From Lineus longissimus (lineage: Eukaryota > Nemertea > Pilidiophora > Heteronemertea > Lineidae), in assembly GCF_910592395.1 (NCBI RefSeq), contig NC_088309.1, positions 18,540,599 through 18,604,598 on the forward strand: a stretch of 64,000 bases of DNA, read 5' to 3'. Made by a program: the position numbers and the translations under genes. This document shows positions 1 to 64,000 of this stretch, in pieces. Position 1 is the stretch's first letter; each line of letters begins with the position of its first letter. The notes below the pieces were generated by a model. It saw only the letters and a list, made by a program, of their open reading frames with translations. It had not been told where the DNA came from and made no database searches.

Positions 1-2474
1 AATTTATACGAGACCGAATATTCTTCATTGACTGAAATAGCTGCCTCTCTTTAGTAGAACACTAAGAAAAAAATTATTTGTAGATTAATTCGCATCACAT
101 AAAAGCGACCATACCAAACTCACTCTATTTGCAATGTTCGAGTCGTGTCAACATATTTCAAAAACCTATAAATTAAACTTTGAAAAACCGATACCTAATT
201 ATGCACTCATCTTCAAAGGGGAACAAAAAGTAGTTATTCACTCCGAATTCGCCAATTAGATCTGCTGTACGAAGCGCTCTAAGTGTAAGAAGTGACAAAT
301 ATCACAAAGGATTATCCGGTTCTATCGGTTTTTAGCATATTTGAACTTCCATTCGAGTTTTACGATCGAGCGGCGAAGCGTACGGGGACTTGTTGAATAA
401 ACAAAACGTGGGTGTAATTGAATCCTGGTGTAATTCTCTTTTCGAAGAAAAGGATTATTTTGGCTATCCTTAAGAAGCACTAGTTAATTATCTTCTCACT
501 TTGATGAGATATTGACTTAGGGAAGTCCCAGGGGAATAAAATGAATTGCATCGATTTTAATGACAGTTTGTTTACTATTCTCGCTCAAGGGATAAGGTCT
601 TAGGGGACTTTTAAGAACATGAGAAGCGTAACGCTTTCAATATATTGCTATGTTGCTCTTGCCAGCATACACCCTTACACAGACTGAACGAAAATGTAAC
701 TTAGACATTAACTCATTGAAAGACACTTTTGTCGCAGTGATCGAGGACAAGCTGGTTCCTTAATTAAGAGAACGTCCCTGGGGAAATGTAACAATCCGCG
801 CCAATCGCGGGAACTGACACAAACAGGCAACAATTGATTAGGTTGCGAATTAGTAGAAGGTGAGTTCGAAACGTATGGCAAATAAGCATCTCCGGAGCCT
901 AAATTTGCAGTGTCTCAGGCACTGGTCTGTTCGTGGGCAGCAAACGTGTCAAGACAAGTCACAGAGGCATTATGCGCACTGTATTATGCTGTGGCGTGAC
1001 ATCCTAAAATGGCGACTGGTCCTTGCTGTACGAGACTCGTCGCATTTTCCTTTTCGATCATGTAGCTCATCTCTTGGCGGTGCACCTGCCCATTGGAAGA
1101 TATAAATGATCCCATCTACGTCCGATGATGAATGAGACAGCTTTTCGTGCTAGACTGAATGATAATGTCCAGTTTAAGCTATAAGTAATTGAAACAGAGC
1201 GACTGCCTTTGACATTGTTGTTATACATGTAATTAGATTTGTTGTGCATTCCATTCGTTTTACATTTGTTTAATCTACCGTTTACATTCAGCGTCCATCG
1301 TATCGCAAATCGTGTAAGGTAACACAAAAAATCTTTCTTCTGAAAAAATATAATCTTCTTCTTTTCCCCAACGTTCGCTTTGCACATTGAGGTGTTATAT
1401 TCCAAAGAGTGTTCCTTCTCTAAGGCGGGAAGGGTGTTTAACTCGCCCCGCGGTTAGGCACACATTGGGTTCATTGGCATCGAGACGCCGTCTTCGGTCA
1501 GATATCGTCATGTCTCTCAGTTAGTAAGGCTGGTGGTTCTTGCAAAAACTAGGTACGAGGAGCCTCAGTTTTAAATCTCATTCGAAGGACGAAGCAATTG
1601 AGTATTGAGTTATTTCTGTTCATTATTTTGTTGTTTATCACAGAAAGTAAATTACGGCTTACAATAAATCAACAGGTTTTAAAGCTGAAGTTGCGTGTTC
1701 CAGGGGTATTCCGAAAGGAAAATATTATACCAACTGACTAGCTGAATTAATTTGGTGTGATTTAATCATGAAGAAACAGATGAATATTATTCATAGGATT
1801 GAATGCGATGTCGCATTTTCCCAACGTTGAGGAAAACCAATCGGCAGGTTGTCAAATAAGGACAGACATCTGCACGCCGGGTGGTGACGCTTATTGCTTA
1901 TGACATATTGCACAGTTTGGGTAGACAATCACAGCATCGTACGTTAATTACATGTGTTGGTCATGGGCAAGAGGATGACAAACAAGTCCTGGTTTTCTGT
2001 TTCCCTGAGCCTGTTACACGCTGAAACAAGGGAAATGTGTAGCAACATAAGAACATAAACATAAAGTTCTCACTGGAGCCCTTTCTTTAGATGATCGTGA
2101 AGCAGTAAGTCAGATCTCACGATCATTAATAGGAATATGTTATATCGTGGCTAGTGGGTATAAAGCCCAATTCATTCCCTGCTGATAGAGCGCATCTGCA
2201 CGTAATACCGCAGTTGCGCATGAATTAGTGAGTTTTCGCACAGCCCCCAAAACACCAAGGTCAACGCCTATTCGATTCCCATGTCGAGCAATGGGGTTGG
2301 GCGTTTGCGTTAGCATTTCGGAAACTTTACGAAAACGCACTATACATGTACAAAGATGACGCCAATGGTCGTCTGTCGTTATTTTTTATTTATCTATTTC
2401 AATAAGTGGAGTTTGGTATGACGGAAACTACTAATTCAGCCTGGTGAAGGGCAGCCGACAGCTTAATGATAATA
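1..2474. other. No gene seen
   Basis: I see no coding exon, RNA gene or intact mobile element. Open frames here are short and low in any recognisable motif. A single arm of a fold-back family found elsewhere in the window lies near 2265-2330. Confidence 0.5.
2265..2330. repeat. Partial copy of fold-back family A
   Basis: Shows the same order of words as the complete copies at 8470, 19210 and 41692: a TCGAGCAATGGG-like stretch, then GGGCGTTTGCGTTAGCATTTCGG. Only one arm is clear, so this is probably a decayed or truncated copy. Confidence 0.5.
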
Positions 2475-2634
2475 CAGTGGAACCTCCCTGAGCGGACACC
2501 TCTCTATTAAGGACGCTGACTTTGGTCCCAAATTGGTTGTTTCCATTAAATTTGACCTCTCTAATCAGGACACCTTTCTATTACTGACACCACTTGTCAG
2601 TCCCGAGGGTGTCCTTAATAGGAAGGTTCTATTG
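2475..2634. mobile_element. Pogo/Tigger-like MITE (degraded)
   Basis: The left end begins CAGTGGAACCTCCCTGAG followed by CGGACACC. The right end, read in reverse complement, begins CAATAGAACCTTCCTATTAA followed by GGACACC. These imperfect inverted ends resemble the CAGTGGAACCTC termini of Tc1/mariner pogo-type elements. A TA stands at the left border but not clearly at the right one. No transposase reading frame is inside; this is a short non-autonomous remnant. Confidence 0.55.
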
Positions 2635-5600
2635 TCATACTGCCTTATTTATTCCGTCCTGTTTGTCCTTTATTGCGGAATCGATCACTATGATACTAGC
2701 ATAAAAGGTGTTGGCGATGGGCTTGAGTTGCCGAGTGATAAGCATACTGCTCATTTGGCGACTACTATGAGTTTACTAGGCCTTCATACATGATACTGCT
2801 GTATAGCTGTTTGGCACGTCAGTCTCGCGACAACAAAGTCCTTGAATAGAGTAGCAGATGTTGATCTCCTCGCCAGTGGCATTTATTGACACTCTTTCAG
2901 CAAAAGGCCAAATTGTTTTAGCCGAGCTGATATGAGTGCCAGGGCAGAGATGGCGATCATCCATAGTACCAATTATTTTTTAATTCCTTGAGAGGCAATG
3001 AATACATGTATATATCATAGACCTCAACTGACAGTAATGACGTCGTTCCTTTGGGACATCTATGGAGGTGCTGCAGTTATTTCCCCCTGATAGCTTTTCC
3101 TTAAATACGTATCTCCTTTATGTGAAACATTAGGCGCTTTTGAATTTGCCCATGAATGTTAAGTCGTATTTTTTGGCAATCGACTAATCATTGGTTCTAT
3201 TGATCGACAGGTGTTTATTTTTCTTCTCCAGGATAATCACCTTTAATGGGTGTACTTTTGCTATAACTATCACTTAGGACAACTGTACGTGTGGTTGATG
3301 CCATTATGCCTCATTTTAGTTAAAACAACCCTGTGATGGCCGTATGGTTGTGGTTGTGGTTGGGCGAGGTAATGTAAACATCAAATACAACAAGCTGGCG
3401 CTAACTCGGAAAATAACTGCTTCCACAGGGAGATCCCAGGATGACATCGTTATAGGGAACTCAAGAATGATCTACTTAAGAGCCTCTAATTGGCCAGTTT
3501 GACAGCATGATGACATTCCCTCATGATGATAATTTTGAAACTGACTAAGTTGTATCTGGAGAAAGCAGTCATTATCTTTTTCCTGAACGTGAGGCAGTTT
3601 CAAATTATCGCAGATACATCTGACGATGACTCCTTGTCTCCTCCTGAATCGGTGTCAACGCCTCTAACAATGTACGGGTCGTTTTCTATGGCAATAACAT
3701 GAGACACTTCCTCTATGATCACGCCATGAGCCGTATTCGCAAGGATAGCAACAACACCTCATCATGGCTGACAACACATCAATCATTTTCATTGTAGTCG
3801 TGTTCGGGCAACCTAATGTTTAGGTTATTACATTCTGTAACCTCTTCGTACCGAATGCTCATCGATTGCAATGTTGCACTGTTTTCAGTGTCGCAAATGG
3901 CGGATGTCTGATGAGGCCGGTGTAACATCTGTGGTTGTTCCCCATGTTTCAGTGTTTCCAAACAATAGGCAGCTGGAGAGACCATGACTTTTCAATAGGG
4001 GGGATACACAGAAATACTCGTCAATCTATTTTTGAGCGTTCCCAAACAATGAGGGGAAACACTCAAAAACAGAAACACTCAAAAACATTACACCGGCCTT
4101 GAGGGAACAATTAAGTAAAACATGCAATTCCTTAGTAGGCAACACGTCTTCGTGAAGCGCGAACATTGTTGAACATGATTAATACAACATTTGTCGCAAA
4201 TCTTAAACTCAACTACTTATCCATGCATTGGTTGTGGCTTTGTTATCAAAATACGAATTTGGTGCAAGCACCCGGGGAATCTCTTTCCTCGCAACACAAC
4301 AATAAGGAGTGTTATGTCGTCACATTGTAACAATGGTTATTGTGCTCAGCCATGCAGGTCCATTGTTGAAAGAATAGGAAGTTGTTTGTGGTACATTTTC
4401 TGAGCTCACGAAAATTCACAGTTGATTTGCGAAGTACTGTCTTTGAATGAATATAGAATCTTTACATTGCAACAACGGTTATTGTGCTCAGCCAGGTCCA
4501 TTGTTAAAAGAACATGAAGTTGTTTGTGGTACATTTTCTGAGCCCACGAAAATCCACTTTGTTTTGGGAAGCACTGTATTTGAGTAAGGGTGGGAGGGAG
4601 ATAGCTAATAACCTTTAAGGCTATGACGTTTTGAAGTGCCAATAATTCTGTAATCCCTTATTTCGCCGCCGCTTGTGCAACTTTCCCATAAGGAGTAACA
4701 ATGCACTGCGTACAACAAATGTTACTTAGAACCAGAGATACCGACTTTAGTTAGCATTATGACCGAAGACAATTACTGGTAATGGTTTGTAAGTTTTAAA
4801 GACTCCGGACGCCTGCAAAAGCAGGCTGAGTATAGATAAATTCAGCCCGACAATTATTACTCCTTGAGCACCTCCTGCAGAGATTCTATAGTGCGTTAGC
4901 CTTGTAAATTATGGTATCATGCATGAGCCTACCGGAAAATATTCTATCCGAAAAAAAACACTTGTCGGTAGTATAGATGGCCACTAGCCAATTCGTGGCG
5001 AATCTGGTATTAATAAAGATATGAAAATATAGCTTAAACCCATGGCTCCTAATCTATTTTCATGGTTAATAATCTCAAAATGGAAAACAATTTCCTTTTT
5101 GGAGACAAAAGTGTCAATCAACTTAATAGTACATGTATATACGTGCGGCGGTATGAAATGAACTGAGGGATGCATTTTGTTTCGTTGGGGTGGCTTATTA
5201 ATTGGCAGTCCTTGAATATGTTTTCAAGTATTAGCAGTTTGGAGTAAGCAATATTAATATGTTACTGGTGAAAGCAGTGCTTCTCTGTCGTTTAAATTAG
5301 CCTGAAAAACAACCTCTCAATCCGAACCATAAATCGTATAATCATGCCTCCCCTCCCCCGCATGATTAAAAAAATAATTTGCCTGAAATCAAACCCAATG
5401 GCAAGGTAAGAATCAAACTGAGGCATAAAAACGTAAACTAATTAAATTGTCCCTGTTTACGGAACTGAATTCTAAATCCGTACCACCGTATCACATTAGG
5501 TGAACGATAGGGTAATTTTAAACAACTTCCAGAAAAAGTGCCTTTACAAAAAACGTCTTGAGGAGGATTCGTTCAAAGTTATACCCCACTGTTCAAAGTC

Positions 5601-6707
5601 ACCCTATGTGACGATAGCTTAGGTTTGCCTTGTTACCCCGGAAATTGTTAACCTCTGTTTTCAATCAACTTGGATTCGCCTGGGAATTCTAACAAACCTC
5701 GATTACAATCTTGCACGCCAGCAGTCACGAGCTTTTGAAAGAGGTAAAGAGGACGCTAGTTGGACGTGATGTGTTGGATTCGACGGAAAGAAGCCACGAC
5801 GGAAGATAGTTGTCATTGTTTTTTGTTCGGACAGCTTGTTACATTTTACATGTACATGTAGGTGGGATAAACTGACATGCGCGAAAATTAAAAATCACAA
5901 AAAAATACTTTTGATTTGAACCGAGGAATTTTCGAAATAAAATAAAAATCGTAAAACTTTAATTCTATTCAGAAGATTTCGCGAGTATCAAAATTAAAAA
6001 CGGCGCGAAAATTTTTAGATTAACAGTACGGCCGTTTTCATATATTATTTTATTTCAAATATTATTTGGGTGCAAGAGGATTTAAAAGTTACCAAATTGG
6101 ATCGCTTCTCGGGTTCACCGATTTTATTGATATGATCGTAACGGATTCATCCGTAACCCGGTTACCTCTCAAAATAAAACCGAAACTAATCTCAATTTGT
6201 AACAAAATCATCCAGTTATGGCTTCAAATTTCCGTTTACGAGGTCGTAAGATACTCCAAGGTTTATGATCTCGATGGTTTAGTCACGTGTCTTTCATTCC
6301 TAGTTGTCGTATATGGCTTGAGTGTCAATGGATTACTTGATTCGAGTTGACACTTAAGACGACAAAACCCGGCTTGAATTTCTAACTGCTGAAATCTTTC
6401 AACGATTAGCCCATCAGTGAAAACAGATTTAATGAGATTTCGTCTTTGGCCGGTATCTTTAGTCATCTAAGCAATGTACATCCTCTTAATAGAAGGTGTT
6501 CCGTGATGTGCATTACGATTGCAAGATTTAAGAGCTCAAACGTTATTCAATTTGCATGAGGTTAGACATGTTAAAGGCCAATTGTGTAAAAACATGGTTA
6601 CAGGTTTAGGCGTAAAAATAGATGTTTTTAAAAATAAAACAGACGACAGAGACAACAAAAATAACGTCAGCATGCCGACAAAAACAAACTTAATCTTAAA
6701 CTCTTAC
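2635..6707. other. No gene seen; downstream flank/intron of the GPCR
   Basis: I searched here for exons encoding TM5 to TM7 of the GPCR that starts at 7205 on the minus strand and found no convincing hydrophobic, spliceable frame. The stretch is either a long intron or intergenic. Apart from the tandem duplication at 4322-4580 nothing is recognised. Confidence 0.4.
4322..4580. repeat. Tandem duplication, period about 142 bp
   Basis: The segment starting ACATTGTAACAATGGTTATT at 4322 recurs diverged at 4464 (ACATTGCAACAACGGTTATT). Both copies continue through GTGCTCAGCC, AGGTCCATTGTT, GTTGTTTGTGGTACATTTTC and a GAG(C/T)(C/T)CACGAAAAT block. A few small indels separate the two units. Confidence 0.8.
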
Positions 6708-7205
6708 CTGCGGAATGCTGGCTATTATGCTCGCCACCCAAGCAACTCCCAACATGATCAAGGCGCTCCTATTGGTGTCCATTACACTCCCGGGATGAGC
6801 AATCGCGAAGTACCGGTCCAGGCTCAACGCAATCAAGACGAAAGAGGATAGGTAGAATCCGAATATTCGAAAGAACATAAGTATCCGACAAGCGGAATCC
6901 CCTGCGACCCATCGGACAGTAATATTCCATACAATATCAAGGGGCATCATGACGAACGTGGTTATCAAACCAGCGATGCATAGGTGTATAATGAACATGT
7001 CCACACGGGACTTCAAGGGTATCCTCGTAAACAGAGTAATGACGATGGTCAAGTTCCCAAACGCGGCGACGAAAAAAAGACATAAGAAAGTAACAACTAT
7101 GATCAGATTGTCCTCGGAAAACATCAATTCTCGCGGTAGAGCTGGCGCTGGTAAAATTTGGTGAACCGACACGTTTGATGACATAATATCCTCCATTATC
7201 AACAA
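6708..7205 (-). CDS. Class A GPCR, first coding exon (AKH/corazonin/GnRH receptor type), partial
   Basis: Encodes about 166 residues: a short N-terminus with an N-V-S glycosylation sequon, TM1 with the conserved G-N (FVAAFGNLTIV), TM2 (IHLCIAGLITTFVMMPLDIV), W-x-A-G-D-S-A-C with the TM3 disulfide Cys, TM3 with LSSFVLIALSLDRYFAI (an intact D-R-Y), and TM4 ending S-I-P-Q. The MPL-D/E-I-x-W, W-x-A-G-D and FG-x-YLSSF signatures are typical of the AKH/corazonin/GnRH receptor group of peptide-hormone receptors, which signal through G proteins at the plasma membrane. The exon ends CAG|GTAAGA in phase 0 just after SIPQ, leaving TM5-TM7 to exons I cannot find, probably left of the window. The ATG at 7205 is the first in frame; a second at 7196 is possible. 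Oddity: the TM2 Asp (2.50) is Gly. Exact ligand class cannot be assigned. Confidence 0.85.
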
Positions 7206-7839
7206 ATAATAGTTTACCTTAGATTTATACTTTCACCTTCAGCAAGTAAGGCTTCAGTCAACTTGACAAGTTGTACAAGACGAGTACAATTTTTCCGAGT
7301 GTTTCGTATTATTACGTATTCCGAAGCTGTAGTCCTTCGAAAAAGCTTTAAAAACAAACACGTCTAAAAGATTCTATAGCACAACCTGCAGTTAAACTAA
7401 TTTTTCGTAAATTATTGTTTTGCCGCAAGTACACATGGAACGAAAAGTTCGAATTTTTGGCTGTTCTTATTATAGATGCAATATGTATACACGCCGCTTA
7501 CGAGTTATATTCTGACATGTTTGAATCCTAATTAATTTTCATGTTCTTGGTCAGTGGAACGAAATAAATTGGCAATTGCTGAGAACATTGCCATGATTAT
7601 CAACTCAATTATTCTGAACTACACAAAATATGCGGTATCTGGAACAAATGAAATAGATTTCATTTACAAGCTCCTCCAATTTGGCAATCAGTGTTTCCTT
7701 CTGCGTGCGCATGCGCCGAGACAAAATCGGTTGCTGTGAATTCAGTCAAAAGTCATGTCTTCTTGCCCTGAAAAACATGACTTGCCAAGTCCACATTATA
7801 TTCGCAGGAAGCAGTTGGGTGGAGCCCTAGTCTCTCTCT

Positions 7840-8110
7840 TTAGGTGTCCGCGGAGACTGCAGTGCCCTGCACTCAGTCGATGCCCCGTCTCGTCGACCGA
7901 CTCGGGCCGGGGTGACCGGCCCGCGTGCCCGCGTGCCCGCCCTCCAAGGGAGCGAGGCGTGTGCTTGTGCGAGACAGGTCGGCGGTGAAGACGACTCGGT
8001 CGGGGCAGCCGCGGCAGGACCAAACGAAAAGCCGCGAGTACGACGCAAGCCGTATCAACCCTCGGACTATGCCCTCTGGCTGACACGGGATCGCTGGCCG
8101 TGATACCAGG
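7840..8110. other. GC-rich island of unknown nature
   Basis: About 270 bp are conspicuously GC- and CpG-rich against an AT-rich background, with CCGGCCCGCGTGCCCGCG-like sequence. Frames on both strands stay open for 60-110 codons, as expected from GC content, but give no known protein motif. The right part contains an inverted pair, AGCCGTATCAA (about 8048) and TTGATACGGCT (about 8111). It could be a CpG-island promoter of the GPCR gene, a structured RNA gene, or a repeat. I cannot decide between these. Confidence 0.4.
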
Positions 8111-8469
8111 ATTGATACGGCTCATCTACTCATATGATAGTATCTAAATATCACTGGAAGCGGCGCCTAATTCCGACTGCTAGTGCGCCACTTGTGTCCA
8201 AGTCATGCCAGCCGTAGCTTGATTAAGCTTGCGCATTTTCAAAATTTAGGTTTGCGCAAAAAGGTACACATCATCCGCGCATGTCCTTGCTGATTTCATC
8301 GATGAACTCCCAATTGGTTGAACACGATTTGACCACTCGGTAAGATTTAGCGGGATATCGCATATGTTTTTATACATGCTGTAAATTTGAGCCGAGTCGT
8401 TCAATAGACTCGGATTTGACCACGTGTCGACACAGCTAGATCTACGCCGCGGTATCAATATGGAATAGT

Positions 8470-8563
8470 CGAATCGCCAACGCGAACGCCTATCCCATTC
8501 TTCGACCTCCCGATTACGATGTCGAACAATGGGATAGGCGTTCGCGTTCGCGTTGGTGTTTCG
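8470..8563. repeat. Fold-back element, family A, copy 1
   Basis: The left arm (GCCAACGCGAACGCCTATCC at its core, then CATTCTTCGAC) is the reverse complement of the right arm (GTCGAACAATGGGATAGGCG, then TTCGCGTT). A loop of about 14 bp separates them. Copies occur at 19210 and 41692, with a partial one at 2265. It is a hairpin-forming MITE-like unit without coding capacity. Confidence 0.8.
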
Positions 8564-11500
8564 AGGGATTTGCGAAAACTCGCTAGGCGACAACTCCCCG
8601 AATTGGCGACAACTCTGAAAACAGGTGTCCTTACCTGGCTAAGAATTTGAAGCGTGGGCCTGATTTCGCGGTACTGTACGTCGGGTTTACTGATTATCTC
8701 ATTGACTTCACATTGTTACCGTATAAACCACAACGAAACACTGACCTAGGGTCACCTTCCCAAATAGCATTATCCTATCATGTTAACTAATGAACTGCAT
8801 ACTAAAGTAACAGATGATCACGTTAATTCTGTCAAATCTGATGAGCCAAATGAGACACTAATTGATGAGACCACGCGACACACCAGCCCACTTATCTTGG
8901 CGGCCTTCGTAACGGCCAACGCATGTTGGCGAGTTGTTGTTCATGAAAAGTGCAACGAATATCTGATAAAACTAATAATAGTGTCTGGTCATTTACAGGT
9001 CGTATGTCATGGATGTGAAAACAATCCAATTTGCTCGCAGACTATCTAATTCGTTCGTATCTGGCAGATACTCTGCTTGCGATCCTTTCGTAAATCTGAA
9101 TGCCGGTGTGATGCTGGAAATAGAACAGGTATAAGGCTATATACACCCGAGTCGTGGCCTTTGACTTGGGAACACCCGTGACCGCAGACCCTTATAGCAT
9201 TAGGGCTTTGGTCGGGCCGTAACCTTCTAATCTACACGCCGCGGACATGATTACTATGACGGTACGATTATACATCAATGCTACTTCTTGTTTCCCATCA
9301 TTCTCCATGGACCTGTATTTTTGAATTTGAAACGAGTAGTGAAAGACTTGTTGAATAAGATGTTATAAGTTGATCATACCTATGATTTAATTGTAATTGT
9401 AGGAAATTGAAGACTTCATGAATTGGTCGTTAGAAAGGAAATTGCTCTCGACGAGCCGTTAAAGCCAGTTAAAATGGCAAAATCAGTACGCAGATTGGTT
9501 TCTAAGAGCAGGATACAAGGATACTGGAAGTGCATGCGGAAGAATTCCGTCATTAGGGCTTTATGTATACAGTATAGGCCTCGCGGAATATGGAGTTTGT
9601 CAGACAGTGTGAGCGCGAGGGGTTTTGCTGTTCAACGCGCTATTTTAGGTAACGGGAACATAGTGCCGCTTTTGGAATACAAGGTTCTGATCTTTGCATC
9701 CGGATCTCGAAATACTTGGCCTGCTGTGGACAATCATTGATTTACCAGATGTACATACTGATGACCAAATATAGCTGGGCGGCGAATGCCCTTAGTGAGT
9801 TGTTTCTGTCTCATCACAGTCTATACTTGCATTCGAAGCGCCATGGACTGATATATTCTGCTTTATTTTCAACACTTCATGCACTGCTTGAGTAGGTTAA
9901 GCGAATGATATCAGTCTCCGAGATCAAACGCCCAGACCACGGCAGGCGATCAATGCCCTGTGATAGGAACACGCTCCGATATTGACAACTCCTAATTGCT
10001 TCCTGACGAGAGTGGTGTGATCCTTGGTCCGCTGTATCTGTCATCGGTTGTGTCTATCAAGTCATGTTTTTTGACAGAAGCGTTGCAATGGGGGAACACG
10101 ATCTCCGTTCAGGCATAACATGCTGTTGAGGGATACAGCGGGTTGATCAGAGTAAATTAGTCACGAACTTTGCGTTAACATATAAGTGGCGTTACATGAA
10201 AGTCAATCAGCCGTATGTCATACACCAGTAAGAAAACTGCAACAAGCCCAAAGATGAACATCTCTACCCGCTCACTGATCTTATGCCGCTCAGGAACTGC
10301 CGTGACCTTTAAAGATTGTTAACTCTATCTCATACAAGATTTTATTTCCCCAATAATCCACTTTTATTTCCGATGATTGTGTACATTTGTAGCCTTATGA
10401 CATTGTCATTCTCATCGACCTTCAAGAGAATTCACACCATTTGTCAGAGAAAATCAAATTGTTTTTCATGATACGTTCAGTTTGACCCTAAACTTCATCC
10501 GTATCAAATACTGGATTTGTACTAAAAATTGCGATAGACTATAAATCTAATTTTCTGGTTTTTGGAAGAAACAGTAGAAAAGAAATTGAGGTAATAAGTG
10601 GCTTATCTTTTTGAGAGACTTGTGATCCAAGGCATTCTGGCGGTGTCACTCTTTGCACACACACACAAAGTGATAGCCTTCGCGTTCAAGGGTTTTAACA
10701 TAGCTAGTACGTAAAAAGCTCTATGGGTCAAGATGCTGGATCCGTAGACCAGATAACAAATTGCACCACAGCCATGGCTATGACTCTATCCTGATCGATC
10801 ATTGGGTTTTCCTAAGCTGATCATTTCATTGAATTGGACAAAGTGGCGTGGAACGATTTTTTATGCAGTTCTACATGATATATGGACATTGCAATAACCC
10901 TCTGAAACTGTGCGTACAAAGATTTACTTCCTCGTGATACAGAAAATAATTTCTTTAACGAGTGTTTATAGTGCATTACACATGTTTGCACCCACTTAAG
11001 GGAGTCTCGAAGACATATCTTTACTTTGAAACTGAATTATAGTAAAATATGTTAAACAACTGGAGTGCTCATTTTAAGTCTTTTCTTGAAAGAACATGCT
11101 AATACAATGTACGTGTGAAAAAAATTATCTAAAAAAAATGTGTTTTCCTGTTTGACGGAACTATACCTACTACAGCTTTCACTTTGCATCGTTTTCACAA
11201 ATTGTCAATTTTTGTGCACAATTTCCGTCCGTTTTTTTTGGCCGATTCTATCTCGAATTTTTTTTGCCACTTTGCACATGTCACTCTTGACTTATTCGTA
11301 TTAAAAGGCTTTGCGGATTGTCAGTATTGAACCGCATCAAATGTCACCTCGGGGCATCATGCTGATCAATGAAAATCTCGTTGGTCATATCCTAGTGACA
11401 TCTCACGCTCAATAACGGATATATAAATGAATAAAATTTGCGCCATTCTTCCAATTGCTGAAATGTTCAAAGGGGTCATCTCAAGATAGACTAAAGCAAA

Positions 11501-11837
11501 AAAGCTGGACAAATTCTTGTTTCTTTGAAGAGCCACTTCCTCTCTCCCTCAAATGGAATAAACAAATGTCGAATTTCAGCTGCAACAAATGACAGGCCAC
11601 AGATCTTACATTTTTTCCGTCCTTTTCTTCCTGTGTGAAGGCATTTGAAGCAACCTGAATGCGCATCGTTCAGTGTTATCACTAGAAATTGTCATAAATG
11701 CATACCGAAACGTGGTTCAGAAGTAACATAGTTCAAAAAGATGATCTGCAACTGACAACCTTTGAAAGTTACTCAGCTCCGATAATTAACGCTCCAACAA
11801 GGATTCATGAATAAAAAAATTAAGAAAAAAGTTTTTC

Positions 11838-11910
11838 CACCCGCGTGGGGGCTCGAACCCCAGACCCTCAGGTTAAAAGCCTGATGCTCTACCGACTGAG
11901 CTACACGGGC
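11838..11910 (-). tRNA. tRNA-Lys (anticodon TTT)
   Basis: The 73-nt reverse complement folds as a canonical cloverleaf. The acceptor stem pairs GCCCGTG with CGCGGGT (two G-T pairs). The D arm is GCTC-AGTCGGTA-GAGC. The anticodon stem is TCAGG/CCTGA around loop CTTTTAA with anticodon TTT. The variable loop is GGGTC and the T arm is TGGGG-TTCGAGC-CCCCA. A-box (TAGCTCAGTCGG) and B-box (GGTTCGAGCC) promoter sequences are intact, there is no intron, and CCA is not encoded, as usual for a nuclear tRNA. Downstream on the minus strand are T runs (complement of the A runs at 11815-11829) that could end Pol III transcription. Confidence 0.93.
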
Positions 11911-14900
11911 AGCTATGCATATACACCCCACAAACATCAATAGATACATACAAAGTACATGTAGGCCTATGTATTAGTTATTCACGATTGCATTGTATTG
12001 ACCTTTGAATAAGACCTGGCACACGTTTTACAGGCGGGATTGAACTATGCATATGACGTGATTATCGTACAAAATACTGTAGATACAGAAATAAGTGGCC
12101 GTCTCGAAAAATCAGAAAAGCCACAGATATTTATTCATACAATAAGACAAAGCCAATTTAGGCTACATAAATGTCACACTGCCTTACTACCATATGAAGA
12201 AAATCTAGGCCTTTTCTGACGGATTTCAACAGCGGCCACTCACTCTTAAATGTGTACAGGACATAACCGCGTGATAGGCCAATTCATGAGGACTTTCAAG
12301 CCTACCAAATACCCAAGAAGGGTAACCAAGAAATGTGTTTTTTCATGCAGATTATGGCAGATTTTTAGACAGACGAAAAACAGAAGATTTGCTTACGGCA
12401 TTTTGACATTCAAAATAATAACCCCCTCCCCAAACAAAAAAGGAATTTCTGACTTCAATGATGCAAGTACATGTACTTTGAGAAGATCCCTATGTTAAAT
12501 TTACCTTGAGTGTCCTACTTGACAATGAAAATATTTCAGAGGATAAAGGTTTGCATCCGTAAACATTCGGGTCACGTTACACTTCAGGCCAAACTTTATT
12601 GCAAACTGCGGCGAGCCACTTATCAACTCGGCCTTCGAGAAAAAATCGGGTTGGTGACCGAATATTGGCGAATTGACGGAATGAACGGATGTGGAACGTG
12701 ACGAAATCATCGCCAAACGTTTTCTATTTTGAGGGGAGTAGTGGCGGGAGTAGCCGGACCGATACTAGTGGGCACCTGTTCCATAGAGGTATACGGTATA
12801 CTACACTATACGCGAACAATGGCTTCACAAAGGGTGCATGACCATGAAACTATTGTTCGCGTATAGTATAGTATAGGGTATAGCTCTATGGAATGGTAGG
12901 TGATAAAGTATGGAATTAGTGAAACCTTGGAAACACTGATAAACCTTGGAAACACTCCTTAAAATGCATAAAAACATGAAATAATGCCATTCGAACCTAA
13001 CGTGGTTACGAATCAACATTTGGAGCTTATTCTTACATGATCAGATCGGAATTTTATGGTAATTTAGAAATCTGTCGCATATCCGATTCAATAGTCTATA
13101 TTTTAGAACAACCCAGTTGTACCTCGCCTCCAGTGTACAGTACTGATCTCCCAAATATGGGAAGACACGCCCACCACACACCCATAATATGGACCAATAC
13201 CATCCATGCAATGTAATTCAGGTTATCGCATCCGATCCGTGCGTACAGACAGCGTACAGACAGCGTACAGGTCATGAGGTGCATCATCAGCCATGCTGCC
13301 ATGGCCATGGCCATGTCTTGCTTTTCGATCAGACGAGTTGCTTGGGAAGTTGGGGGCCTGTCATGCATTATGCATGGATAGGTTGACGACTATGTCTAGG
13401 CCTAATTGTCTATGATTGACTGATATTTTATAACAAACGATGAATAAAAGAAGCCTAGTCATGTATGTTTATTACCGAAGTTTGCGGATGAAAATTTCCT
13501 TCACCTTGAGCGATTTCTTACATCTTCCAGTACGCATCGAGGGATGCAGAGATCTTTGTGACGTCACCAGTTCTAAGCGGTTTTTTATTCACGTGTGTGT
13601 TTGTCCTATGATCTCGTGCATCTCGTACCGAGCATAATACTTTATCGTCTATGGAATACAAAACAATCATAAAAACTAATTTTTGCTTCCATTGAAGAGA
13701 AATAAAATATTTTAACGACCACAGCGCGTTGCCAATTGATGACGTCATCCTCCACATAAAAAATGTTGGCTTCTGAACTAACTGGCAAATTGCTATCAAT
13801 AAAGTCAGCTGGGACGAGACTGTCAGTTGGGAGGGTATAAATCGTGGAAGGAACGCACCCGATTTCCCCCGCTATTTGCACAGTGATTCCATGGTTTACA
13901 TTGAATATTACAAGGTTTATCAGTGTTTCCAAGGTTTCACTAATTCCATACTTTATCAACTAAAGGTGCCTTAGCGTTCAGAGCGCAGTTCTGGCATGCA
14001 TTTATCATGTGAACATGAATTTTGTATATAGTCACGGTGTACCAACGCTTTGTGCCAACTGACGGACGAAAATCTCTGGGGCCCTCTCAACAGAGACCAT
14101 GTCATCTCCCGCTAGTCCTTCCCCGAACTGGAAAAAATCTGAGCAGTTTTTGCATACTTTGTTTTTATTCCATCTTTCTTAGCATAGCATATATAATATT
14201 TCAGAATGCCTTTGCCATAGCGTAACATTTTAGAGTGTTTCCGTAACTGAGTTTTCCCCCTCCGCATCGTTTGGGAGTACTAAAAGGCAGATTGAAACAC
14301 TTTTTTTCTCGGCTTACTGGACTTTGCGCAATATTTCGCCAAAAAAGCATTCTACGCAACGGTCCCTAGGTGACTTTTCCTATTCATAATACACAGCCTG
14401 TCCATCCTAGATCGTGGTTACATGGGGAGTAATCGTTGTAAAATCAGGCCAAACGCTTAGACAGTTAACCCGGGTACCACTATGTTTACGATGCGAACAA
14501 GCCGTGTAAGTCATTATCAGCATTTTGTTCATTGAACATTTGCGGGTACAGCGTCACAGGGAGCAGCATTGAACGGTAAACAGGTTCACATCATATTCAG
14601 ACAACGGCTTGTAACGGCCATACAGGAAATGATTCGTATCATAAACCGACGATCAAAACCATTCGCTTGCTGAGAGTATACATTACGCGCATACATTACA
14701 TTCAGACATTTGAGCTTCCAAGCTTTGAGAAATAACAGGTCATGTGCGAATTTGGCATGTAATTTTGGTGATTTACGTGAGTACATTTTCAACCCCGAAA
14801 AGTGTGAAGTGAAGTTATGCTTTTATTTAGTAAAAATCGGTAGGCATGTCCAACAAGACATGTGTCTCAGCTGCCTGGGTGGATGTGGGTCATCACTCAC

Positions 14901-15902
14901 TGGTGACTGACACCATGTATCGAACTTGACGTACCGGGGTAAAACATAATGGTCGCTCCCCCATTTCGCTCGTTTCGTTTCGTTGCGCAAAGTCCAGTAA
15001 GCCTTTTTTCTCACCCTAAATGGAAAAGCATCTCTCAGCTCTCTCTCTCTCTCGTAAGAAGTCCCTAAAATATGGGAATAAACCCACAGTCGTTTCTGTA
15101 AACATTTCTTTGAAGAGAGATAAAGGCAAGTTCAGTCGCACGCTATCGGCGGCGTGCTATATATCGGGTAACGCAAAAAAGCCGTGGAAGGCAGTATACG
15201 TTTTTAATACTCAGTACAAAGAAAATGCAGGTTTTGTTGTTGATATATTCTTTGTCAACGAAAGATCAACAAAAGGAGACATTGTTATTTATATTTCAAT
15301 AATATCAGTCTACTAAAGCATACTTAATTCAACCTTCTACAATTTGGGAATTTGCATGCAGTATTACGGACAAACAAAGCGGGGATTTATTTTTGATATG
15401 ATTCGTATTTTCAAAACTAATCCCAAGAAAATATCACAGGACGGTTTAATCTAAGAACTTCATTGTGAACTAATAACGCTGGGCGGTTCTTGCTTGCGAA
15501 CACGTAGCAGTATAATGCTTGGCAGTATATACTTGGAATATCACGATAAAGCTATAGTCAATGTGTTGCATTGCTGGCAATAGGACTACTGGCTGTAGAC
15601 AATTTTATATCAACAATTCAACAAAGGGAAGTTGATAGACAGACCTACGCTACATGGGTAGATAGCAGGGACAATAGTTTGTTATATGAAAAAAAGATCC
15701 AATTCAATTGTTAACACGCATACAATGGATAATATCAAACACATTACTATCCAAATTATTGTTATTAGCTTGACATTACGACAAATCCGCTTTAATCTCG
15801 CTGAAAAGGGCGTTATACTGCGTTGCTTCTGTCGCTGACAGCAAATTAACGAAAAGTTCAAGGTCTCACCAACGATAATTGTTTAGACTTGTTTTGTCGC
15901 AG
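11911..15902. other. No coding exon recognised; transposon remnant inside
   Basis: The 5' exons of the EF-hand gene (initiator Met and N-terminal EF-hands) should lie here or further left, but I could not identify them. The only structured feature is the inverted-repeat element at 12779-13980. A short CT-rich tract sits near 15035-15053. Confidence 0.4.
12779..13980. mobile_element. Probable non-autonomous DNA transposon with nested inverted repeats
   Basis: Two layers of inverted repeats are visible. A hairpin at 12779-12893 pairs a TTCCATAGAGGTATAC... arm with ...GGGTATAGCTCTATGGAA, around an ATTGTTCGCGTATAGTAT core. A second pair, about 50 bp each, lies at 12902-12951 and 13908-13957 (GATAAAGTATGGAATTAGTG and its reverse complement), almost 1 kb apart. 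The 48-bp hairpin arm recurs at 44711-44758. In both places an AGGTGCCTTAG word follows the unit (13964 and 44760). No transposase is recognisable. Confidence 0.6.
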
Positions 15903-16135
15903 TTTTCAAATTACCCAAGATAAACGTATTGCAGGTCGAGGCCGATTTTCTCTGAATGAAATCACGGGGGCGCTCGTCGACAGAGGTTTCATCGCGGAGG
16001 AAGAGACAGCAGTCACGGAAGAAGAGCTACGGACTATGTTTGAAATGTTTGATAAAACTGGGGGAGGGACTATCGACAATAAAGACCTTAGAAGCCTCAT
16101 CCCTTGCTTGGGGGACCATATCACAGAAGACCAAA
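15903..16135 (+). CDS. EF-hand gene, exon with degenerate EF loop and EF3
   Basis: The acceptor is TTTTGTCGCAG before 15903 and the donor is A|GTAGGT after 16135 (phase 1). It contains the MFEMFDKTGGGTIDNKDLRS helix-loop-helix. An extra Glu/Ala-rich stretch between the first and second hands (AEEETAVTEEEL) is longer than the usual calmodulin spacing. Confidence 0.75.
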
Positions 16136-18057
16136 GTAGGTTTGGCCGTCTGATAAGGTGTACGCCGTTCGTAATAACTGGTGGCCAGGAAAATAGAAAT
16201 GCAGTTATACACAATGACGGCTTGTGTGTTTCTATTTTCCTGAGCAACCTGAATAAGAAAAGAGCGTACCTGTTTGGAACACGATTCCAGTTGAATTCTA
16301 CGTTTTTGAAATGGTATTTTGGCTCGTAAAATAAACCAAAGTCATGGTATGACACGAAAGATGTGATTATTAGTGCATAAAGTTTTGGTACTATTCTGAC
16401 AAGATGTGAAAACATTCAGAGAACATTTATTTAATTCATTAGATTTCTAAACCCATTTTTGATAATTTCACAACACCTGTTGTAACGTTATCTATTTCAT
16501 TTCATAATTTTTGTTCAATTCTTTTCATTTACTTTATGCATTCCTATGATGTCTATTATACAGGCCTATTATGTACACTTGTTGTTTCCGAGTTATTTTT
16601 CTTTGCTCGTATTCTACATCACATAGCCTTTATTGTCTCACCATCAGATTCATGCTAAAAACAAACACACGGAACAAAAGCAACTTGTTTCCTTTTATCG
16701 CTTGCTGACGGTTTTAGATTCAAACATAATTTTTAAAATCTACCGCTTTCAGAAAATTAACGTCCTAAAGGATCTAGATTTGTCTCTTTGCAAAGTAAAG
16801 ACACCTACCCTTTGAAATGCATCTTTAAAAGTACTTTAAGAACCGGTGTTACTGTTGGAAAAGTCTTTTAAATAAGTACTACTATGTGACGTTACTCTCT
16901 GTTTTATTGACGGTAATTATACATGTATACCTGAATTCGATATATAATAGGGACGTACATTCATTCCCGCGGGGGGGGGGCATAGACTGCTATACCAGTG
17001 TTCACTTTATTTGACTGATAAACTTTTGAGAGATATTTTGAATTTGTCTGTCACTGAGAGTTCTGCTCATGTTTTTTTTCAGTTGGCGAAATGATATCAG
17101 ATCTTGACTTAAACGGTGATGGGGAAATTAGCTGTGAAGGTAGGCAAGGATAATTCATCTTTGGGCAGCGGTAGCGCAGTGGAAGAGAGGCGGTCTCATG
17201 ATGAAGAGCGTCCGCGTGGGTTGGCCGTGTTCGTTCCCTTATACTGCTCGGGTTCAAGCAGGCGCTTTCTGGTTGCTCCTTGAAACTCCTGTGGACACCG
17301 GGGTAATAGTAATTAGTATGGTATCCCAAAAGCGCTTCGAACAAGGAAACCTGGAAAAGTGCTATGTAAAAACTCAATATCAGTATTATCAATATTCTCA
17401 AGTAATATATTTTATCTATACCTATGCTTTGAACCACTAACGGGCAATGACTATCTCGGGGTGGCAATTTACATGTTGCTATAAATTATCAGCAAGTTTC
17501 TTCCAAAATACCACTGACCTAGAGGTTTATCTACAAAGGTTCACCAATGAGTATACGCAGCAACGTCCCATAATATCTTTTGTGCACATATCACCTCTCG
17601 AATCCCGAATGAACGACACCCCGTCCCAAAATCTCAGTTGTCTCAAATAGAAAGGTGAAAATGATGCAATATTTTCAAGCATTGATTGCAGCACGGACGT
17701 CTGAGAAATAACGGGTTTTTTTCGTTTGAAAAACACAAAAATGCACTCTGGGGAAATTTGTTGAAAAATTTTAATTTTTTTTTGTTTGAGTCGAGGGCCA
17801 TGTTCGCGTTTGCCGAAAAGCAATCATAGATGTTTTTTCAGTAGCTCAAAAAGTTTTACTGCCAAGAGTGTAGACGGTTATTATTACACTAATTGTCTCA
17901 AGCGAGCAATGCAGTTCTCGTTACCGAATACATGTAGTGGTTAAAGCTGGATCATACTTCTTTTTATTACATGTAGCTATTCTCCTTTTCTATTCTACTA
18001 TCAGAGTTACTGGCGTCTATGAGAAGAGAATGTCAAAGCAACAGTGAAAAACAGTAG
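15903..18057 (+). CDS. Calmodulin-like EF-hand protein, 3' part of gene (three exons)
   Basis: Three exons join in phase: 15903-16135, 17083-17139 and 18005-18057 (TAG stop at 18055). The encoded C-terminal part reads ...GRFSLNEITGALVDRG..., then EELRTMFEMFDKTGGG with loop D-K-T-G-G-G-T-I-D-N-K-D, then DQIGEMISDLDLNGDGEISC followed by EELLASMRREC. The last loop, D-L-N-G-D-G-E-I-S-C-E-E, is a canonical Ca2+-binding EF-hand, completed only when exons 2 and 3 are spliced. The middle loop lacks an acidic residue at position 5 and has Asp at 12, so binding may be weak. The first visible loop (R-I-A-G-R-G-R-F-S-L-N-E) has lost its acidic ligands. The pattern matches EF2-EF4 of the calmodulin/troponin C superfamily. 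The 5' exons are not identified. The first exon could also start at 15933, where another AG acceptor keeps the frame. Confidence 0.75.
16155..16330. repeat. Dispersed repeat in EF-hand gene intron
   Basis: GTACGCCGTTCGTAATAACT through AGGAAAATAGAAATGCAGTT and ATACACAATG recurs, with a few changes, at 31243-31305. An inverted short word (GGAAAATAGAAA / TTTCTATTTTCC) makes a small hairpin here. Family unknown. Confidence 0.6.
17083..17139 (+). CDS. EF-hand gene, exon with canonical EF4 loop
   Basis: A 57-bp exon between GTTTTTTTTCAG and G|GTAGGC. It encodes GEMISDLDLNGDGEISCE. It begins with two and ends with one base of split codons, matching its neighbours. Confidence 0.8.
17163..17410 (+). 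mobile_element. tRNA-derived SINE
   Basis: The head (17163-17240) is tRNA-like: GGTAGCGCAGTGG fits a Pol III A box and GTGTTCGTTCCC fits a B box about 55 bp further on. A body of about 100 bp with a TGGTTGCTCCTTGAAACTCC word follows, then a 3' part with AAAAGCGCTTCGAACAAGG and AAAAGTGCTATGTAAAAACT. An AT-rich tail completes it. AAGTGCTATGTAAA-type 3' ends are common in SINEs of aquatic animals. It lies in the last intron of the EF-hand gene in the sense direction. Confidence 0.65.
18005..18057 (+). CDS. EF-hand gene, terminal exon
   Basis: A strong polypyrimidine tract ends TTCTATTCTACTATCAG. The exon begins AG, turning the split codon into Glu at EF-loop position 12, then encodes LLASMRRECQSNSEKQ and TAG. 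Another acceptor at 17841 keeps phase but would put Val at loop position 12 and was therefore not chosen. Confidence 0.7.
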
Positions 18058-19209
18058 AGAACGTCAAGGCAATCTCGTTCGTATCGTGTATAACTCTGGC
18101 AGGGACACCGGTTGTTGACTATGCAAACCACATGAGATTTCTATTTCCCTTTCAAAGATATCATAATATCTGAAATCGAATACATGTATTGTCGAGTAAT
18201 TCCAAGATAGATTCCATTAGTACTAGTATTCCGCAATATTATGTTAAATCACTCGATCACTCAAAAATATCACTTTATTATTCATCCGCAAATAACTTGA
18301 TGTTAACAAACGCCACGTGTTCGCATTACCATCCCCATGTATAGTTTTATAGTCACTTCTTTTTATTGCATCAAATCGACAAGATCGTACTAATAATAGG
18401 AAATATGTATGATATAAGCTTACATGTACTCTGTTGTGTTGTATGAAATGAAAAAAATTGATACATGAAAGGCTTTTGGGGCAGTCGGTCTATTTTTATT
18501 TCGGAATTATAATAGACAGGTCAGTTGGCAGAACACCATGGGATTACTCATGTTTCCTGTATCGATATTTTCTGCGACGTCAACACTTTAGACTATTAGG
18601 ACAAATTGATTAACTTGAACACATCAGGAAGAACAGACCGCGGGTATGACGACCTTCAAAGAAATTTGGACAAACTGGATATCTTAGAACAGCTCCCATG
18701 ACCACACATGATACTCGACCTTACCGACTTCAAAGGATTCTGTTAAATTACAATAATGACGGTACAATGCCACTGTCAACAGTTTTCCGTTTCTCCATTA
18801 CCCTAAATGTCGCTTTTGGCCTCAAAGGACCTAATGTAATGCGAATTGGGGCATAAGCTAATTTCGGATCAACACTGATCACTTAGTAATGAAATTACAA
18901 AGGTCGAGAGTTTTATATCATTATCAATGCAAACCACAGTAGGGTCTTGCACGAAATCACAGGACGTTTTACAAAATGAAACTAATTTGTTTCTCCTTCA
19001 TACTAACCTTGTTGGAGTCCACATTGTCGCCATCTCTCCTAATCTCGTTGTAACTTAGGAACTCCTCAGATCGAGTGCGCATCGGGCAGGATAGTTTTTC
19101 GTAAGCGTGAAGTAAATGTATATAACTGAGGTCATCTTATGTTTGTTGATCTGAATCAACGAACTGAAGAAGGCGGGTGTATACTGGTACATGTAAGTCC
19201 GCAATTCTC

Positions 19210-19300
19210 CGAATCGCCAACGCGAATGCCTGTCCAATTGTTCGACATCGCGATAAGGAGCTCGAACACCGGGATGGGCGTTCGCATTGGCGTTTCGGGG
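19210..19300. repeat. Fold-back element, family A, copy 2
   Basis: The arms GAATCGCCAACGCGAATGCC and GGGCGTTCGCATTGGCGTTT, with TTCGACATCG...GAGCTCGAAC in the centre, form an imperfect hairpin. It is homologous to the copies at 8470 and 41692. Confidence 0.75.
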
Positions 19301-19367
19301 GCTTTGACCAGCTCCCTATCAACACCAACGCAAGTAGTGAAGCGGAACCTCTTTAACAACAATAGGG

Positions 19368-19505
19368 CCGTTTTACACGTGACCAAACTAATCTAGATCA
19401 ATCTGGATCGGTCTCTCGATCGATCTGGAAAGGTCTAAAATGTTCTGCCGTATCAACGCACGCCAATGATATCTGTCTGGTCTGGTCTGGTCTGGCTTAA
19501 CGTAG
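19368..19505. repeat. Fragment of fold-back family B with TCTGG array
   Basis: Begins GGGCCGTTTTACACGTGACC and contains GATCAATCTGGATCGGTCTC and an array of GTCTG-type pentamers at 19478-19497. The same vocabulary (AGACCGATCCAGATC, AAACCAAACCAGAC, GTGTAA...GGCC) builds the complete fold-back at 36883-37045. No matching right end is seen. Confidence 0.55.
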
Positions 19506-20647
19506 CTCGATGTGGTCTAAATAGTGGATCCTCTTATATTTGTCAACTTTTTTTGCGTCTGGTTCCTGAGAATACACCATTCATGGCATCGTGATTGATG
19601 TGATCTCATATGGCCCTATGCTAAAAGAATACACGCTTTCAATTGAAGACGCCCTTGAAAGATGTGTGTGAAATTACACCACAGCTTAACAAAAGTTAAA
19701 AACAAAAACCACGAGATAGAGGTAGACGTTTCAAATGTTTATTTGAATTCGGATAACAATTTTTAAAAACGCTTCGTGCGATTTTTATAACAGTATCCAC
19801 AACCCAATAGAGGAACAAAACGGAAGAGGCAGAATGTTGCAATTTAGATTAGTATATCACAGAGTAAAAGTACTTGAGTTTCAACTTAGTGTAAGCAATT
19901 CTAGCATCAATCAAATGTTAATTTGCAATAGTTTCAGTTTTTTCATTCTGTGGTGACATCGAAAAATTGGAACATTTTCAATCATGGATCATTGGCATTG
20001 GTGAATAAGATTTGAACGACTTCAGTGAGGTTTCGCCATTCCGTCTGAGAAGCGCTACACCCACAACGGTTTCTATTCCCGTTTCCTTCATCGAAAATAC
20101 AAAAAAAGGGTTTCGAATACCAACAGTAATATTGACATATATGCACGCATTAGCAATCAAGTTGTTGGCGTTGTTCGACCTGTTTCATCATTCTCTCTCG
20201 GTTAACAGACAACATTTACATTGTTTTTAGTGAATGTATCGTGTATTAATGGGTACAGTGCACACATTTCCCATCCAGAAAGTTATTCTAAAAAACGGAA
20301 GGGCCATCAGGTACCGATGCTTGATTCACGAAATCCGGTTACGAGATCGAGAAACCTGCCCAAAAATTGACGTCATTCACATATTAAGTCGGTCATTTTC
20401 AATCAATGGGTCGGTCCTTGGAACGAGATAGCGAAACCTAACTTAATCGATAAACCACAAATAATTGAAACATCGGCAAAAACTACATGAACGTACATAT
20501 CAGGAACAAAAACTGATTGCTTTTCCCAAAAAGCAATCAAACCTGAATTTATCTGAAGTTTAGAGCAGTGTGACAAGACTTGTATTTGAGCTCGTGGAAA
20601 ACAGTCACAACAACCCAAGATAGAATAACATGCATGCAAGTACCAAG

Positions 20648-20766
20648 CTACTCTGTCAGTGTGTACTGCACGTAGTTTTCTTCTATTTCACACGAACACT
20701 TGTCGCCGTACTGACACTTGAACACTGTACCAGGCTTGTGGCATGTGCCGTTGCTGCCCGGACACG
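20648..20766 (-). CDS. Terminal exon: second half of Cys-rich C-terminal module
   Basis: The acceptor is ATTGCAG. It encodes CPGSNGTCHKPGTVFKCQYG, then DKCSCEIEENYVQYTLTE and TAG. Together with exon 21322-21450 it forms an eight-cysteine module. The closing cluster C-x(4)-C-x-C recalls the VWC/single-VWC end (usually CCP...C), but the fit is only tentative. Confidence 0.8.
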
Positions 20767-23700
20767 CTGCAATATAAGAGGAGTTGGTAAGTGTTACTTA
20801 ATGTACTTAAAATCAAGTGGTTTTAAAACTTTGTTTTTGTGGATTTGTAAAGCGCTGGATATGCCTGAACATAATGAGCTTGTACTGTAAATTATCGTCT
20901 GAAAACTCAGTGTAAAGAACTATAATTGCGCCCAATTTAGTTCCAGAGGTTACATTTGATAATTTATCTGCAGAAAACTCTTTTTAGTTTTTTCTGCTAA
21001 ATTCAGTTGTGCTCAATCAACTGCTGAAATCACTTATCGTTTAAAGTGAGCTGATCTGATCTCTGCATTATGGTTGCATTGGACCTCAAAAGGCCAATTA
21101 TACATGATTATGAGTAGTAACACAAATGAAAATGAAATAATAATCAAACACCACTGGCAATAATAAGGATGATTGTTGTGGTTACCTAGGCCTTTAGTGG
21201 AAATAAGGGTTAAGGGGTATCGAAAAGCTAAAAACAACTAGTCCGAAGAGCAATTTATGCTGGAGAGAGAGGCATAGACAGCTTAATATATTTTTTTCGA
21301 TATTCTTTCCAGTTTACTTACTTTGGGCAATGGTCTTGGGCCCTGATAACATGCACTTATATGTTGCACACTGTTCCTTATCTTCGTAGGTCTCGCCGAA
21401 TTTGAAGAAATGCTGGTCGTCGGCAGTCGAGCAGACAATCAAAAAGTTCGCTGCAAATAGAAGTTTGATTAAGTTAGAATAATGTTCACAATGTTTTTAA
21501 CCATCGTTTGACGCCCGTTTTTCTATCTTGACCACCAAGGTTTTTGCATTTCATCAAGATTACATGTTTACCCCGTCTACATGTGATTCAGGACGCCGTT
21601 TGTCATGATGGTGCTGATCCAAGTTGCTGGCGGCCTAAATGTTCTCAGAGGAGCGAAGGGCTTTTGAGTAATAACTTAAGTTAATAAATTCAATTTCAGC
21701 GCAGAAAATGTCGCGTGTGCGGAGATGTGTCGAGATGGTAAATATATAGTACATGTAGTAACTAGACAAAAAGTCAACGGTCTTGCATTGTCGTCTCAGC
21801 GTGATCATCCCAATCATCATTCAGCATTGTGTTTCTTCGTACGAATACTCATAAAAAAAATAGTTTTGAAAAACAGTTTACATTCTTTCATTCCAGGAGT
21901 ATTAGGTGATGATGACAAGCTATCTTCTTGTTGACTTGTCCAGGTTGACTAGAAACAAATGTCGGGCGTGTTCCCTTACCGTAGTTTTGATAACACACTT
22001 TTTCCCCCTTGTACTCGCCCTCTATGTAACCATCATCGCACTTGCCAGCTGGTACGACCGAAAAAAAACATGATCATAATATGAAATGAATGACAAAGAC
22101 AATGGGAATAAGACACTGATCGGAAAACATCTTGTTTAAATGAAACTCAAAGTTTGACTTTTTCTCTTTGACCGCTTGAAATAAGTGTCGCGGAATGCCT
22201 TGGTTACCCCACCAAAGAAGCGGAATGAATCATAGTATTTGCAATTCAAAGAACTGCATTCAGTGAATAGTAGTTTCATGTCTTGGCCTACATAACAGCT
22301 TCAATTCACTTTTTATCTTATGAAATTTGGTTGAGTACGAAGCACCATCTTTGCTAGTCCAAACCATGATACTTTTACAGGTATGTGTAGATATTAAATC
22401 GCAGTTCATCCAATTTCCTATAGTGACGTCATCGCAAGAAGATGAAAAACAATGTGAGCCATCTGAATAACATGGGGTTAACATTTCCTAATTGATAATT
22501 GCTAGTAGTTAACTTCCGCATCCATTTACATTTTGTTCTCCAATTCATGCCGTGAAATTACAGCACGGTTTGTTTCGTGTATTGTCAAGTTCAAAGAAAA
22601 ACTTACAGAATTTCCTAAAACACATTTTCTCTCCGTTGTAATAGCCTTCATCATAGTCAGCAGGACATTTCGTTTCTAAAAATAAAGATTGAATAATATA
22701 AGTAAGAATTGGGAATAAAAATAAATGGTACATGTAGACCCACCGGATAAAGTTTGGGTGCAATACAATGTATTGGTACATGTATCCTTTTATTTGGCAG
22801 CGCCAACAAGTCGACTTGATATCTGCCCCTAAACGTCCATGAGTATATTCCTGCATAATATCAAAAGCTATCGATCGTTTTTTAATTAAGTGTAATAAAG
22901 ACTACAATATCGTGATGGTTAGTATATACGTTGTAATAATATCATGACCGCACCAGTATGTGACGCACGCACCAGGGTCACCAAAGCTTAACTAAATACT
23001 AAATCGTTACTTTATTGCATTATTTTACGGCGAGGTCAAGATATGTTTTCCATAAAAGGGTTATTTGAGTTTTAACCAAGGATGAGAACAGAAAACCATT
23101 TCTTACCTACGCACAAGCCGTTCTTCAAATAATATCGGGGCGGACACGTGAATTCTGTAATATAATCAGATACATTATAAGCGTGTGTTATTACTGTAGA
23201 AAATGCAATAAGTGGCCACTGCGCTACCAGAATTTGAGCAACTAGAAACTGAACACAACGAAGAAACATCAGTTCATTTTATTGGGCTTGACCATCTACC
23301 GTAAGGATAAAAGAACTTTTTTTATTTTGCGGGTTGGCCACTTAATTTCCTTCATGCACATGTAGTAGTGCACCTTTATCAAATGACAGGGTTAAGTGAG
23401 GGCACCTTTTCTTCTTGTGTGATTGCGCATTCAATAAACAACAGGGTGGTGTAAGTGCATATTTCCTTCATGTGTTATTGCGCCTTCAATAAACAACAGG
23501 GTGGTGTGAGTGCATCTTTCATTCGTGTGTTATTACGCCTTCAATAAACAACAGGGTGGTGTAAGAGCATACTTCCTTCATGTGTTATTGCGCATTCAAT
23601 AAACAACATGGTGGTGTGAGTACATTTTTCATTTGTGTTTTATTGCGCCTTCATTAAACAACATGGTGGTGTAAATGCATATTTCCTTCATGTGTTATTG

Positions 23701-26700
23701 CGCCTTCAATAAACAACAGGGTGGTGTGAGTGCAACTTTTATCCGTGTGTTATTGCGCCTTCAATAAACAACAGGGTGGTGTGAGTGCATATTTCCTTCA
23801 TGTGTTATTGCGCCTTCAATAAACAACAGGGTGGTGTAAGTGCATATTTTCTTCATGTGTTATTGCGCATTCAATAAACAACAGGGTGGTGTGAGTGCAC
23901 CTTTCTTATGACATGGTTGTGTTCACATTTCCTTCATGTAGTGCACCTTTTCTTAGCATCCAGTAGCGCACCTTAATCTAGCGACATGTCGGCGTGAGAT
24001 TCTAATAGAAGGCCGCTTACCGGATTTCTCGTAGCAGACCAAGTGTCCATGGAAACCAGACCTTATGTAATCTGCTGGACATTGCCCTCCGACTGAAAAT
24101 GGACAAGTATAAATCAAACAAAAACGCTTCGTGTACCAAAATAGACAAAATCTTTAGATCTCCAGACTTTCTTTCTTTGGTTAATATCAGATTTTGTAAG
24201 AATCCATATTGCTCTTGGCAAAAGCAAGTCCTGGACCAATGTTTGTCTCGATGATCGAAAGGGCAGAACACCGGTTTGTCTCCAAAATCTGCTCAGAACA
24301 TGTTTTTCGCCGACGTCTAGGAAAGTTATCACCATAAGGACCACCATGGGATGACGCGATGGGCTGCCCATGGAGAAAGTGGGCCCGTAGCCTCTCTCAT
24401 CACTAATACGGTCATATGCTTTGAATATGTTTTAAAATAAGAAACGCAATCACTGATGGAATGCATAGGAAGGACTCGAAACAATACGTCACAAATTTCT
24501 TACAGGCATATAGCAGGCAGTATTGCTTGTTATGAATTTCAGCGGTCAGCGTATCTTTGGGACATCCAATCAAACCTGCACCACCTGCAAATGATAAAGA
24601 AAGTAAAGTTAATCTTATATCGGTTAGATCCGATTTTAGTTCTTTAGTGAAATACTGTATCAGTAAGCCGACTACGCGCCATCTTACACGAATCTAGTTT
24701 CGAATATGCCTGGAATTTTGGAATTTGGTAAGAGTTGCACTGCTTCTTATAAAGAATGGCACTGTTTAACAATAGACCAAATCAATATGTTTCGGTCTTT
24801 TTATACTTGACTCGACTCTGAATGTGTTTTTATATTAACAGGGGTAGTTTTGTTCACTTATCTATAGTTTGGTTCAAGATATTCTTCTAGAAACGGAATC
24901 ATCGTCGCATCTCTCGAGAACAGATTCTGCATGTATTCACTTTGTAGCGGGGAATTCTTAAAGAACAGAGCAACCTACCAGGTCCTGCCCCGACGTAACA
25001 GTGATCCTTCCCGCCGACGGATATTTCTTTGGAGCCCTTTGGACACTCCTCATTTTCAACTAAACGTAAATATAGATATAATCAACAGTTTTAAAGGTAA
25101 ATGGCGTAATGCTGTAAAAGGGTCAATTTCATGTCCATTTGTAATTTTCTGACAGTAATATTTTGAACTTGACATTTTATTTTGACCAATATTACCATGA
25201 AATGCTTGCGTTTTCCAGCAAAAAAGAATTCTTGGGATTTATATTTTGCAAATCAAGGTCACTCGTAAAATCTGTAAAACCATTTAGATAAATATTACAC
25301 AAAATATGAACCATAATTCGAATGTTTCACAGGAGTAATGTTTCCTTTGTTCTCATGCGACTGTGACATGACCCAGAAGTATTAAGGTAGCAGGAAAGGG
25401 TGGGCGTTGGTGGTTTCTAAGTGTGATGGGGGTATAGTGGTGTCTGTTGACTGTGCTTTAGAGAGACTAGGCATGATGCCAGTCTCCCTTAAAGCACAGT
25501 CAACAGACATGTGGTTTCGGTCTTTCATTGTAACAATGCGAAAATGTAAGCAATATTGGTTAGGTCCGTCATAACATAGAGTGATTCAACCACTCTCTTG
25601 ATTACAGCGGCCGCCTCAGCGCCACTACGCGGGGCTTAGTGGTATCAGGCTAAGTAGCTTCGCGCGATATGCATCATTCTGGGAAAACTCAATGTGGAAG
25701 TATGCTCATTAGCATAGTCTATTCTTAGCTCCAGTTCGAGGTAATCTTGCGCAGTGTTTCTTCGGCCAAGATACAAGTGGTGGAAAACGTCTAGGTCTAG
25801 TACAATGAACGCCTGGCTTGCGCCAGACTAATAAGTGAAGAAGGTCTGGCTGCGCGAGACTACTGTGATAAAAAAAGGCCATTGCAGAGACTCTGTGACG
25901 TAAGCATATACTTTTTACAATTAAAAATGCTCTCAAAAGACGATAAGGAATGATTATTTGTTAACATTTCCTGAACTATATACCTTCTAATTATCACTTC
26001 ACATAAATAGGTCGGCGTTAGGTCGCGTGCTTTTCTTTCCTCGTGACAATATACAGCAAAATAGTTACAACCCCATAATCGCGCAATAAGTCCATGATGA
26101 GATCACGGTGACCCGTTATAAATGTTTCGCCAGCTTAGATATTTTGCCGCTACGCGGTGCGTTGGGTCCTTGCATCGAGGAAGCGTGTGATAACATGACT
26201 GTGCCAAGACAAAAGTGGACGCTACGACCCGCAGCATATTCGAACTGGCGGCATTTCCACAGTCATGGAAAGATATTGGGTAATTCCTAATGACATCACT
26301 CTTTTAAAATGATACATGAGAGAATCTACCCAGCACTACTAGCTGCTCTTACCAAAGCTCTCAAAACAGAACGTGATTCCTCCGTATACCTCTTTCTCTG
26401 ATCCTTTCGGACACGCGATTGCTCCGAGTTTTATATGTGTGTCTATCGATAGAAAAAGAAAAATACCATTAGAATGTATTTTTATCAACATCACAGTTAC
26501 TCTATATAAAAAGACAAGGTTGATTGAACAAATATTACAGCTTCTGACAAAACTGAACTCAAAAAGGTTTGTTTATTTTTTAAGTCAGTTCCACCGATTT
26601 GGCTCAGCCCGTTACACACGAGGGACTTCTCACCAACTTAGTTGGAATTTTAATTCATAACAGGAATCCAGACCAGGTAACTGATACTTTGCCCGATTAG

Positions 26701-29700
26701 TTGGAGTTGCTGGCTGCACTACCGACTTGTTCTATTTCTCAACGACATCTTTTGTTTATATAAGGATTTTTTTGTTTATATAAGGAGTGTGGGGGAGAAA
26801 TTTCCCCGTGTGATTCAGTCAACAACATAGTTGGGCCATATTTTGACTCTTTATCTTAGCCTTGACCAAGGTTTTGGAATAACAGGAATCCAGACCAGGT
26901 AACTGATACTTTGCCCGATTAGTTGGAGTTGCTGGCTGCACTACCGACTTGTTCTATTTCTCAACGACATCTTTTGTTTATATAAGGATTTTTTTGTTTA
27001 TATAAGGAGTGTGGGGAGAAATTTCCCCGTGTGATTCAGTCAACAACATAGTTGGGCCATATTTTGACTCTTTATCTTAGCCTTGACCAAGGTTTTGGCC
27101 TAAATATAGTGCAGGACCTAAATATTGCTGGGATTATGTCTTTCGTGTGAGTGGGTGAACGACTCCCAACTTCCAGTCACCTGTGCACCTGTTCTTAATT
27201 TTAAAACCAACTAAGTTGATGAGAAGGGCCTATCTTACATTTAACCGACACATAGGTAGGTGGCCTACAAATCGACCGCATGAGTAGGACGGGTGCTTTC
27301 TTTGCCTTCTCACACTCTTTAAAATTTATTAGTAAATGAACATATCTGGCATGTCTGGTAGTTGCTATTGCACCAACTGTGAAATTGATAAAAATAGCAG
27401 TGATACTAACCATTAAGTACCATTTAAATGGTTAAGAATTACTATTTCAAGAGTTAAAACAAATAATTATTACAGTCGGTGCAATACGAACTAGATAGTA
27501 GTAAAAAATTACTATCAAATAGTTATTTTTACCAATCAATTTTAGTAACGAGATGGTTGTGTCAAACACTAGGCCATCGGGATCACGGTCCACTTCCAGC
27601 ACATTATGGTGTACGTTAGGTTACAAAGGACATTGACTTTTTTGTTTCTTCGTCTTCCAACTGGCACGCACTCACCCTTTGCATAGTCAATGACGCAGTA
27701 CTTTTCATCATCGAATTCCATCTCGGTGGTACCTTCCTCGCATTTGCCAGTAAAAACTGTAATGAACAATATAGCGACGTTTGATTATTTACAGAATCAT
27801 GCGTTAAAGTAACTTGACATTGCATTTACGGTGAAAACACAATAAATGTGCGGCAAGAAAATCTCTGAAATGCATATACCACTCACTTCTCAATACACTG
27901 CTAATAAGCAGAACACGTTAACTTGATGTCGTCATCTGGCAATTTTTCTACGTCAACCTAAATGAACATGAAAACGACAACACTAAAACTACGTGAAATA
28001 GACATATAACGTATAGTTTAATCAACTTACGAATAACACAGAAAGGAATTCCTCCATAGACCTTGCCATCACTTCCCGCAGGGCATCCAATGGATGGCAC
28101 TTAAAAAAGAGAATATAACAGCTGATTACATTCAGTTGCATCCAAAGAAGTAACTGAGAAGTAACAGAAAACCACAGAAGGATATTTGCCCTTCAAACAA
28201 AATTTGTGAAAAAAACACAGAGGCTCCTTATGCTGTGGCGGTAAAAGGTGATTGTGATTGTGTAGATTTGGCTGAAGAAGCTGGTGGTGTAGAAATGTGA
28301 CGAGTGGTAAAAAGCGTATAGTGCCCTAGTGGACCGGAGTTGAATGCGAGTTCAACAGAGTTGATTGCATTAGCCGGTTGGCCAGTGCGGTAGATGCGCA
28401 AGTCACGCAGGCTCCTGTCCGCCGACACGACATACATTGGTCCACGGCTTAGTCACCTTCCACGAACGTGAAGCCACGGTCTTTAGCCCGGAAGGCCTGG
28501 GTCTGGAACTCTGGACTTGTCGTTTGTTAGGCGGTCACGATAACCATTAACCAATCGCGAAACAAAAAACATATTTGAATACCTTTTCCAGGATTCATGA
28601 TACAGATTAACTCTCCTCTGTACTGCAATTGATTGAGACCATGAGAACAACCACCCCTTCCTGAAACATCAAGTTAAAGGCAACTTTATGAAGCTGTTTA
28701 TTTGTGTGTTTAGTACATGAAAACAAAAATTCCCTGGCGAAAGGTTGGCTTGAAATAACCCAAAAAGTACCTCGACCCACCATTTTGAGCACTTTCTGAA
28801 ATCTTCTCGTGTCCGTTTTTTTGTGATCAATTAATTTATTGTGATGATTGAATTCAATGCAAAATTACAAATACTGCTTTTGAAGTCTGAACGGTAATTT
28901 GAAACATTAAAAGTATTTTCTATTATTGATTATATCATACACGTATATTATATGCCGAGCATCCACAGAGAAAGCTGGGCGTAGCTTACTTTTTCGTCTG
29001 GGGTAGAGGGGAAAAGCCTCTCGGGTGGGGGCAAATTGACCCTTTTTTGAACTTGTCGGCCAAAATCATTGGTCAGACTACGTGTGTTGGTTGCTCCTGG
29101 ACCTCCCTGCCCCCCCCCCCTTGCTAGCTACGCCAATTGAAATGTACGACGTGGCTATCGCGTTTTCTTTGAAAGAGTTTTACCTGCTGGCAAGACACAG
29201 TACACCTGTAGTCCGACTTTCATTTTTTCCATTGAAGGATCTGGACAATAAATTCCAGCTGGTAGTAGGTCTGGAAAATGATTATACACCTATTATTCAG
29301 ATCATGCACCATCTCCAAAATAATTGTGATACCTTTTTTTGGGGTAAATACAACATTAAATTGTAAGAAAAATTGGAAGGTGGGATCAGCATTTTCTTTA
29401 AAAAAATTGCGAAACATGGATTATGAGGGCGATGCAATTTGAAAAGGTTAGCATCGTGCTAATTGCAGTGGATATTAGACAGGGGGTAATCACGCTAATT
29501 GCTGTGGATATTAGACATGTAAAGTTGGGGTGATTAGGTTAATTGCCATAGACGGACTATAAGCAAGAACCGACACATTTTTTTCTCTGTTAGAAATCAA
29601 AATATCATGGGTTGTAAGTACTTACCTTTAACGCACATTTTCTGGCCTGCTATAGAGTAAATTTTGAATCCTGACGGACACTTGCCATTCACTGAAATGA

Positions 29701-32700
29701 GCCGATATAAATTGATATCAAACGGAAAATCTGTGAAAAAACCGTATAATTTCCAATTGCATTAAACAAAGCTATTTAGTGAAGAGACTTGAGACCTCTT
29801 TGGATTTCTTGCTCCCTCTTCTACCTGAACCCTTTTTTCCAATGATTTGACCCCTTTCTGAGACTTGATTCAGTGGCCTGTGATACACTGTACATGTACA
29901 TGCATGACTGGCATTTCCAAATAAAGGATGACAATTATCGAAAACCCCGCAATAATGGTATATGATCAGCAACTAAAATATTAGAACTAACATAACAGTT
30001 TAAAATAGATGACTTTGCCCGATAGCCAGCTTGGAGGTTCATGCGAATTCAAATCACCAAATTTAAAAACTTAAATGATTTTCGGAGAATATAGATAATA
30101 TTCCCTCATCACGCATGATAAGCACAGAATTATGAAACTGCGCCATGACAAACAGGCATTACCTGGAGCTGGAGCACACACGTCTATTCCAAAGAATGAG
30201 AATTCCGAGATGCCCGGCTTGCATGCTGTAACATAGAAATAACGGGTGTTTTAGTAAGGGGAACTTAAGGTTATGATTGGTTGAAATCATTCTGGTTTGA
30301 CTTCTTGGTAACATATTCCTGGGGGGGGGGGGGGGGGTCAAGGAAATTGCATATTTATACCTTTTCACTCTTACACAAAGTACAAATGTAGCAATGGGAG
30401 TGAGGCTTACATTCTGAACAATGGATGACCTTCTGATGCCTAGCTCTGAACTAAAACAACTGAATGAATTTATTTAAGAAAATCAGCAGATCAGTGCATA
30501 ACGAAGTAGTGGTAAAGGGAGAGAGATGCTTACGTGATTGATAGACGCAGAAGACATCATTTCCGAATACCATTTTCGTCATTCCCTTTGGACAATGGGC
30601 TTGCATTTGTTGAGGTACTGAAATATTTCAATTAAGAATTTCTATGGTAACATTTACCTTTACTCCTGAAATTGTTTATGAAAAAAATAATAAGATAAAC
30701 ACTGTTGTTAGATATAGATGTGTTTGCTTTAACATGAGACGTTTTATCTTGTAGTCGTCAGATTTTGTGAGACGATGAAATGAGCGTAACCTGCTAATCG
30801 TTAAACAAGTTAAAATTTCACTGAAGAAGTACCAGCAGCAAGCAAAATTGACATAGTGTGTCAGCGTTATCAAGTCGCTTGGGGAGCGCCTGTACAATAG
30901 ACCTGCCTAAACTAACTTAAGCCCGTCGACATGATATTTTCCACCACGCTACGCGTACTTAATTGAACTAGCTTGGCTAGATTCTACAAAATTGACCAGC
31001 AAAATCAGCATGATCTATTCTTCCAAATCATCTCGGTAGTATCCTAAATCGTTCCATATATATAGGACATTTTTACCTGGTCCAGGAGCCTTGATACATC
31101 CAGATTTGCCGCCCGGGAAGGTGAATGACACGGTCTTGAGCGGGCAGTTACCATCTTTTTCTGCATCAGAAAGTTCAGCATCACAGTCAGTGGAATAATA
31201 CATGTAGCAGAAAATGAGTACGGGGATACATGTACGCTTAAAGGGGTACACCGTCCGTAATTACTGGTTATCCAGGAAAATAGAAAATGCAGTTGTACAC
31301 AATGCATAGTGCAATTATCATGCATACAACTTTGCTGAAAACTTGGTGTGCTTATATGATATTTGTAAGTCTGTCTACACATTGAAAGTGTTAACATTTA
31401 TATTCATTCAAGTATTTACACAGCTGGAAGTTTTTAAATTCAATTACAAATAATTTCAGATTTCTATCGAACGGCACAGGCCTGGAGACCAAAGCAATAC
31501 ATACATTACAGTTCCTATAAAATGATAACAAAGCCAAAAACGATGGATAAGTCTTGTTCAACTATTGCTGATGATGGTTTCTAAAGAATCATCATCTGTA
31601 TTAGTTTTCGATCCTTGGCTTTGGCTCCGAATCTAAAACAATTAGATGCGATTATTTTGCACTTCAGTTCAGTTGAACATGAAAGAGCGGCCCGAATGTA
31701 GCAAATGGCGTAGTGACAGTTACTCTCAATGGGGAGATATATACAATTTACATGGCCCCTCTACAAACACAGGCAGCTTTGATGTACATGTATTAAGATG
31801 GGGTATTCGAAAAAGCTGGATCACTGGACTGCTTGAATTACTGGATTGTGACTCATGGATCACCACCGCCTGGACGGATTGCCGAATTCTCAAATCCTTA
31901 ACGATTCCAACCATGTGCTTCAAGTGCACGCACTGGCACTGCCAACATGGATTTTCAAGTCTCCGATTCTTCAGCAGATAAATCGCCGGGCTATAGCTAG
32001 TACCAGAGGTTCTACAAAGATGGTTTCTATTGCAGCTGAAGAACTCCTTAGTCAATGTGTGAATGATTATGTACTCGAGTCATGGCATTCGATTAGACAA
32101 TTATGATAATGACAGCACGAGGCAGCGTATTGAAACATGCACTCTAGGCCTACCGGTAGGCTACACTACAGTACAGCATGTGCCAGCTACAGTCCAGGCG
32201 GTGGTGACCCATGAGTCACAATCCGGTGAATCCAGCACTCCAGTGATAAGGCATTTTCGAATAAGCATTTGCTGGTGAAAGAGGCCATAGTACTTACCTG
32301 TTGGACTTATACAGAATGCTCTATTGCCGAACATGCGCTCTGTGGTTCCATGCTTGCATACTGTTTTAATGGGACTTGGGTTCGGTCCTAAAGGAGAGGA
32401 AAAGGGAGTTGCTTATTGCATCACATATAAAAACAAAAGTTGCCTTTTGCACTAATTGAGCTTGATAAGATATCAAAAAGAAAGCCATTGACGTCATGCC
32501 TCTGAATGATGGGAATGCTTGCCCCGTTCGATCAGTGAGTGCGTGTTTTACGAGATTTGAAATGATCGATGACCGGCCCAGAATCTTATTAGCACATATG
32601 CTGGAAATGCAAATGATACCAACTCGATTAAATTTGGTTATTCCCTTGTGACCTCTTTCCTTTTGCGAGGCAACTTTTTTTCTTCGAAAGATAAGTATGC

Positions 32701-35700
32701 AAATCATAGTTCGTCAAAAATGTCTTCACCTACCAGGTCCATGTGGAACTGTCAAACAGAATACCATTCCGTCCCACTTAATGGTCGTTTGGCCGGCAGC
32801 GCACGTTCTACCTGTAACTGTAACGAAATATACTATGCCATTCTGTTATGCTGATAAAGAAAAATAAAGCTGTAATTATTCAAAAGTTTCTCCGATTCAA
32901 GACCGGTTCTGAATATTTATTTCGAGCTCGATATCATACATGGTTGTCAATGCTTTTCAAGTGACTTTCCGATGGTCATAACGTTATGTTCCGATATGGC
33001 CTTTTGAATAGATTTCGTAAGGAAAAATCAACTGCTCTTAGATTGGCGGAACAAGAGTATATAACAAATGCACTTTTACACTATTGTCGGTACACTTTCC
33101 TTTCAATTATATAACGGTCAGTAGATATTCGGCATAACTGCACTTGCCTAAGCCTGCTGCCTTGGCATCGTTGGGACGACTGATCCACTTACCATACCGG
33201 CCTGGCCTGCCCCTGGGCAGACTTAGATTCAAGAGATAAATATTTTCGACTGACTTGCTTAAATGACAACAGAGTATTCAACTGGAGTTTAATTTTAGGC
33301 ACAAACTGGAGTATGTATATATACACTTAATGACTTACCCTTTGTCTCAATACAGACTTCGTGTCTACGTATCTTCTCCTTCTTCTGGCCTGCAGGACAA
33401 GCTTGGTTTGGTACTGTAACAAAGATGTGACGACATCTCGAGTTGCATTCATATCATTATATGCGAATTGCTACTTCATTAATAAAATTCAAGCACCAAC
33501 TCTGTTTTTAAAAATGCGATAAAAGCACGCACTACTAGGTAAGACCTCACACTAGCTAATTCTGCGGGGCCATATTTACAGGGTGATAATATTTAAAAGT
33601 TGAAAATCGGAAGAGCAGAATACGTAGTCGCTCCATCTTCTTGAAGAAAAAATCGTTAGTCAACTTGACCCATATCAAACGAAGCGATCTGTAGCTGCGC
33701 TTACACCACGAAATATTGGTGGACCAATTGCACTTACACCACCACATTGCCGCGACAAATTGGTTCGGCAATCCATTGCCGATACAAATTGCCGAGCGAA
33801 TTTGTCCCACCAAGCTTGATGGTCCAAATTCGCCCGGCTTGTTAAAAGCTCGGCTTTGTCGTGGTGTACGCGCAAATGGATCGGCAATTAGCTAGTTTGA
33901 TGGTTCGGCTCCAGGCGGCGCTTTCGAAATGGCGCTTTCTGCGCATGCAATTTATTGTTTGCGTGCCATCTGTAGCCGGATTTTATAACTAGCTGCAGCG
34001 CTGGTGTAAACGCTTGGTGGATTTTCGATGGTGCGGCATTGGTTCCCGAACCAAGATTGGTGGTCCATTTTCAGGTGGTGTAAGTGCGGCTAATAGCAGA
34101 AAGCAGAAAGCGCCATTTCGAAAGCGCCGCCTGGAGCCGAACCATCTAACTAGCTAATTGCCGATCCATTTGCGCTTACACCACGACAAAGCCGAACTTT
34201 TAACAAGCCGGGCGAATTTGGACCATCAAGCTTGGTGGGACAAATTCGCTCGGCAATTTGTATCGGCAATGGATTGCCGAACCAATTTGTCGCGGCAATG
34301 TGGTGGTGTAAGTGCAATTGGTCCACCAATATTTCGTGGTGTAAGCGCAACTAATGACTCGAATGCTCCAATATCCAGAAAAGATTATTTTTGACGAGCT
34401 GGCTAATCATTTATTGTCTTCCCGATCTTGATTTGCGCGATATAGGTATCAACAAAATTGGACTGAAATTAGCTTCTGATTTTCATAACTGCTCCCAATG
34501 TTTAATTGACTTCTGGTTAAAATTTTCTTGTTAGGTTTGATAGGAACAACAAGAAATGGGTTTAAACCTGTTGAATGAAAATGCATTACCTGCAGCATTG
34601 AAACAGAAAGTGTGACCATTCCATACCAATCGGATCTTTCCTGCTGGGCAAGATCCTGGCTTCGGCCTTGCCAAAGGCAAACAGTATGCCCTGTAATTCC
34701 ATACGATTCTCCAGTTTCCTTTGGGGCATTTTCCAGCAACTGAAAGCAAGAGAAGTGTATTCTTAACCCTAATCACCCAGTGCCAGATCCATTTAGGAAA
34801 CAGATGGCGAGAGCATAATGCATGCAGTCTTGTGAAAATGTTGGCTTTATTAACAGACTGAAGACAACTGAGAAACTGAGAAAAACCTCATTAACTGACT
34901 GACAAAAATTGCATGAAACCTCAGAATGTGTGAACTGAAAGGATTGCAAACTGGGAACCACCACTCTGTACTCTCGGTCACAGTCAAGATGTTCTGAGCC
35001 ACCTTGAGAATAGCATAGGGCCTATACGTATCTAAGCGCGAGTCTTACAAAAAAAAATCAAAAAACATAAAAAACCTTTTCTGCAGTTCCTCCTGCAGCT
35101 ATGAAAGTTGCTCGTGCTGACAACGATGTACAAGATGTTTCACAAAACATGTGCCACGGAAAGTACATCATGCTCAGTTTGTGCCACTGTGTATCATATT
35201 TAAAGACATGCAATCCTGGAAATCGAACATCTAAAATACCCGACACCATTATCCTGGTGATAATACTACACTATTTTCTGTTCTATCATACATGCTCTAA
35301 TACCGCTTACCTGGCGGCTTGATACATGTATCGCGGTTACGCATTTTGACCCTTTCTGCACCTTTCGGACATGGCTTGGCGGGACCTGCAAGTAAATGCA
35401 ACCTTTAATGACTCCTGCATGTCTGGAAGCGAATTCGCGTTACCGATCCATTTGGCACAATGCAACATGCGTTTGAGTAACCTGGAGGCTTAGGTTGGAA
35501 ATCTTTGAAGGGGTGCAACACCATTTGGGCACCACAAAATACTTATACATGAGACAACACAACATTTCGCACACATGCATTTCGACTCAAAGCCTGAATA
35601 AAATCCAAACAAGAATAAAAGGTCTTTTATTAAAACTAAGGTAAAAACAACTGTCGGCGGAATGAGACAAAATGCTTTTGCTCTGCTCGGCCTTCAAACT

Positions 35701-38700
35701 GGGCGAACACGTTCTCACTTTATAGTATTTGAACCATACAACATCAAGTTTATTAGGGTCGATTAGTTTGTTATCAGATTTGGTGATTTTTGTTCTGTGC
35801 GTATACTTGTTTTACCAACCTGGTGCATGGGCACAGAATGACGTGTCTCCGATTGTGATCTTCATCATGCCTTTAGGACATGTAAGTGGTGGTTCTGGTT
35901 CTGAAAAAAGAGATAGTAGCACGTTACACTATAATCAAGCTGCTCGCCGTCACAATATATATTACATGCACGAAGACATGCACAACACTCGATAATAAGA
36001 CGTAGTCCTGGGCCGGAACTTTAATGGTCCAGAGAACACGATATTTTGGCACTGAGTGAGGCTAGTCAGGCTTTGAACGAAAGTAGTATCACGGCACGTC
36101 CCGTAGCGAGTTGCTAATAGTGTACCAGCAAGCGTTTTGATAAACTTGCCAAGGAATCTTTTAAAAATATCTGAATACAGGTTGTTTGCACTATCTTATT
36201 CGCAATTTGTTATAATCTATTAGTTACTGGTTTATTCATAATGATAATATCCTATTCCATTCCCGTTCCAGTCGGGCTTTGAACGGAAGTAGGAACAAGG
36301 CACGTCCCGTAGCGAGTTGCTAATAGTGTACCTACTAACAAGCGTTTTGATAAACTTGCCAAAGAAGTTTTTTTAAAGACCTGAATACAAGTCTTCTCTG
36401 CACTATTTCATGCACAATTTGTTATAATCTATTAGTTACTGGTTTATTCATAATAATGATATCCTATTCCATTCCCGTTCCGGTGGGGCATGCAATCGCA
36501 AGTGGGTGCATGGCTGTGAAAAAGACAAACATTGCAAAAAATCAGGTACCAAAACAACTATTCGCCCGATCACCGAATTAGTTTTCTGTTTATTTAAGTT
36601 TTTTATCGTTTTCATTTAAGAATAATGCTCATTTTTGAAGAGGCAATTTGATATCACAACATACTTGGACCTGGTACCCTGAGACAGTATTTCCTTCCTG
36701 CTGCAATGACGGCGGACCTTCCTCTTGGGCAGGATCCAGACTTCCCTATTGAAAAAAAGAAGTTTTTCAAAGAAAAAAGGTTACTGGGATATTTCTAGCG
36801 CACGTCCAATATTTTCCTCATGGTTCAGTCCGTAGCATAATTTGACTATGAAGAGATTGCCTCTAAATCCCGCCAGATACCAGGGCTGCTTACACGGGAC
36901 CAAACCAAACCAAACCAGACTATTTTTCAGTATACATCGAATCAGACCAGACCAGAGTGGATCACATTCGTGTGCTTTTACACGACAGACTAATCGAGAC
37001 CGATCCAGATCGATCCAGATCAGTTTGGTCCCGTGTAATTGGCCTTAATGTATACCCAGCTCAAAAATGTTCTCGTCTATAATTGGTAAATTCTTTTAAA
37101 AAATATCATTTTGGCGGACTGCGTAATTTTTTTTCAGATTTTATCTAAAAAAAATCACGAATTCCAAAATCGAGTCCCCTCCTTGCATTGATCATTATCT
37201 CCGCTTCCTCTAGATGGTGAATTCGAAAGAGGCCCCTCAAACTAAAAAGAAAAATTGCTAGAAGTCTAACATCTCGTTCGATAAGAAACAGTACCTCAGC
37301 CGACCAATTTGATTATGCAACATCATAACATGACATTTCGACATTGCAGTAGAAGATCTTACCTGGCATTCTCGCGCAAAGATGAATTGTTCCAAGACTG
37401 ATAAATTTAGTGCCTTTCGGGCATTTCTGCTCTGCATCTACAAACGTAAACATTAATGCTCCGTTTAGGTAAGTCACATTGGGGGTTAATTGCTAAAGCG
37501 TCGCGTAAACGACCGAGTTTTCCCTTCGACCTGGCATCATCGTAGGTTCAAGGGAATTGTTCCAGCGTTTCCGCAGCGCTTACCTAAGACTACCATAAAT
37601 CTAACCATGACCCAGACTGTAAATGTGGTACATTGTACATTTCGTCGATAATTTTTTGGTGTTAACCACCTGACCGATCATAAGTAGGTGTTACCAAAGA
37701 TATAATGCCTTTGCCGTTGGTAAAACTATCGTAAGTTAAGATGGTGACATCTAAAGAATTATCATTTTCTCTTCCGTTATCTTGTTACAATATACAACGC
37801 AATTGAGATAGGTATGCCAACTTGTTGACTGATGTGCAGTATCATTGCCAATCATTGGTCGTCGGCTCCTTAATTGGCCAGGGCAGTAAAAGATCGTTAA
37901 CTCATACTGGATGAACTTTTATCATTCTACTATATACATGTAATTCCGTATAAACTTTTCATTTTTAAAAATTTGATCGCGCAGTTAAATGGCCTGTTCT
38001 GTGTTGTTCTGGTGGGAATTCCTTACTTGGCTTTTTGATGCAGAAAACACGACCCATCCAGTTAATTCGGATCGTTCCGGCTGTGCATTTCTCCTCAACT
38101 ACTGGTTCTGTAAAATAAAGTGTTCAATATTATTACCCCAGGTTGCACAGAAGTTGTTCGTCAGTTCTCCACGTTTCATATCAGAATAGATTTACCCAAT
38201 AAACCACACTGATGAACAAGACACAAAATAAAGGCATCGCTGGAGCTGTTAGACCAGGATCTGTCTGAAAACGTGTCTTCCACGGGTTGTAAATTGTGTA
38301 AGTACATTAGATAACTACTACAAAATAAGTCCTTCAGCTGATAGTTGACAAATGAAGATACTTACTGACAGGTTTGGTGGGCTTCTTAGCCGGTCCTCGA
38401 ACGCAGAATGTCTTTGAGCCAAGTTTTAATAGTATGGTTCCAGCAGCGCACTTTCCGGCTGCAGCTGAAAGTGGTAAACATAATTATATCACTCAAAACT
38501 GATTATTGATTGAGGTGAACATAAGACATTCAAAACTGACCTATGCATTGTGGTAAACATGAGTCTTATATTCAAATTGTAACCTTATTGTAGGTCCTAC
38601 TACAGAGTGGCCCCGAATTTTTTTCCCTTGCATAATAGAATTCTATTGTGTATCCATTATGTGAGGGAAAATAATTCTGGGCCATCCCGTAGTACGCAAT

Positions 38701-41700
38701 TTTTTCCACATGGAGGATATTTTGAAATCACCTCTCGTTCTAGCCATTCCATTTGTAAAATGCTGAAAATAATTGGCATGGCAATTTGCAAGGCATTTCT
38801 AACATTTTCTTCATTGTGTTGCGTAATATCCACGCTAAAATGCACAACACATAGAAAACACCATTTACAGACTCCAGGTGGGAGCATAAGCGACGTACAT
38901 GTAGCCGAGCATTTCATACTGCGCTCAGTTTATATTGATACACTGAAACTGTGAACGTATTCTTAATGCACAGGGGAAGTTTTGAAATGATGGGTTATTG
39001 CCGTATATTGATAAAATGAAAGGGACTACTTAAAACTACTTGGTGACTTTATACCAAAGGCTTTTGTAAATGATAACTAATTAAGTGTTGATCATGAGTG
39101 CATCGAAACTTGTTTCAGTCTTAATAGCAGTCGATCAGCCTGTGCATATCTTGCTGTTTGTTTAATGTTTTGAGTGTGATTTATGTCCACTTATTTTTCT
39201 GTACAAATCAAGTTTTATTCCGTAATTAACCTGATTTGATTAAAGTCGATACTTACGTGGTTTCATCGCACAGACTTTGTTCTTACCAACTTTCACCTTA
39301 ATTTTGCCCTCGGGACAAGCCACATTTGGAGCTAAAAAGACGCAGAACACCCAATGATTTTAGTAACTGTCAAATTCGGTTTATGTATATGACCATCTTT
39401 CAACTACTGATGAGGAGAATGACAAAAAAAGCTAAAATACGCTGTTTTGGCTCTAAAATGTTCAAATGTTCTATGATTATACACAAAGCGTTCTCACATG
39501 ATTACATTGCTAAGTGCCGTATTATCAAAATAAATCATTTGCAACACTTTAACTTCATGAGTAGTCAAAGTCATTTTTGCTAATTTCGATTCATTATGGG
39601 GAAAATCTACCCAATATTTTTCACATGTTTTAAGATATGCTTATGCCCTACATTATGACGTACACTTCCAAAGCGGCCTAAGTCGCACAATAAGACACAG
39701 CTTTTAAATGATACTCTATTTTCAATAACCTTTTTTTGGGGTGTGTGCACATAAGAACTGAACTCATGACAATGGACCTGGTGAATCAATAAAAAGGCAG
39801 AAATGAACTAAACAGTACACACTGAACCCTTGACGACAGTGGTGCATTGTATACTTACGTGGTATGTGGAAGCAGAATGTCTTTCTATTCCATACGATCC
39901 TGGCCAAACCAGCAGGGCAATTGCCTGGTGTAGGAACTATGAATAGATGTAAATATCATCATATTTAAACAACATTAAAAACGTATACCTTGACAAAATG
40001 CCTTTCCCACAGACTGTAGACCATACAAAACATACGAGTATGTATGCAGCAGTGAATTACATCTTACTACACACGATTCTTTTTGACAATGCTTTGAGGA
40101 CTTTGAACCAATTCGGCAGAAGTCAGAACAAACTTTCAAAACATTGTACCTTGTTCACATGCGCATTTGTAAGTAACAAAGGTAACAAGCCCTGACGCAT
40201 CACATCGTAATCTGTCACCTTACCTGGGCCTCTAAGACACCACACTTTGCCCCGATATTTGATCTTATATGTTCCTCTTGGACATTCCTTCTTTTCATCT
40301 GAAAATATTGTAAAATAAATATCGGCAGACTTATCAATCTGTCGGATATATCGGCCGCCGGCTTTTCAATCAGTTCTATTAAGTTATGAGTTCTGATTGA
40401 TAAGGTCTCGATGAAACAGGAACCTTCATATAATTAGGCATGTTGCTTAACTCTGCCTTAAAGTTCAGTTTTGATTACATAAAAGAACCTTCGATATTTT
40501 CTCTTAACGACGCCAGACACCTCTTTGATATCATAGAGAGGCGTTTTAAAGCATTTGTCCAAAACTACTCGTATCATTGGAGCTCTGCCATTAGAGTCAC
40601 TTTGCCCAACGAAAATACCCATAAGGAAGGGTCGTCTGGGTAGACAAACCCGAGGGCAGGTATATCACGTTGAAATTGAGATTATGGAATAAATATTTGC
40701 CCTTGAAAGGTTCAGAGATCCATCCAACTGGCTTACCATAGAATTCATCTGACGGGGTACTTACTTGGCAGTCTAACGCAGATCTTTCTGCCCATAAATG
40801 TCTCCTGCTTTGTTCCTGCAGGGCATTTCTCACCAGGTGCTGAAAAGGGTATTGCGTCATTGTATTAAAGTGAACAGTTGTTTTAAACTCGACGAGAAAA
40901 AATGCCTTCAATATCGAATACCGGTATATATAGAACATTTCGCATCCATCATGTAGCTAATTATTTATCTTGCACCGATGTATCTCAGGGTTATACTGTG
41001 GTTGGTCAATTGCCTTTCTTGGTCAACCGAGTTTAAATTGAGAGGAACAATGCTGTTTTAACCTGAGCCATTCTTCGTAATGATGGTCAATATACTTATT
41101 ATACTATATACTTATTAAAATAAGCTAATATATTGACTACCATTAATAGGAGTGGCCCTGATCATTGAGTGGGAAGGGTTCTGCCAACTTGCTTATCATT
41201 TTTTTATTAATGATGGACAGACGTTTTGTGTTTCCAAATAACAAAGGGGGAGCTAGACACCATGCATATTCAATAGGGAAACTCAGCGAAACATAACACT
41301 CTTGTTTTCTAGCAATCACTAACATAGACGAAAACACTTGAAAGAAACCACTCGAACTGACGTCACCTGCCATCACTAATCAGGAAAGAAGAAGAAAGGT
41401 GTTCTCAAGCAAGTTGACTTACGCGGGCCTCTTATACAGTAGACGTGTCCGGCCCATGTCACTCGAATAGTTCCGGTGGCACATGCATGGCCACGGGCTG
41501 GAAAATACAACCATCGCAATATGAAATATGCCCGTTAGAAGTTTTCATATTAAATTAAGTAAATTTAGCTCCCACTCCCCAGTTGAGAGTTAGTCACACT
41601 TTTGTTGTTTATGTAATGTTCGGGGTTCTTGGTTAGAGAGGCCATGTTTAAAGATGACGATCATGCAATTATATTAGTAAGTTTTTGCAATCCCCGAAAT

Positions 41701-44700
41701 GCCGCCACCGACGCCTGTCCCATTGTTCGACCTTCAAATCAGGAGCTCGAACAATGGGATAGGCGTTCGCGTTGGCATTTCGGGGCTTTCTGAAACCTGT
41801 CCAATGTTTATTCCCCGAAAGCTTTGACAAGCGCTGTTGTCTTTGGTAGGTACTTAGCCATAGGCTCGTCCCTCGTGAACTTGTGGACGTGTTATTTTTA
41901 CACATGTAACTCGAATGACGTAATAACGCTAACACTGGCTACAGCAGAGTCCACCTTATGCTTGCTGTTCAATAACAGTAACGTGCACGGCAAAGCCACA
42001 ATAGGCGAATGATTCTTACGGACAATCCTGTTGCAAGTCATTCCTTCTTTCTGGTATCCAGTGGGACACACGAATTCTGAAAAAAGCAACGATTTGATCA
42101 CCATACACGACTTAGAGAATTACTTACAGTTTTAACAACCATTACTTACTCAAAATCATGAGTGAGGTTACAACATTCAATTGAGTAGGGGGTTATTGTT
42201 TTGTTATTTATTGAAGCTTCCTAAAGCTCGGGATCATCTTTGTGAGTCTCAAAAAGGATGGAATTACCAGACAATTGAGCTAATGCATCGATTACCTGGC
42301 CGGGTACACACGCTGTGACCTCCAGCCTTGCCTTCGACTGTTCCTTGGGGGCACTTGGGACCTACACAACAAAAATAAGAACAAAAAACATAATCAAAAA
42401 TTGCAAATTTTATCAGATAAAAATTCGGTATAATTGACGTACATGTAGTATTATTTTAGCATTTACCTGTCTTTGAGCAGATACTATGACATTTGAGAGA
42501 AACAACGATAGTTCCCTTAGGACACGTGTGCTCTGAAAAAGAACATATATCGGTAGTTTTGATTGTGCGTTACGCTTTAGTGTTAGATAATAACATAGAA
42601 GGTCAAAATTGTTGTGTTACCAATTTGTAGATGGATTTACTTTTGGCGTGAAAGAGCTCACTGTGATAACGCATGGCGTTAATTTATTAGTTTATTTGTT
42701 AAGTAGATAAAGGTGAACGGATTTTTGTTAAGGTAAAGCGCCGCATTTTTGCGCCGCCTTAATTTTATGATTCGCGAAAATTCCAAAGAAAAATCTGGTG
42801 TCCGCGACTTTTGTTTTGGCGGATTACGAAAAATTCTTTCAAGAAATCGTGATTTTATTTTCTCGATATCATTGACAGTTCACAGTAGTATACACTTACT
42901 ATCTCGCCGGAGACCAATGATATAGTCAGTGCATATCTTACACGGTTGGTAAGTTTAATCATTGAAAATTGTGAAACTCTCTTTTTAATAAACGCACTAC
43001 ATATGTAATTTTAGTGGCCGAAGGTAATCTAATTGACTAACCATCTTTGACGCATCTGTAGTAAACCTGGACGTGACCAGGAGGACACTTGAATGCTGAA
43101 ATGAAGAATTGTGCTGATTAGTAATAACCAGTGTGAATGTAGTTGAATGAACGTACTATATTATCGTTAGTATACCATGCCCTTATCGCTAACAACTCTG
43201 TCAAATGAAAGTTTTGTCACGTGAGAGTCAACACCTTGGGTGCTAAATGACGGAGATCTTCGTCATGAATTTAAACTTCACGCCAGTGACGACAAAAGCA
43301 ATCTTCCCTCGACTATATTGTCTAATACCGATTCCACAGAGATCGCACGACTTATTATAAACGGCGTATTGAGAAATCGCGAAATCGCGAGATGAGTGAT
43401 CAATACTTTCTGCCACAAGTTTTTCTACTTCCCTGGACCATGACAATCGCCGTTTCTATTCCTGCTGGCCACTTCTCCATTCAATGATAGTAAGGCCGAA
43501 GACCAACACAAAGGCTACATGTAACTGCATGTTCACCACAAGAGTTTTTGCATCGTATTAAGATATACTCCGGCTATTAAAGGGCGTATAATACCATGAT
43601 GTTCTTTTTACGTTACGCCTGGCGGCACAAGTCACCATACACTTGATTGACCAATAATGCAGGTCATGCACCTGGTGAACATCTGGTCATCCCTAAAAAT
43701 AGCGCTGGGTTAGTCTGAACATAATTAGGTTAAATTCCACATCACGCAGTGGAGTCTATTTCAATGGGCCAATCAAAGAAGGGTAACTCCCTACTACTGC
43801 TTCGGTCTCATGAATGTTCGCCATTTGATGCGCCACATCTGCAGTACATTCTGTGGCGCATGGTTCTCTCACCGATGTTGGCATCTCGCGATATAGAATT
43901 GAATGCAATGGCGATAAATCACGCGTTTCGCTTTCGGTCGCACTTTTCAGTGGATGAAGCAGTCGAATTGGTGGCAGATTCGGACTTGGATTTGAGTGAT
44001 TTAGATGACGGTAGTGATGAAGAAGACGAACAGGTTCGTAATGATGTTTCAGACAACGATTTTGATCCGGATTGACTTAAGGACAGACGAAACAACACAG
44101 GAAGTTTCAGGTAGAAAGCTTCACTATTTCCCTTTTCTCTATTAAGTCTTTGTAAAACGGTAAAAAGGGGCGTAACCTCAGCAAACGGGCGAAAATGGGA
44201 AAAAACGCTCAGCACCCGAGGTGTTTTTAAAAATATCAACTATGTATTTTTGTTGTCCATTCGAGTCCGTCACAGAAACGTTTTGTTATAGTTTGAACCT
44301 ACACTGACCAAATCGAAAACTGTGGTGGTCGTGTAGTCGAATGAACCATCGACGTATATTGGCTGAGACAATCGGATTTACGCCATATATACGTCGATGC
44401 AAGGTTATCAGAAATACCGCGTAGATGAAAGCACGTGGAAGGTATTTGCATATCAAAGAACCCGGAAAAACTATGTGCAAATTTTATAAAAAGTATGTAT
44501 CTACGTGTATCTACGTAATTTACCAAATTAATATATTCTTTATGTAGCTGTACAGTGTTTATATGCACCAAATTCGAAATCAACTAAGAAATAAAGTCAT
44601 ATTTGGGCATTATTGACGAGAAAATCGCAAAGCCGGTGTGGCGGGGATAGTAGTCCTAGGGCTGATAGTCCGTGTAACAATAGCCCGCATTGCTGAATGT

Positions 44701-47700
44701 TTTGGTTAGGCACACTATTGTTCGCGTATAGTATAGTATAGGGTATAGCTCTATGGAATAGGTGCCTTAGGGTTAGCGGTAGAATAGATCATGCTGCTTA
44801 ATTGGTCAAATACAATGCTACCGGACTATGACTCCAGGGGGACTATATCCGCTGTCACACCGGCATCTTCCACCCTCAATATTATTGTCACGTGCAGTTA
44901 TCCATCTCCTCACCAGAGAGTCGTGAGGTGACCGATAACGATTAAATAAAAACAAAAATTACATAAAATTTCTCAATAGGGTCATTCCATTGGTGATTGA
45001 TAATATTCTTATGTAATTTCATCCAGAAGTATTAAGGTAGCAGGAAGGGTTGGGCGTTTGTGGTTTCTGAGTCTGAGGGGGTTGGTGTCTGTTGACTGTG
45101 CTTTAAGAGAGACTATGCATGGCGTCAGTCTCTCTTAAAGCACAGTCAACAGGCATTTGGTCTCAGTATTTGGGTTTTGATTGCCATGACTGTACCCCTG
45201 TAAAAGTCAGAGGAGGAGAAGTTTGGAATGATGAAAGCATTGAAGAAGAAGAAATGTTATTATTGAGGAAAGCAAAATTTATTATGAGACGAGAAGGCAG
45301 TGTCCTGACTTGATTATTTTGAAAATGGCAGTCTGAACACATTAAAAGGTGGAACATGGCATTTTATCGACTTTGAAGTGTTCCGCAGTTAAAGGGAGAC
45401 TATAGGCAGCAGCTAGGTAGGCAAGATAAAGTCATACAAATTTGCCAATAGGAGACAGTCATATCTCTAGGCATGGCACCAGTCTCTCTTAAAGCACAGT
45501 CAAGAGGCATTTGGTCTTAGTATTTGGGTAAGTAGAGAATCAAGGCAGCTCAGAGAGCAATGATTGAACGATGCTGTGGACAAGTCCAAGGATACTGCAT
45601 CAGTCACGACCAACTTCTCATCAGAAAGCGTCACCACCAGCATATTCAATGTTCAGTTCCAACCTGTACCAGTCCAATGCACGCCTGTCATGGTCAGCAG
45701 TGGTCAGCTTAGCGCGATATGGAACATTCTTCCGAAACTCAAGCGAGGGAAGTCTGCTCATTAGCCTATCTCGCGCACTGCTCCTTCTTGTCAAACATCG
45801 TAGTGAAATCGTGGTACAGTGGGGCGTCCTCGAGGATTGCAGCTGGTCGGACAGACGTGAGGTGGAATGTGGGCGGCTGCACTTCTTCGTTGATGTGCGA
45901 TGGCAGATAGCACAGTTGTTGCGTTGCATGACAGCTGAAAGTGAATGTGATATCATAGAACTGAGGCGTTTGCAATGAGACTATAGGTGAAGTAGAAGCA
46001 AGGAGTGAAATGGGCCATCTTCCAGTGACTAATATACAGAGTAAGGGCACTGGGTGTTGTTAGATTCAGCATTGAATGTATTCCTCGTACAAGCGTGAAT
46101 AGTGTGGACATACAGTGAGAGGTGAGAGACCCCTATTGACTACTTCTTGTAACTTTATCTTGGATATTATATTAGTATTGAACTTCTAGCCATGGAATAT
46201 GAAGAAATTGAAGTTGTAGGCATGGAATATGAAAAATTATTCAACGGTGAAAGACATAATTCCATGAGGCTTTGCCGTGATCGCAAAGGACGCGACGCGA
46301 TTGGTTCACATGCTAATGAGGTATGATAATGATAATTACCTCTATAATGCTACTTGGATAGCGACTGTGTTGTTGATTGCAACAGTGGTCTATGTCAATG
46401 TGTGCCTGTAATGTCAATGAAGTATGATGAGGTGATGACGATAGTGCAATTATTAAATATTGGCAAGAGATCATACTACAACATAGGTCTTGTTTTTGAC
46501 AGATGACTGTGCGACATTCCCATTGGGTCTTGTTAGAGTCAGCGCTGCATGTATTCCTTGTACAAGCTTGAATAGTTGTGACGACTTTGAGGGGTGAGAG
46601 ACCCCTATCGGCTACTTCGGCTAACTTTATCTTGCCTACCTAGCTGCTAGCAATAGTGCCCCTTTATCAAGACTGAAACCCACTGTGCGGGGCTAAGAAA
46701 TTACCTTTATAATCCTAGTTGGATAACCACTAGATGATTTGAAGAGTGCTCTGTGGATGTGTGCCTGTAATGTCAATGAAAGTATGATGAGGTGATGACG
46801 ATAGTGGAATGACGAAATACTGGAAAGAGACCTATTCCTAGAAGAACATATGTCCTGTTTTGACTAGGTGGCGCATTTTAGAATCAGCAGTGAGCACTGT
46901 GTGTAACATGGTGGAGGCAGCGGAGATAATAACTGTGTCGAAAGTATTGTTATAGGGCTTTCCCTAGGCCCATGGGGTTAAATTTACAATCCACGATTGA
47001 AAAGACGTAGTTTGATCGCTTTTAACTATAAATCCATTGAACAGTTCTGTTCCTTTAGTCAACCGATGACCTTTTGTTGGGCCATGATCGGGGATTGTAA
47101 ACTGTAAATGTATTATGGACTGGGAGACGGGGGAAACACAAGTGAAATAGACCAAAACAAGTGATTTTGGGGCTTTGGTTTAGACGCATGCCCCACATGC
47201 GCCATGCGGGATTATACGGTTCATGTGAACTTGTTGACATCTACATGATCTAGTGCTGTTATTGGTCATGGTACATGGTAGGCCTAATCATCATGGCTAT
47301 ATGTTTCAGGAAAAGCTCGGAGTAAAATGAACTGCCGATGAATAATGATGTTGTTCATGTTTACCATGTTTGCTAGTACATAGCCATAGGGTATGCACTG
47401 GCCAGTGCACTTTCTGCACGTCGTCATGGTCATGTACGTGATACCTTGCATATTTTGTTTTTTGAATGCGCATGCTTTTTGGGCAAAATCACTTGTACCA
47501 ACACTAATGAATAATGTCTTCTTATCCCTATGACTCCATACACAGTGAGGGCATTGTCCCATTCCCATCAAATGGTAACTTATTGTACCGTATTAGGGTG
47601 GAAGTTGGGGAGCAGATACCTACCGTTGCACGTCTGTCATAATCAGCAGTGATGAGCTTAGCGCGATATGGAACATTCTTCAGAAACTCAAGCGAGGGAA

Positions 47701-50700
47701 GTCTGCTCATTAGCATATCTCGCGCACTGCTCCTTCTTGTCAAACATCGTAGTGAAATCGTAATGGAAAACGTCTGGCTTTGCGCCAGACGTTGAGACTA
47801 ATAAGTGAAGAACTAATAGGTAAAGAACTTCTACTTGCGCGAGACTGCTCTGATAAAATTATCATTGCAGAGACTACGGTGACGTACACTTATATTTTTT
47901 ACAATCAAAAATGCCCTCAAAAGACGACATGGAGTGATTATTTTATTGATATTTCCTACTATATACCTTCCAATTATCACTTTATACAAATAGATCGGCG
48001 TTAGGTCGCATGCTTTTCTTTCCTGGTGACACTATAAAGCAAAATAGTTGCAACCCCGTAAATGCGCTATAAGTCCAATAATAAGTGACGGTGACCCGTT
48101 ATAAATGTTTCGCCAGCTTCGCTTTTTTGCCGCTACGCGGCGCGTTGGGCCCTTGCGTCAAGATAAGAAAATAAATCTTGATGCTCTTTTTTCGTCACGG
48201 TAATTGAAGAGGTTAAAAAGTGCGCCATTTTGCACAAAATGGCGCCGTTGTTGTCAGCGGTTTACACATGTAACATGCAATGACATGTTTTCGCGAGGAG
48301 ATGTAATCTCTAAGCCTATTTTTTGACTGTCTGAAACGAGCCGTCTCCGAAATCAAATTGGTTTCAAAACGGCCTCCAAATTCACTTGAGATTTTAACTA
48401 ATTTCCGTCTATCGATTTGGCTTTAAAATATGTTTTTCATCAACCGATAAGGGTACTTGTTAACATGGTAGTGTTTTAAGAGCAATTCATGTTATGGTTT
48501 AAGCGCATGCACTGTGTTTATTACGTACTCGATACGAATACGTTTTTTCTGAGTAATGGCCGCTGATGAGAGAGTTAAGACGGTAAAAGAAAGCTTCTTT
48601 GAAGTATTTTTTTAGTTTTATCGTCTTAAGTTTTAAGACTAGTGGTCGTGGATGTGAGGGGTGAGGAGTGAGGGTTGAGGGTTGAGCAGTACTAAACAGA
48701 AATAATCTGACCACAAACGACTAACTCAACCTGAAATTTTTTAACTAAAATACCAAATAAGATCAATAGATGGCACTATACAAACATCACCAGATATGTT
48801 GCATGTACAATACATTATAAACAATGTCGTAAAATAAGAAGCAACAGTGCTCCGTGCATAACAAGAACAACAGAAGTAATTGATACAAAAGCTAGAATGA
48901 GAAGCAACACTTTTTATATAAGCTAACTGAATGAGCAGCATTTTGATTACTTACGACTTGTGTATTTGTAGCAAACCTTTTTACCCCCGAAAATGGCTTC
49001 GACTGAACCTTTTGGACATGGGTAAGCTGCAAAAGGAATTGAAGCCACATGTAAAACCGAAGGCTGGGTATATTAGGCAAGCCGCTCGCCGAACAGGCAT
49101 CATTTTTTGCCCTGTTTGGGGAACCGCTTGCCGATCAGCAGTGAAAATCATCCCAGTTTGGTAAGCCGGTGTAAAATGAATGGACGTCCTAGGAATGCAG
49201 GACCCCATACAATAGCTGTGTATTGTCAACGAATGTTTGTATGGTTTGGTTAGCTACAGCTACATAATCTTAAACAAAGAAACTCGGCGACTCTATTCAT
49301 TTTAACAAAAGGACCGGACTTAGATTCCGGGGGACTTGCATTTCTTTTACACCGGGCTTGCGAAGTAGTCTCTTCCGAAAAGGAATTGATGAGTATTGCA
49401 ACACTTAGCAGATCATGGTAAAGGAGACACAGCAGTAATGTACATGTACAAACAAATGGCATACTGCATGCCAGTGCCCTGCATTCTAACTAAAAAGCTA
49501 GAACTCTGACGCGGTGGTTATTAAAATGTATCAGTTTTGCTTTACAACGCGATCAGATATGGTAGACCCTCCTTATACCGTGTTGGAGGGGTATAGATAT
49601 GCGCCGCCTACAATTCACCCCTTAAAATGAATTATAAGTATGTTCTCTAATGTTTCCTCTGTGTCTTCATTTCCTTCCAAGGTAAGTAGTTTGTCTGGTT
49701 ATCACTTTCTCGTACGGGAAAAACTGAGAAAAGGAAACCCGCCAAATATTGAGGGGAAACACTCAGAAGGGGACACTCAAAACGTTGCACCGAAGTAAAA
49801 ATAATGTTAAATTTCGATTAAAATCCTCTTATCTTCCGATACTGAATCGCCGGCGGGAGGGGGGTCAACCGGAGAGATTACTAACCTGCATTCTTGATGC
49901 AAACATGGGCAAATCCGATCTTGCCCACTGTAGTACCGGCTGGACATGACTGAGCTGAAAGTGTAATAAGGAAATAAAATTTAGACATTTACACTGTAAT
50001 ATAAAGCACTTGAAGACATATTAGGTACGTCACATTCAGAAAATAATCGTCGGTATTATAAATCTTATTAGCATAACGAAGTAATTTTAATTGGAAGTTA
50101 AATATCTTGGAGCAGCGCCACCAATTGGCAACCCAAATACAATATTTCTGATCCAGTATGTGGTTTTCATTTGGGCCAAATACCCCCCCTTTCTTCTATA
50201 TCTTAAAAATTACAATCAGAATCAATTTAATAACCTATATGTACATCAAAAATTGGCAACCTGATAGCCGCGCAATGTAAACCAATGCTGGTTGCACGTA
50301 ATGGACTTAATCCACCTGCTTCCCGACACGTTCCCCCGGCCGTGAGTTTTTCTCTTAGTACGGTCGCAGAGATACAAAGATTTTAGTCCAGTAGCCCATA
50401 GTTTCCGCCAAGTTCATGCATCATTCCCATACGAGTCCCGTATTGTATGGGAAAGATGAGGCGGGAACCTGTATGGAGAAGGTGGATCATATCCATTAGA
50501 TGGGTTATGGGTGTAATCATATGATGGGCAGCTCAGTGAGAAATCTACAATACTAACCTCGGATATGTTTGCACCGATTTTTCTCTCTGACATAGTGGTC
50601 TGGACATTTGACAACTGAAAAGACGCATATACATTATTCGAAAAAATTAAAGATTGAATTCAGAATTGACAGACACTCCTAGAAAGCATACCATGCAGTT

Positions 50701-53700
50701 ATATTAGCAATAACAAATTTCTGTTGCTTACAAAGTTATTTTGACACATTCACTTACAGTTGCATTTTCTTTCTTCCGCAGCCCTTGTGTAGCCAATGGG
50801 ACATCCTAAAATCAAGACAGGATAATTTATAATTTGTAATTTGTAATTTATTTGGCCAACATAATAATTAAAGTACATGTATGAGATTTTTAACAGTGGA
50901 AATAACGGCCAGGGACACAGCCAAGATCAACAGTTAGATCGCTTACGGCTGTGCCCATGCTGAAATAAAATAGATTTAAGAGAAATGACAAACCAACATA
51001 AAAAGTACCTCTGGGTAAGAACCTGTATGGAACAGCTAGATACACAAAAGGGTTAGCATGAAATTTACTCGAATTGTAATGTTTTTTATATTAAAAATCA
51101 GGAATGAGCACATACATAAACTCGTTGCATTCCTATGATATCGATAAAATACAATATGAGAAAGAAAACAGTTGGACCAAAAGAGAACAAGATTCTGTAA
51201 AATATTTGATTTCCTAAGAAAAGTCAGTAAATTTGGTCAAGTTTAAATCCAAATTAAGTTGAAAGTTTCGGAGAATTCTCAGTTTTGAGTAGTTCAACCG
51301 TACTTGGCATCAACGCTCGATATCAACAATTGATTGCGGGAAGAGATGAACCGGGATATTGTTATCTTATGAAAAATATGGCCATAATCTAAGGACTTTA
51401 ACTCACCATTCATTTTATGTTACTTACCTCGTCCTTTGTAGCAATATTTCTTTCCATAAATTTTAGCCAGTATAGTTCCCTCAGGACAGGCCGCAGCTGG
51501 AATAGAATAGCCAGCAAGATAACAGTATAACAATATACAAAACAAAGTAAACAATATCCTACCAAACCTTCAGCATTTCATGCCAGTTTAGGTATATCGA
51601 CCCCCATACAGATGTTTCGTGGGGGTCGATGTCATCAAGATTTGCCCTGATAACCGTTTGATAAGACAGTAGAACAATCGAAATTTAGCCCAGGTCCGAG
51701 CAAGCTTTGTCTAAAGACAATAGACCGTGTATTGCGCTATGCCTGAATTATTTAAACTGTAAGGTATGGGGGAAAACCGTGAGGAACTTATTTAAGTGAA
51801 AATATACTTACGATGAGGCCTGTAGCATACCCTTTTCTCATCGTGGAAGTATTCCACTGAACCACGAGGACAGCCACCACCTTGAAAAAGAGAAACGCGA
51901 TCAAATCTTTCTTGAAAAATTGATTAATTATCCGTTCTGGACACTTAAATTGGCTGCTACAAAAAGATTGATGAATGAAAGTTGTGTTTGGCAGAATGGT
52001 CCTCTACTTACTTGTTGGGACTTGGCAAACCCGTTTACCATTGACTGTAGCCACCTTCGACCCGGCTGGACAATTAGGTTCTAAAACAGAAAAAACAACA
52101 CAATCAAACGATCATCAAAGGAGCTTAGTTGAAACCTTATAATGTGACGCCTAATTTTTCGTGATAGCTGCATTTTTACTTTACCCCGAAATGCTGTCAC
52201 GAATTTAAGCTTTTTGGATTTGGCCAACGGCCTACGTAGCTATTTCATGCCTGGTTACAGCGGTTAACATATCGCCATGTGTAAATATGTCATTTTCTCA
52301 CTGCATATTTTGTAAACTTTGAATTGATTGTATAGTGGCAGCAACATCCGAGGTCAAAATACAGTGTTTGAATTCTTACCATGAGGCTTCGCGCAGACCT
52401 TTTTACCATTGAGTGTAATCTCGTTGTACCCATGAGGACAATTTTTGCCTGAAAATAGAAAGCGTGTACATTTGATTGATAATATGTCAAAGACTTCTCA
52501 ATTGAATTCTTATGTTTACAAGCTCGCACGTAATCAATTAGTAAAATAAATCACTAATACTTGGACAAATTCATAATTGTGAATCTCTTTGAAATAAATC
52601 CTTTAGTTTTACCTTGGTTCGGCCAACATGATATGACCTCGTTGTTGACAACGAGGGCAATGTAGCCTCCTGGACATGCGCGATCTGAAAGAAAATATTC
52701 TAATTCATTTTTGTATTGGTTATCGTCAATTGGTGGATCGTTGCTAGTATTCTGAAAAAAATCTCCAATCTTTCAAGCATGAAGCAAGCCATGTCAATCT
52801 TTTAAACTCAGTGACGAACGTTTACTGCGTCATTTTGATACCAGTAGGTCAAAAGAGGAAACGGAGCTTCCACACAAATTAATTCCATGAACACAGTTTC
52901 AAACACACATGTAATTTGTAAGTGCATACAGAAAATGCCAATCAATGATGCCGATCTTGATTTGAATGCGTCAACCTTTGTACTTAAAAATTGATTCAGG
53001 AAAAGTGACTCACATGTGCATTTTCCTTTAGTGAATATGAATCCAACTGGGCATTCTGAAAAAAATTAAGATAGCGTTTCATTAATTTTTAAATTAATCA
53101 AAAATTTTTTTAGATACAACGTTATACGATTCAAATTAATCAAAAATGTTTTTAGATACAACGTTATACGATTTAAATCAATCAAAAATGTTTTTAGATA
53201 CAACGTTATACGATTCAGCAACACATATGTATTAAACAGTCGGAGGATATCATTGTGTGGCCCAATAATGTTGCGGCAAGAAAATTTCAAGATGCAACCG
53301 ATTCGTGGTATTTTAAGAACTCTATGTATGATTCTTTAACCTTAATTGGCACTGTTACATTGGTTTAAAATGATGAAAGCAACATTAAGGTTTTAGGATC
53401 GATAGCCTTTGCCACGCCGATTTTATTTTTGTAAAAGCCCCCTTTTGACAGAATATGTTATCTCGTGCCAGATAAGTTGTTGAAGTCCTGCTACCATTTT
53501 CTAAGCCATTTTCTTCATATTTGTGACCAATCATGCATCTACCTACTTCTCTTTTTGCAAGACATCCTTGTTCCGTCTTGAACTTGTTCGTATCCTTCAG
53601 GACAAGCCGCAACTGAAGAAAAAAACAAATTCCATTCAACGAAAATACGTTCATCCATGATCGTTAAAGATTTTTGCTTTTGTGAGGTTTGTTACAATGG

Positions 53701-56700
53701 CTTTAGTGAATCGAAAGTCCTTCCTGAAAGTCGTCAGGAACCAATATGACACAGGGACTCTCTCAATGAGGTCGAAATTTGCAATAACTTGGATAACATA
53801 GATTCTCAGAAGATTTCTAGTAAAGCTGGCATGCATGCGGCCAAGTTAGAAAACACAAACGTAAATGAGAATATGTTCAATCTTTTCTAGAATCGTGTAT
53901 GCACTTGTGTTTCCTTTTTACAAACTTGTACTACACTAGGTTCGAATCTTTATATAACATGCTTTCACTGCTCAGTTTTCAAGACTTGCAACCTCGTGTT
54001 GTACTTTACTCGGTAACAATACTGTGGGAGAATCAATGAGTATCAATTGATAATTTCAAAGCATTTCTAATGTACTTACATTCACACTTTAAGTTACGCA
54101 CCCTGAAGCCAATTGGGCAGTCTGAAAAACAAAATATCACGCAATAAAAAATTGTGCAAAAAACTTAATGCGGAGGTCAATGTAGGTCTTCTACGTTTCA
54201 GCTAACTCTGTCAAGCCTACCAGGTGCATTGGTTTAAAATTTTGGTAGGGTGACACACGGCAAACCCAGGTCGCAAATTCGAATAAGATTCATCAGATTC
54301 TTCAGATTCTTCTAGTTAAGATCTTATTTCGTGTACATGTGTTTGTGCAATCGCTATAAAATCTTGAAAAAGTCTTAGAATCTTTTAAGAATCTTGTAAC
54401 GAATATACACGCACATGAACACGAAACCCAATAAGATCTTAACTAAAAAAAATAAGGAAGTGACTACTTGGCAAGCCCGGCTTACCAAACAGCGACTTTT
54501 TCTTGTCCTGAATGGAGAGCCGAACTCATTAATATTAAAGTAAAGTCTCCAGCTCGCCAAACAGGGTAGATTTTTTACCTGTTTGGCAAGCCCGGCTGGC
54601 CGAACAGGGTGGCTTTTTAGTGCTGTTTGGCAAGCGGCTCTCCAAACAGGACAAAAAAAGATGCCTGTTCGGCGAGCGGCTTGCCAAATAGACCCGGCCT
54701 AAAAATAAAATCTTATACGGTTTTTCGACATGTAAGGTTGTTGCAGGACAACTATAAAGGCTGAACGACACAATCCAAGCTAGGGAAACTTTGTGTAGTT
54801 ATCCTGAAAATGACGTGTGCGCTTACACTAAGTACGGTTAATGAATGTAATAGCTACAGTTATACACTAAGTTTTCCTACACACGCATTGCATCCGCATT
54901 GGTCATTTACGGAAGTAGTTCCTTCGTCGGGGGAAACATCAATGTACTATGTGAGAAGATAGGGACCGATAGGGACAACCTTATTAGAAGGGGTAACAAA
55001 GTTGGTGATATCGAAACGAATGACATAGGCAGCGTGATCAGGGATCTTACACTGATGAGAGACAGGGGTGACTATCTTTGATAGAGATGAGCTGTCAGAT
55101 GCTATTACGCATCTAGCATGCGAATGATAAGTTGACCTTTGCCCCCCCCCCCGCGGCAGAGGATCCATGAGAATTTTTCTTTCATAAATAGACTTTGACA
55201 CATGTATTTTGTTTTTACGTTCTTGTCTTGTTCAATGCACCTTTTCTTGTAAGCGCACAATGCACAATACTGTAAAATGTACAAGAGTACGATAAATAAA
55301 CTATACGCAGAAAATCGTCAAATCGGACAGACTGTAAGCCTTTGTTTGACAAACTCTATAAGATGCAATTATCAAAGGTACCGGTGGACTTATCGCCTGT
55401 CCTTACCGCATGTCTTAGCCAAAACGCTCTTAATTTTGCTGGAAAGATCACTGAACGAGCTTGCTCGAATGACATTCTCCTTTCCATTTGCCATTAGCTC
55501 CAACTCTTGTTCATTGATACGATGTCCGATGCCAACAGCGATGATTCGTTGAGTAAGTGCCCTCAGATCATCAGATACCTTGCCAACACTTTTATGGTCA
55601 GTTGCCTTTCCGTCGGTGAGCACTATGACCATGCTCTTAACGCCATTGCCTCGTCGGCCGTGGGTGCTGGTAAGAGCTTGGACTCTGGTCAAATAAAGTG
55701 CCTTTGCTGTGTAGGTAGCGCCAGGGACATGTCTGAAAGATGACAAAACCTTTCATTTTATTTCAATTGTCGTTGTGGCTAATATTTTGATAAAACAAGT
55801 CATAGGTATTTCGAACTCCTTTCGCGGGGAGATGTCGACTTGGAAGAATAGAGACCGATGATATGTATGGGTGTTGGTCCCAAGGTAAATTTGACGCATT
55901 TAATTCAACCAGTAGCCTAACCTCTGATGATCCAACAAGCGAGGTATTCAGTCTGGTCTACCCCGCACCTTGTGGAATGCGTCCTAAGGTAACTGTGGTC
56001 TTTTTTCTTGTTAGCTACCACGAACTGGGGTATCTAACATTAGAACATAATGTTTTATTAGAACAACACTCACGGTATGTCCACGATGGCTTTCTGGAGT
56101 GTAGCAAAGTTCTTGTACTGGTTCAGCCTGATCACCTCCGTTGCACCTGTTGAGTATCTCACGACACCAACCTGAACATGATTGGGCCCTATCTTTCCGA
56201 GAGATGCCACAAGATTAGCCATGAATGCCTTCATCTTCTTGAAGTCAGTGACGCCAGCACTGCTGTCGACCACGAATACGATATCGATCTTTTTCAAACA
56301 TGGCGGGCCTAGAAAAAGAAGAAATGTGTTTAATCAAAAGAATGACATTTTGGTACCGTATGGTTATGAAACGATTTGAAGAAAATTTTGGGTTTGCCTT
56401 CTTATTAATACAGGAAGAGTTCCTCTTAGATGAGAACTCGTGTTTTGGTCAATACTCGATTGCGTGAAGAGGCATGCATAATGGAATGCAACAAGAAGGT
56501 AAATTTTGATTAACTTGGTGAATATAATACATTGGGTAGTAAAGGTCCTTGGCTATCATGCATCCATTAAGTGTTGTCCAGTTTGTCATGTATAAAGAGA
56601 GGAGATTGAGATCAGGGACGTATCACGGATCCGTATACGGATACGGATAGAAATGTACGCATAATTCGTACTCTTTCTATAGTTTTATCCGTACGCATCC

Positions 56701-59700
56701 TTGATAAGTCGCTGTTCTCAACCTCCTTAATAATGGGCTTTTCGGCGGCTAATAAGGATACTGTTTGCAGAAATCAGCGGTTGTTTGGTAAGCCTGGCTC
56801 GCCAAATAAAATCACTTCATCCATGAAATTAATTGTCAAGAGACTCACCTGGTTTTGCCTTACAGTTCGACAGCGGTATACACTTAGTTCCAGACAGAAC
56901 GTAGCCAGATTTGCACTCGCAGCCTTCCACTGGTGGCTTGTTACAAATGAAGTTGCCAACTGGATTCGCGCATGTATTGGGACAGGAGTTGGCATTCTGT
57001 GAATAGCGTTGCCCGGGTCCACATTTCTTGGCTTTAATAAAAAGAAGGAACTGGATTTGCCGAAATTTGAAGATATGGAAATTATTGCACGGACGCCATA
57101 TTGAAAACCCTGATTAAGACAAGCTATACCAATCTTTAATTGGTGCGTGAACTTTTTACAAAGCATGGTCTGATGCAATGCCTACGATTTGTAATTCAAT
57201 TTGTGATGGGTACGTAGAGGATTTAGCCAAGGAATTTCATCATCAAATATCGACTGGCATTATAAGACAAATTAATTCAGCAGACTTACGGCAAAAGTCT
57301 GTTGTCCTCCATTTTTTTACTCGGTATCCCCTGTTAGTACATTTATTGGCGAAAGCAGCCAAAGCCGCACAGGACTGTTCCTTAGCTAGGGCGACATTTC
57401 CACCAAGCGCACACACGTCATAACGACAACCATGAAACTGTTTCATATGCCCAACTTTGTTGCTTCTAACACAGGCGCCAAAAGGTCCGTTGGTATCCTT
57501 TATGTAACCGCAGTATTTGTTGGTGGCGACCTCGGTCTTCAGCGGTTCGAAACATTTAATGACAGGTGCTGGTTTCTTGCAGCTGAAGAGGGAATACAGC
57601 TAGGTATGCAACATACAATTTCATGTGCTAACGACAAGAAGTGTGGGCAGTTCCCTTGAATCGCGCTCCCCTTTAGGTTTAGATTTATTCATCGACTTTG
57701 GATATGCATCTCTAAGTTATTGAAGACAAACGCACTATCAAAAAATAAATTGATTAAGATTATTTACAATTAGATCTACTTCGCGTTTCTAAAGTCGTGA
57801 TGATGTTATATTCTACTACCAACCTCATTCAATGAAGTCATCGATCAAGCATTGAATATGTTGAAGGGTTGGACGACCGTCATCATATTTACTAAGCATT
57901 CACGGCATTTTTACTTTCTTAAAATGAATAAGTTTTATAACAGTGAACGATAGAAGGTGTTTTAGGTAGAGACAAGGTCTACCTCACTTCCTCGACGAGC
58001 CACACTCACTTCTTAGACGGCATATCTGAATCATCAGCCACTTGATAGCTGTTACCAATCTCGTTGGCGTCGTGGGTAGGCTTGCCTTCCTTGGTCACCC
58101 AATCGTCATTCTTGCCGTTGCAGTTACCACAGATGCCGTTCATCTTGCCGCGGAAAGTACCTAGAATCAAATGGGTAAATGTCGTTTTTTACCAGCTCAT
58201 GAACCGAAGCGTACGATTTAGGGGGATACCTGTAACGATTTAATGTTCAAAATCCCATATGGGACTCATGAAATGGAAGTGGAACACAAATCTAAAACTT
58301 TTATGGTTAATTTTAAAAACGAGATTTGGGACACCCGTAAAACCCAACCCATGAACACCCGTTGTCCGATGTAGCATTCGAAAATGTCTACTGGCCCCAT
58401 TGTATTCTGATGGGTTGCCGGACAGGGGTGTAAATGTAGTGTTGGGTTCTATTGAGGCCATGACATGTAGGAGACCTTTCCCTAGACATTTTATCATACA
58501 GACACAATTCAAATTTTACATCAAAACGCTCCGTCATCAGAAAGTTGCCATATAAATACAATATAAATTCCTCATGGAAAGCTGAAAGGTCATTTCCGAT
58601 CTTTATTTGGTCAGATGACTTACCATCTACAGTCGCAGAAGCCATGTAGTCTCCATTGTATCTGATGCTAATTTTACAATCCTTGGCAGTGGCCGTCATA
58701 TATCCACCAGAATAAGTTACGTCGAAGTGACCGAACTTGTTCAAGGCAGGCATGGAAATACGTTCGCCGTCGGCCTGAAAATAGTTTAACACACAAGTAT
58801 TATACGAGTGAATATTCTTGTGCAAGAATGTGATCAAGAGCCATCTTTCCATTTCGAGAATGCTTCAGACTGGTATATTGGCCAAGTGACCTTTAATGAA
58901 TTCACACTATAGGCCTGGTCGTTCACTATCTTTAATTTTAACTTGGCTGTATCTCTTTCATTTATGCCAGGTACCCGTGACGTTAAGTTGAATTTTACGC
59001 CATGAGTCCAAATTAATTTGAACAACCAGACCCAGACCTGTAGAAGGGTATGCAGTTGTCACAACACTGTGTTACTTGGTAAATTGAAGAGAAAAAAAAT
59101 ATTCGACAACCTTGTGACACGCGTGTCTTCTATCATGAAAAATAGTATGACAATTAGGAGGAAAAAAACAAGTGGGTCGGATTCGCGAATATTTTGTTGC
59201 GTATACGCTGCATTTCTATCTTAAACTGGTTTAAAGATACTACTAGCACCAAAGTATTCCGACCTGTCTGAAAGCGATGGCTTATCAGACGCTTCTGCAT
59301 CACTTATATGAAGTCATCAGAGCCCGCCAATCACTCGTGTCGTTAATTCTACTGATGCGTGAATACCATTTACTTTCAACAAAGAACAAAGGTAAACCAT
59401 TAGACTCACGAATGCTATCCTGCCTCTCTGAAGTCTGATGACATGTCCAAACATCTTCAAGTCAACGCTTCTGACATATGAAACAGCGTGGTTGCCACGG
59501 TATTCCTGCTTCGTCTCGATCTTGAAAGCGCACTTATCTTTTTGATCAAGGGACTTAGCCGCCGTGTACTTGCATATACCCTGGAAGTTGATTTTCTGGT
59601 GGTCGAATGTGTAGTAGTGTGGGTCTCCTTGGAACCTACACTTGCAAGCTGTTAAATAGTGAATGAGGAGGTTCATTTTATTAATATAAGCTCAAAAAGG

Positions 59701-62700
59701 CTATGGTCCGGTCATTGAAAACAAGAGAGCCTTAAATTTTGCCTTCTGACCTTCAGTAAAGCTACCCTTCCCAATGCTCTTGCACATCACATTAGTTTCA
59801 GGCATAAAGTGTCTAACTTGTTTTGAGAAGCAGTCCCGGTTGTGTATGTGACATTTTCGATTTAAAACACCGTGCATGTCGTGGCATATCATTGAAATTA
59901 TTGATAAGATAACGTTTTGTTTAATGACCACGTTATTGACTCAATGCACATCCTATCTTTTACATGCATTTGTCATTTTCCGCTTCGAATTCCTTCGGGT
60001 GTATTATAAACCTCTTTTTCATCTGATTGAACAGAGTTCTAATTAAAATGTTCATATAACTGTCGGCTAACGATAAATTGTGATTTATTAAATTACGCCA
60101 AAAAAATAATTTGTACTAATAGGGCCGTTTAGACGACAGAAAAAAGGCCCGATGAGATCCGATCGAATCCCAATGCGGTCTAAATTTCCCTGGTGTAAAC
60201 GCAAACCGATCGGGTCTCATGTGGTCCCATCGGGTCTTCAAGTGGTCCACCTCTTTTGCTGGTTCCACCGGGGCTAACCCGGATGCATCCGGATCAAATT
60301 TGGTCGTCTAAACGCGATTGGGCCTAATGCGGTGTCATCTGGACTAATTTTTTTACCTACACGCATGCATATTGGATATGTTACTTCGGCAATACTTCCT
60401 TTCATTATAAACACGTGTATTTTCGCGGGAATTAATGTCGTTTTGATTGTACTAATTAGTCAAAATTGTCTCTTGTAATATACTACTTACGCACGGGTGG
60501 AATGCACGCCTCTGAAACGAAATGAACAACATTTTTTTTCAGGAATGATTTTATGACCAAAATCCATCATCCCCTTAGAATTAAGGAGCATGTCATTGAA
60601 AGCCAGTATGTTGCTTACTCAAACCACGAGTGTTTTAAACCCTTGAACCCAGCTATAAATCATTGGATGAACTGAATCATTAAGACCATATCTTGCACTG
60701 AAGGTTTCACGTAAATCTACAATCGGCCTTTCAGTGCAAATCTGAGATAAAAGCCTTTACTGGTCTTAGGGCCCTTCGACTGAACGGTTACAAAAAATCA
60801 AAAGTTCTGCAAAGCTATCTAATTTCTCGCCAGAGTTAGACTGGGAACCAATAATTATTGCCTAAGTACAGTAGTGGCTCGCTGTGATTGATGGCATGAA
60901 AGCAACGACGCTCTATCAATGTAATACTTCAACTCTAATTTATTTCTTTAAAACCAGAAAGGCTACAGTTTCTGAGACCAGTTTTGGACTACATGTATAT
61001 GCCAGCTTATTTTTCGAGTATCATTTGACACTTACTCTCTTTTGTAAACATCCAGAAGTTGGGGTTGGTTTTGCTGGACACTTGATTTGGTTGACACACG
61101 TAACGCTTCAGATAGCAATTCTTCAGGTAATAGACGGCAGAGTAACAGTCATCTCTCGCATTACACTCGGCGAGACACGTGTCCATGTGTATATCTGTGA
61201 ACGTGATGAGGGCGTGTCCGGCGCAGTTGCCGATTTGTTTGGTGTATGCGCACTTGTGACCTGTCAAAGGAAAGGATTGCCATGAGCAAAATCGTTCATG
61301 GCGTGCCGTAAATCATCAAACTTTCGAGGGATTCGGGACAGAGATTTCGTGAATAACCTCTTTTCGTGAAACTCGTGAAGAATATTTTTTGTTTTATTGG
61401 ATAAGCCCAAAGAATTGTCATTATTTGCCAAATCAAGCCCAATGAATAAATATGATTACGTACAAGCTACATTGCCGTTGCCATCGCCAATATAACGGCA
61501 TTGTCGTTAACCGGAGACCAACGACAGTTGGCAGTTTACCGAGGATTAAATTTACCAACATTATACTTAGTTATTATGGTAAAGGCAAAAGCAAAGCCGC
61601 GTTATTGTTTGCTAATATCATCTGAAATCAAGTCCTGCAACAGCCCATACAAAATAAACTTGCCTGGTACGGTGCTGCACTCATCTGCAAATCATAAAAA
61701 TAAAGGGAATAAACATGAGTCGGGCATCTTACTCATACAAGTCATAAAAGTCATGCTAGTAGTAAGGAAATAATAGAAAACTAACAACGAGCTTCAAGAT
61801 GATAAGCTGAATGTAATTTCACTAATGACTTATTTATTCAAATGAAAGTAACACGTGACAAATTGTGCCAAGATGACATCATTCCGGATCCATAATTGAA
61901 GAGGTCGACATCATTATGGTTGTTGGTGTCCTCGGCAACATGAGAGTGAGTAAAGTCAAACACCTCACTATATGAACTTGAGCTTTCGTCCCAGAACACA
62001 CAATCAAAGTTGGTCCGAAGTGCACAGTACGCATACTAACCTCAACATTAGTCATGTTATTGATTTTACTGAGCGATAATATGTTTTAAAAACCAGCAAC
62101 GCCTTTAAACAAATGGCTGCACAGCATATACGATTGTGGGATGCGTGCTTACCTGTTCTGACACCAACACTGTAGTCTGTTGATGACCTCAGTGATATTT
62201 CGTTCTGGTTACAGAGGTTGTTCTTCAGAAGACATTGCTTTGCCGACTTGGAATACATGATGCTCACGCAGTCCATTCGGTTTGAACACTCAATCTGGCA
62301 AGCCTGCAGGCTCAGCTTGTGGTATGTCTTGAAGTTGTACCGATTGCAGTAGCCCGCAACTGTCTTAAACTTGCAAAGGTTACCTGAATGACATTTTTAA
62401 ATGAAACATGTAGAAAAACTGTATTAAAACTTCCAAATCTTATTAGGACATTTCATAAACATTTATCTATATTTCCTACTTCTTGAACAAATGAACACGT
62501 CATTAAATTGAATTAAATTAAATTATCCAGTAGTGGTAATTTTGATGTAGCCAACAGCAGGACTAGAAAATTCGTATGACAACTTTCTGACCTACCTTTG
62601 ACACGACCACATGTAGCTTTAGGAGAAAAAGAAGAGGAATGAAATCGTTTAAGTAATAACGAATAGACAAAAGCAACCACGCATTTCCTAACTCATGCAT

Positions 62701-64000
62701 TAATAAAAACAAATTAAAACCTGTCCCCCGAATCAACTCTCTATCTGATAAAAATTACTCCTGCCGAAATCATAGCAATGTAACCCCGTGAAAGAGCTTT
62801 AAGGAGTGATGAGGCTTAAGCTTAGAGCAGGTAGCATGGTAGAGGGATCAGACGATTTATGTTGACATTATTTGACATTGACTTTATATTTGTCTGAGGC
62901 ATTTGCTGTTTGCCGCATTAACCATGTTAACGGCTCCACTTTACTTACTTGCTCTGTTGTACTGCTTGTTGGTAATCTGCTTACTGGCCAATTGATTCTC
63001 CTTGCAGATGTAATTCTTCATGTAGCAGTAGGGCCAGGTATAGTAGAAACTTTGGCAGTTATATCGTGAAGTACATTCAGCCATGCAAGCTTCTATTGTA
63101 ACAGAAGTGAGTCGTTTGATATCATGGCCGTTGCAAGCCCCATTAACCGTTTCGAACTTACACACCTTCGCTGAAAGAAGATCAACAGTAATTGCATGAG
63201 AATTGGTTTTCTATATCTTGTCAACTCACAAAAAGTTCAAACCCCTACCTACCAATATATTGGGCATGCCACCTGGAATTCGATTGATCCCATTGCCACC
63301 GTCAAACTTATTTCGCTCCCTCGTTTGGTAACTGGGATTCGCAGTTTACCGGGTTGGTGGGTAGGTTCAACAATGTTTCAACCGAGTGCCTCCCCGAGAC
63401 GAGATAACCAAGCAACGATCCAGGTTGAATTGATCGATACATAAGGACATGTGTGTCTATATCGATCAGCCAAGGCTGCACCTTCATTTGGCCAACGGCC
63501 CTCCACTGTTACAACCAACAAGTAGATAGCTTTATTTGTATCAATGTTTCGATCATTTGCTTGGTGTCTTCCTGTTGTCTTCAATACTTACATGGTGATT
63601 TATGGCATGGCACTGCAAAACGTGAGATCATGCATTAGAACTGAGACAAAGTTCGGAGAACAATATCAACGTCGCACGATCGATGCCGGATTCAATTGGA
63701 TACGAGGACTGTTTTTTTCGCCTTCCTCATCACTTGATGCGGAATACACCTGAAGACGATTTTGCTACAATAGGAACTATGCATCAGTAATTAAGCATAA
63801 TTTGGCACTGATTAGCCAGGTTTTGGCGCAGCTTGTTGAGTGATCACCATACGGACTACTTGAGTGTCAGTGTGTGCGCGCAACAAGTTTACAAATTATC
63901 GTGTCGTCATCAAATATCTATATATAGGCAATCATTTCATGCTTCCTTGAAGATTATGTCTTGAACCAAAAGCATTCGTCTACTTACTCTCCTTTCTGAA
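20648..64000 (-). CDS. Giant secreted multidomain protein: PAN x3 - vWD-C8-TIL - VWA - 48 two-Cys repeats - Cys-rich end (5' end outside window)
   Basis: One minus-strand gene assembled from at least 62 exons with matching phases, encoding about 2,000 residues before the N-terminus is lost at the right edge. PAN/apple domains mediate protein or carbohydrate contacts. The vWD-C8-TIL unit is the multimerising module of von Willebrand factor, gel-forming mucins, zonadhesin and SCO-spondin. VWA is a ligand-binding fold of matrix proteins. The remaining half is a long array of a roughly 23-residue, two-cysteine repeat unknown to me, one repeat per phase 1-1 exon, closed by an eight-cysteine module and TAG at 20648-20650. 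No transmembrane segment is seen in the listed exons. The domain set implies an extracellular matrix, mucus, cuticle or adhesive role; this is inference. The signal peptide cannot be checked because the start is outside the window. Some repeats may have been missed in long introns. Confidence 0.85.
21322..21450 (-). CDS. Penultimate exon: first half of Cys-rich C-terminal module
   Basis: 129 bp, phase 1-1. It contains CSTADDQHFFKFGETYEDKE, then QCATYKCMLSGP. The arrangement C-x(20)-C-x(4)-C resembles the start of a VWC-like domain. It is the first exon after the repeat array and has no CPxG motif. Confidence 0.75.
21980..22048 (-). CDS. Two-Cys repeat 47 (last)
   Basis: Core CDDGYIEGEYKGEKVC, followed by YQNY. 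The usual Pro after the first Cys is Asp. 69 bp, donor G|GTAAGG, acceptor TTTTTTCGGTCGTACCAG. Confidence 0.8.
22379..22462 (-). CDS. Candidate atypical Cys-rich exon (short-class spacing)
   Basis: 84 bp between ATGTTATTCAG and T|GTAAAA, phase 1-1 like its neighbours. It encodes HCFSSSCDDVTIGNWMNCDL. The CDDVTIGNWMNC core has the 10-residue spacing of the short repeat class, and a further two Cys precede it. No CPxG motif, so it may be a chance frame. Confidence 0.45.
22607..22675 (-). CDS. Two-Cys repeat 46
   Basis: Core CPADYDEGYYNGEKMC, then FRKF. Very similar to repeat 47 (YxEGxYxGEKxCY/F), suggesting a recent duplication. 69 bp, donor GTAAGT. Confidence 0.88.
23107..23154 (-). CDS. Two-Cys repeat 45, short class
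   Basis: Core CPPRYYLKNGLC (10 residues between Cys). Exon of only 48 bp, donor G|GTAAGA, acceptor TATATTACAG. Confidence 0.8.
23394..23925. repeat. Minisatellite, 55-bp period, 9 units
   Basis: The word AATAAACAACAGGGTGGTGT (or a one-base variant) starts every 55 bp from about 23433 to 23873, nine times with no slippage. Between the words, units tend to alternate between a TTTCCTTCATGTGTTATTGC type and a TTTCATTCGTGTGTTATTGC type, hinting at a 110-bp higher-order unit. It lies in the intron between repeat exons 45 and 44. Confidence 0.95.
24021..24092 (-). CDS. Two-Cys repeat 44
   Basis: Preceded by GGQ; core CPADYIRSGFHGHLVC, then YEKS. 72 bp, donor G|GTAAGC, acceptor CATTTTCAG. Confidence 0.87.
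24504..24584 (-). CDS. Two-Cys repeat 43
   Basis: Core CPKDTLTAEIHNKQYC, then LLYA; the turn Gly is Asn here. Donor T|GTAAGA. Two in-frame acceptors 9 bp apart (exon end 24584 or 24575) would add or drop three residues. Confidence 0.82.
24979..25059 (-). CDS. Two-Cys repeat 42
   Basis: Preceded by ENEE; core CPKGSKEISVGGKDHC, then YVGAGP. 81 bp, donor G|GTAGGT. Confidence 0.87.
25373..26173. mobile_element. Composite element, short copy (A)
   Basis: The left end CCAGAAGTATTAAGGTAGCA and the right end TTGCCGCTACGCGGTGCGTT followed by GGGTCCTTGC match the two ends of the 3.1-kb element at 45023-48155. The shared left part includes a hairpin, TGTCTGTTGACTGTGCTTTA against TAAAGCACAGTCAACAGACA. 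The shared right part runs from about 25720. The central 2.3 kb of the long copy is absent. No transposase recognised. Confidence 0.7.
26353..26421 (-). CDS. Two-Cys repeat 41
   Basis: Core CPKGSEKEVYGGITFC, then FESF. 69 bp, donor G|GTAAGA. Closely similar to repeat 38 (KVYGGIPFC). Confidence 0.87.
26624..27228. mobile_element. TIR element with internal 222-bp tandem duplication
   Basis: Left end GGACTTCTCACCAACTTAGT then TGG; right end CCAACTAAGTTGATGAGAAG then G. These are inverted repeats over about 23 bp, with ATTTTAATT-like sequence inside. Inside, the segment 26659-26880 is repeated almost identically at 26881-27098. No coding capacity. The right end lies about 10 bp from the donor of repeat exon 40. 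Confidence 0.7.
26659..27098. repeat. Tandem duplication, two units of 222 and about 218 bp
   Basis: Both units start AACAGGAATCCAGACCAGGT and end TTGACCAAGGTTTTGG. The main visible differences are one G fewer in a G run of the second copy and a few extra bases at the unit junction, so the duplication is recent. Confidence 0.95.
27239..27316 (-). CDS. Two-Cys repeat 40, divergent
   Basis: 78 bp, phase 1-1, acceptor ATTTTAAAG, donor T|GTAAGA. Core CEKAKKAPVLLMRSIC, then RPPTYVSVK. It lacks the Pro and both Gly of the consensus but keeps the exact 14-residue Cys spacing and the Pro-rich tail. It could be a decaying repeat. Confidence 0.6.
27676..27756 (-). CDS. Two-Cys repeat 39
   Basis: Preceded by FTGK; core CEEGTTEMEFDDEKYC, then VIDYAK. 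An acidic variant among mostly basic repeats. 81 bp, donor G|GTGAGT. Confidence 0.83.
28031..28099 (-). CDS. Two-Cys repeat 38
   Basis: Preceded by PSIG; core CPAGSDGKVYGGIPFC, then VI. 69 bp, donor C|GTAAGT. Confidence 0.87.
28225..28540. other. GC-richer intronic stretch, unexplained
   Basis: A stretch with higher GC than the surrounding intron. On the minus strand it carries a frame starting MYVVSADRSLRDLRIYRTGQ that stays open to about 28228. No splice signals or array phase link it to the gene. It may be a fragment of a mobile-element reading frame, but I do not recognise the family. Confidence 0.3.
28583..28660 (-). CDS. Two-Cys repeat 37
   Basis: Preceded by RGG; core CSHGLNQLQYRGELIC, then IMNPGK. 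78 bp. Acceptor TTTCAG is good, donor G|GTATTC is weak. Confidence 0.78.
29184..29258 (-). CDS. Two-Cys repeat 36
   Basis: Preceded by GIY; core CPDPSMEKMKVGLQVYC (15 residues between Cys), then VLPA. 75 bp with donor G|GTAAAA. An in-frame acceptor 12 bp upstream (exon end 29270) would add LLPA. Confidence 0.78.
29626..29691 (-). CDS. Two-Cys repeat 35
   Basis: Preceded by NGK; core CPSGFKIYSIAGQKMC, then VK. 66 bp, donor G|GTAAGT, acceptor CATTTCAG. Confidence 0.87.
30163..30225 (-). CDS. Two-Cys repeat 34
   Basis: Core CKPGISEFSFFGIDVC, then APAP; Lys replaces Pro after the first Cys, with Pro one place later. 63 bp, donor G|GTAATG. Confidence 0.82.
30534..30617 (-). CDS. Two-Cys repeat 33
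   Basis: Preceded by PQQMQAH; core CPKGMTKMVFGNDVFC, then VYQS. 84 bp, donor C|GTAAGC. Confidence 0.87.
31077..31160 (-). CDS. Two-Cys repeat 32
   Basis: Preceded by KDGN; core CPLKTVSFTFPGGKSGC (15 residues between Cys), then IKAPGP. 84 bp, donor G|GTAAAA, acceptor CTGATGCAG. Confidence 0.85.
31243..31305. repeat. Dispersed repeat, second copy of the 16155 element
   Basis: GTACACCGTCCGTAATTACT through CAGGAAAATAGAAAATGCAG and TTGTACACAATG, in the same orientation as the copy in the EF-hand gene intron. Confidence 0.6.
31804..32262. mobile_element. Fold-back element with about 72-bp arms
   Basis: The arm 31804-31876 (TATTCGAAAAAGCTGGATCA ... GGATTGTGACTCATGGATCA then CCACCGCCTGGAC) is matched in inverse orientation at 32192-32262. 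The arms are about 85 percent alike by eye. The 315-bp centre is not recognised. Confidence 0.7.
32298..32387 (-). CDS. Two-Cys repeat 31
   Basis: Preceded by PNPSPIKTV; core CKHGTTERMFGNRAFC, then ISPT. 90 bp, donor G|GTAAGT. A second in-frame acceptor close to the Cys would remove the Pro-rich lead; the longer form has the better pyrimidine tract. Confidence 0.82.
32734..32811 (-). CDS. Two-Cys repeat 30 (Trp subfamily)
   Basis: Preceded by RT; core CAAGQTTIKWDGMVFC, then LTVPHGP. 78 bp, donor G|GTAGGT. Trp at core position 10 followed by D-G. Confidence 0.87.
33339..33413 (-). CDS. Two-Cys repeat 29
   Basis: Preceded by PNQA; core CPAGQKKEKIRRHEVC, then IETK. Strongly basic between the cysteines. 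75 bp, donor G|GTAAGT. Confidence 0.86.
33696..34349. mobile_element. Large fold-back (palindromic) element, 247-bp arms
   Basis: Arms 33696-33942 and 34103-34349 are near-perfect inverted copies of equal length around a 160-bp centre; total 654 bp. Ends read TGCGCTTACACCACGAAATA and its complement. Words such as CACTTACACCACC and GTGGTGTAAGTGC recur inside. No coding capacity; mirror-image frames arise only from the symmetry. High arm identity implies recent insertion or gene conversion. Confidence 0.93.
34590..34739 (-). CDS. Two-Cys repeats 27 and 28 in one exon (Trp subfamily)
   Basis: 150 bp, exactly two units: CPKGNWRIVWNYRAYC, then LPLARPKPGS, then CPAGKIRLVWNGHTFC and FNAA. It is the only exon with two repeats, best explained by loss of an intron or by an unequal exchange. 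Donor G|GTAATG. Confidence 0.9.
35311..35385 (-). CDS. Two-Cys repeat 26
   Basis: Preceded by PAKP; core CPKGAERVKMRNRDTC, then IKPP. 75 bp, donor G|GTAAGC, acceptor TACTTGCAG. Confidence 0.87.
35820..35900 (-). CDS. Two-Cys repeat 25
   Basis: Preceded by PEPPLT; core CPKGMMKITIGDTSFC, then AHAP. The phase-correct donor is the weak G|GTTGGT; a stronger-looking GTAAAA 4 bp on would break the frame. 81 bp. Confidence 0.8.
36069..36486. repeat. Tandem duplication, period about 206 bp
   Basis: The unit starting GGCTTTGAACG(A/G)AAGTAG, containing GGCACGTCCCGTAGCGAGTT and ATAATCTATTAGTTACTGGT and ending ATTCCCGTTCC, occurs twice in tandem with a few indels. Confidence 0.9.
36665..36745 (-). CDS. 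Two-Cys repeat 24
   Basis: Preceded by KSGS; core CPRGRSAVIAAGRKYC, then LRVPGP. 81 bp, donor A|GTATGT, acceptor TTTTTCAATAG. Confidence 0.86.
36883..37045. mobile_element. Fold-back MITE, family B
   Basis: Left end GGGCTGCTTACACGGGACCA followed by AACC; right end TTTGGTCCCGTGTAATTGGC, its approximate reverse complement. The interior has short ACCAAACC and GATCCAGATC arrays. Related sequence lies at 19368 and, more distantly, 60121. Confidence 0.75.
37363..37437 (-). CDS. Two-Cys repeat 23
   Basis: Preceded by AEQK; core CPKGTKFISLGTIHLC, then ARMP. 75 bp, donor G|GTAAGA. Confidence 0.87.
38027..38107 (-). CDS. Two-Cys repeat 22 (Trp subfamily)
   Basis: Preceded by PVVEEK; core CTAGTIRINWMGRVFC, then IKKP. 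81 bp, donor A|GTAAGG. Confidence 0.87.
38366..38464 (-). CDS. Two-Cys repeat 21 with long basic tail
   Basis: Preceded by AAGK; core CAAGTILLKLGSKTFC, then VRGPAKKPTKPV. At 99 bp it is the longest single-repeat exon, the extra length being a Lys/Pro linker. Donor A|GTAAGT. Confidence 0.87.
39257..39331 (-). CDS. Two-Cys repeat 20
   Basis: Preceded by PNVA; core CPEGKIKVKVGKNKVC, then AMKP. Alternating Lys and hydrophobic residues are consistent with a beta strand. 75 bp, donor C|GTAAGT. Confidence 0.88.
39859..39936 (-). CDS. Two-Cys repeat 19 (Trp subfamily)
   Basis: Preceded by PTPGN; core CPAGLARIVWNRKTFC, then FHIP. Very like both units of exon 34590-34739. 78 bp, donor C|GTAAGT. Confidence 0.88.
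40224..40298 (-). CDS. Two-Cys repeat 18
   Basis: Preceded by EKKE; core CPRGTYKIKYRGKVWC, then LRGP. 75 bp, donor G|GTAAGG. Confidence 0.88.
40765..40839 (-). CDS. Two-Cys repeat 17
   Basis: Preceded by PGEK; core CPAGTKQETFMGRKIC, then VRLP. 75 bp, donor A|GTAAGT. Confidence 0.88.
41423..41497 (-). CDS. Two-Cys repeat 16b (Trp subfamily)
   Basis: Preceded by RGHA; core CATGTIRVTWAGHVYC, then IRGP. 75 bp, donor C|GTAAGT. First long-class Trp repeat in N-to-C order. Confidence 0.88.
41692..41785. repeat. Fold-back element, family A, copy 3
   Basis: Starts CCCCGAAATGCCGCCACCGA and ends GCGTTGGCATTTCGGGG, with CCATTGTTCGACC and GCTCGAACAATGG in the centre. It is the best-preserved hairpin of the family, in the intron between repeats 16 and 16b. 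Confidence 0.8.
42020..42076 (-). CDS. Two-Cys repeat 16, short class
   Basis: Preceded by FV; core CPTGYQKEGMTC, then NRIV. 57 bp, donor C|GTAAGA. Confidence 0.85.
42296..42361 (-). CDS. Two-Cys repeat 15
   Basis: Preceded by PK; core CPQGTVEGKAGGHSVC, then TRP. 66 bp, donor G|GTAATC. Confidence 0.85.
42467..42532 (-). CDS. Two-Cys repeat 14 with an extra Cys
   Basis: Preceded by HT; core CPKGTIVVSLKCHSIC, then SKT. A third Cys stands at core position 12, where most repeats have the turn Gly, leaving one unpaired Cys. 66 bp, donor G|GTAAAT. Confidence 0.85.
43042..43095 (-). CDS. Two-Cys repeat 13, short class
   Basis: Preceded by FK; core CPPGHVQVYYRC, then VKD. 54 bp, donor G|GTTAGT, acceptor CATTTCAG. 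Confidence 0.83.
43403..43477 (-). pseudogene. Possible dead two-Cys repeat exon
   Basis: The minus-strand frame reads EKWPAGIETAIVMVQGSRKT, then CGRKY and a stop. It recalls EKCPAG... of repeat 17, but the first Cys is Trp, the spacing is three residues too long, and neither acceptor nor donor fits phase 1. Either a decayed exon or coincidence. Confidence 0.25.
43905..44075 (+). pseudogene. Possible piggyBac-type transposase N-terminus fragment
   Basis: The frame ends ...FRFRSHFSVDEAVELVADSD, then LDLSDLDDGSDEEDEQ, then a stop at 44073-44075. An FSxxEAxxxL helix followed by an Asp/Glu/Ser-rich run is typical of the N-terminal region of piggyBac/PGBD transposases. No catalytic domain follows. 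Acidic low-complexity sequence could also arise otherwise. Confidence 0.35.
44711..44758. repeat. Second copy of the 12.8-kb transposon hairpin arm
   Basis: ATTGTTCGCGTATAGTATAG through GGGTATAGCTCTATGGAA is essentially identical to 12852-12893. An AGGTGCCTTAGGGTTAG word follows at 44760, like the word after the end of the larger element at 13964. Confidence 0.75.
45023..48155. mobile_element. Composite element, long copy (B), 3.1 kb
   Basis: Both ends match the 0.8-kb element at 25373-26173. Internal structure: a left hairpin (45085-45150) with its right arm repeated at 45483; a GATATGGAACATTCTTC-containing segment at about 45640-45810 repeated at 47590-47765; and two diverged copies of a segment of about 440 bp (46050-46480 and 46490-46880). 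A frame of about 135 codons at 45571-45978 (plus) has no recognisable domain. It may be a degraded DNA transposon or nested insertions. Confidence 0.6.
46050..46880. repeat. Diverged tandem duplication inside composite element
   Basis: GAATGTATTCCTCGTACAAG, GGTGAGAGACCCCTATTGAC and TGTGCCTGTAATGTCAATGA with GTATGATGAGGTGATGACGA occur in the same order about 440 bp apart, with several gaps. Confidence 0.7.
48955..49026 (-). CDS. Two-Cys repeat 12
   Basis: Preceded by YP; core CPKGSVEAIFGGKKVC, then YKYTS. 72 bp, donor C|GTAAGT. Confidence 0.87.
49079..49170. repeat. Fold-back family C copy
   Basis: CGCTCGCCGAACAGGC...GCCTGTTTGGGGAACCGCTTGC-type words form an imperfect hairpin. Related, longer arrays lie at 54468-54700 and near 56783. 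Confidence 0.55.
49886..49954 (-). CDS. Two-Cys repeat 11
   Basis: Preceded by QS; core CPAGTTVGKIGFAHVC, then IKNA. 69 bp, donor G|GTTAGT, acceptor CTTTCAG. Confidence 0.85.
50558..50614 (-). CDS. Two-Cys repeat 10, short class
   Basis: Preceded by VK; core CPDHYVREKNRC, then KHIR; Gly4 is His-Tyr here. 57 bp, donor G|GTTAGT. Confidence 0.82.
50758..50805 (-). CDS. Two-Cys repeat 9 (intermediate spacing)
   Basis: Core CPIGYTRAAEERKC, the only copy with 12 residues between Cys. 48 bp, donor T|GTAAGT, acceptor GATTTTAG. Confidence 0.82.
51428..51496 (-). CDS. Two-Cys repeat 8
   Basis: Preceded by AA; core CPEGTILAKIYGKKYC, then YKGR. 69 bp, donor G|GTAAGT. Confidence 0.88.
51812..51880 (-). 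CDS. Two-Cys repeat 7
   Basis: Preceded by GG; core CPRGSVEYFHDEKRVC, then YRPH. 69 bp, donor C|GTAAGT. The intron to repeat 6 is only about 130 bp. Confidence 0.87.
52012..52080 (-). CDS. Two-Cys repeat 6
   Basis: Preceded by PN; core CPAGSKVATVNGKRVC, then QVPT. 69 bp, donor A|GTAAGT. N-G turn and KxVC end shared with repeat 5. Confidence 0.88.
52380..52448 (-). CDS. Two-Cys repeat 5
   Basis: Preceded by KN; core CPHGYNEITLNGKKVC, then AKPH. 69 bp, donor G|GTAAGA, acceptor CTATTTTCAG. Confidence 0.88.
52613..52684 (-). CDS. Two-Cys repeat 4
   Basis: Preceded by RA; core CPGGYIALVVNNEVISC (15 residues between Cys), then WPNQ. 72 bp, donor G|GTAAAA. Confidence 0.85.
53014..53055 (-). CDS. 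Two-Cys repeat 3, short class
   Basis: Core CPVGFIFTKGKC. A 42-bp exon, donor T|GTGAGT, acceptor TTTTTTTCAG. Confidence 0.82.
53091..53216. repeat. Three tandem 42-bp units in intron
   Basis: The word TTTTTAGATACAACGTTATA followed by CGATT recurs with a strict 42-bp period (at ...126, 168 and 210). The period is a multiple of three, so a minus-strand frame runs through, but nothing resembles the two-Cys repeat. Confidence 0.92.
53547..53612 (-). CDS. Two-Cys repeat 2
   Basis: Preceded by AA; core CPEGYEQVQDGTRMSC, then KKR. 66 bp, donor A|GTAGGT, acceptor TTCTTCAG. Confidence 0.86.
54080..54121 (-). CDS. Two-Cys repeat 1 (first), short class
   Basis: Core CPIGFRVRNLKC. A 42-bp exon joined directly after the VWA domain (..LAKTC-D-CPIGF). 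Donor T|GTAAGT. Confidence 0.85.
54122..55406. repeat. Intron between VWA and repeat array with palindromic repeats
   Basis: Contains an inverted pair around AGTTAAGATCTTATT (54313 and about 54430). At 54468-54700 it has a cluster of family C words (TTGGCAAGCCCGGCTTACCA, CTCGCCAAACAGGG and complements) that can fold in several ways. No exon recognised. Confidence 0.6.
55407..55732 (-). CDS. VWA domain, second exon
   Basis: 326 bp, phase 2-1. It encodes HVPGATYTAKALYLTRVQAL, later GVKSMVIVLTDGKATD, DDLRALTQRIIAVGIGHRIN and ...FSDLSSKIKSVLAKTC. The Thr of the GATYT loop and the Asp of VLTDG are the second and third MIDAS ligands of a VWA fold. AVGIG...NEQEL is the usual late strand-helix. The final Cys probably pairs with one before the domain. 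Confidence 0.92.
56074..56308 (-). CDS. VWA domain, first exon
   Basis: 235 bp, acceptor TTTTTCTAG, donor CC|GTGAGT in phase 2, matching the next exon. It encodes PPCLKKIDIVFVVDSSAGVT, KMKAFMANLVASLGKIGPNH and VQVGVVRYSTGATEVIRLNQ. The first MIDAS motif reads D-S-S-A-G, where most VWA domains have D-x-S-x-S. Metal binding may therefore be altered. Confidence 0.92.
56849..57031 (-). CDS. TIL (trypsin inhibitor-like Cys-rich) domain exon
   Basis: 183 bp, phase 1-1. It encodes KKCGPGQRYSQNANSCPNTC, then ANPVGNFICNKPPVEGCECK and SGYVLSGTKCIPLSNC. Nine to ten cysteines in TIL spacing, including C-x-C (CEC) and the GYVLSGTKCIP signature. TIL follows C8 in vWF/mucin-type assemblies. Confidence 0.92.
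57290..57582 (-). CDS. C8 domain exon
   Basis: 293 bp, phase 2-1. CKKPAPVIKCFEPL, ATNKYCGYIKDTNGPFGACV, FHGCRYDVCALGGNVALAKE, SCAALAAFANKC and WRTTDFC. The C8 signature (C-x-D-V-C, then C-x-A-L-x-x-F-A-x-x-C, then W-R-x-x-x-F-C) is clear. It joins vWD upstream and TIL downstream. Confidence 0.92.
58010..58160 (-). CDS. vWD domain, third exon
   Basis: 151 bp, phase 1-2. TFRGKMNGICGNCNGKNDDW then VTKEGKPTHDANEIGNSYQV. G-x-C-G-N-C-N-G is the C-terminal signature of vWD (usually CGLCGNYNG), and the Asn/Asp-rich stretch after it is the usual Ca2+-binding region. Confidence 0.93.
58624..58774 (-). CDS. vWD domain, second exon
   Basis: 151 bp, phase 0-1. ADGERISMPALNKFGHFDVT, MTATAKDCKISIRYNGDYMA. 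The middle beta-rich part of vWD, where V-x-W-D-G is usually found; here it reads I-R-Y-N-G-D. Confidence 0.9.
59410..59648 (-). CDS. vWD domain, first exon
   Basis: 239 bp, phase 1-0, acceptor TATTTAACAG, donor GTGAGT. CKCRFQGDPHYYTFDHQKIN then FQGICKYTAAKS. G-D-P-H-Y-x-T-F-D is the diagnostic vWD start. The VxDLKMFGHVIRLQRGRIAF strand follows. Confidence 0.94.
60121..60324. mobile_element. Fold-back MITE with GGGCCGTTTAGACG ends
   Basis: Left end AGGGCCGTTTAGACGACAGA; right end GGTCGTCTAAACGCGATTGG then GCC, roughly its reverse complement. The interior is rich in CATCGGGTC-type words. No coding capacity. Ends resemble families with GGGCCGTTTACACG termini. Confidence 0.65.
60491..60511 (-). 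CDS. 21-bp microexon 3 (ACIPPV)
   Basis: Between GTTTCAG and C|GTAAGT, phase 1-1. It encodes A-C-I-P-P-V and links PAN3 to vWD (..V-P-C-K-C-R-F). Recognised because it has the same length and phase as the two other inter-PAN microexons. Confidence 0.6.
61036..61260 (-). CDS. PAN/apple domain 3
   Basis: 225 bp, phase 1-1. CAYTKQIGNCAGHALITFTD, CLAECNARDDCYSAVYYLKN, then CYLKRYVCQPNQ and FWMFTKE. The C-L-A-E-C-x(5)-C-x-S/A centre and the flanking pairs are typical PAN spacing. Confidence 0.88.
61664..61684 (-). CDS. 21-bp microexon 2 (ECSTVP), with GC donor
   Basis: Acceptor GATTTGCAG, donor G|GCAAGT, a GC-AG intron. It encodes E-C-S-T-V-P in phase 1-1. The GC donor lowers certainty, but position and length match microexons 1 and 3. 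Confidence 0.5.
62153..62383 (-). CDS. PAN/apple domain 2
   Basis: 231 bp, phase 1-1. CKFKTVAGYCNRYNFKTYHK, CQIECSNRMDCVSIMYSKSA, CLLKNNLCNQNE. Same six- to eight-cysteine layout as its neighbours. Donor G|GTAAGC, acceptor TCATTCAG. Confidence 0.88.
62596..62616 (-). CDS. 21-bp microexon 1 (TCGRVK)
   Basis: Acceptor CTCCTAAAG, donor G|GTAGGT, phase 1-1. It encodes T-C-G-R-V-K between PAN1 and PAN2. Confidence 0.6.
62949..63170 (-). CDS. PAN/apple domain 1
   Basis: 222 bp, phase 1-1. KVCKFETVNGACNGHDIKRL, CMAECTSRYNCQSFYYTWPY, CYMKNYICKENQ. Donor A|GTAAGT, acceptor CTTTCAG. Confidence 0.9.
63171..63987. other. Intron upstream of PAN1, nothing recognised
   Basis: I looked for a further 21-bp microexon and found no candidate with phase 1-1 and a Cys. 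No repeats noted. Confidence 0.4.
63988..64000 (-). CDS. Last bases of a further upstream exon (cut by window edge)
   Basis: A strong donor A|GTAAGT precedes bases that read F-R-K-E in the phase required by the next exon. PAN3 ends similarly (F-T-K-E), so this may be another PAN exon. Only 13 bases are visible. Confidence 0.4.

Follow-up and report, generated by a model that had tools for sequence, protein, structure and literature searches.

CREMP, a cysteine-rich protein of the chicken eggshell membrane (PDB 9pgb), is built of small tandem modules. EGF-like domains carry six cysteines in the EGF order and TIL domains carry ten, paired in five bridges. The CREMP pattern is given as C-x4-C-x5-C-x8-C-x6, in which 14 residues separate the second cysteine (C2) from the fourth (C4) (PMC3068167). 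KASH2 of Asterias rubens, one of the disulfide-directed beta-hairpin (DDH) peptides, is described as a free peptide with four cysteines and two bridges, including a hairpin with a C2-C4 bridge (PMC11891777), and elsewhere the DDH pairing is given as C1-C4 and C2-C3 (PMC4942781). The VWD-C8-TIL combination is reported to be common in aquatic adhesive proteins, and the flatworm proteins ap1 and ap2 to have other repeats as well as domains of the C-lectin, EGF, LDL or TSP-1 type (PMC8621496).

Here we describe an array of two-cysteine units in the ribbon worm Lineus longissimus, located in a window of 64,000 nucleotides (the whole stretch of DNA analysed). On balance, we favour the reading that the array forms a rod at the C-terminal end of a single, very large protein that is secreted, its units being half-CREMP/TIL-like hairpins that serve as a spacer in matrix, mucus or glue.

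An array of 47 two-cysteine units

An exon-by-exon reading with AG/GT borders identified 46 exons on the minus strand, from 54121 to 21980, which encode 47 units since one exon carries two (Table 1). The earlier note had counted 48 copies in at least 47 exons; the array itself is real and a 48th copy was not found in it. The exons are in phase 1 at both ends. This was a condition set in two of the exon searches; in a search without it, phase 1/1 sites scored best for 31 of the 38 array matches that passed. Exactly two cysteines are present in 44 of the 46 exons, three in one and four in the two-unit exon; all 95 lie inside units and none in the 46 linkers.

Table 1. Features of the array and of the putative host protein, in the order in which the minus strand is read.
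Feature	Positions	Strand	Cys-Cys gap	Remarks
PAN-like exon	62949..63170	-		phase 1/1; PAN_4 E 3.5e-4 and PAN_1 E 7.7e-4, both below gathering; E 2.2e-31 to a PAN profile built here that includes this exon
PAN-like exon	62153..62359	-		PAN_1 E 1.9e-5, above gathering
PAN-like exon	61036..61260	-		PAN_1 E 7.6e-4, below gathering
VWD, first part (QGDPHYYTFD)	59320..59691	-		PF00094 E 3.8e-14; borders of open frame, not exon
VWD, last part (GICGNCNG)	58009..58188	-		PF00094 E 1.6e-4, profile positions 125-156, 22.4 bits (cut-off 22.9); borders of open frame, not exon
C8	57246..57599	-		PF08742 E 2.7e-13; borders of open frame, not exon
TIL exon	56849..57031	-		PF01826 E 4.6e-11; splice sites
VWA, first part	56073..56333	-		PF00092 E 1.5e-16; borders of open frame, not exon
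VWA, second part	55393..55752	-		PF00092 E 2.8e-14; borders of open frame, not exon
Unit 1	54080..54121	-	10	first array exon
Unit 2	53547..53612	-	14	
Unit 3	53014..53055	-	10	
Unit 4	52613..52684	-	15	
Unit 5	52380..52448	-	14	
Unit 6	52012..52080	-	14	
Unit 7	51812..51880	-	14	
Unit 8	51428..51496	-	14	
Unit 9	50758..50805	-	12	
Unit 10	50558..50614	-	10	
Unit 11	49886..49954	-	14	
Unit 12	48955..49026	-	14	
Unit 13	43042..43095	-	10	
Unit 14	42467..42532	-	14	sole additional Cys of the array
Unit 15	42296..42361	-	14	
Unit 16	42020..42076	-	10	
Unit 17	41423..41497	-	14	
Unit 18	40765..40839	-	14	
Unit 19	40224..40298	-	14	
Unit 20	39859..39936	-	14	
Unit 21	39257..39331	-	14	
Unit 22	38366..38458	-	14	AlphaFold2 model of the unit alone
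Unit 23	38027..38101	-	14	
Unit 24	37363..37437	-	14	
Unit 25	36665..36745	-	14	
Unit 26	35820..35900	-	14	
Unit 27	35311..35385	-	14	
Units 28 and 29	34590..34739	-	14 each	single exon; AlphaFold2 model
Unit 30	33339..33413	-	14	
Unit 31	32734..32811	-	14	
Unit 32	32298..32387	-	14	
Unit 33	31077..31160	-	15	
Unit 34	30534..30617	-	14	
Unit 35	30163..30225	-	14	
Unit 36	29626..29691	-	14	
Unit 37	29184..29258	-	15	
Unit 38	28583..28660	-	14	donor site weak
Unit 39	28031..28099	-	14	
Unit 40	27676..27756	-	14	
Unit 41	26353..26442	-	14	
Unit 42	24979..25059	-	14	
Unit 43	24504..24584	-	14	
Unit 44	24021..24092	-	14	
Unit 45	23107..23154	-	10	
Unit 46	22607..22675	-	14	
Unit 47	21980..22048	-	14	final unit, last array exon
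SVWC/VWC-like C-terminal domain exon, tentative	21322..21450	-		splice sites
Terminal exon, Cys-rich	20648..20766	-		acceptor; stop codon at end

The spacing of the cysteines is as constant as had been claimed, with the count of gaps of exactly 14 residues corrected from 38 of 48 to 37 of 47; the gap is 10 in six units, 15 in three and 12 in one. Gaps of 14, 12 or 10 (44/47) differ by even steps, which fits shortening of a hairpin by whole cross-strand pairs. Core position 2 is P in 38 and position 4 is G in 40 of the 47 units. As had been noted, positions 8, 10 and 15 are mostly hydrophobic (VILMFYWA in 73, 95 and 92% of the 37 gap-14 units), position 12 is mostly Gly (21/37) and identity is otherwise low, gap-14 cores sharing on average 23% (maximum 64%) when cysteines are left out. 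Position 11 or 12 is G or N in 33 of these 37 units. On the minus strand, the array region contains 26 copies of the motif CPxGx(11)C (mean 0.035, maximum 1, in 200 dinucleotide shuffles). No copy lies on the plus strand of the region or elsewhere on the minus strand of the window. For the looser CxxGx(11)C the count is 36 (mean 0.835, maximum 5, in dinucleotide shuffles). Linkers are 4–17 residues long (median 8). They had been described as ending in Pro, which is partly right, Pro being present in 30 of 46. The array has a pI of 9.29 and a net charge of +91.

Predicted fold and closest profiles

In two AlphaFold2 models, residues 5-10 and 13-18 of the core form strands, with a turn at 11-12. 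One was made for the two-unit exon with a 46-row alignment, the geometry being read from the second unit (block pLDDT 78-80), and the other for unit 22 from a single sequence without alignment (pLDDT 85-89 over residues 1-20). The hydrophobic alternation (positions 8, 10, 15 and 17 against 7, 9, 13 and 14) reaches 0.635, beyond the maximum of 0.216 in 5000 permutations. The models, in which strands and turn lie where the earlier note had set them, and the alternation support the earlier idea of a chain of beta-hairpins, here with a predicted Gly/Asn turn. Each unit is probably one hairpin closed by a single disulfide, a pairing that we infer from the constant spacing within units and the cysteine-free linkers.

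In accordance with the earlier statement that no named domain has this pattern, no Pfam-A or NCBIfam model matched array units at its cut-off. The Pfam search covered 39 of the 46 exons singly and the joined array. Matches were listed to E 10, with HMMER filters removing most of those above about 0.1, and neither FOLN nor TIL (PF01826) was listed in either set. Lustrin_cystein (PF14625) reached E 0.067 with the joined array (14 bits, gathering score 27), Ephrin_rec_like / GCC2_GCC3 reached E 0.056, below gathering score, in one of the 39 exons, and among EGF models cEGF reached E 0.094, also in one.

Profile-profile scores were judged against 60 column shuffles with cysteines kept in place. 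The gap-14 units scored 20.9 over 18 columns against CREMP modules (shuffle maximum 10.3), 17.2 against FOLN and CREMP together (maximum 12.6, or 11.5 in 200 shuffles), 15.3 over 11 columns against the GCC2/ephrin type (12.4), 9.9 against the EGF hairpin (12.0) and 8.4 against the TIL hairpin (12.3). The corresponding scores of gap-10 units were 16.0 over 13 columns for TIL (11.1), 16.2 over 7 columns for GCC2 (10.7), 13.1 for EGF (12.0) and 9.5 for CREMP (13.4). The closest match found is the C2-C4 hairpin of CREMP (follistatin-N-like) modules minus the C1-C3 cysteines. This kinship is suggestive only, because CREMP had an E-value of 0.81 in the PDB-wide comparison, which gave no significant match. 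The likeness of gap-10 units to the last hairpin of TIL domains is likewise only suggestive. The earlier note had mentioned neither the gap-10 type nor these two likenesses.

In Foldseek searches, FSTL3 (3b4v_D) had the best TM-score (0.58, E 8.2) among the 30 matches listed for the single-unit model, followed by unrelated matches at 0.55 and 0.54; all 49 matches listed for the two-unit model were insignificant (E 1.7 or worse).

The putative host protein and a proposed role of the array

The array is preceded on the same strand by 28 PAN-like stretches, 25 of which begin upstream of the three PAN-like exons in Table 1, and by VWD, C8, TIL and VWA domains. Downstream of it comes an SVWC-like end, the joined 81 aa of which gave SVWC E 0.015 with 16 bits, under the cut-off of 27. 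These neighbours had been passed over in the earlier note. VWD, C8 and TIL stand in the order of VWD-C8-TIL extracellular proteins. The closest PDB relative of the TIL exon is FCGBP (E 1.5e-6), with mucin-2 at E 0.044. We consider these exons to belong to one gene, whose product is probably very large and secreted.

In the rod that we propose, nearly every exon supplies one unit of 12 to 17 residues, which would run through a Cys-Pro-x-Gly curl, a first strand, a two-residue Gly/Asn turn and a second strand back to a closing cysteine bonded to the first. A gap-14 unit would correspond to the C2-C4 hairpin, the latter half of a follistatin-N/CREMP-type module, with the C1-C3 bridge lacking, and a gap-10 unit to the hairpin that ends a TIL domain. 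Since short, cysteine-free linkers join the units, the chain may act as a spacer that is strongly basic, semi-flexible and resistant to proteases, and the hydrophobic stripe probably allows neighbouring units or chains to stack. Assembly and partner binding would fall to the PAN, VWD-C8-TIL and VWA modules, and this would place the host protein most likely in mucus, glue or other extracellular matrix of the worm, with the array as its likely cationic spacer.

A further-reaching proposal, which we advance tentatively, is that the units form a new repeat class: a one-bridge hairpin per tiny exon, making a 47-unit cationic rod stacked by its hydrophobic stripe and representing a reduced or primitive follistatin-N/CREMP/DDH hairpin. 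If so, this would be, to our knowledge, the smallest disulfide module in long tandem, going below follistatin-N, CREMP and DDH modules with their two bridges. One disulfide in a stretch of about 16 residues would be enough for an extracellular building block copied exon by exon, the exon for a 16-residue core being a stand-alone structural unit. Protein design would also gain a minimal hairpin brick with a hydrophobic stripe, and research on ribbon-worm mucus or glue a concrete candidate. From the array's 47 natural variants of a single hairpin one may learn what residues the turn and the strands tolerate.

The unit may also be an independent invention, a Cys-Pro-x-Gly turn and a Gly turn easily stapling a hairpin that arose many times. 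CxxG hairpins do recur among CREMP, ephrin-receptor-like, TIL and EGF rows of PDB alignments, and the PDB-wide result is consistent with such an origin, but the column-by-column match to CREMP exceeds cysteine spacing, and we hold this origin possible but doubtful. It is unlikely, in our view, that the units arose by spreading of the C-terminal hairpin of the TIL domain in the same gene, with gap-14 units as lengthened derivatives and the CREMP likeness as convergence on the same hairpin. The TIL exon does end in CKSGYVLSGTKC, with the gap of 10 of the short units (1, 3, 10, 13, 16 and 45). The exon order TIL-VWA-array, this gap and the aromatic residue after CPxG in the first units would be relics (F or Y follows CPxx in units 1-5 and 44-47), and gap-10 units match TIL hairpins above shuffles; the 37 gap-14 units, however, remain at shuffle level.

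Bridges from each closing cysteine to the next opening one, forming a covalent ladder without hairpin staples, could draw on the four-residue linkers present in 5 of 46 places but are very improbable given the distribution of cysteines among exons and a within-unit gap far steadier than linker length. Finally, a precursor processed to release dozens of small peptides with a hormone, antimicrobial or venom function would suit repeated, small, basic units with one presumed disulfide in an animal group described as using venom and toxic epidermal secretions (PMC9132205), yet adjacent basic residues occur in only 5 of 46 linkers and the array has VWD, C8, TIL and VWA domains beside it on its own strand, making this hardly credible.

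Comparison with known systems

Like CREMP, the worm array consists of small tandem modules, and the two share the C2-C4 gap of 14 (14 or 15 in 40 of 47 worm units), a CPKGT-type start and the Gly turn; they are also alike in period, which is 27 residues in the a module of CREMP. CREMP modules differ in having four cysteines, two bridges and highly conserved copies, whereas no worm unit has a cysteine at the C3 place of the C-x4-C-x5-C-x8-C order. In FOLN (follistatin-N/osteonectin-like EGF), FSTL3 begins likewise with Cys-x2-G-x2 and has a turn ahead of its final cysteine; the C1 and C3 cysteines are missing in 47 of 47 worm units, and the scores of FSTL3 modules against them are at shuffle level or close to it. 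The C-terminal TIL hairpin shares its gap and a CxxG[YF] start with the six short units and differs from the 37 long ones. With two cysteines per unit (three in one) and no PF01826 match above cut-off among the 39 exons searched singly or in the joined array, the units fall outside TIL domains, as they do, by cysteine number, outside EGF-like domains. GCC2_GCC3 and Ephrin_rec_like modules share CPxGT...G...C and a partial profile match, and differ in having more cysteines and gaps of 11-13 (11 PDB rows used). ErbB-receptor and EGF-repeat modules (HER3, HER4, EGFR, NELL2, Notch, uromodulin) make up many of the 49 insignificant Foldseek matches listed for the two-unit model, and a sequence relation to the worm units was not found. 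KASH2, at ranks 4 and 44 of the same matches, not significant, shares the hairpin type and differs as a free, two-bridge peptide. At the level of the whole protein, the worm host has VWD, C8 and TIL in the same order as FCGBP, mucin-2 and flatworm ap1 and ap2, and is set apart from them by its PAN array, its VWA domain and its hairpin rod.

Exons and units of the array

The exon search delimited 46 small exons on the minus strand, with AG/GT borders and phase 1 at both ends. This phase was imposed in the main search; without that demand, 31 of the 38 passing array hits still had phase 1/1 at their best-scoring sites. The exons encode 47 two-cysteine units because one of them (the two-unit exon of the table) carries two. 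Between the opening and closing Cys lie 14 residues (the gap) in 37 units, 10 in six, 15 in three and 12 in one. An earlier note had proposed 48 copies, 38 of them with a gap of 14. Its limits for the array agree with the outer exon borders and the predominance of gap 14 stands, and each of its counts is one higher than that obtained here. A 48th unit was not found using splice profiles trained on the array.

When joined, the array comprises 1115 residues with 95 Cys. Every Cys falls inside a unit, leaving the 46 linkers free of them; a single unit includes a third Cys. The minus strand of the region contains 26 copies of the motif CPxGx(11)C and its plus strand none, against a mean of 0.035 and a maximum of 1 in 200 dinucleotide shuffles. 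Neighbouring gap-14 units resemble one another a little more than when their order is randomised (0.27 vs 0.23; 10 of 2000 permutations were as high). Two introns of the array carry repeats of their own, one a 55-base unit in 9.2 tandem copies (86% matches), the other a 212-base tandem duplication (86% matches). Elsewhere in the genome, a stretch of at least 41 kb forms a long satellite array of two periods, copies of one 11-base word being spaced mostly 641 or 766 bases apart.

Coordinates of the array, its presumed host gene and other features (window numbering unless a contig is named; the extended window continues upstream of the array into flanking DNA, L001-L025)
Feature	Coordinates	Strand	Remark
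Two-Cys array	54121-21980	minus	
Exon with third Cys	42532-42467	minus	
Exon modelled without alignment	38458-38366	minus	
Two-unit exon	34739-34590	minus	
SVWC-like exon	21450-21322	minus	Cys-rich end of protein
Terminal exon	starts 20766, stop near 20648	minus	Cys-rich end of protein
VWD open frame	59320-59691	minus	
PAN-like array	extended window 61036-103290 (window 61036-63170 + L001-L004)	minus	own PAN profile
55-base tandem repeat	23396-23899		array intron
212-base tandem duplication	36064-36489		array intron
Rhodopsin-type GPCR	6699-7232	minus	open frame
EF-hand matches	15850-16326	plus	open frame
tRNA-Lys (TTT)	11837-11911	minus	
Satellite array	C1:1719330-1760503		same genome

Predicted hairpin and searches for relatives

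The commonest pattern among the 37 gap-14 units is C-P-x-G-T-x-x-[IV]-x-[aromatic or aliphatic]-[G,N]-G-[K,R,H]-x-[VFY]-C-[hydrophobic]. Counting from the opening Cys as position 1, residues are hydrophobic in 73, 95, 92 and 89% of these units at positions 8, 10, 15 and 17 and in 22, 30, 16 and 27% at positions 7, 9, 13 and 14, a difference of 0.635 where the highest of 5000 within-unit permutations reached 0.216. G or N is present at positions 11-12 in 33 of the 37. Together these features are what a two-stranded hairpin would show if its turn fell at positions 11-12 and one of its faces were greasy. With an alignment of all 46 exons, AlphaFold2 folded the second unit of the two-unit exon into strands spanning core positions 5-10 and 13-18 (block pLDDT 78-80). 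The first unit came out as a shorter hairpin (pLDDT about 60), and the pTM of 0.30 is too low for packing between units to be read from this model. The same strands were obtained without an alignment for a second exon (pLDDT 85-89). The beta-hairpins with a turn put forward in the earlier note are thus reproduced as strands in both models and matched by a hydrophobic alternation that none of the 5000 permutations equalled.

The seven shorter units (gap 10 or 12) have two or four residues fewer than gap 14, as loss of whole cross-strand pairs would give; the three with gap 15 depart from this even-step pattern. A charge-pair register test yielded eight pairs in the favoured register, a thin sample. 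Since the gap is nearly constant, linker length ranges from 4 to 17 residues and 45 of the 46 exons each include one unit, we infer that a Cys-Cys bridge would form inside each unit.

The same note knew no named domain of this kind, in agreement with Pfam-A (joined array and 39 of 46 exons) and NCBIfam (the same 39 exons), where nothing came near a cut-off; the seven exons left out of these exon scans are each shorter than 20 residues. Sequence searches of the PDB gave no match with the first 454 residues of the array or a 37-core profile, and two rows with a 46-exon profile (E 0.29 and 0.81). Foldseek and VIA-align retrieved no significant fold. Profile and pattern searches revealed no tandem paralogues of the array in the 250 kb upstream (L001-L025); one partial profile row covering 7 of 18 columns (E 0.0035) and one plus-strand pattern match there are taken as chance. 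A literature search by motif words returned unrelated papers, a negative only as good as the terms used.

Domains before and after the array

Upstream of the array, the minus strand carries two VWA matches (E 1.5e-16 and 2.8e-14) together with TIL (E 4.6e-11), C8 (E 2.7e-13) and VWD (E 3.8e-14). The VWD domain begins with GDPHY; GDPH is a self-cleavage motif in some mucins and FCGBP. Upstream of VWD are 28 PAN-like stretches in a row, also on the minus strand and reaching 39 kb past the window, an unusually long PAN array. They were counted with a profile made from 11 of them, and the count excludes two weak matches of PAN type that lie still farther upstream (E 4.4e-5 and 1.1e-4) and another at window 1453 (E 0.016). 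Thirteen are seen as phase-1/1 exons and the other 15 as open-frame matches only. Of 13 stretches compared with Pfam, six reach the PAN_1 gathering score, three match below it and four are unmatched at E 0.01. At the other side of the array, the last two exons form a Cys-rich end, SVWC-like below cut-off (E 0.015, 16/27 bits).

Domain order and common strand suggest that PAN, VWD-C8-TIL, VWA, array and Cys-rich end belong to one gene, a layout read from genomic DNA, in which VWD, C8 and VWA are open-frame matches. A few hydrophobic starts are signal-peptide candidates. The window also includes a rhodopsin-type GPCR (7tm_1, E 2e-23), weak EF-hand matches below cut-off (best E 2e-4) and a tRNA gene.

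Possible function and origin

With a pI of 9.29 and a net charge of +91, the joined array is basic, and it contains no N-glycosylation sites or RGD. According to PMC8621496, adhesive proteins from limpets, sea stars, sea urchins and flatworms commonly contain VWD-C8-TIL, although the authors question whether this segment adheres to surfaces itself. We infer that the array would be secreted into mucus, glue or some other matrix and act there as a spacer, predicted to be able to bind polyanions, with units able to stack via their greasy face. A reading of the array as a peptide precursor is rejected as very unlikely, given the rarity of dibasic sites, found in 5 of 46 linkers.

The array repeat may derive from a module of the follistatin type, such as that of the cysteine-rich eggshell membrane proteins (CREMP), by loss of the pair between its first and third Cys (C1-C3); the short units may instead go back to the hairpin of the gene's own TIL domain. 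Follistatin-type modules pair C1-C3 and C2-C4. CREMP modules follow C-x4-C-x5-C-x8-C-x6 (PMC3068167). Without the C1-C3 pair, a CREMP-type module becomes C-x(14)-C with CPxG and a Gly turn, which is the repeat of the array.
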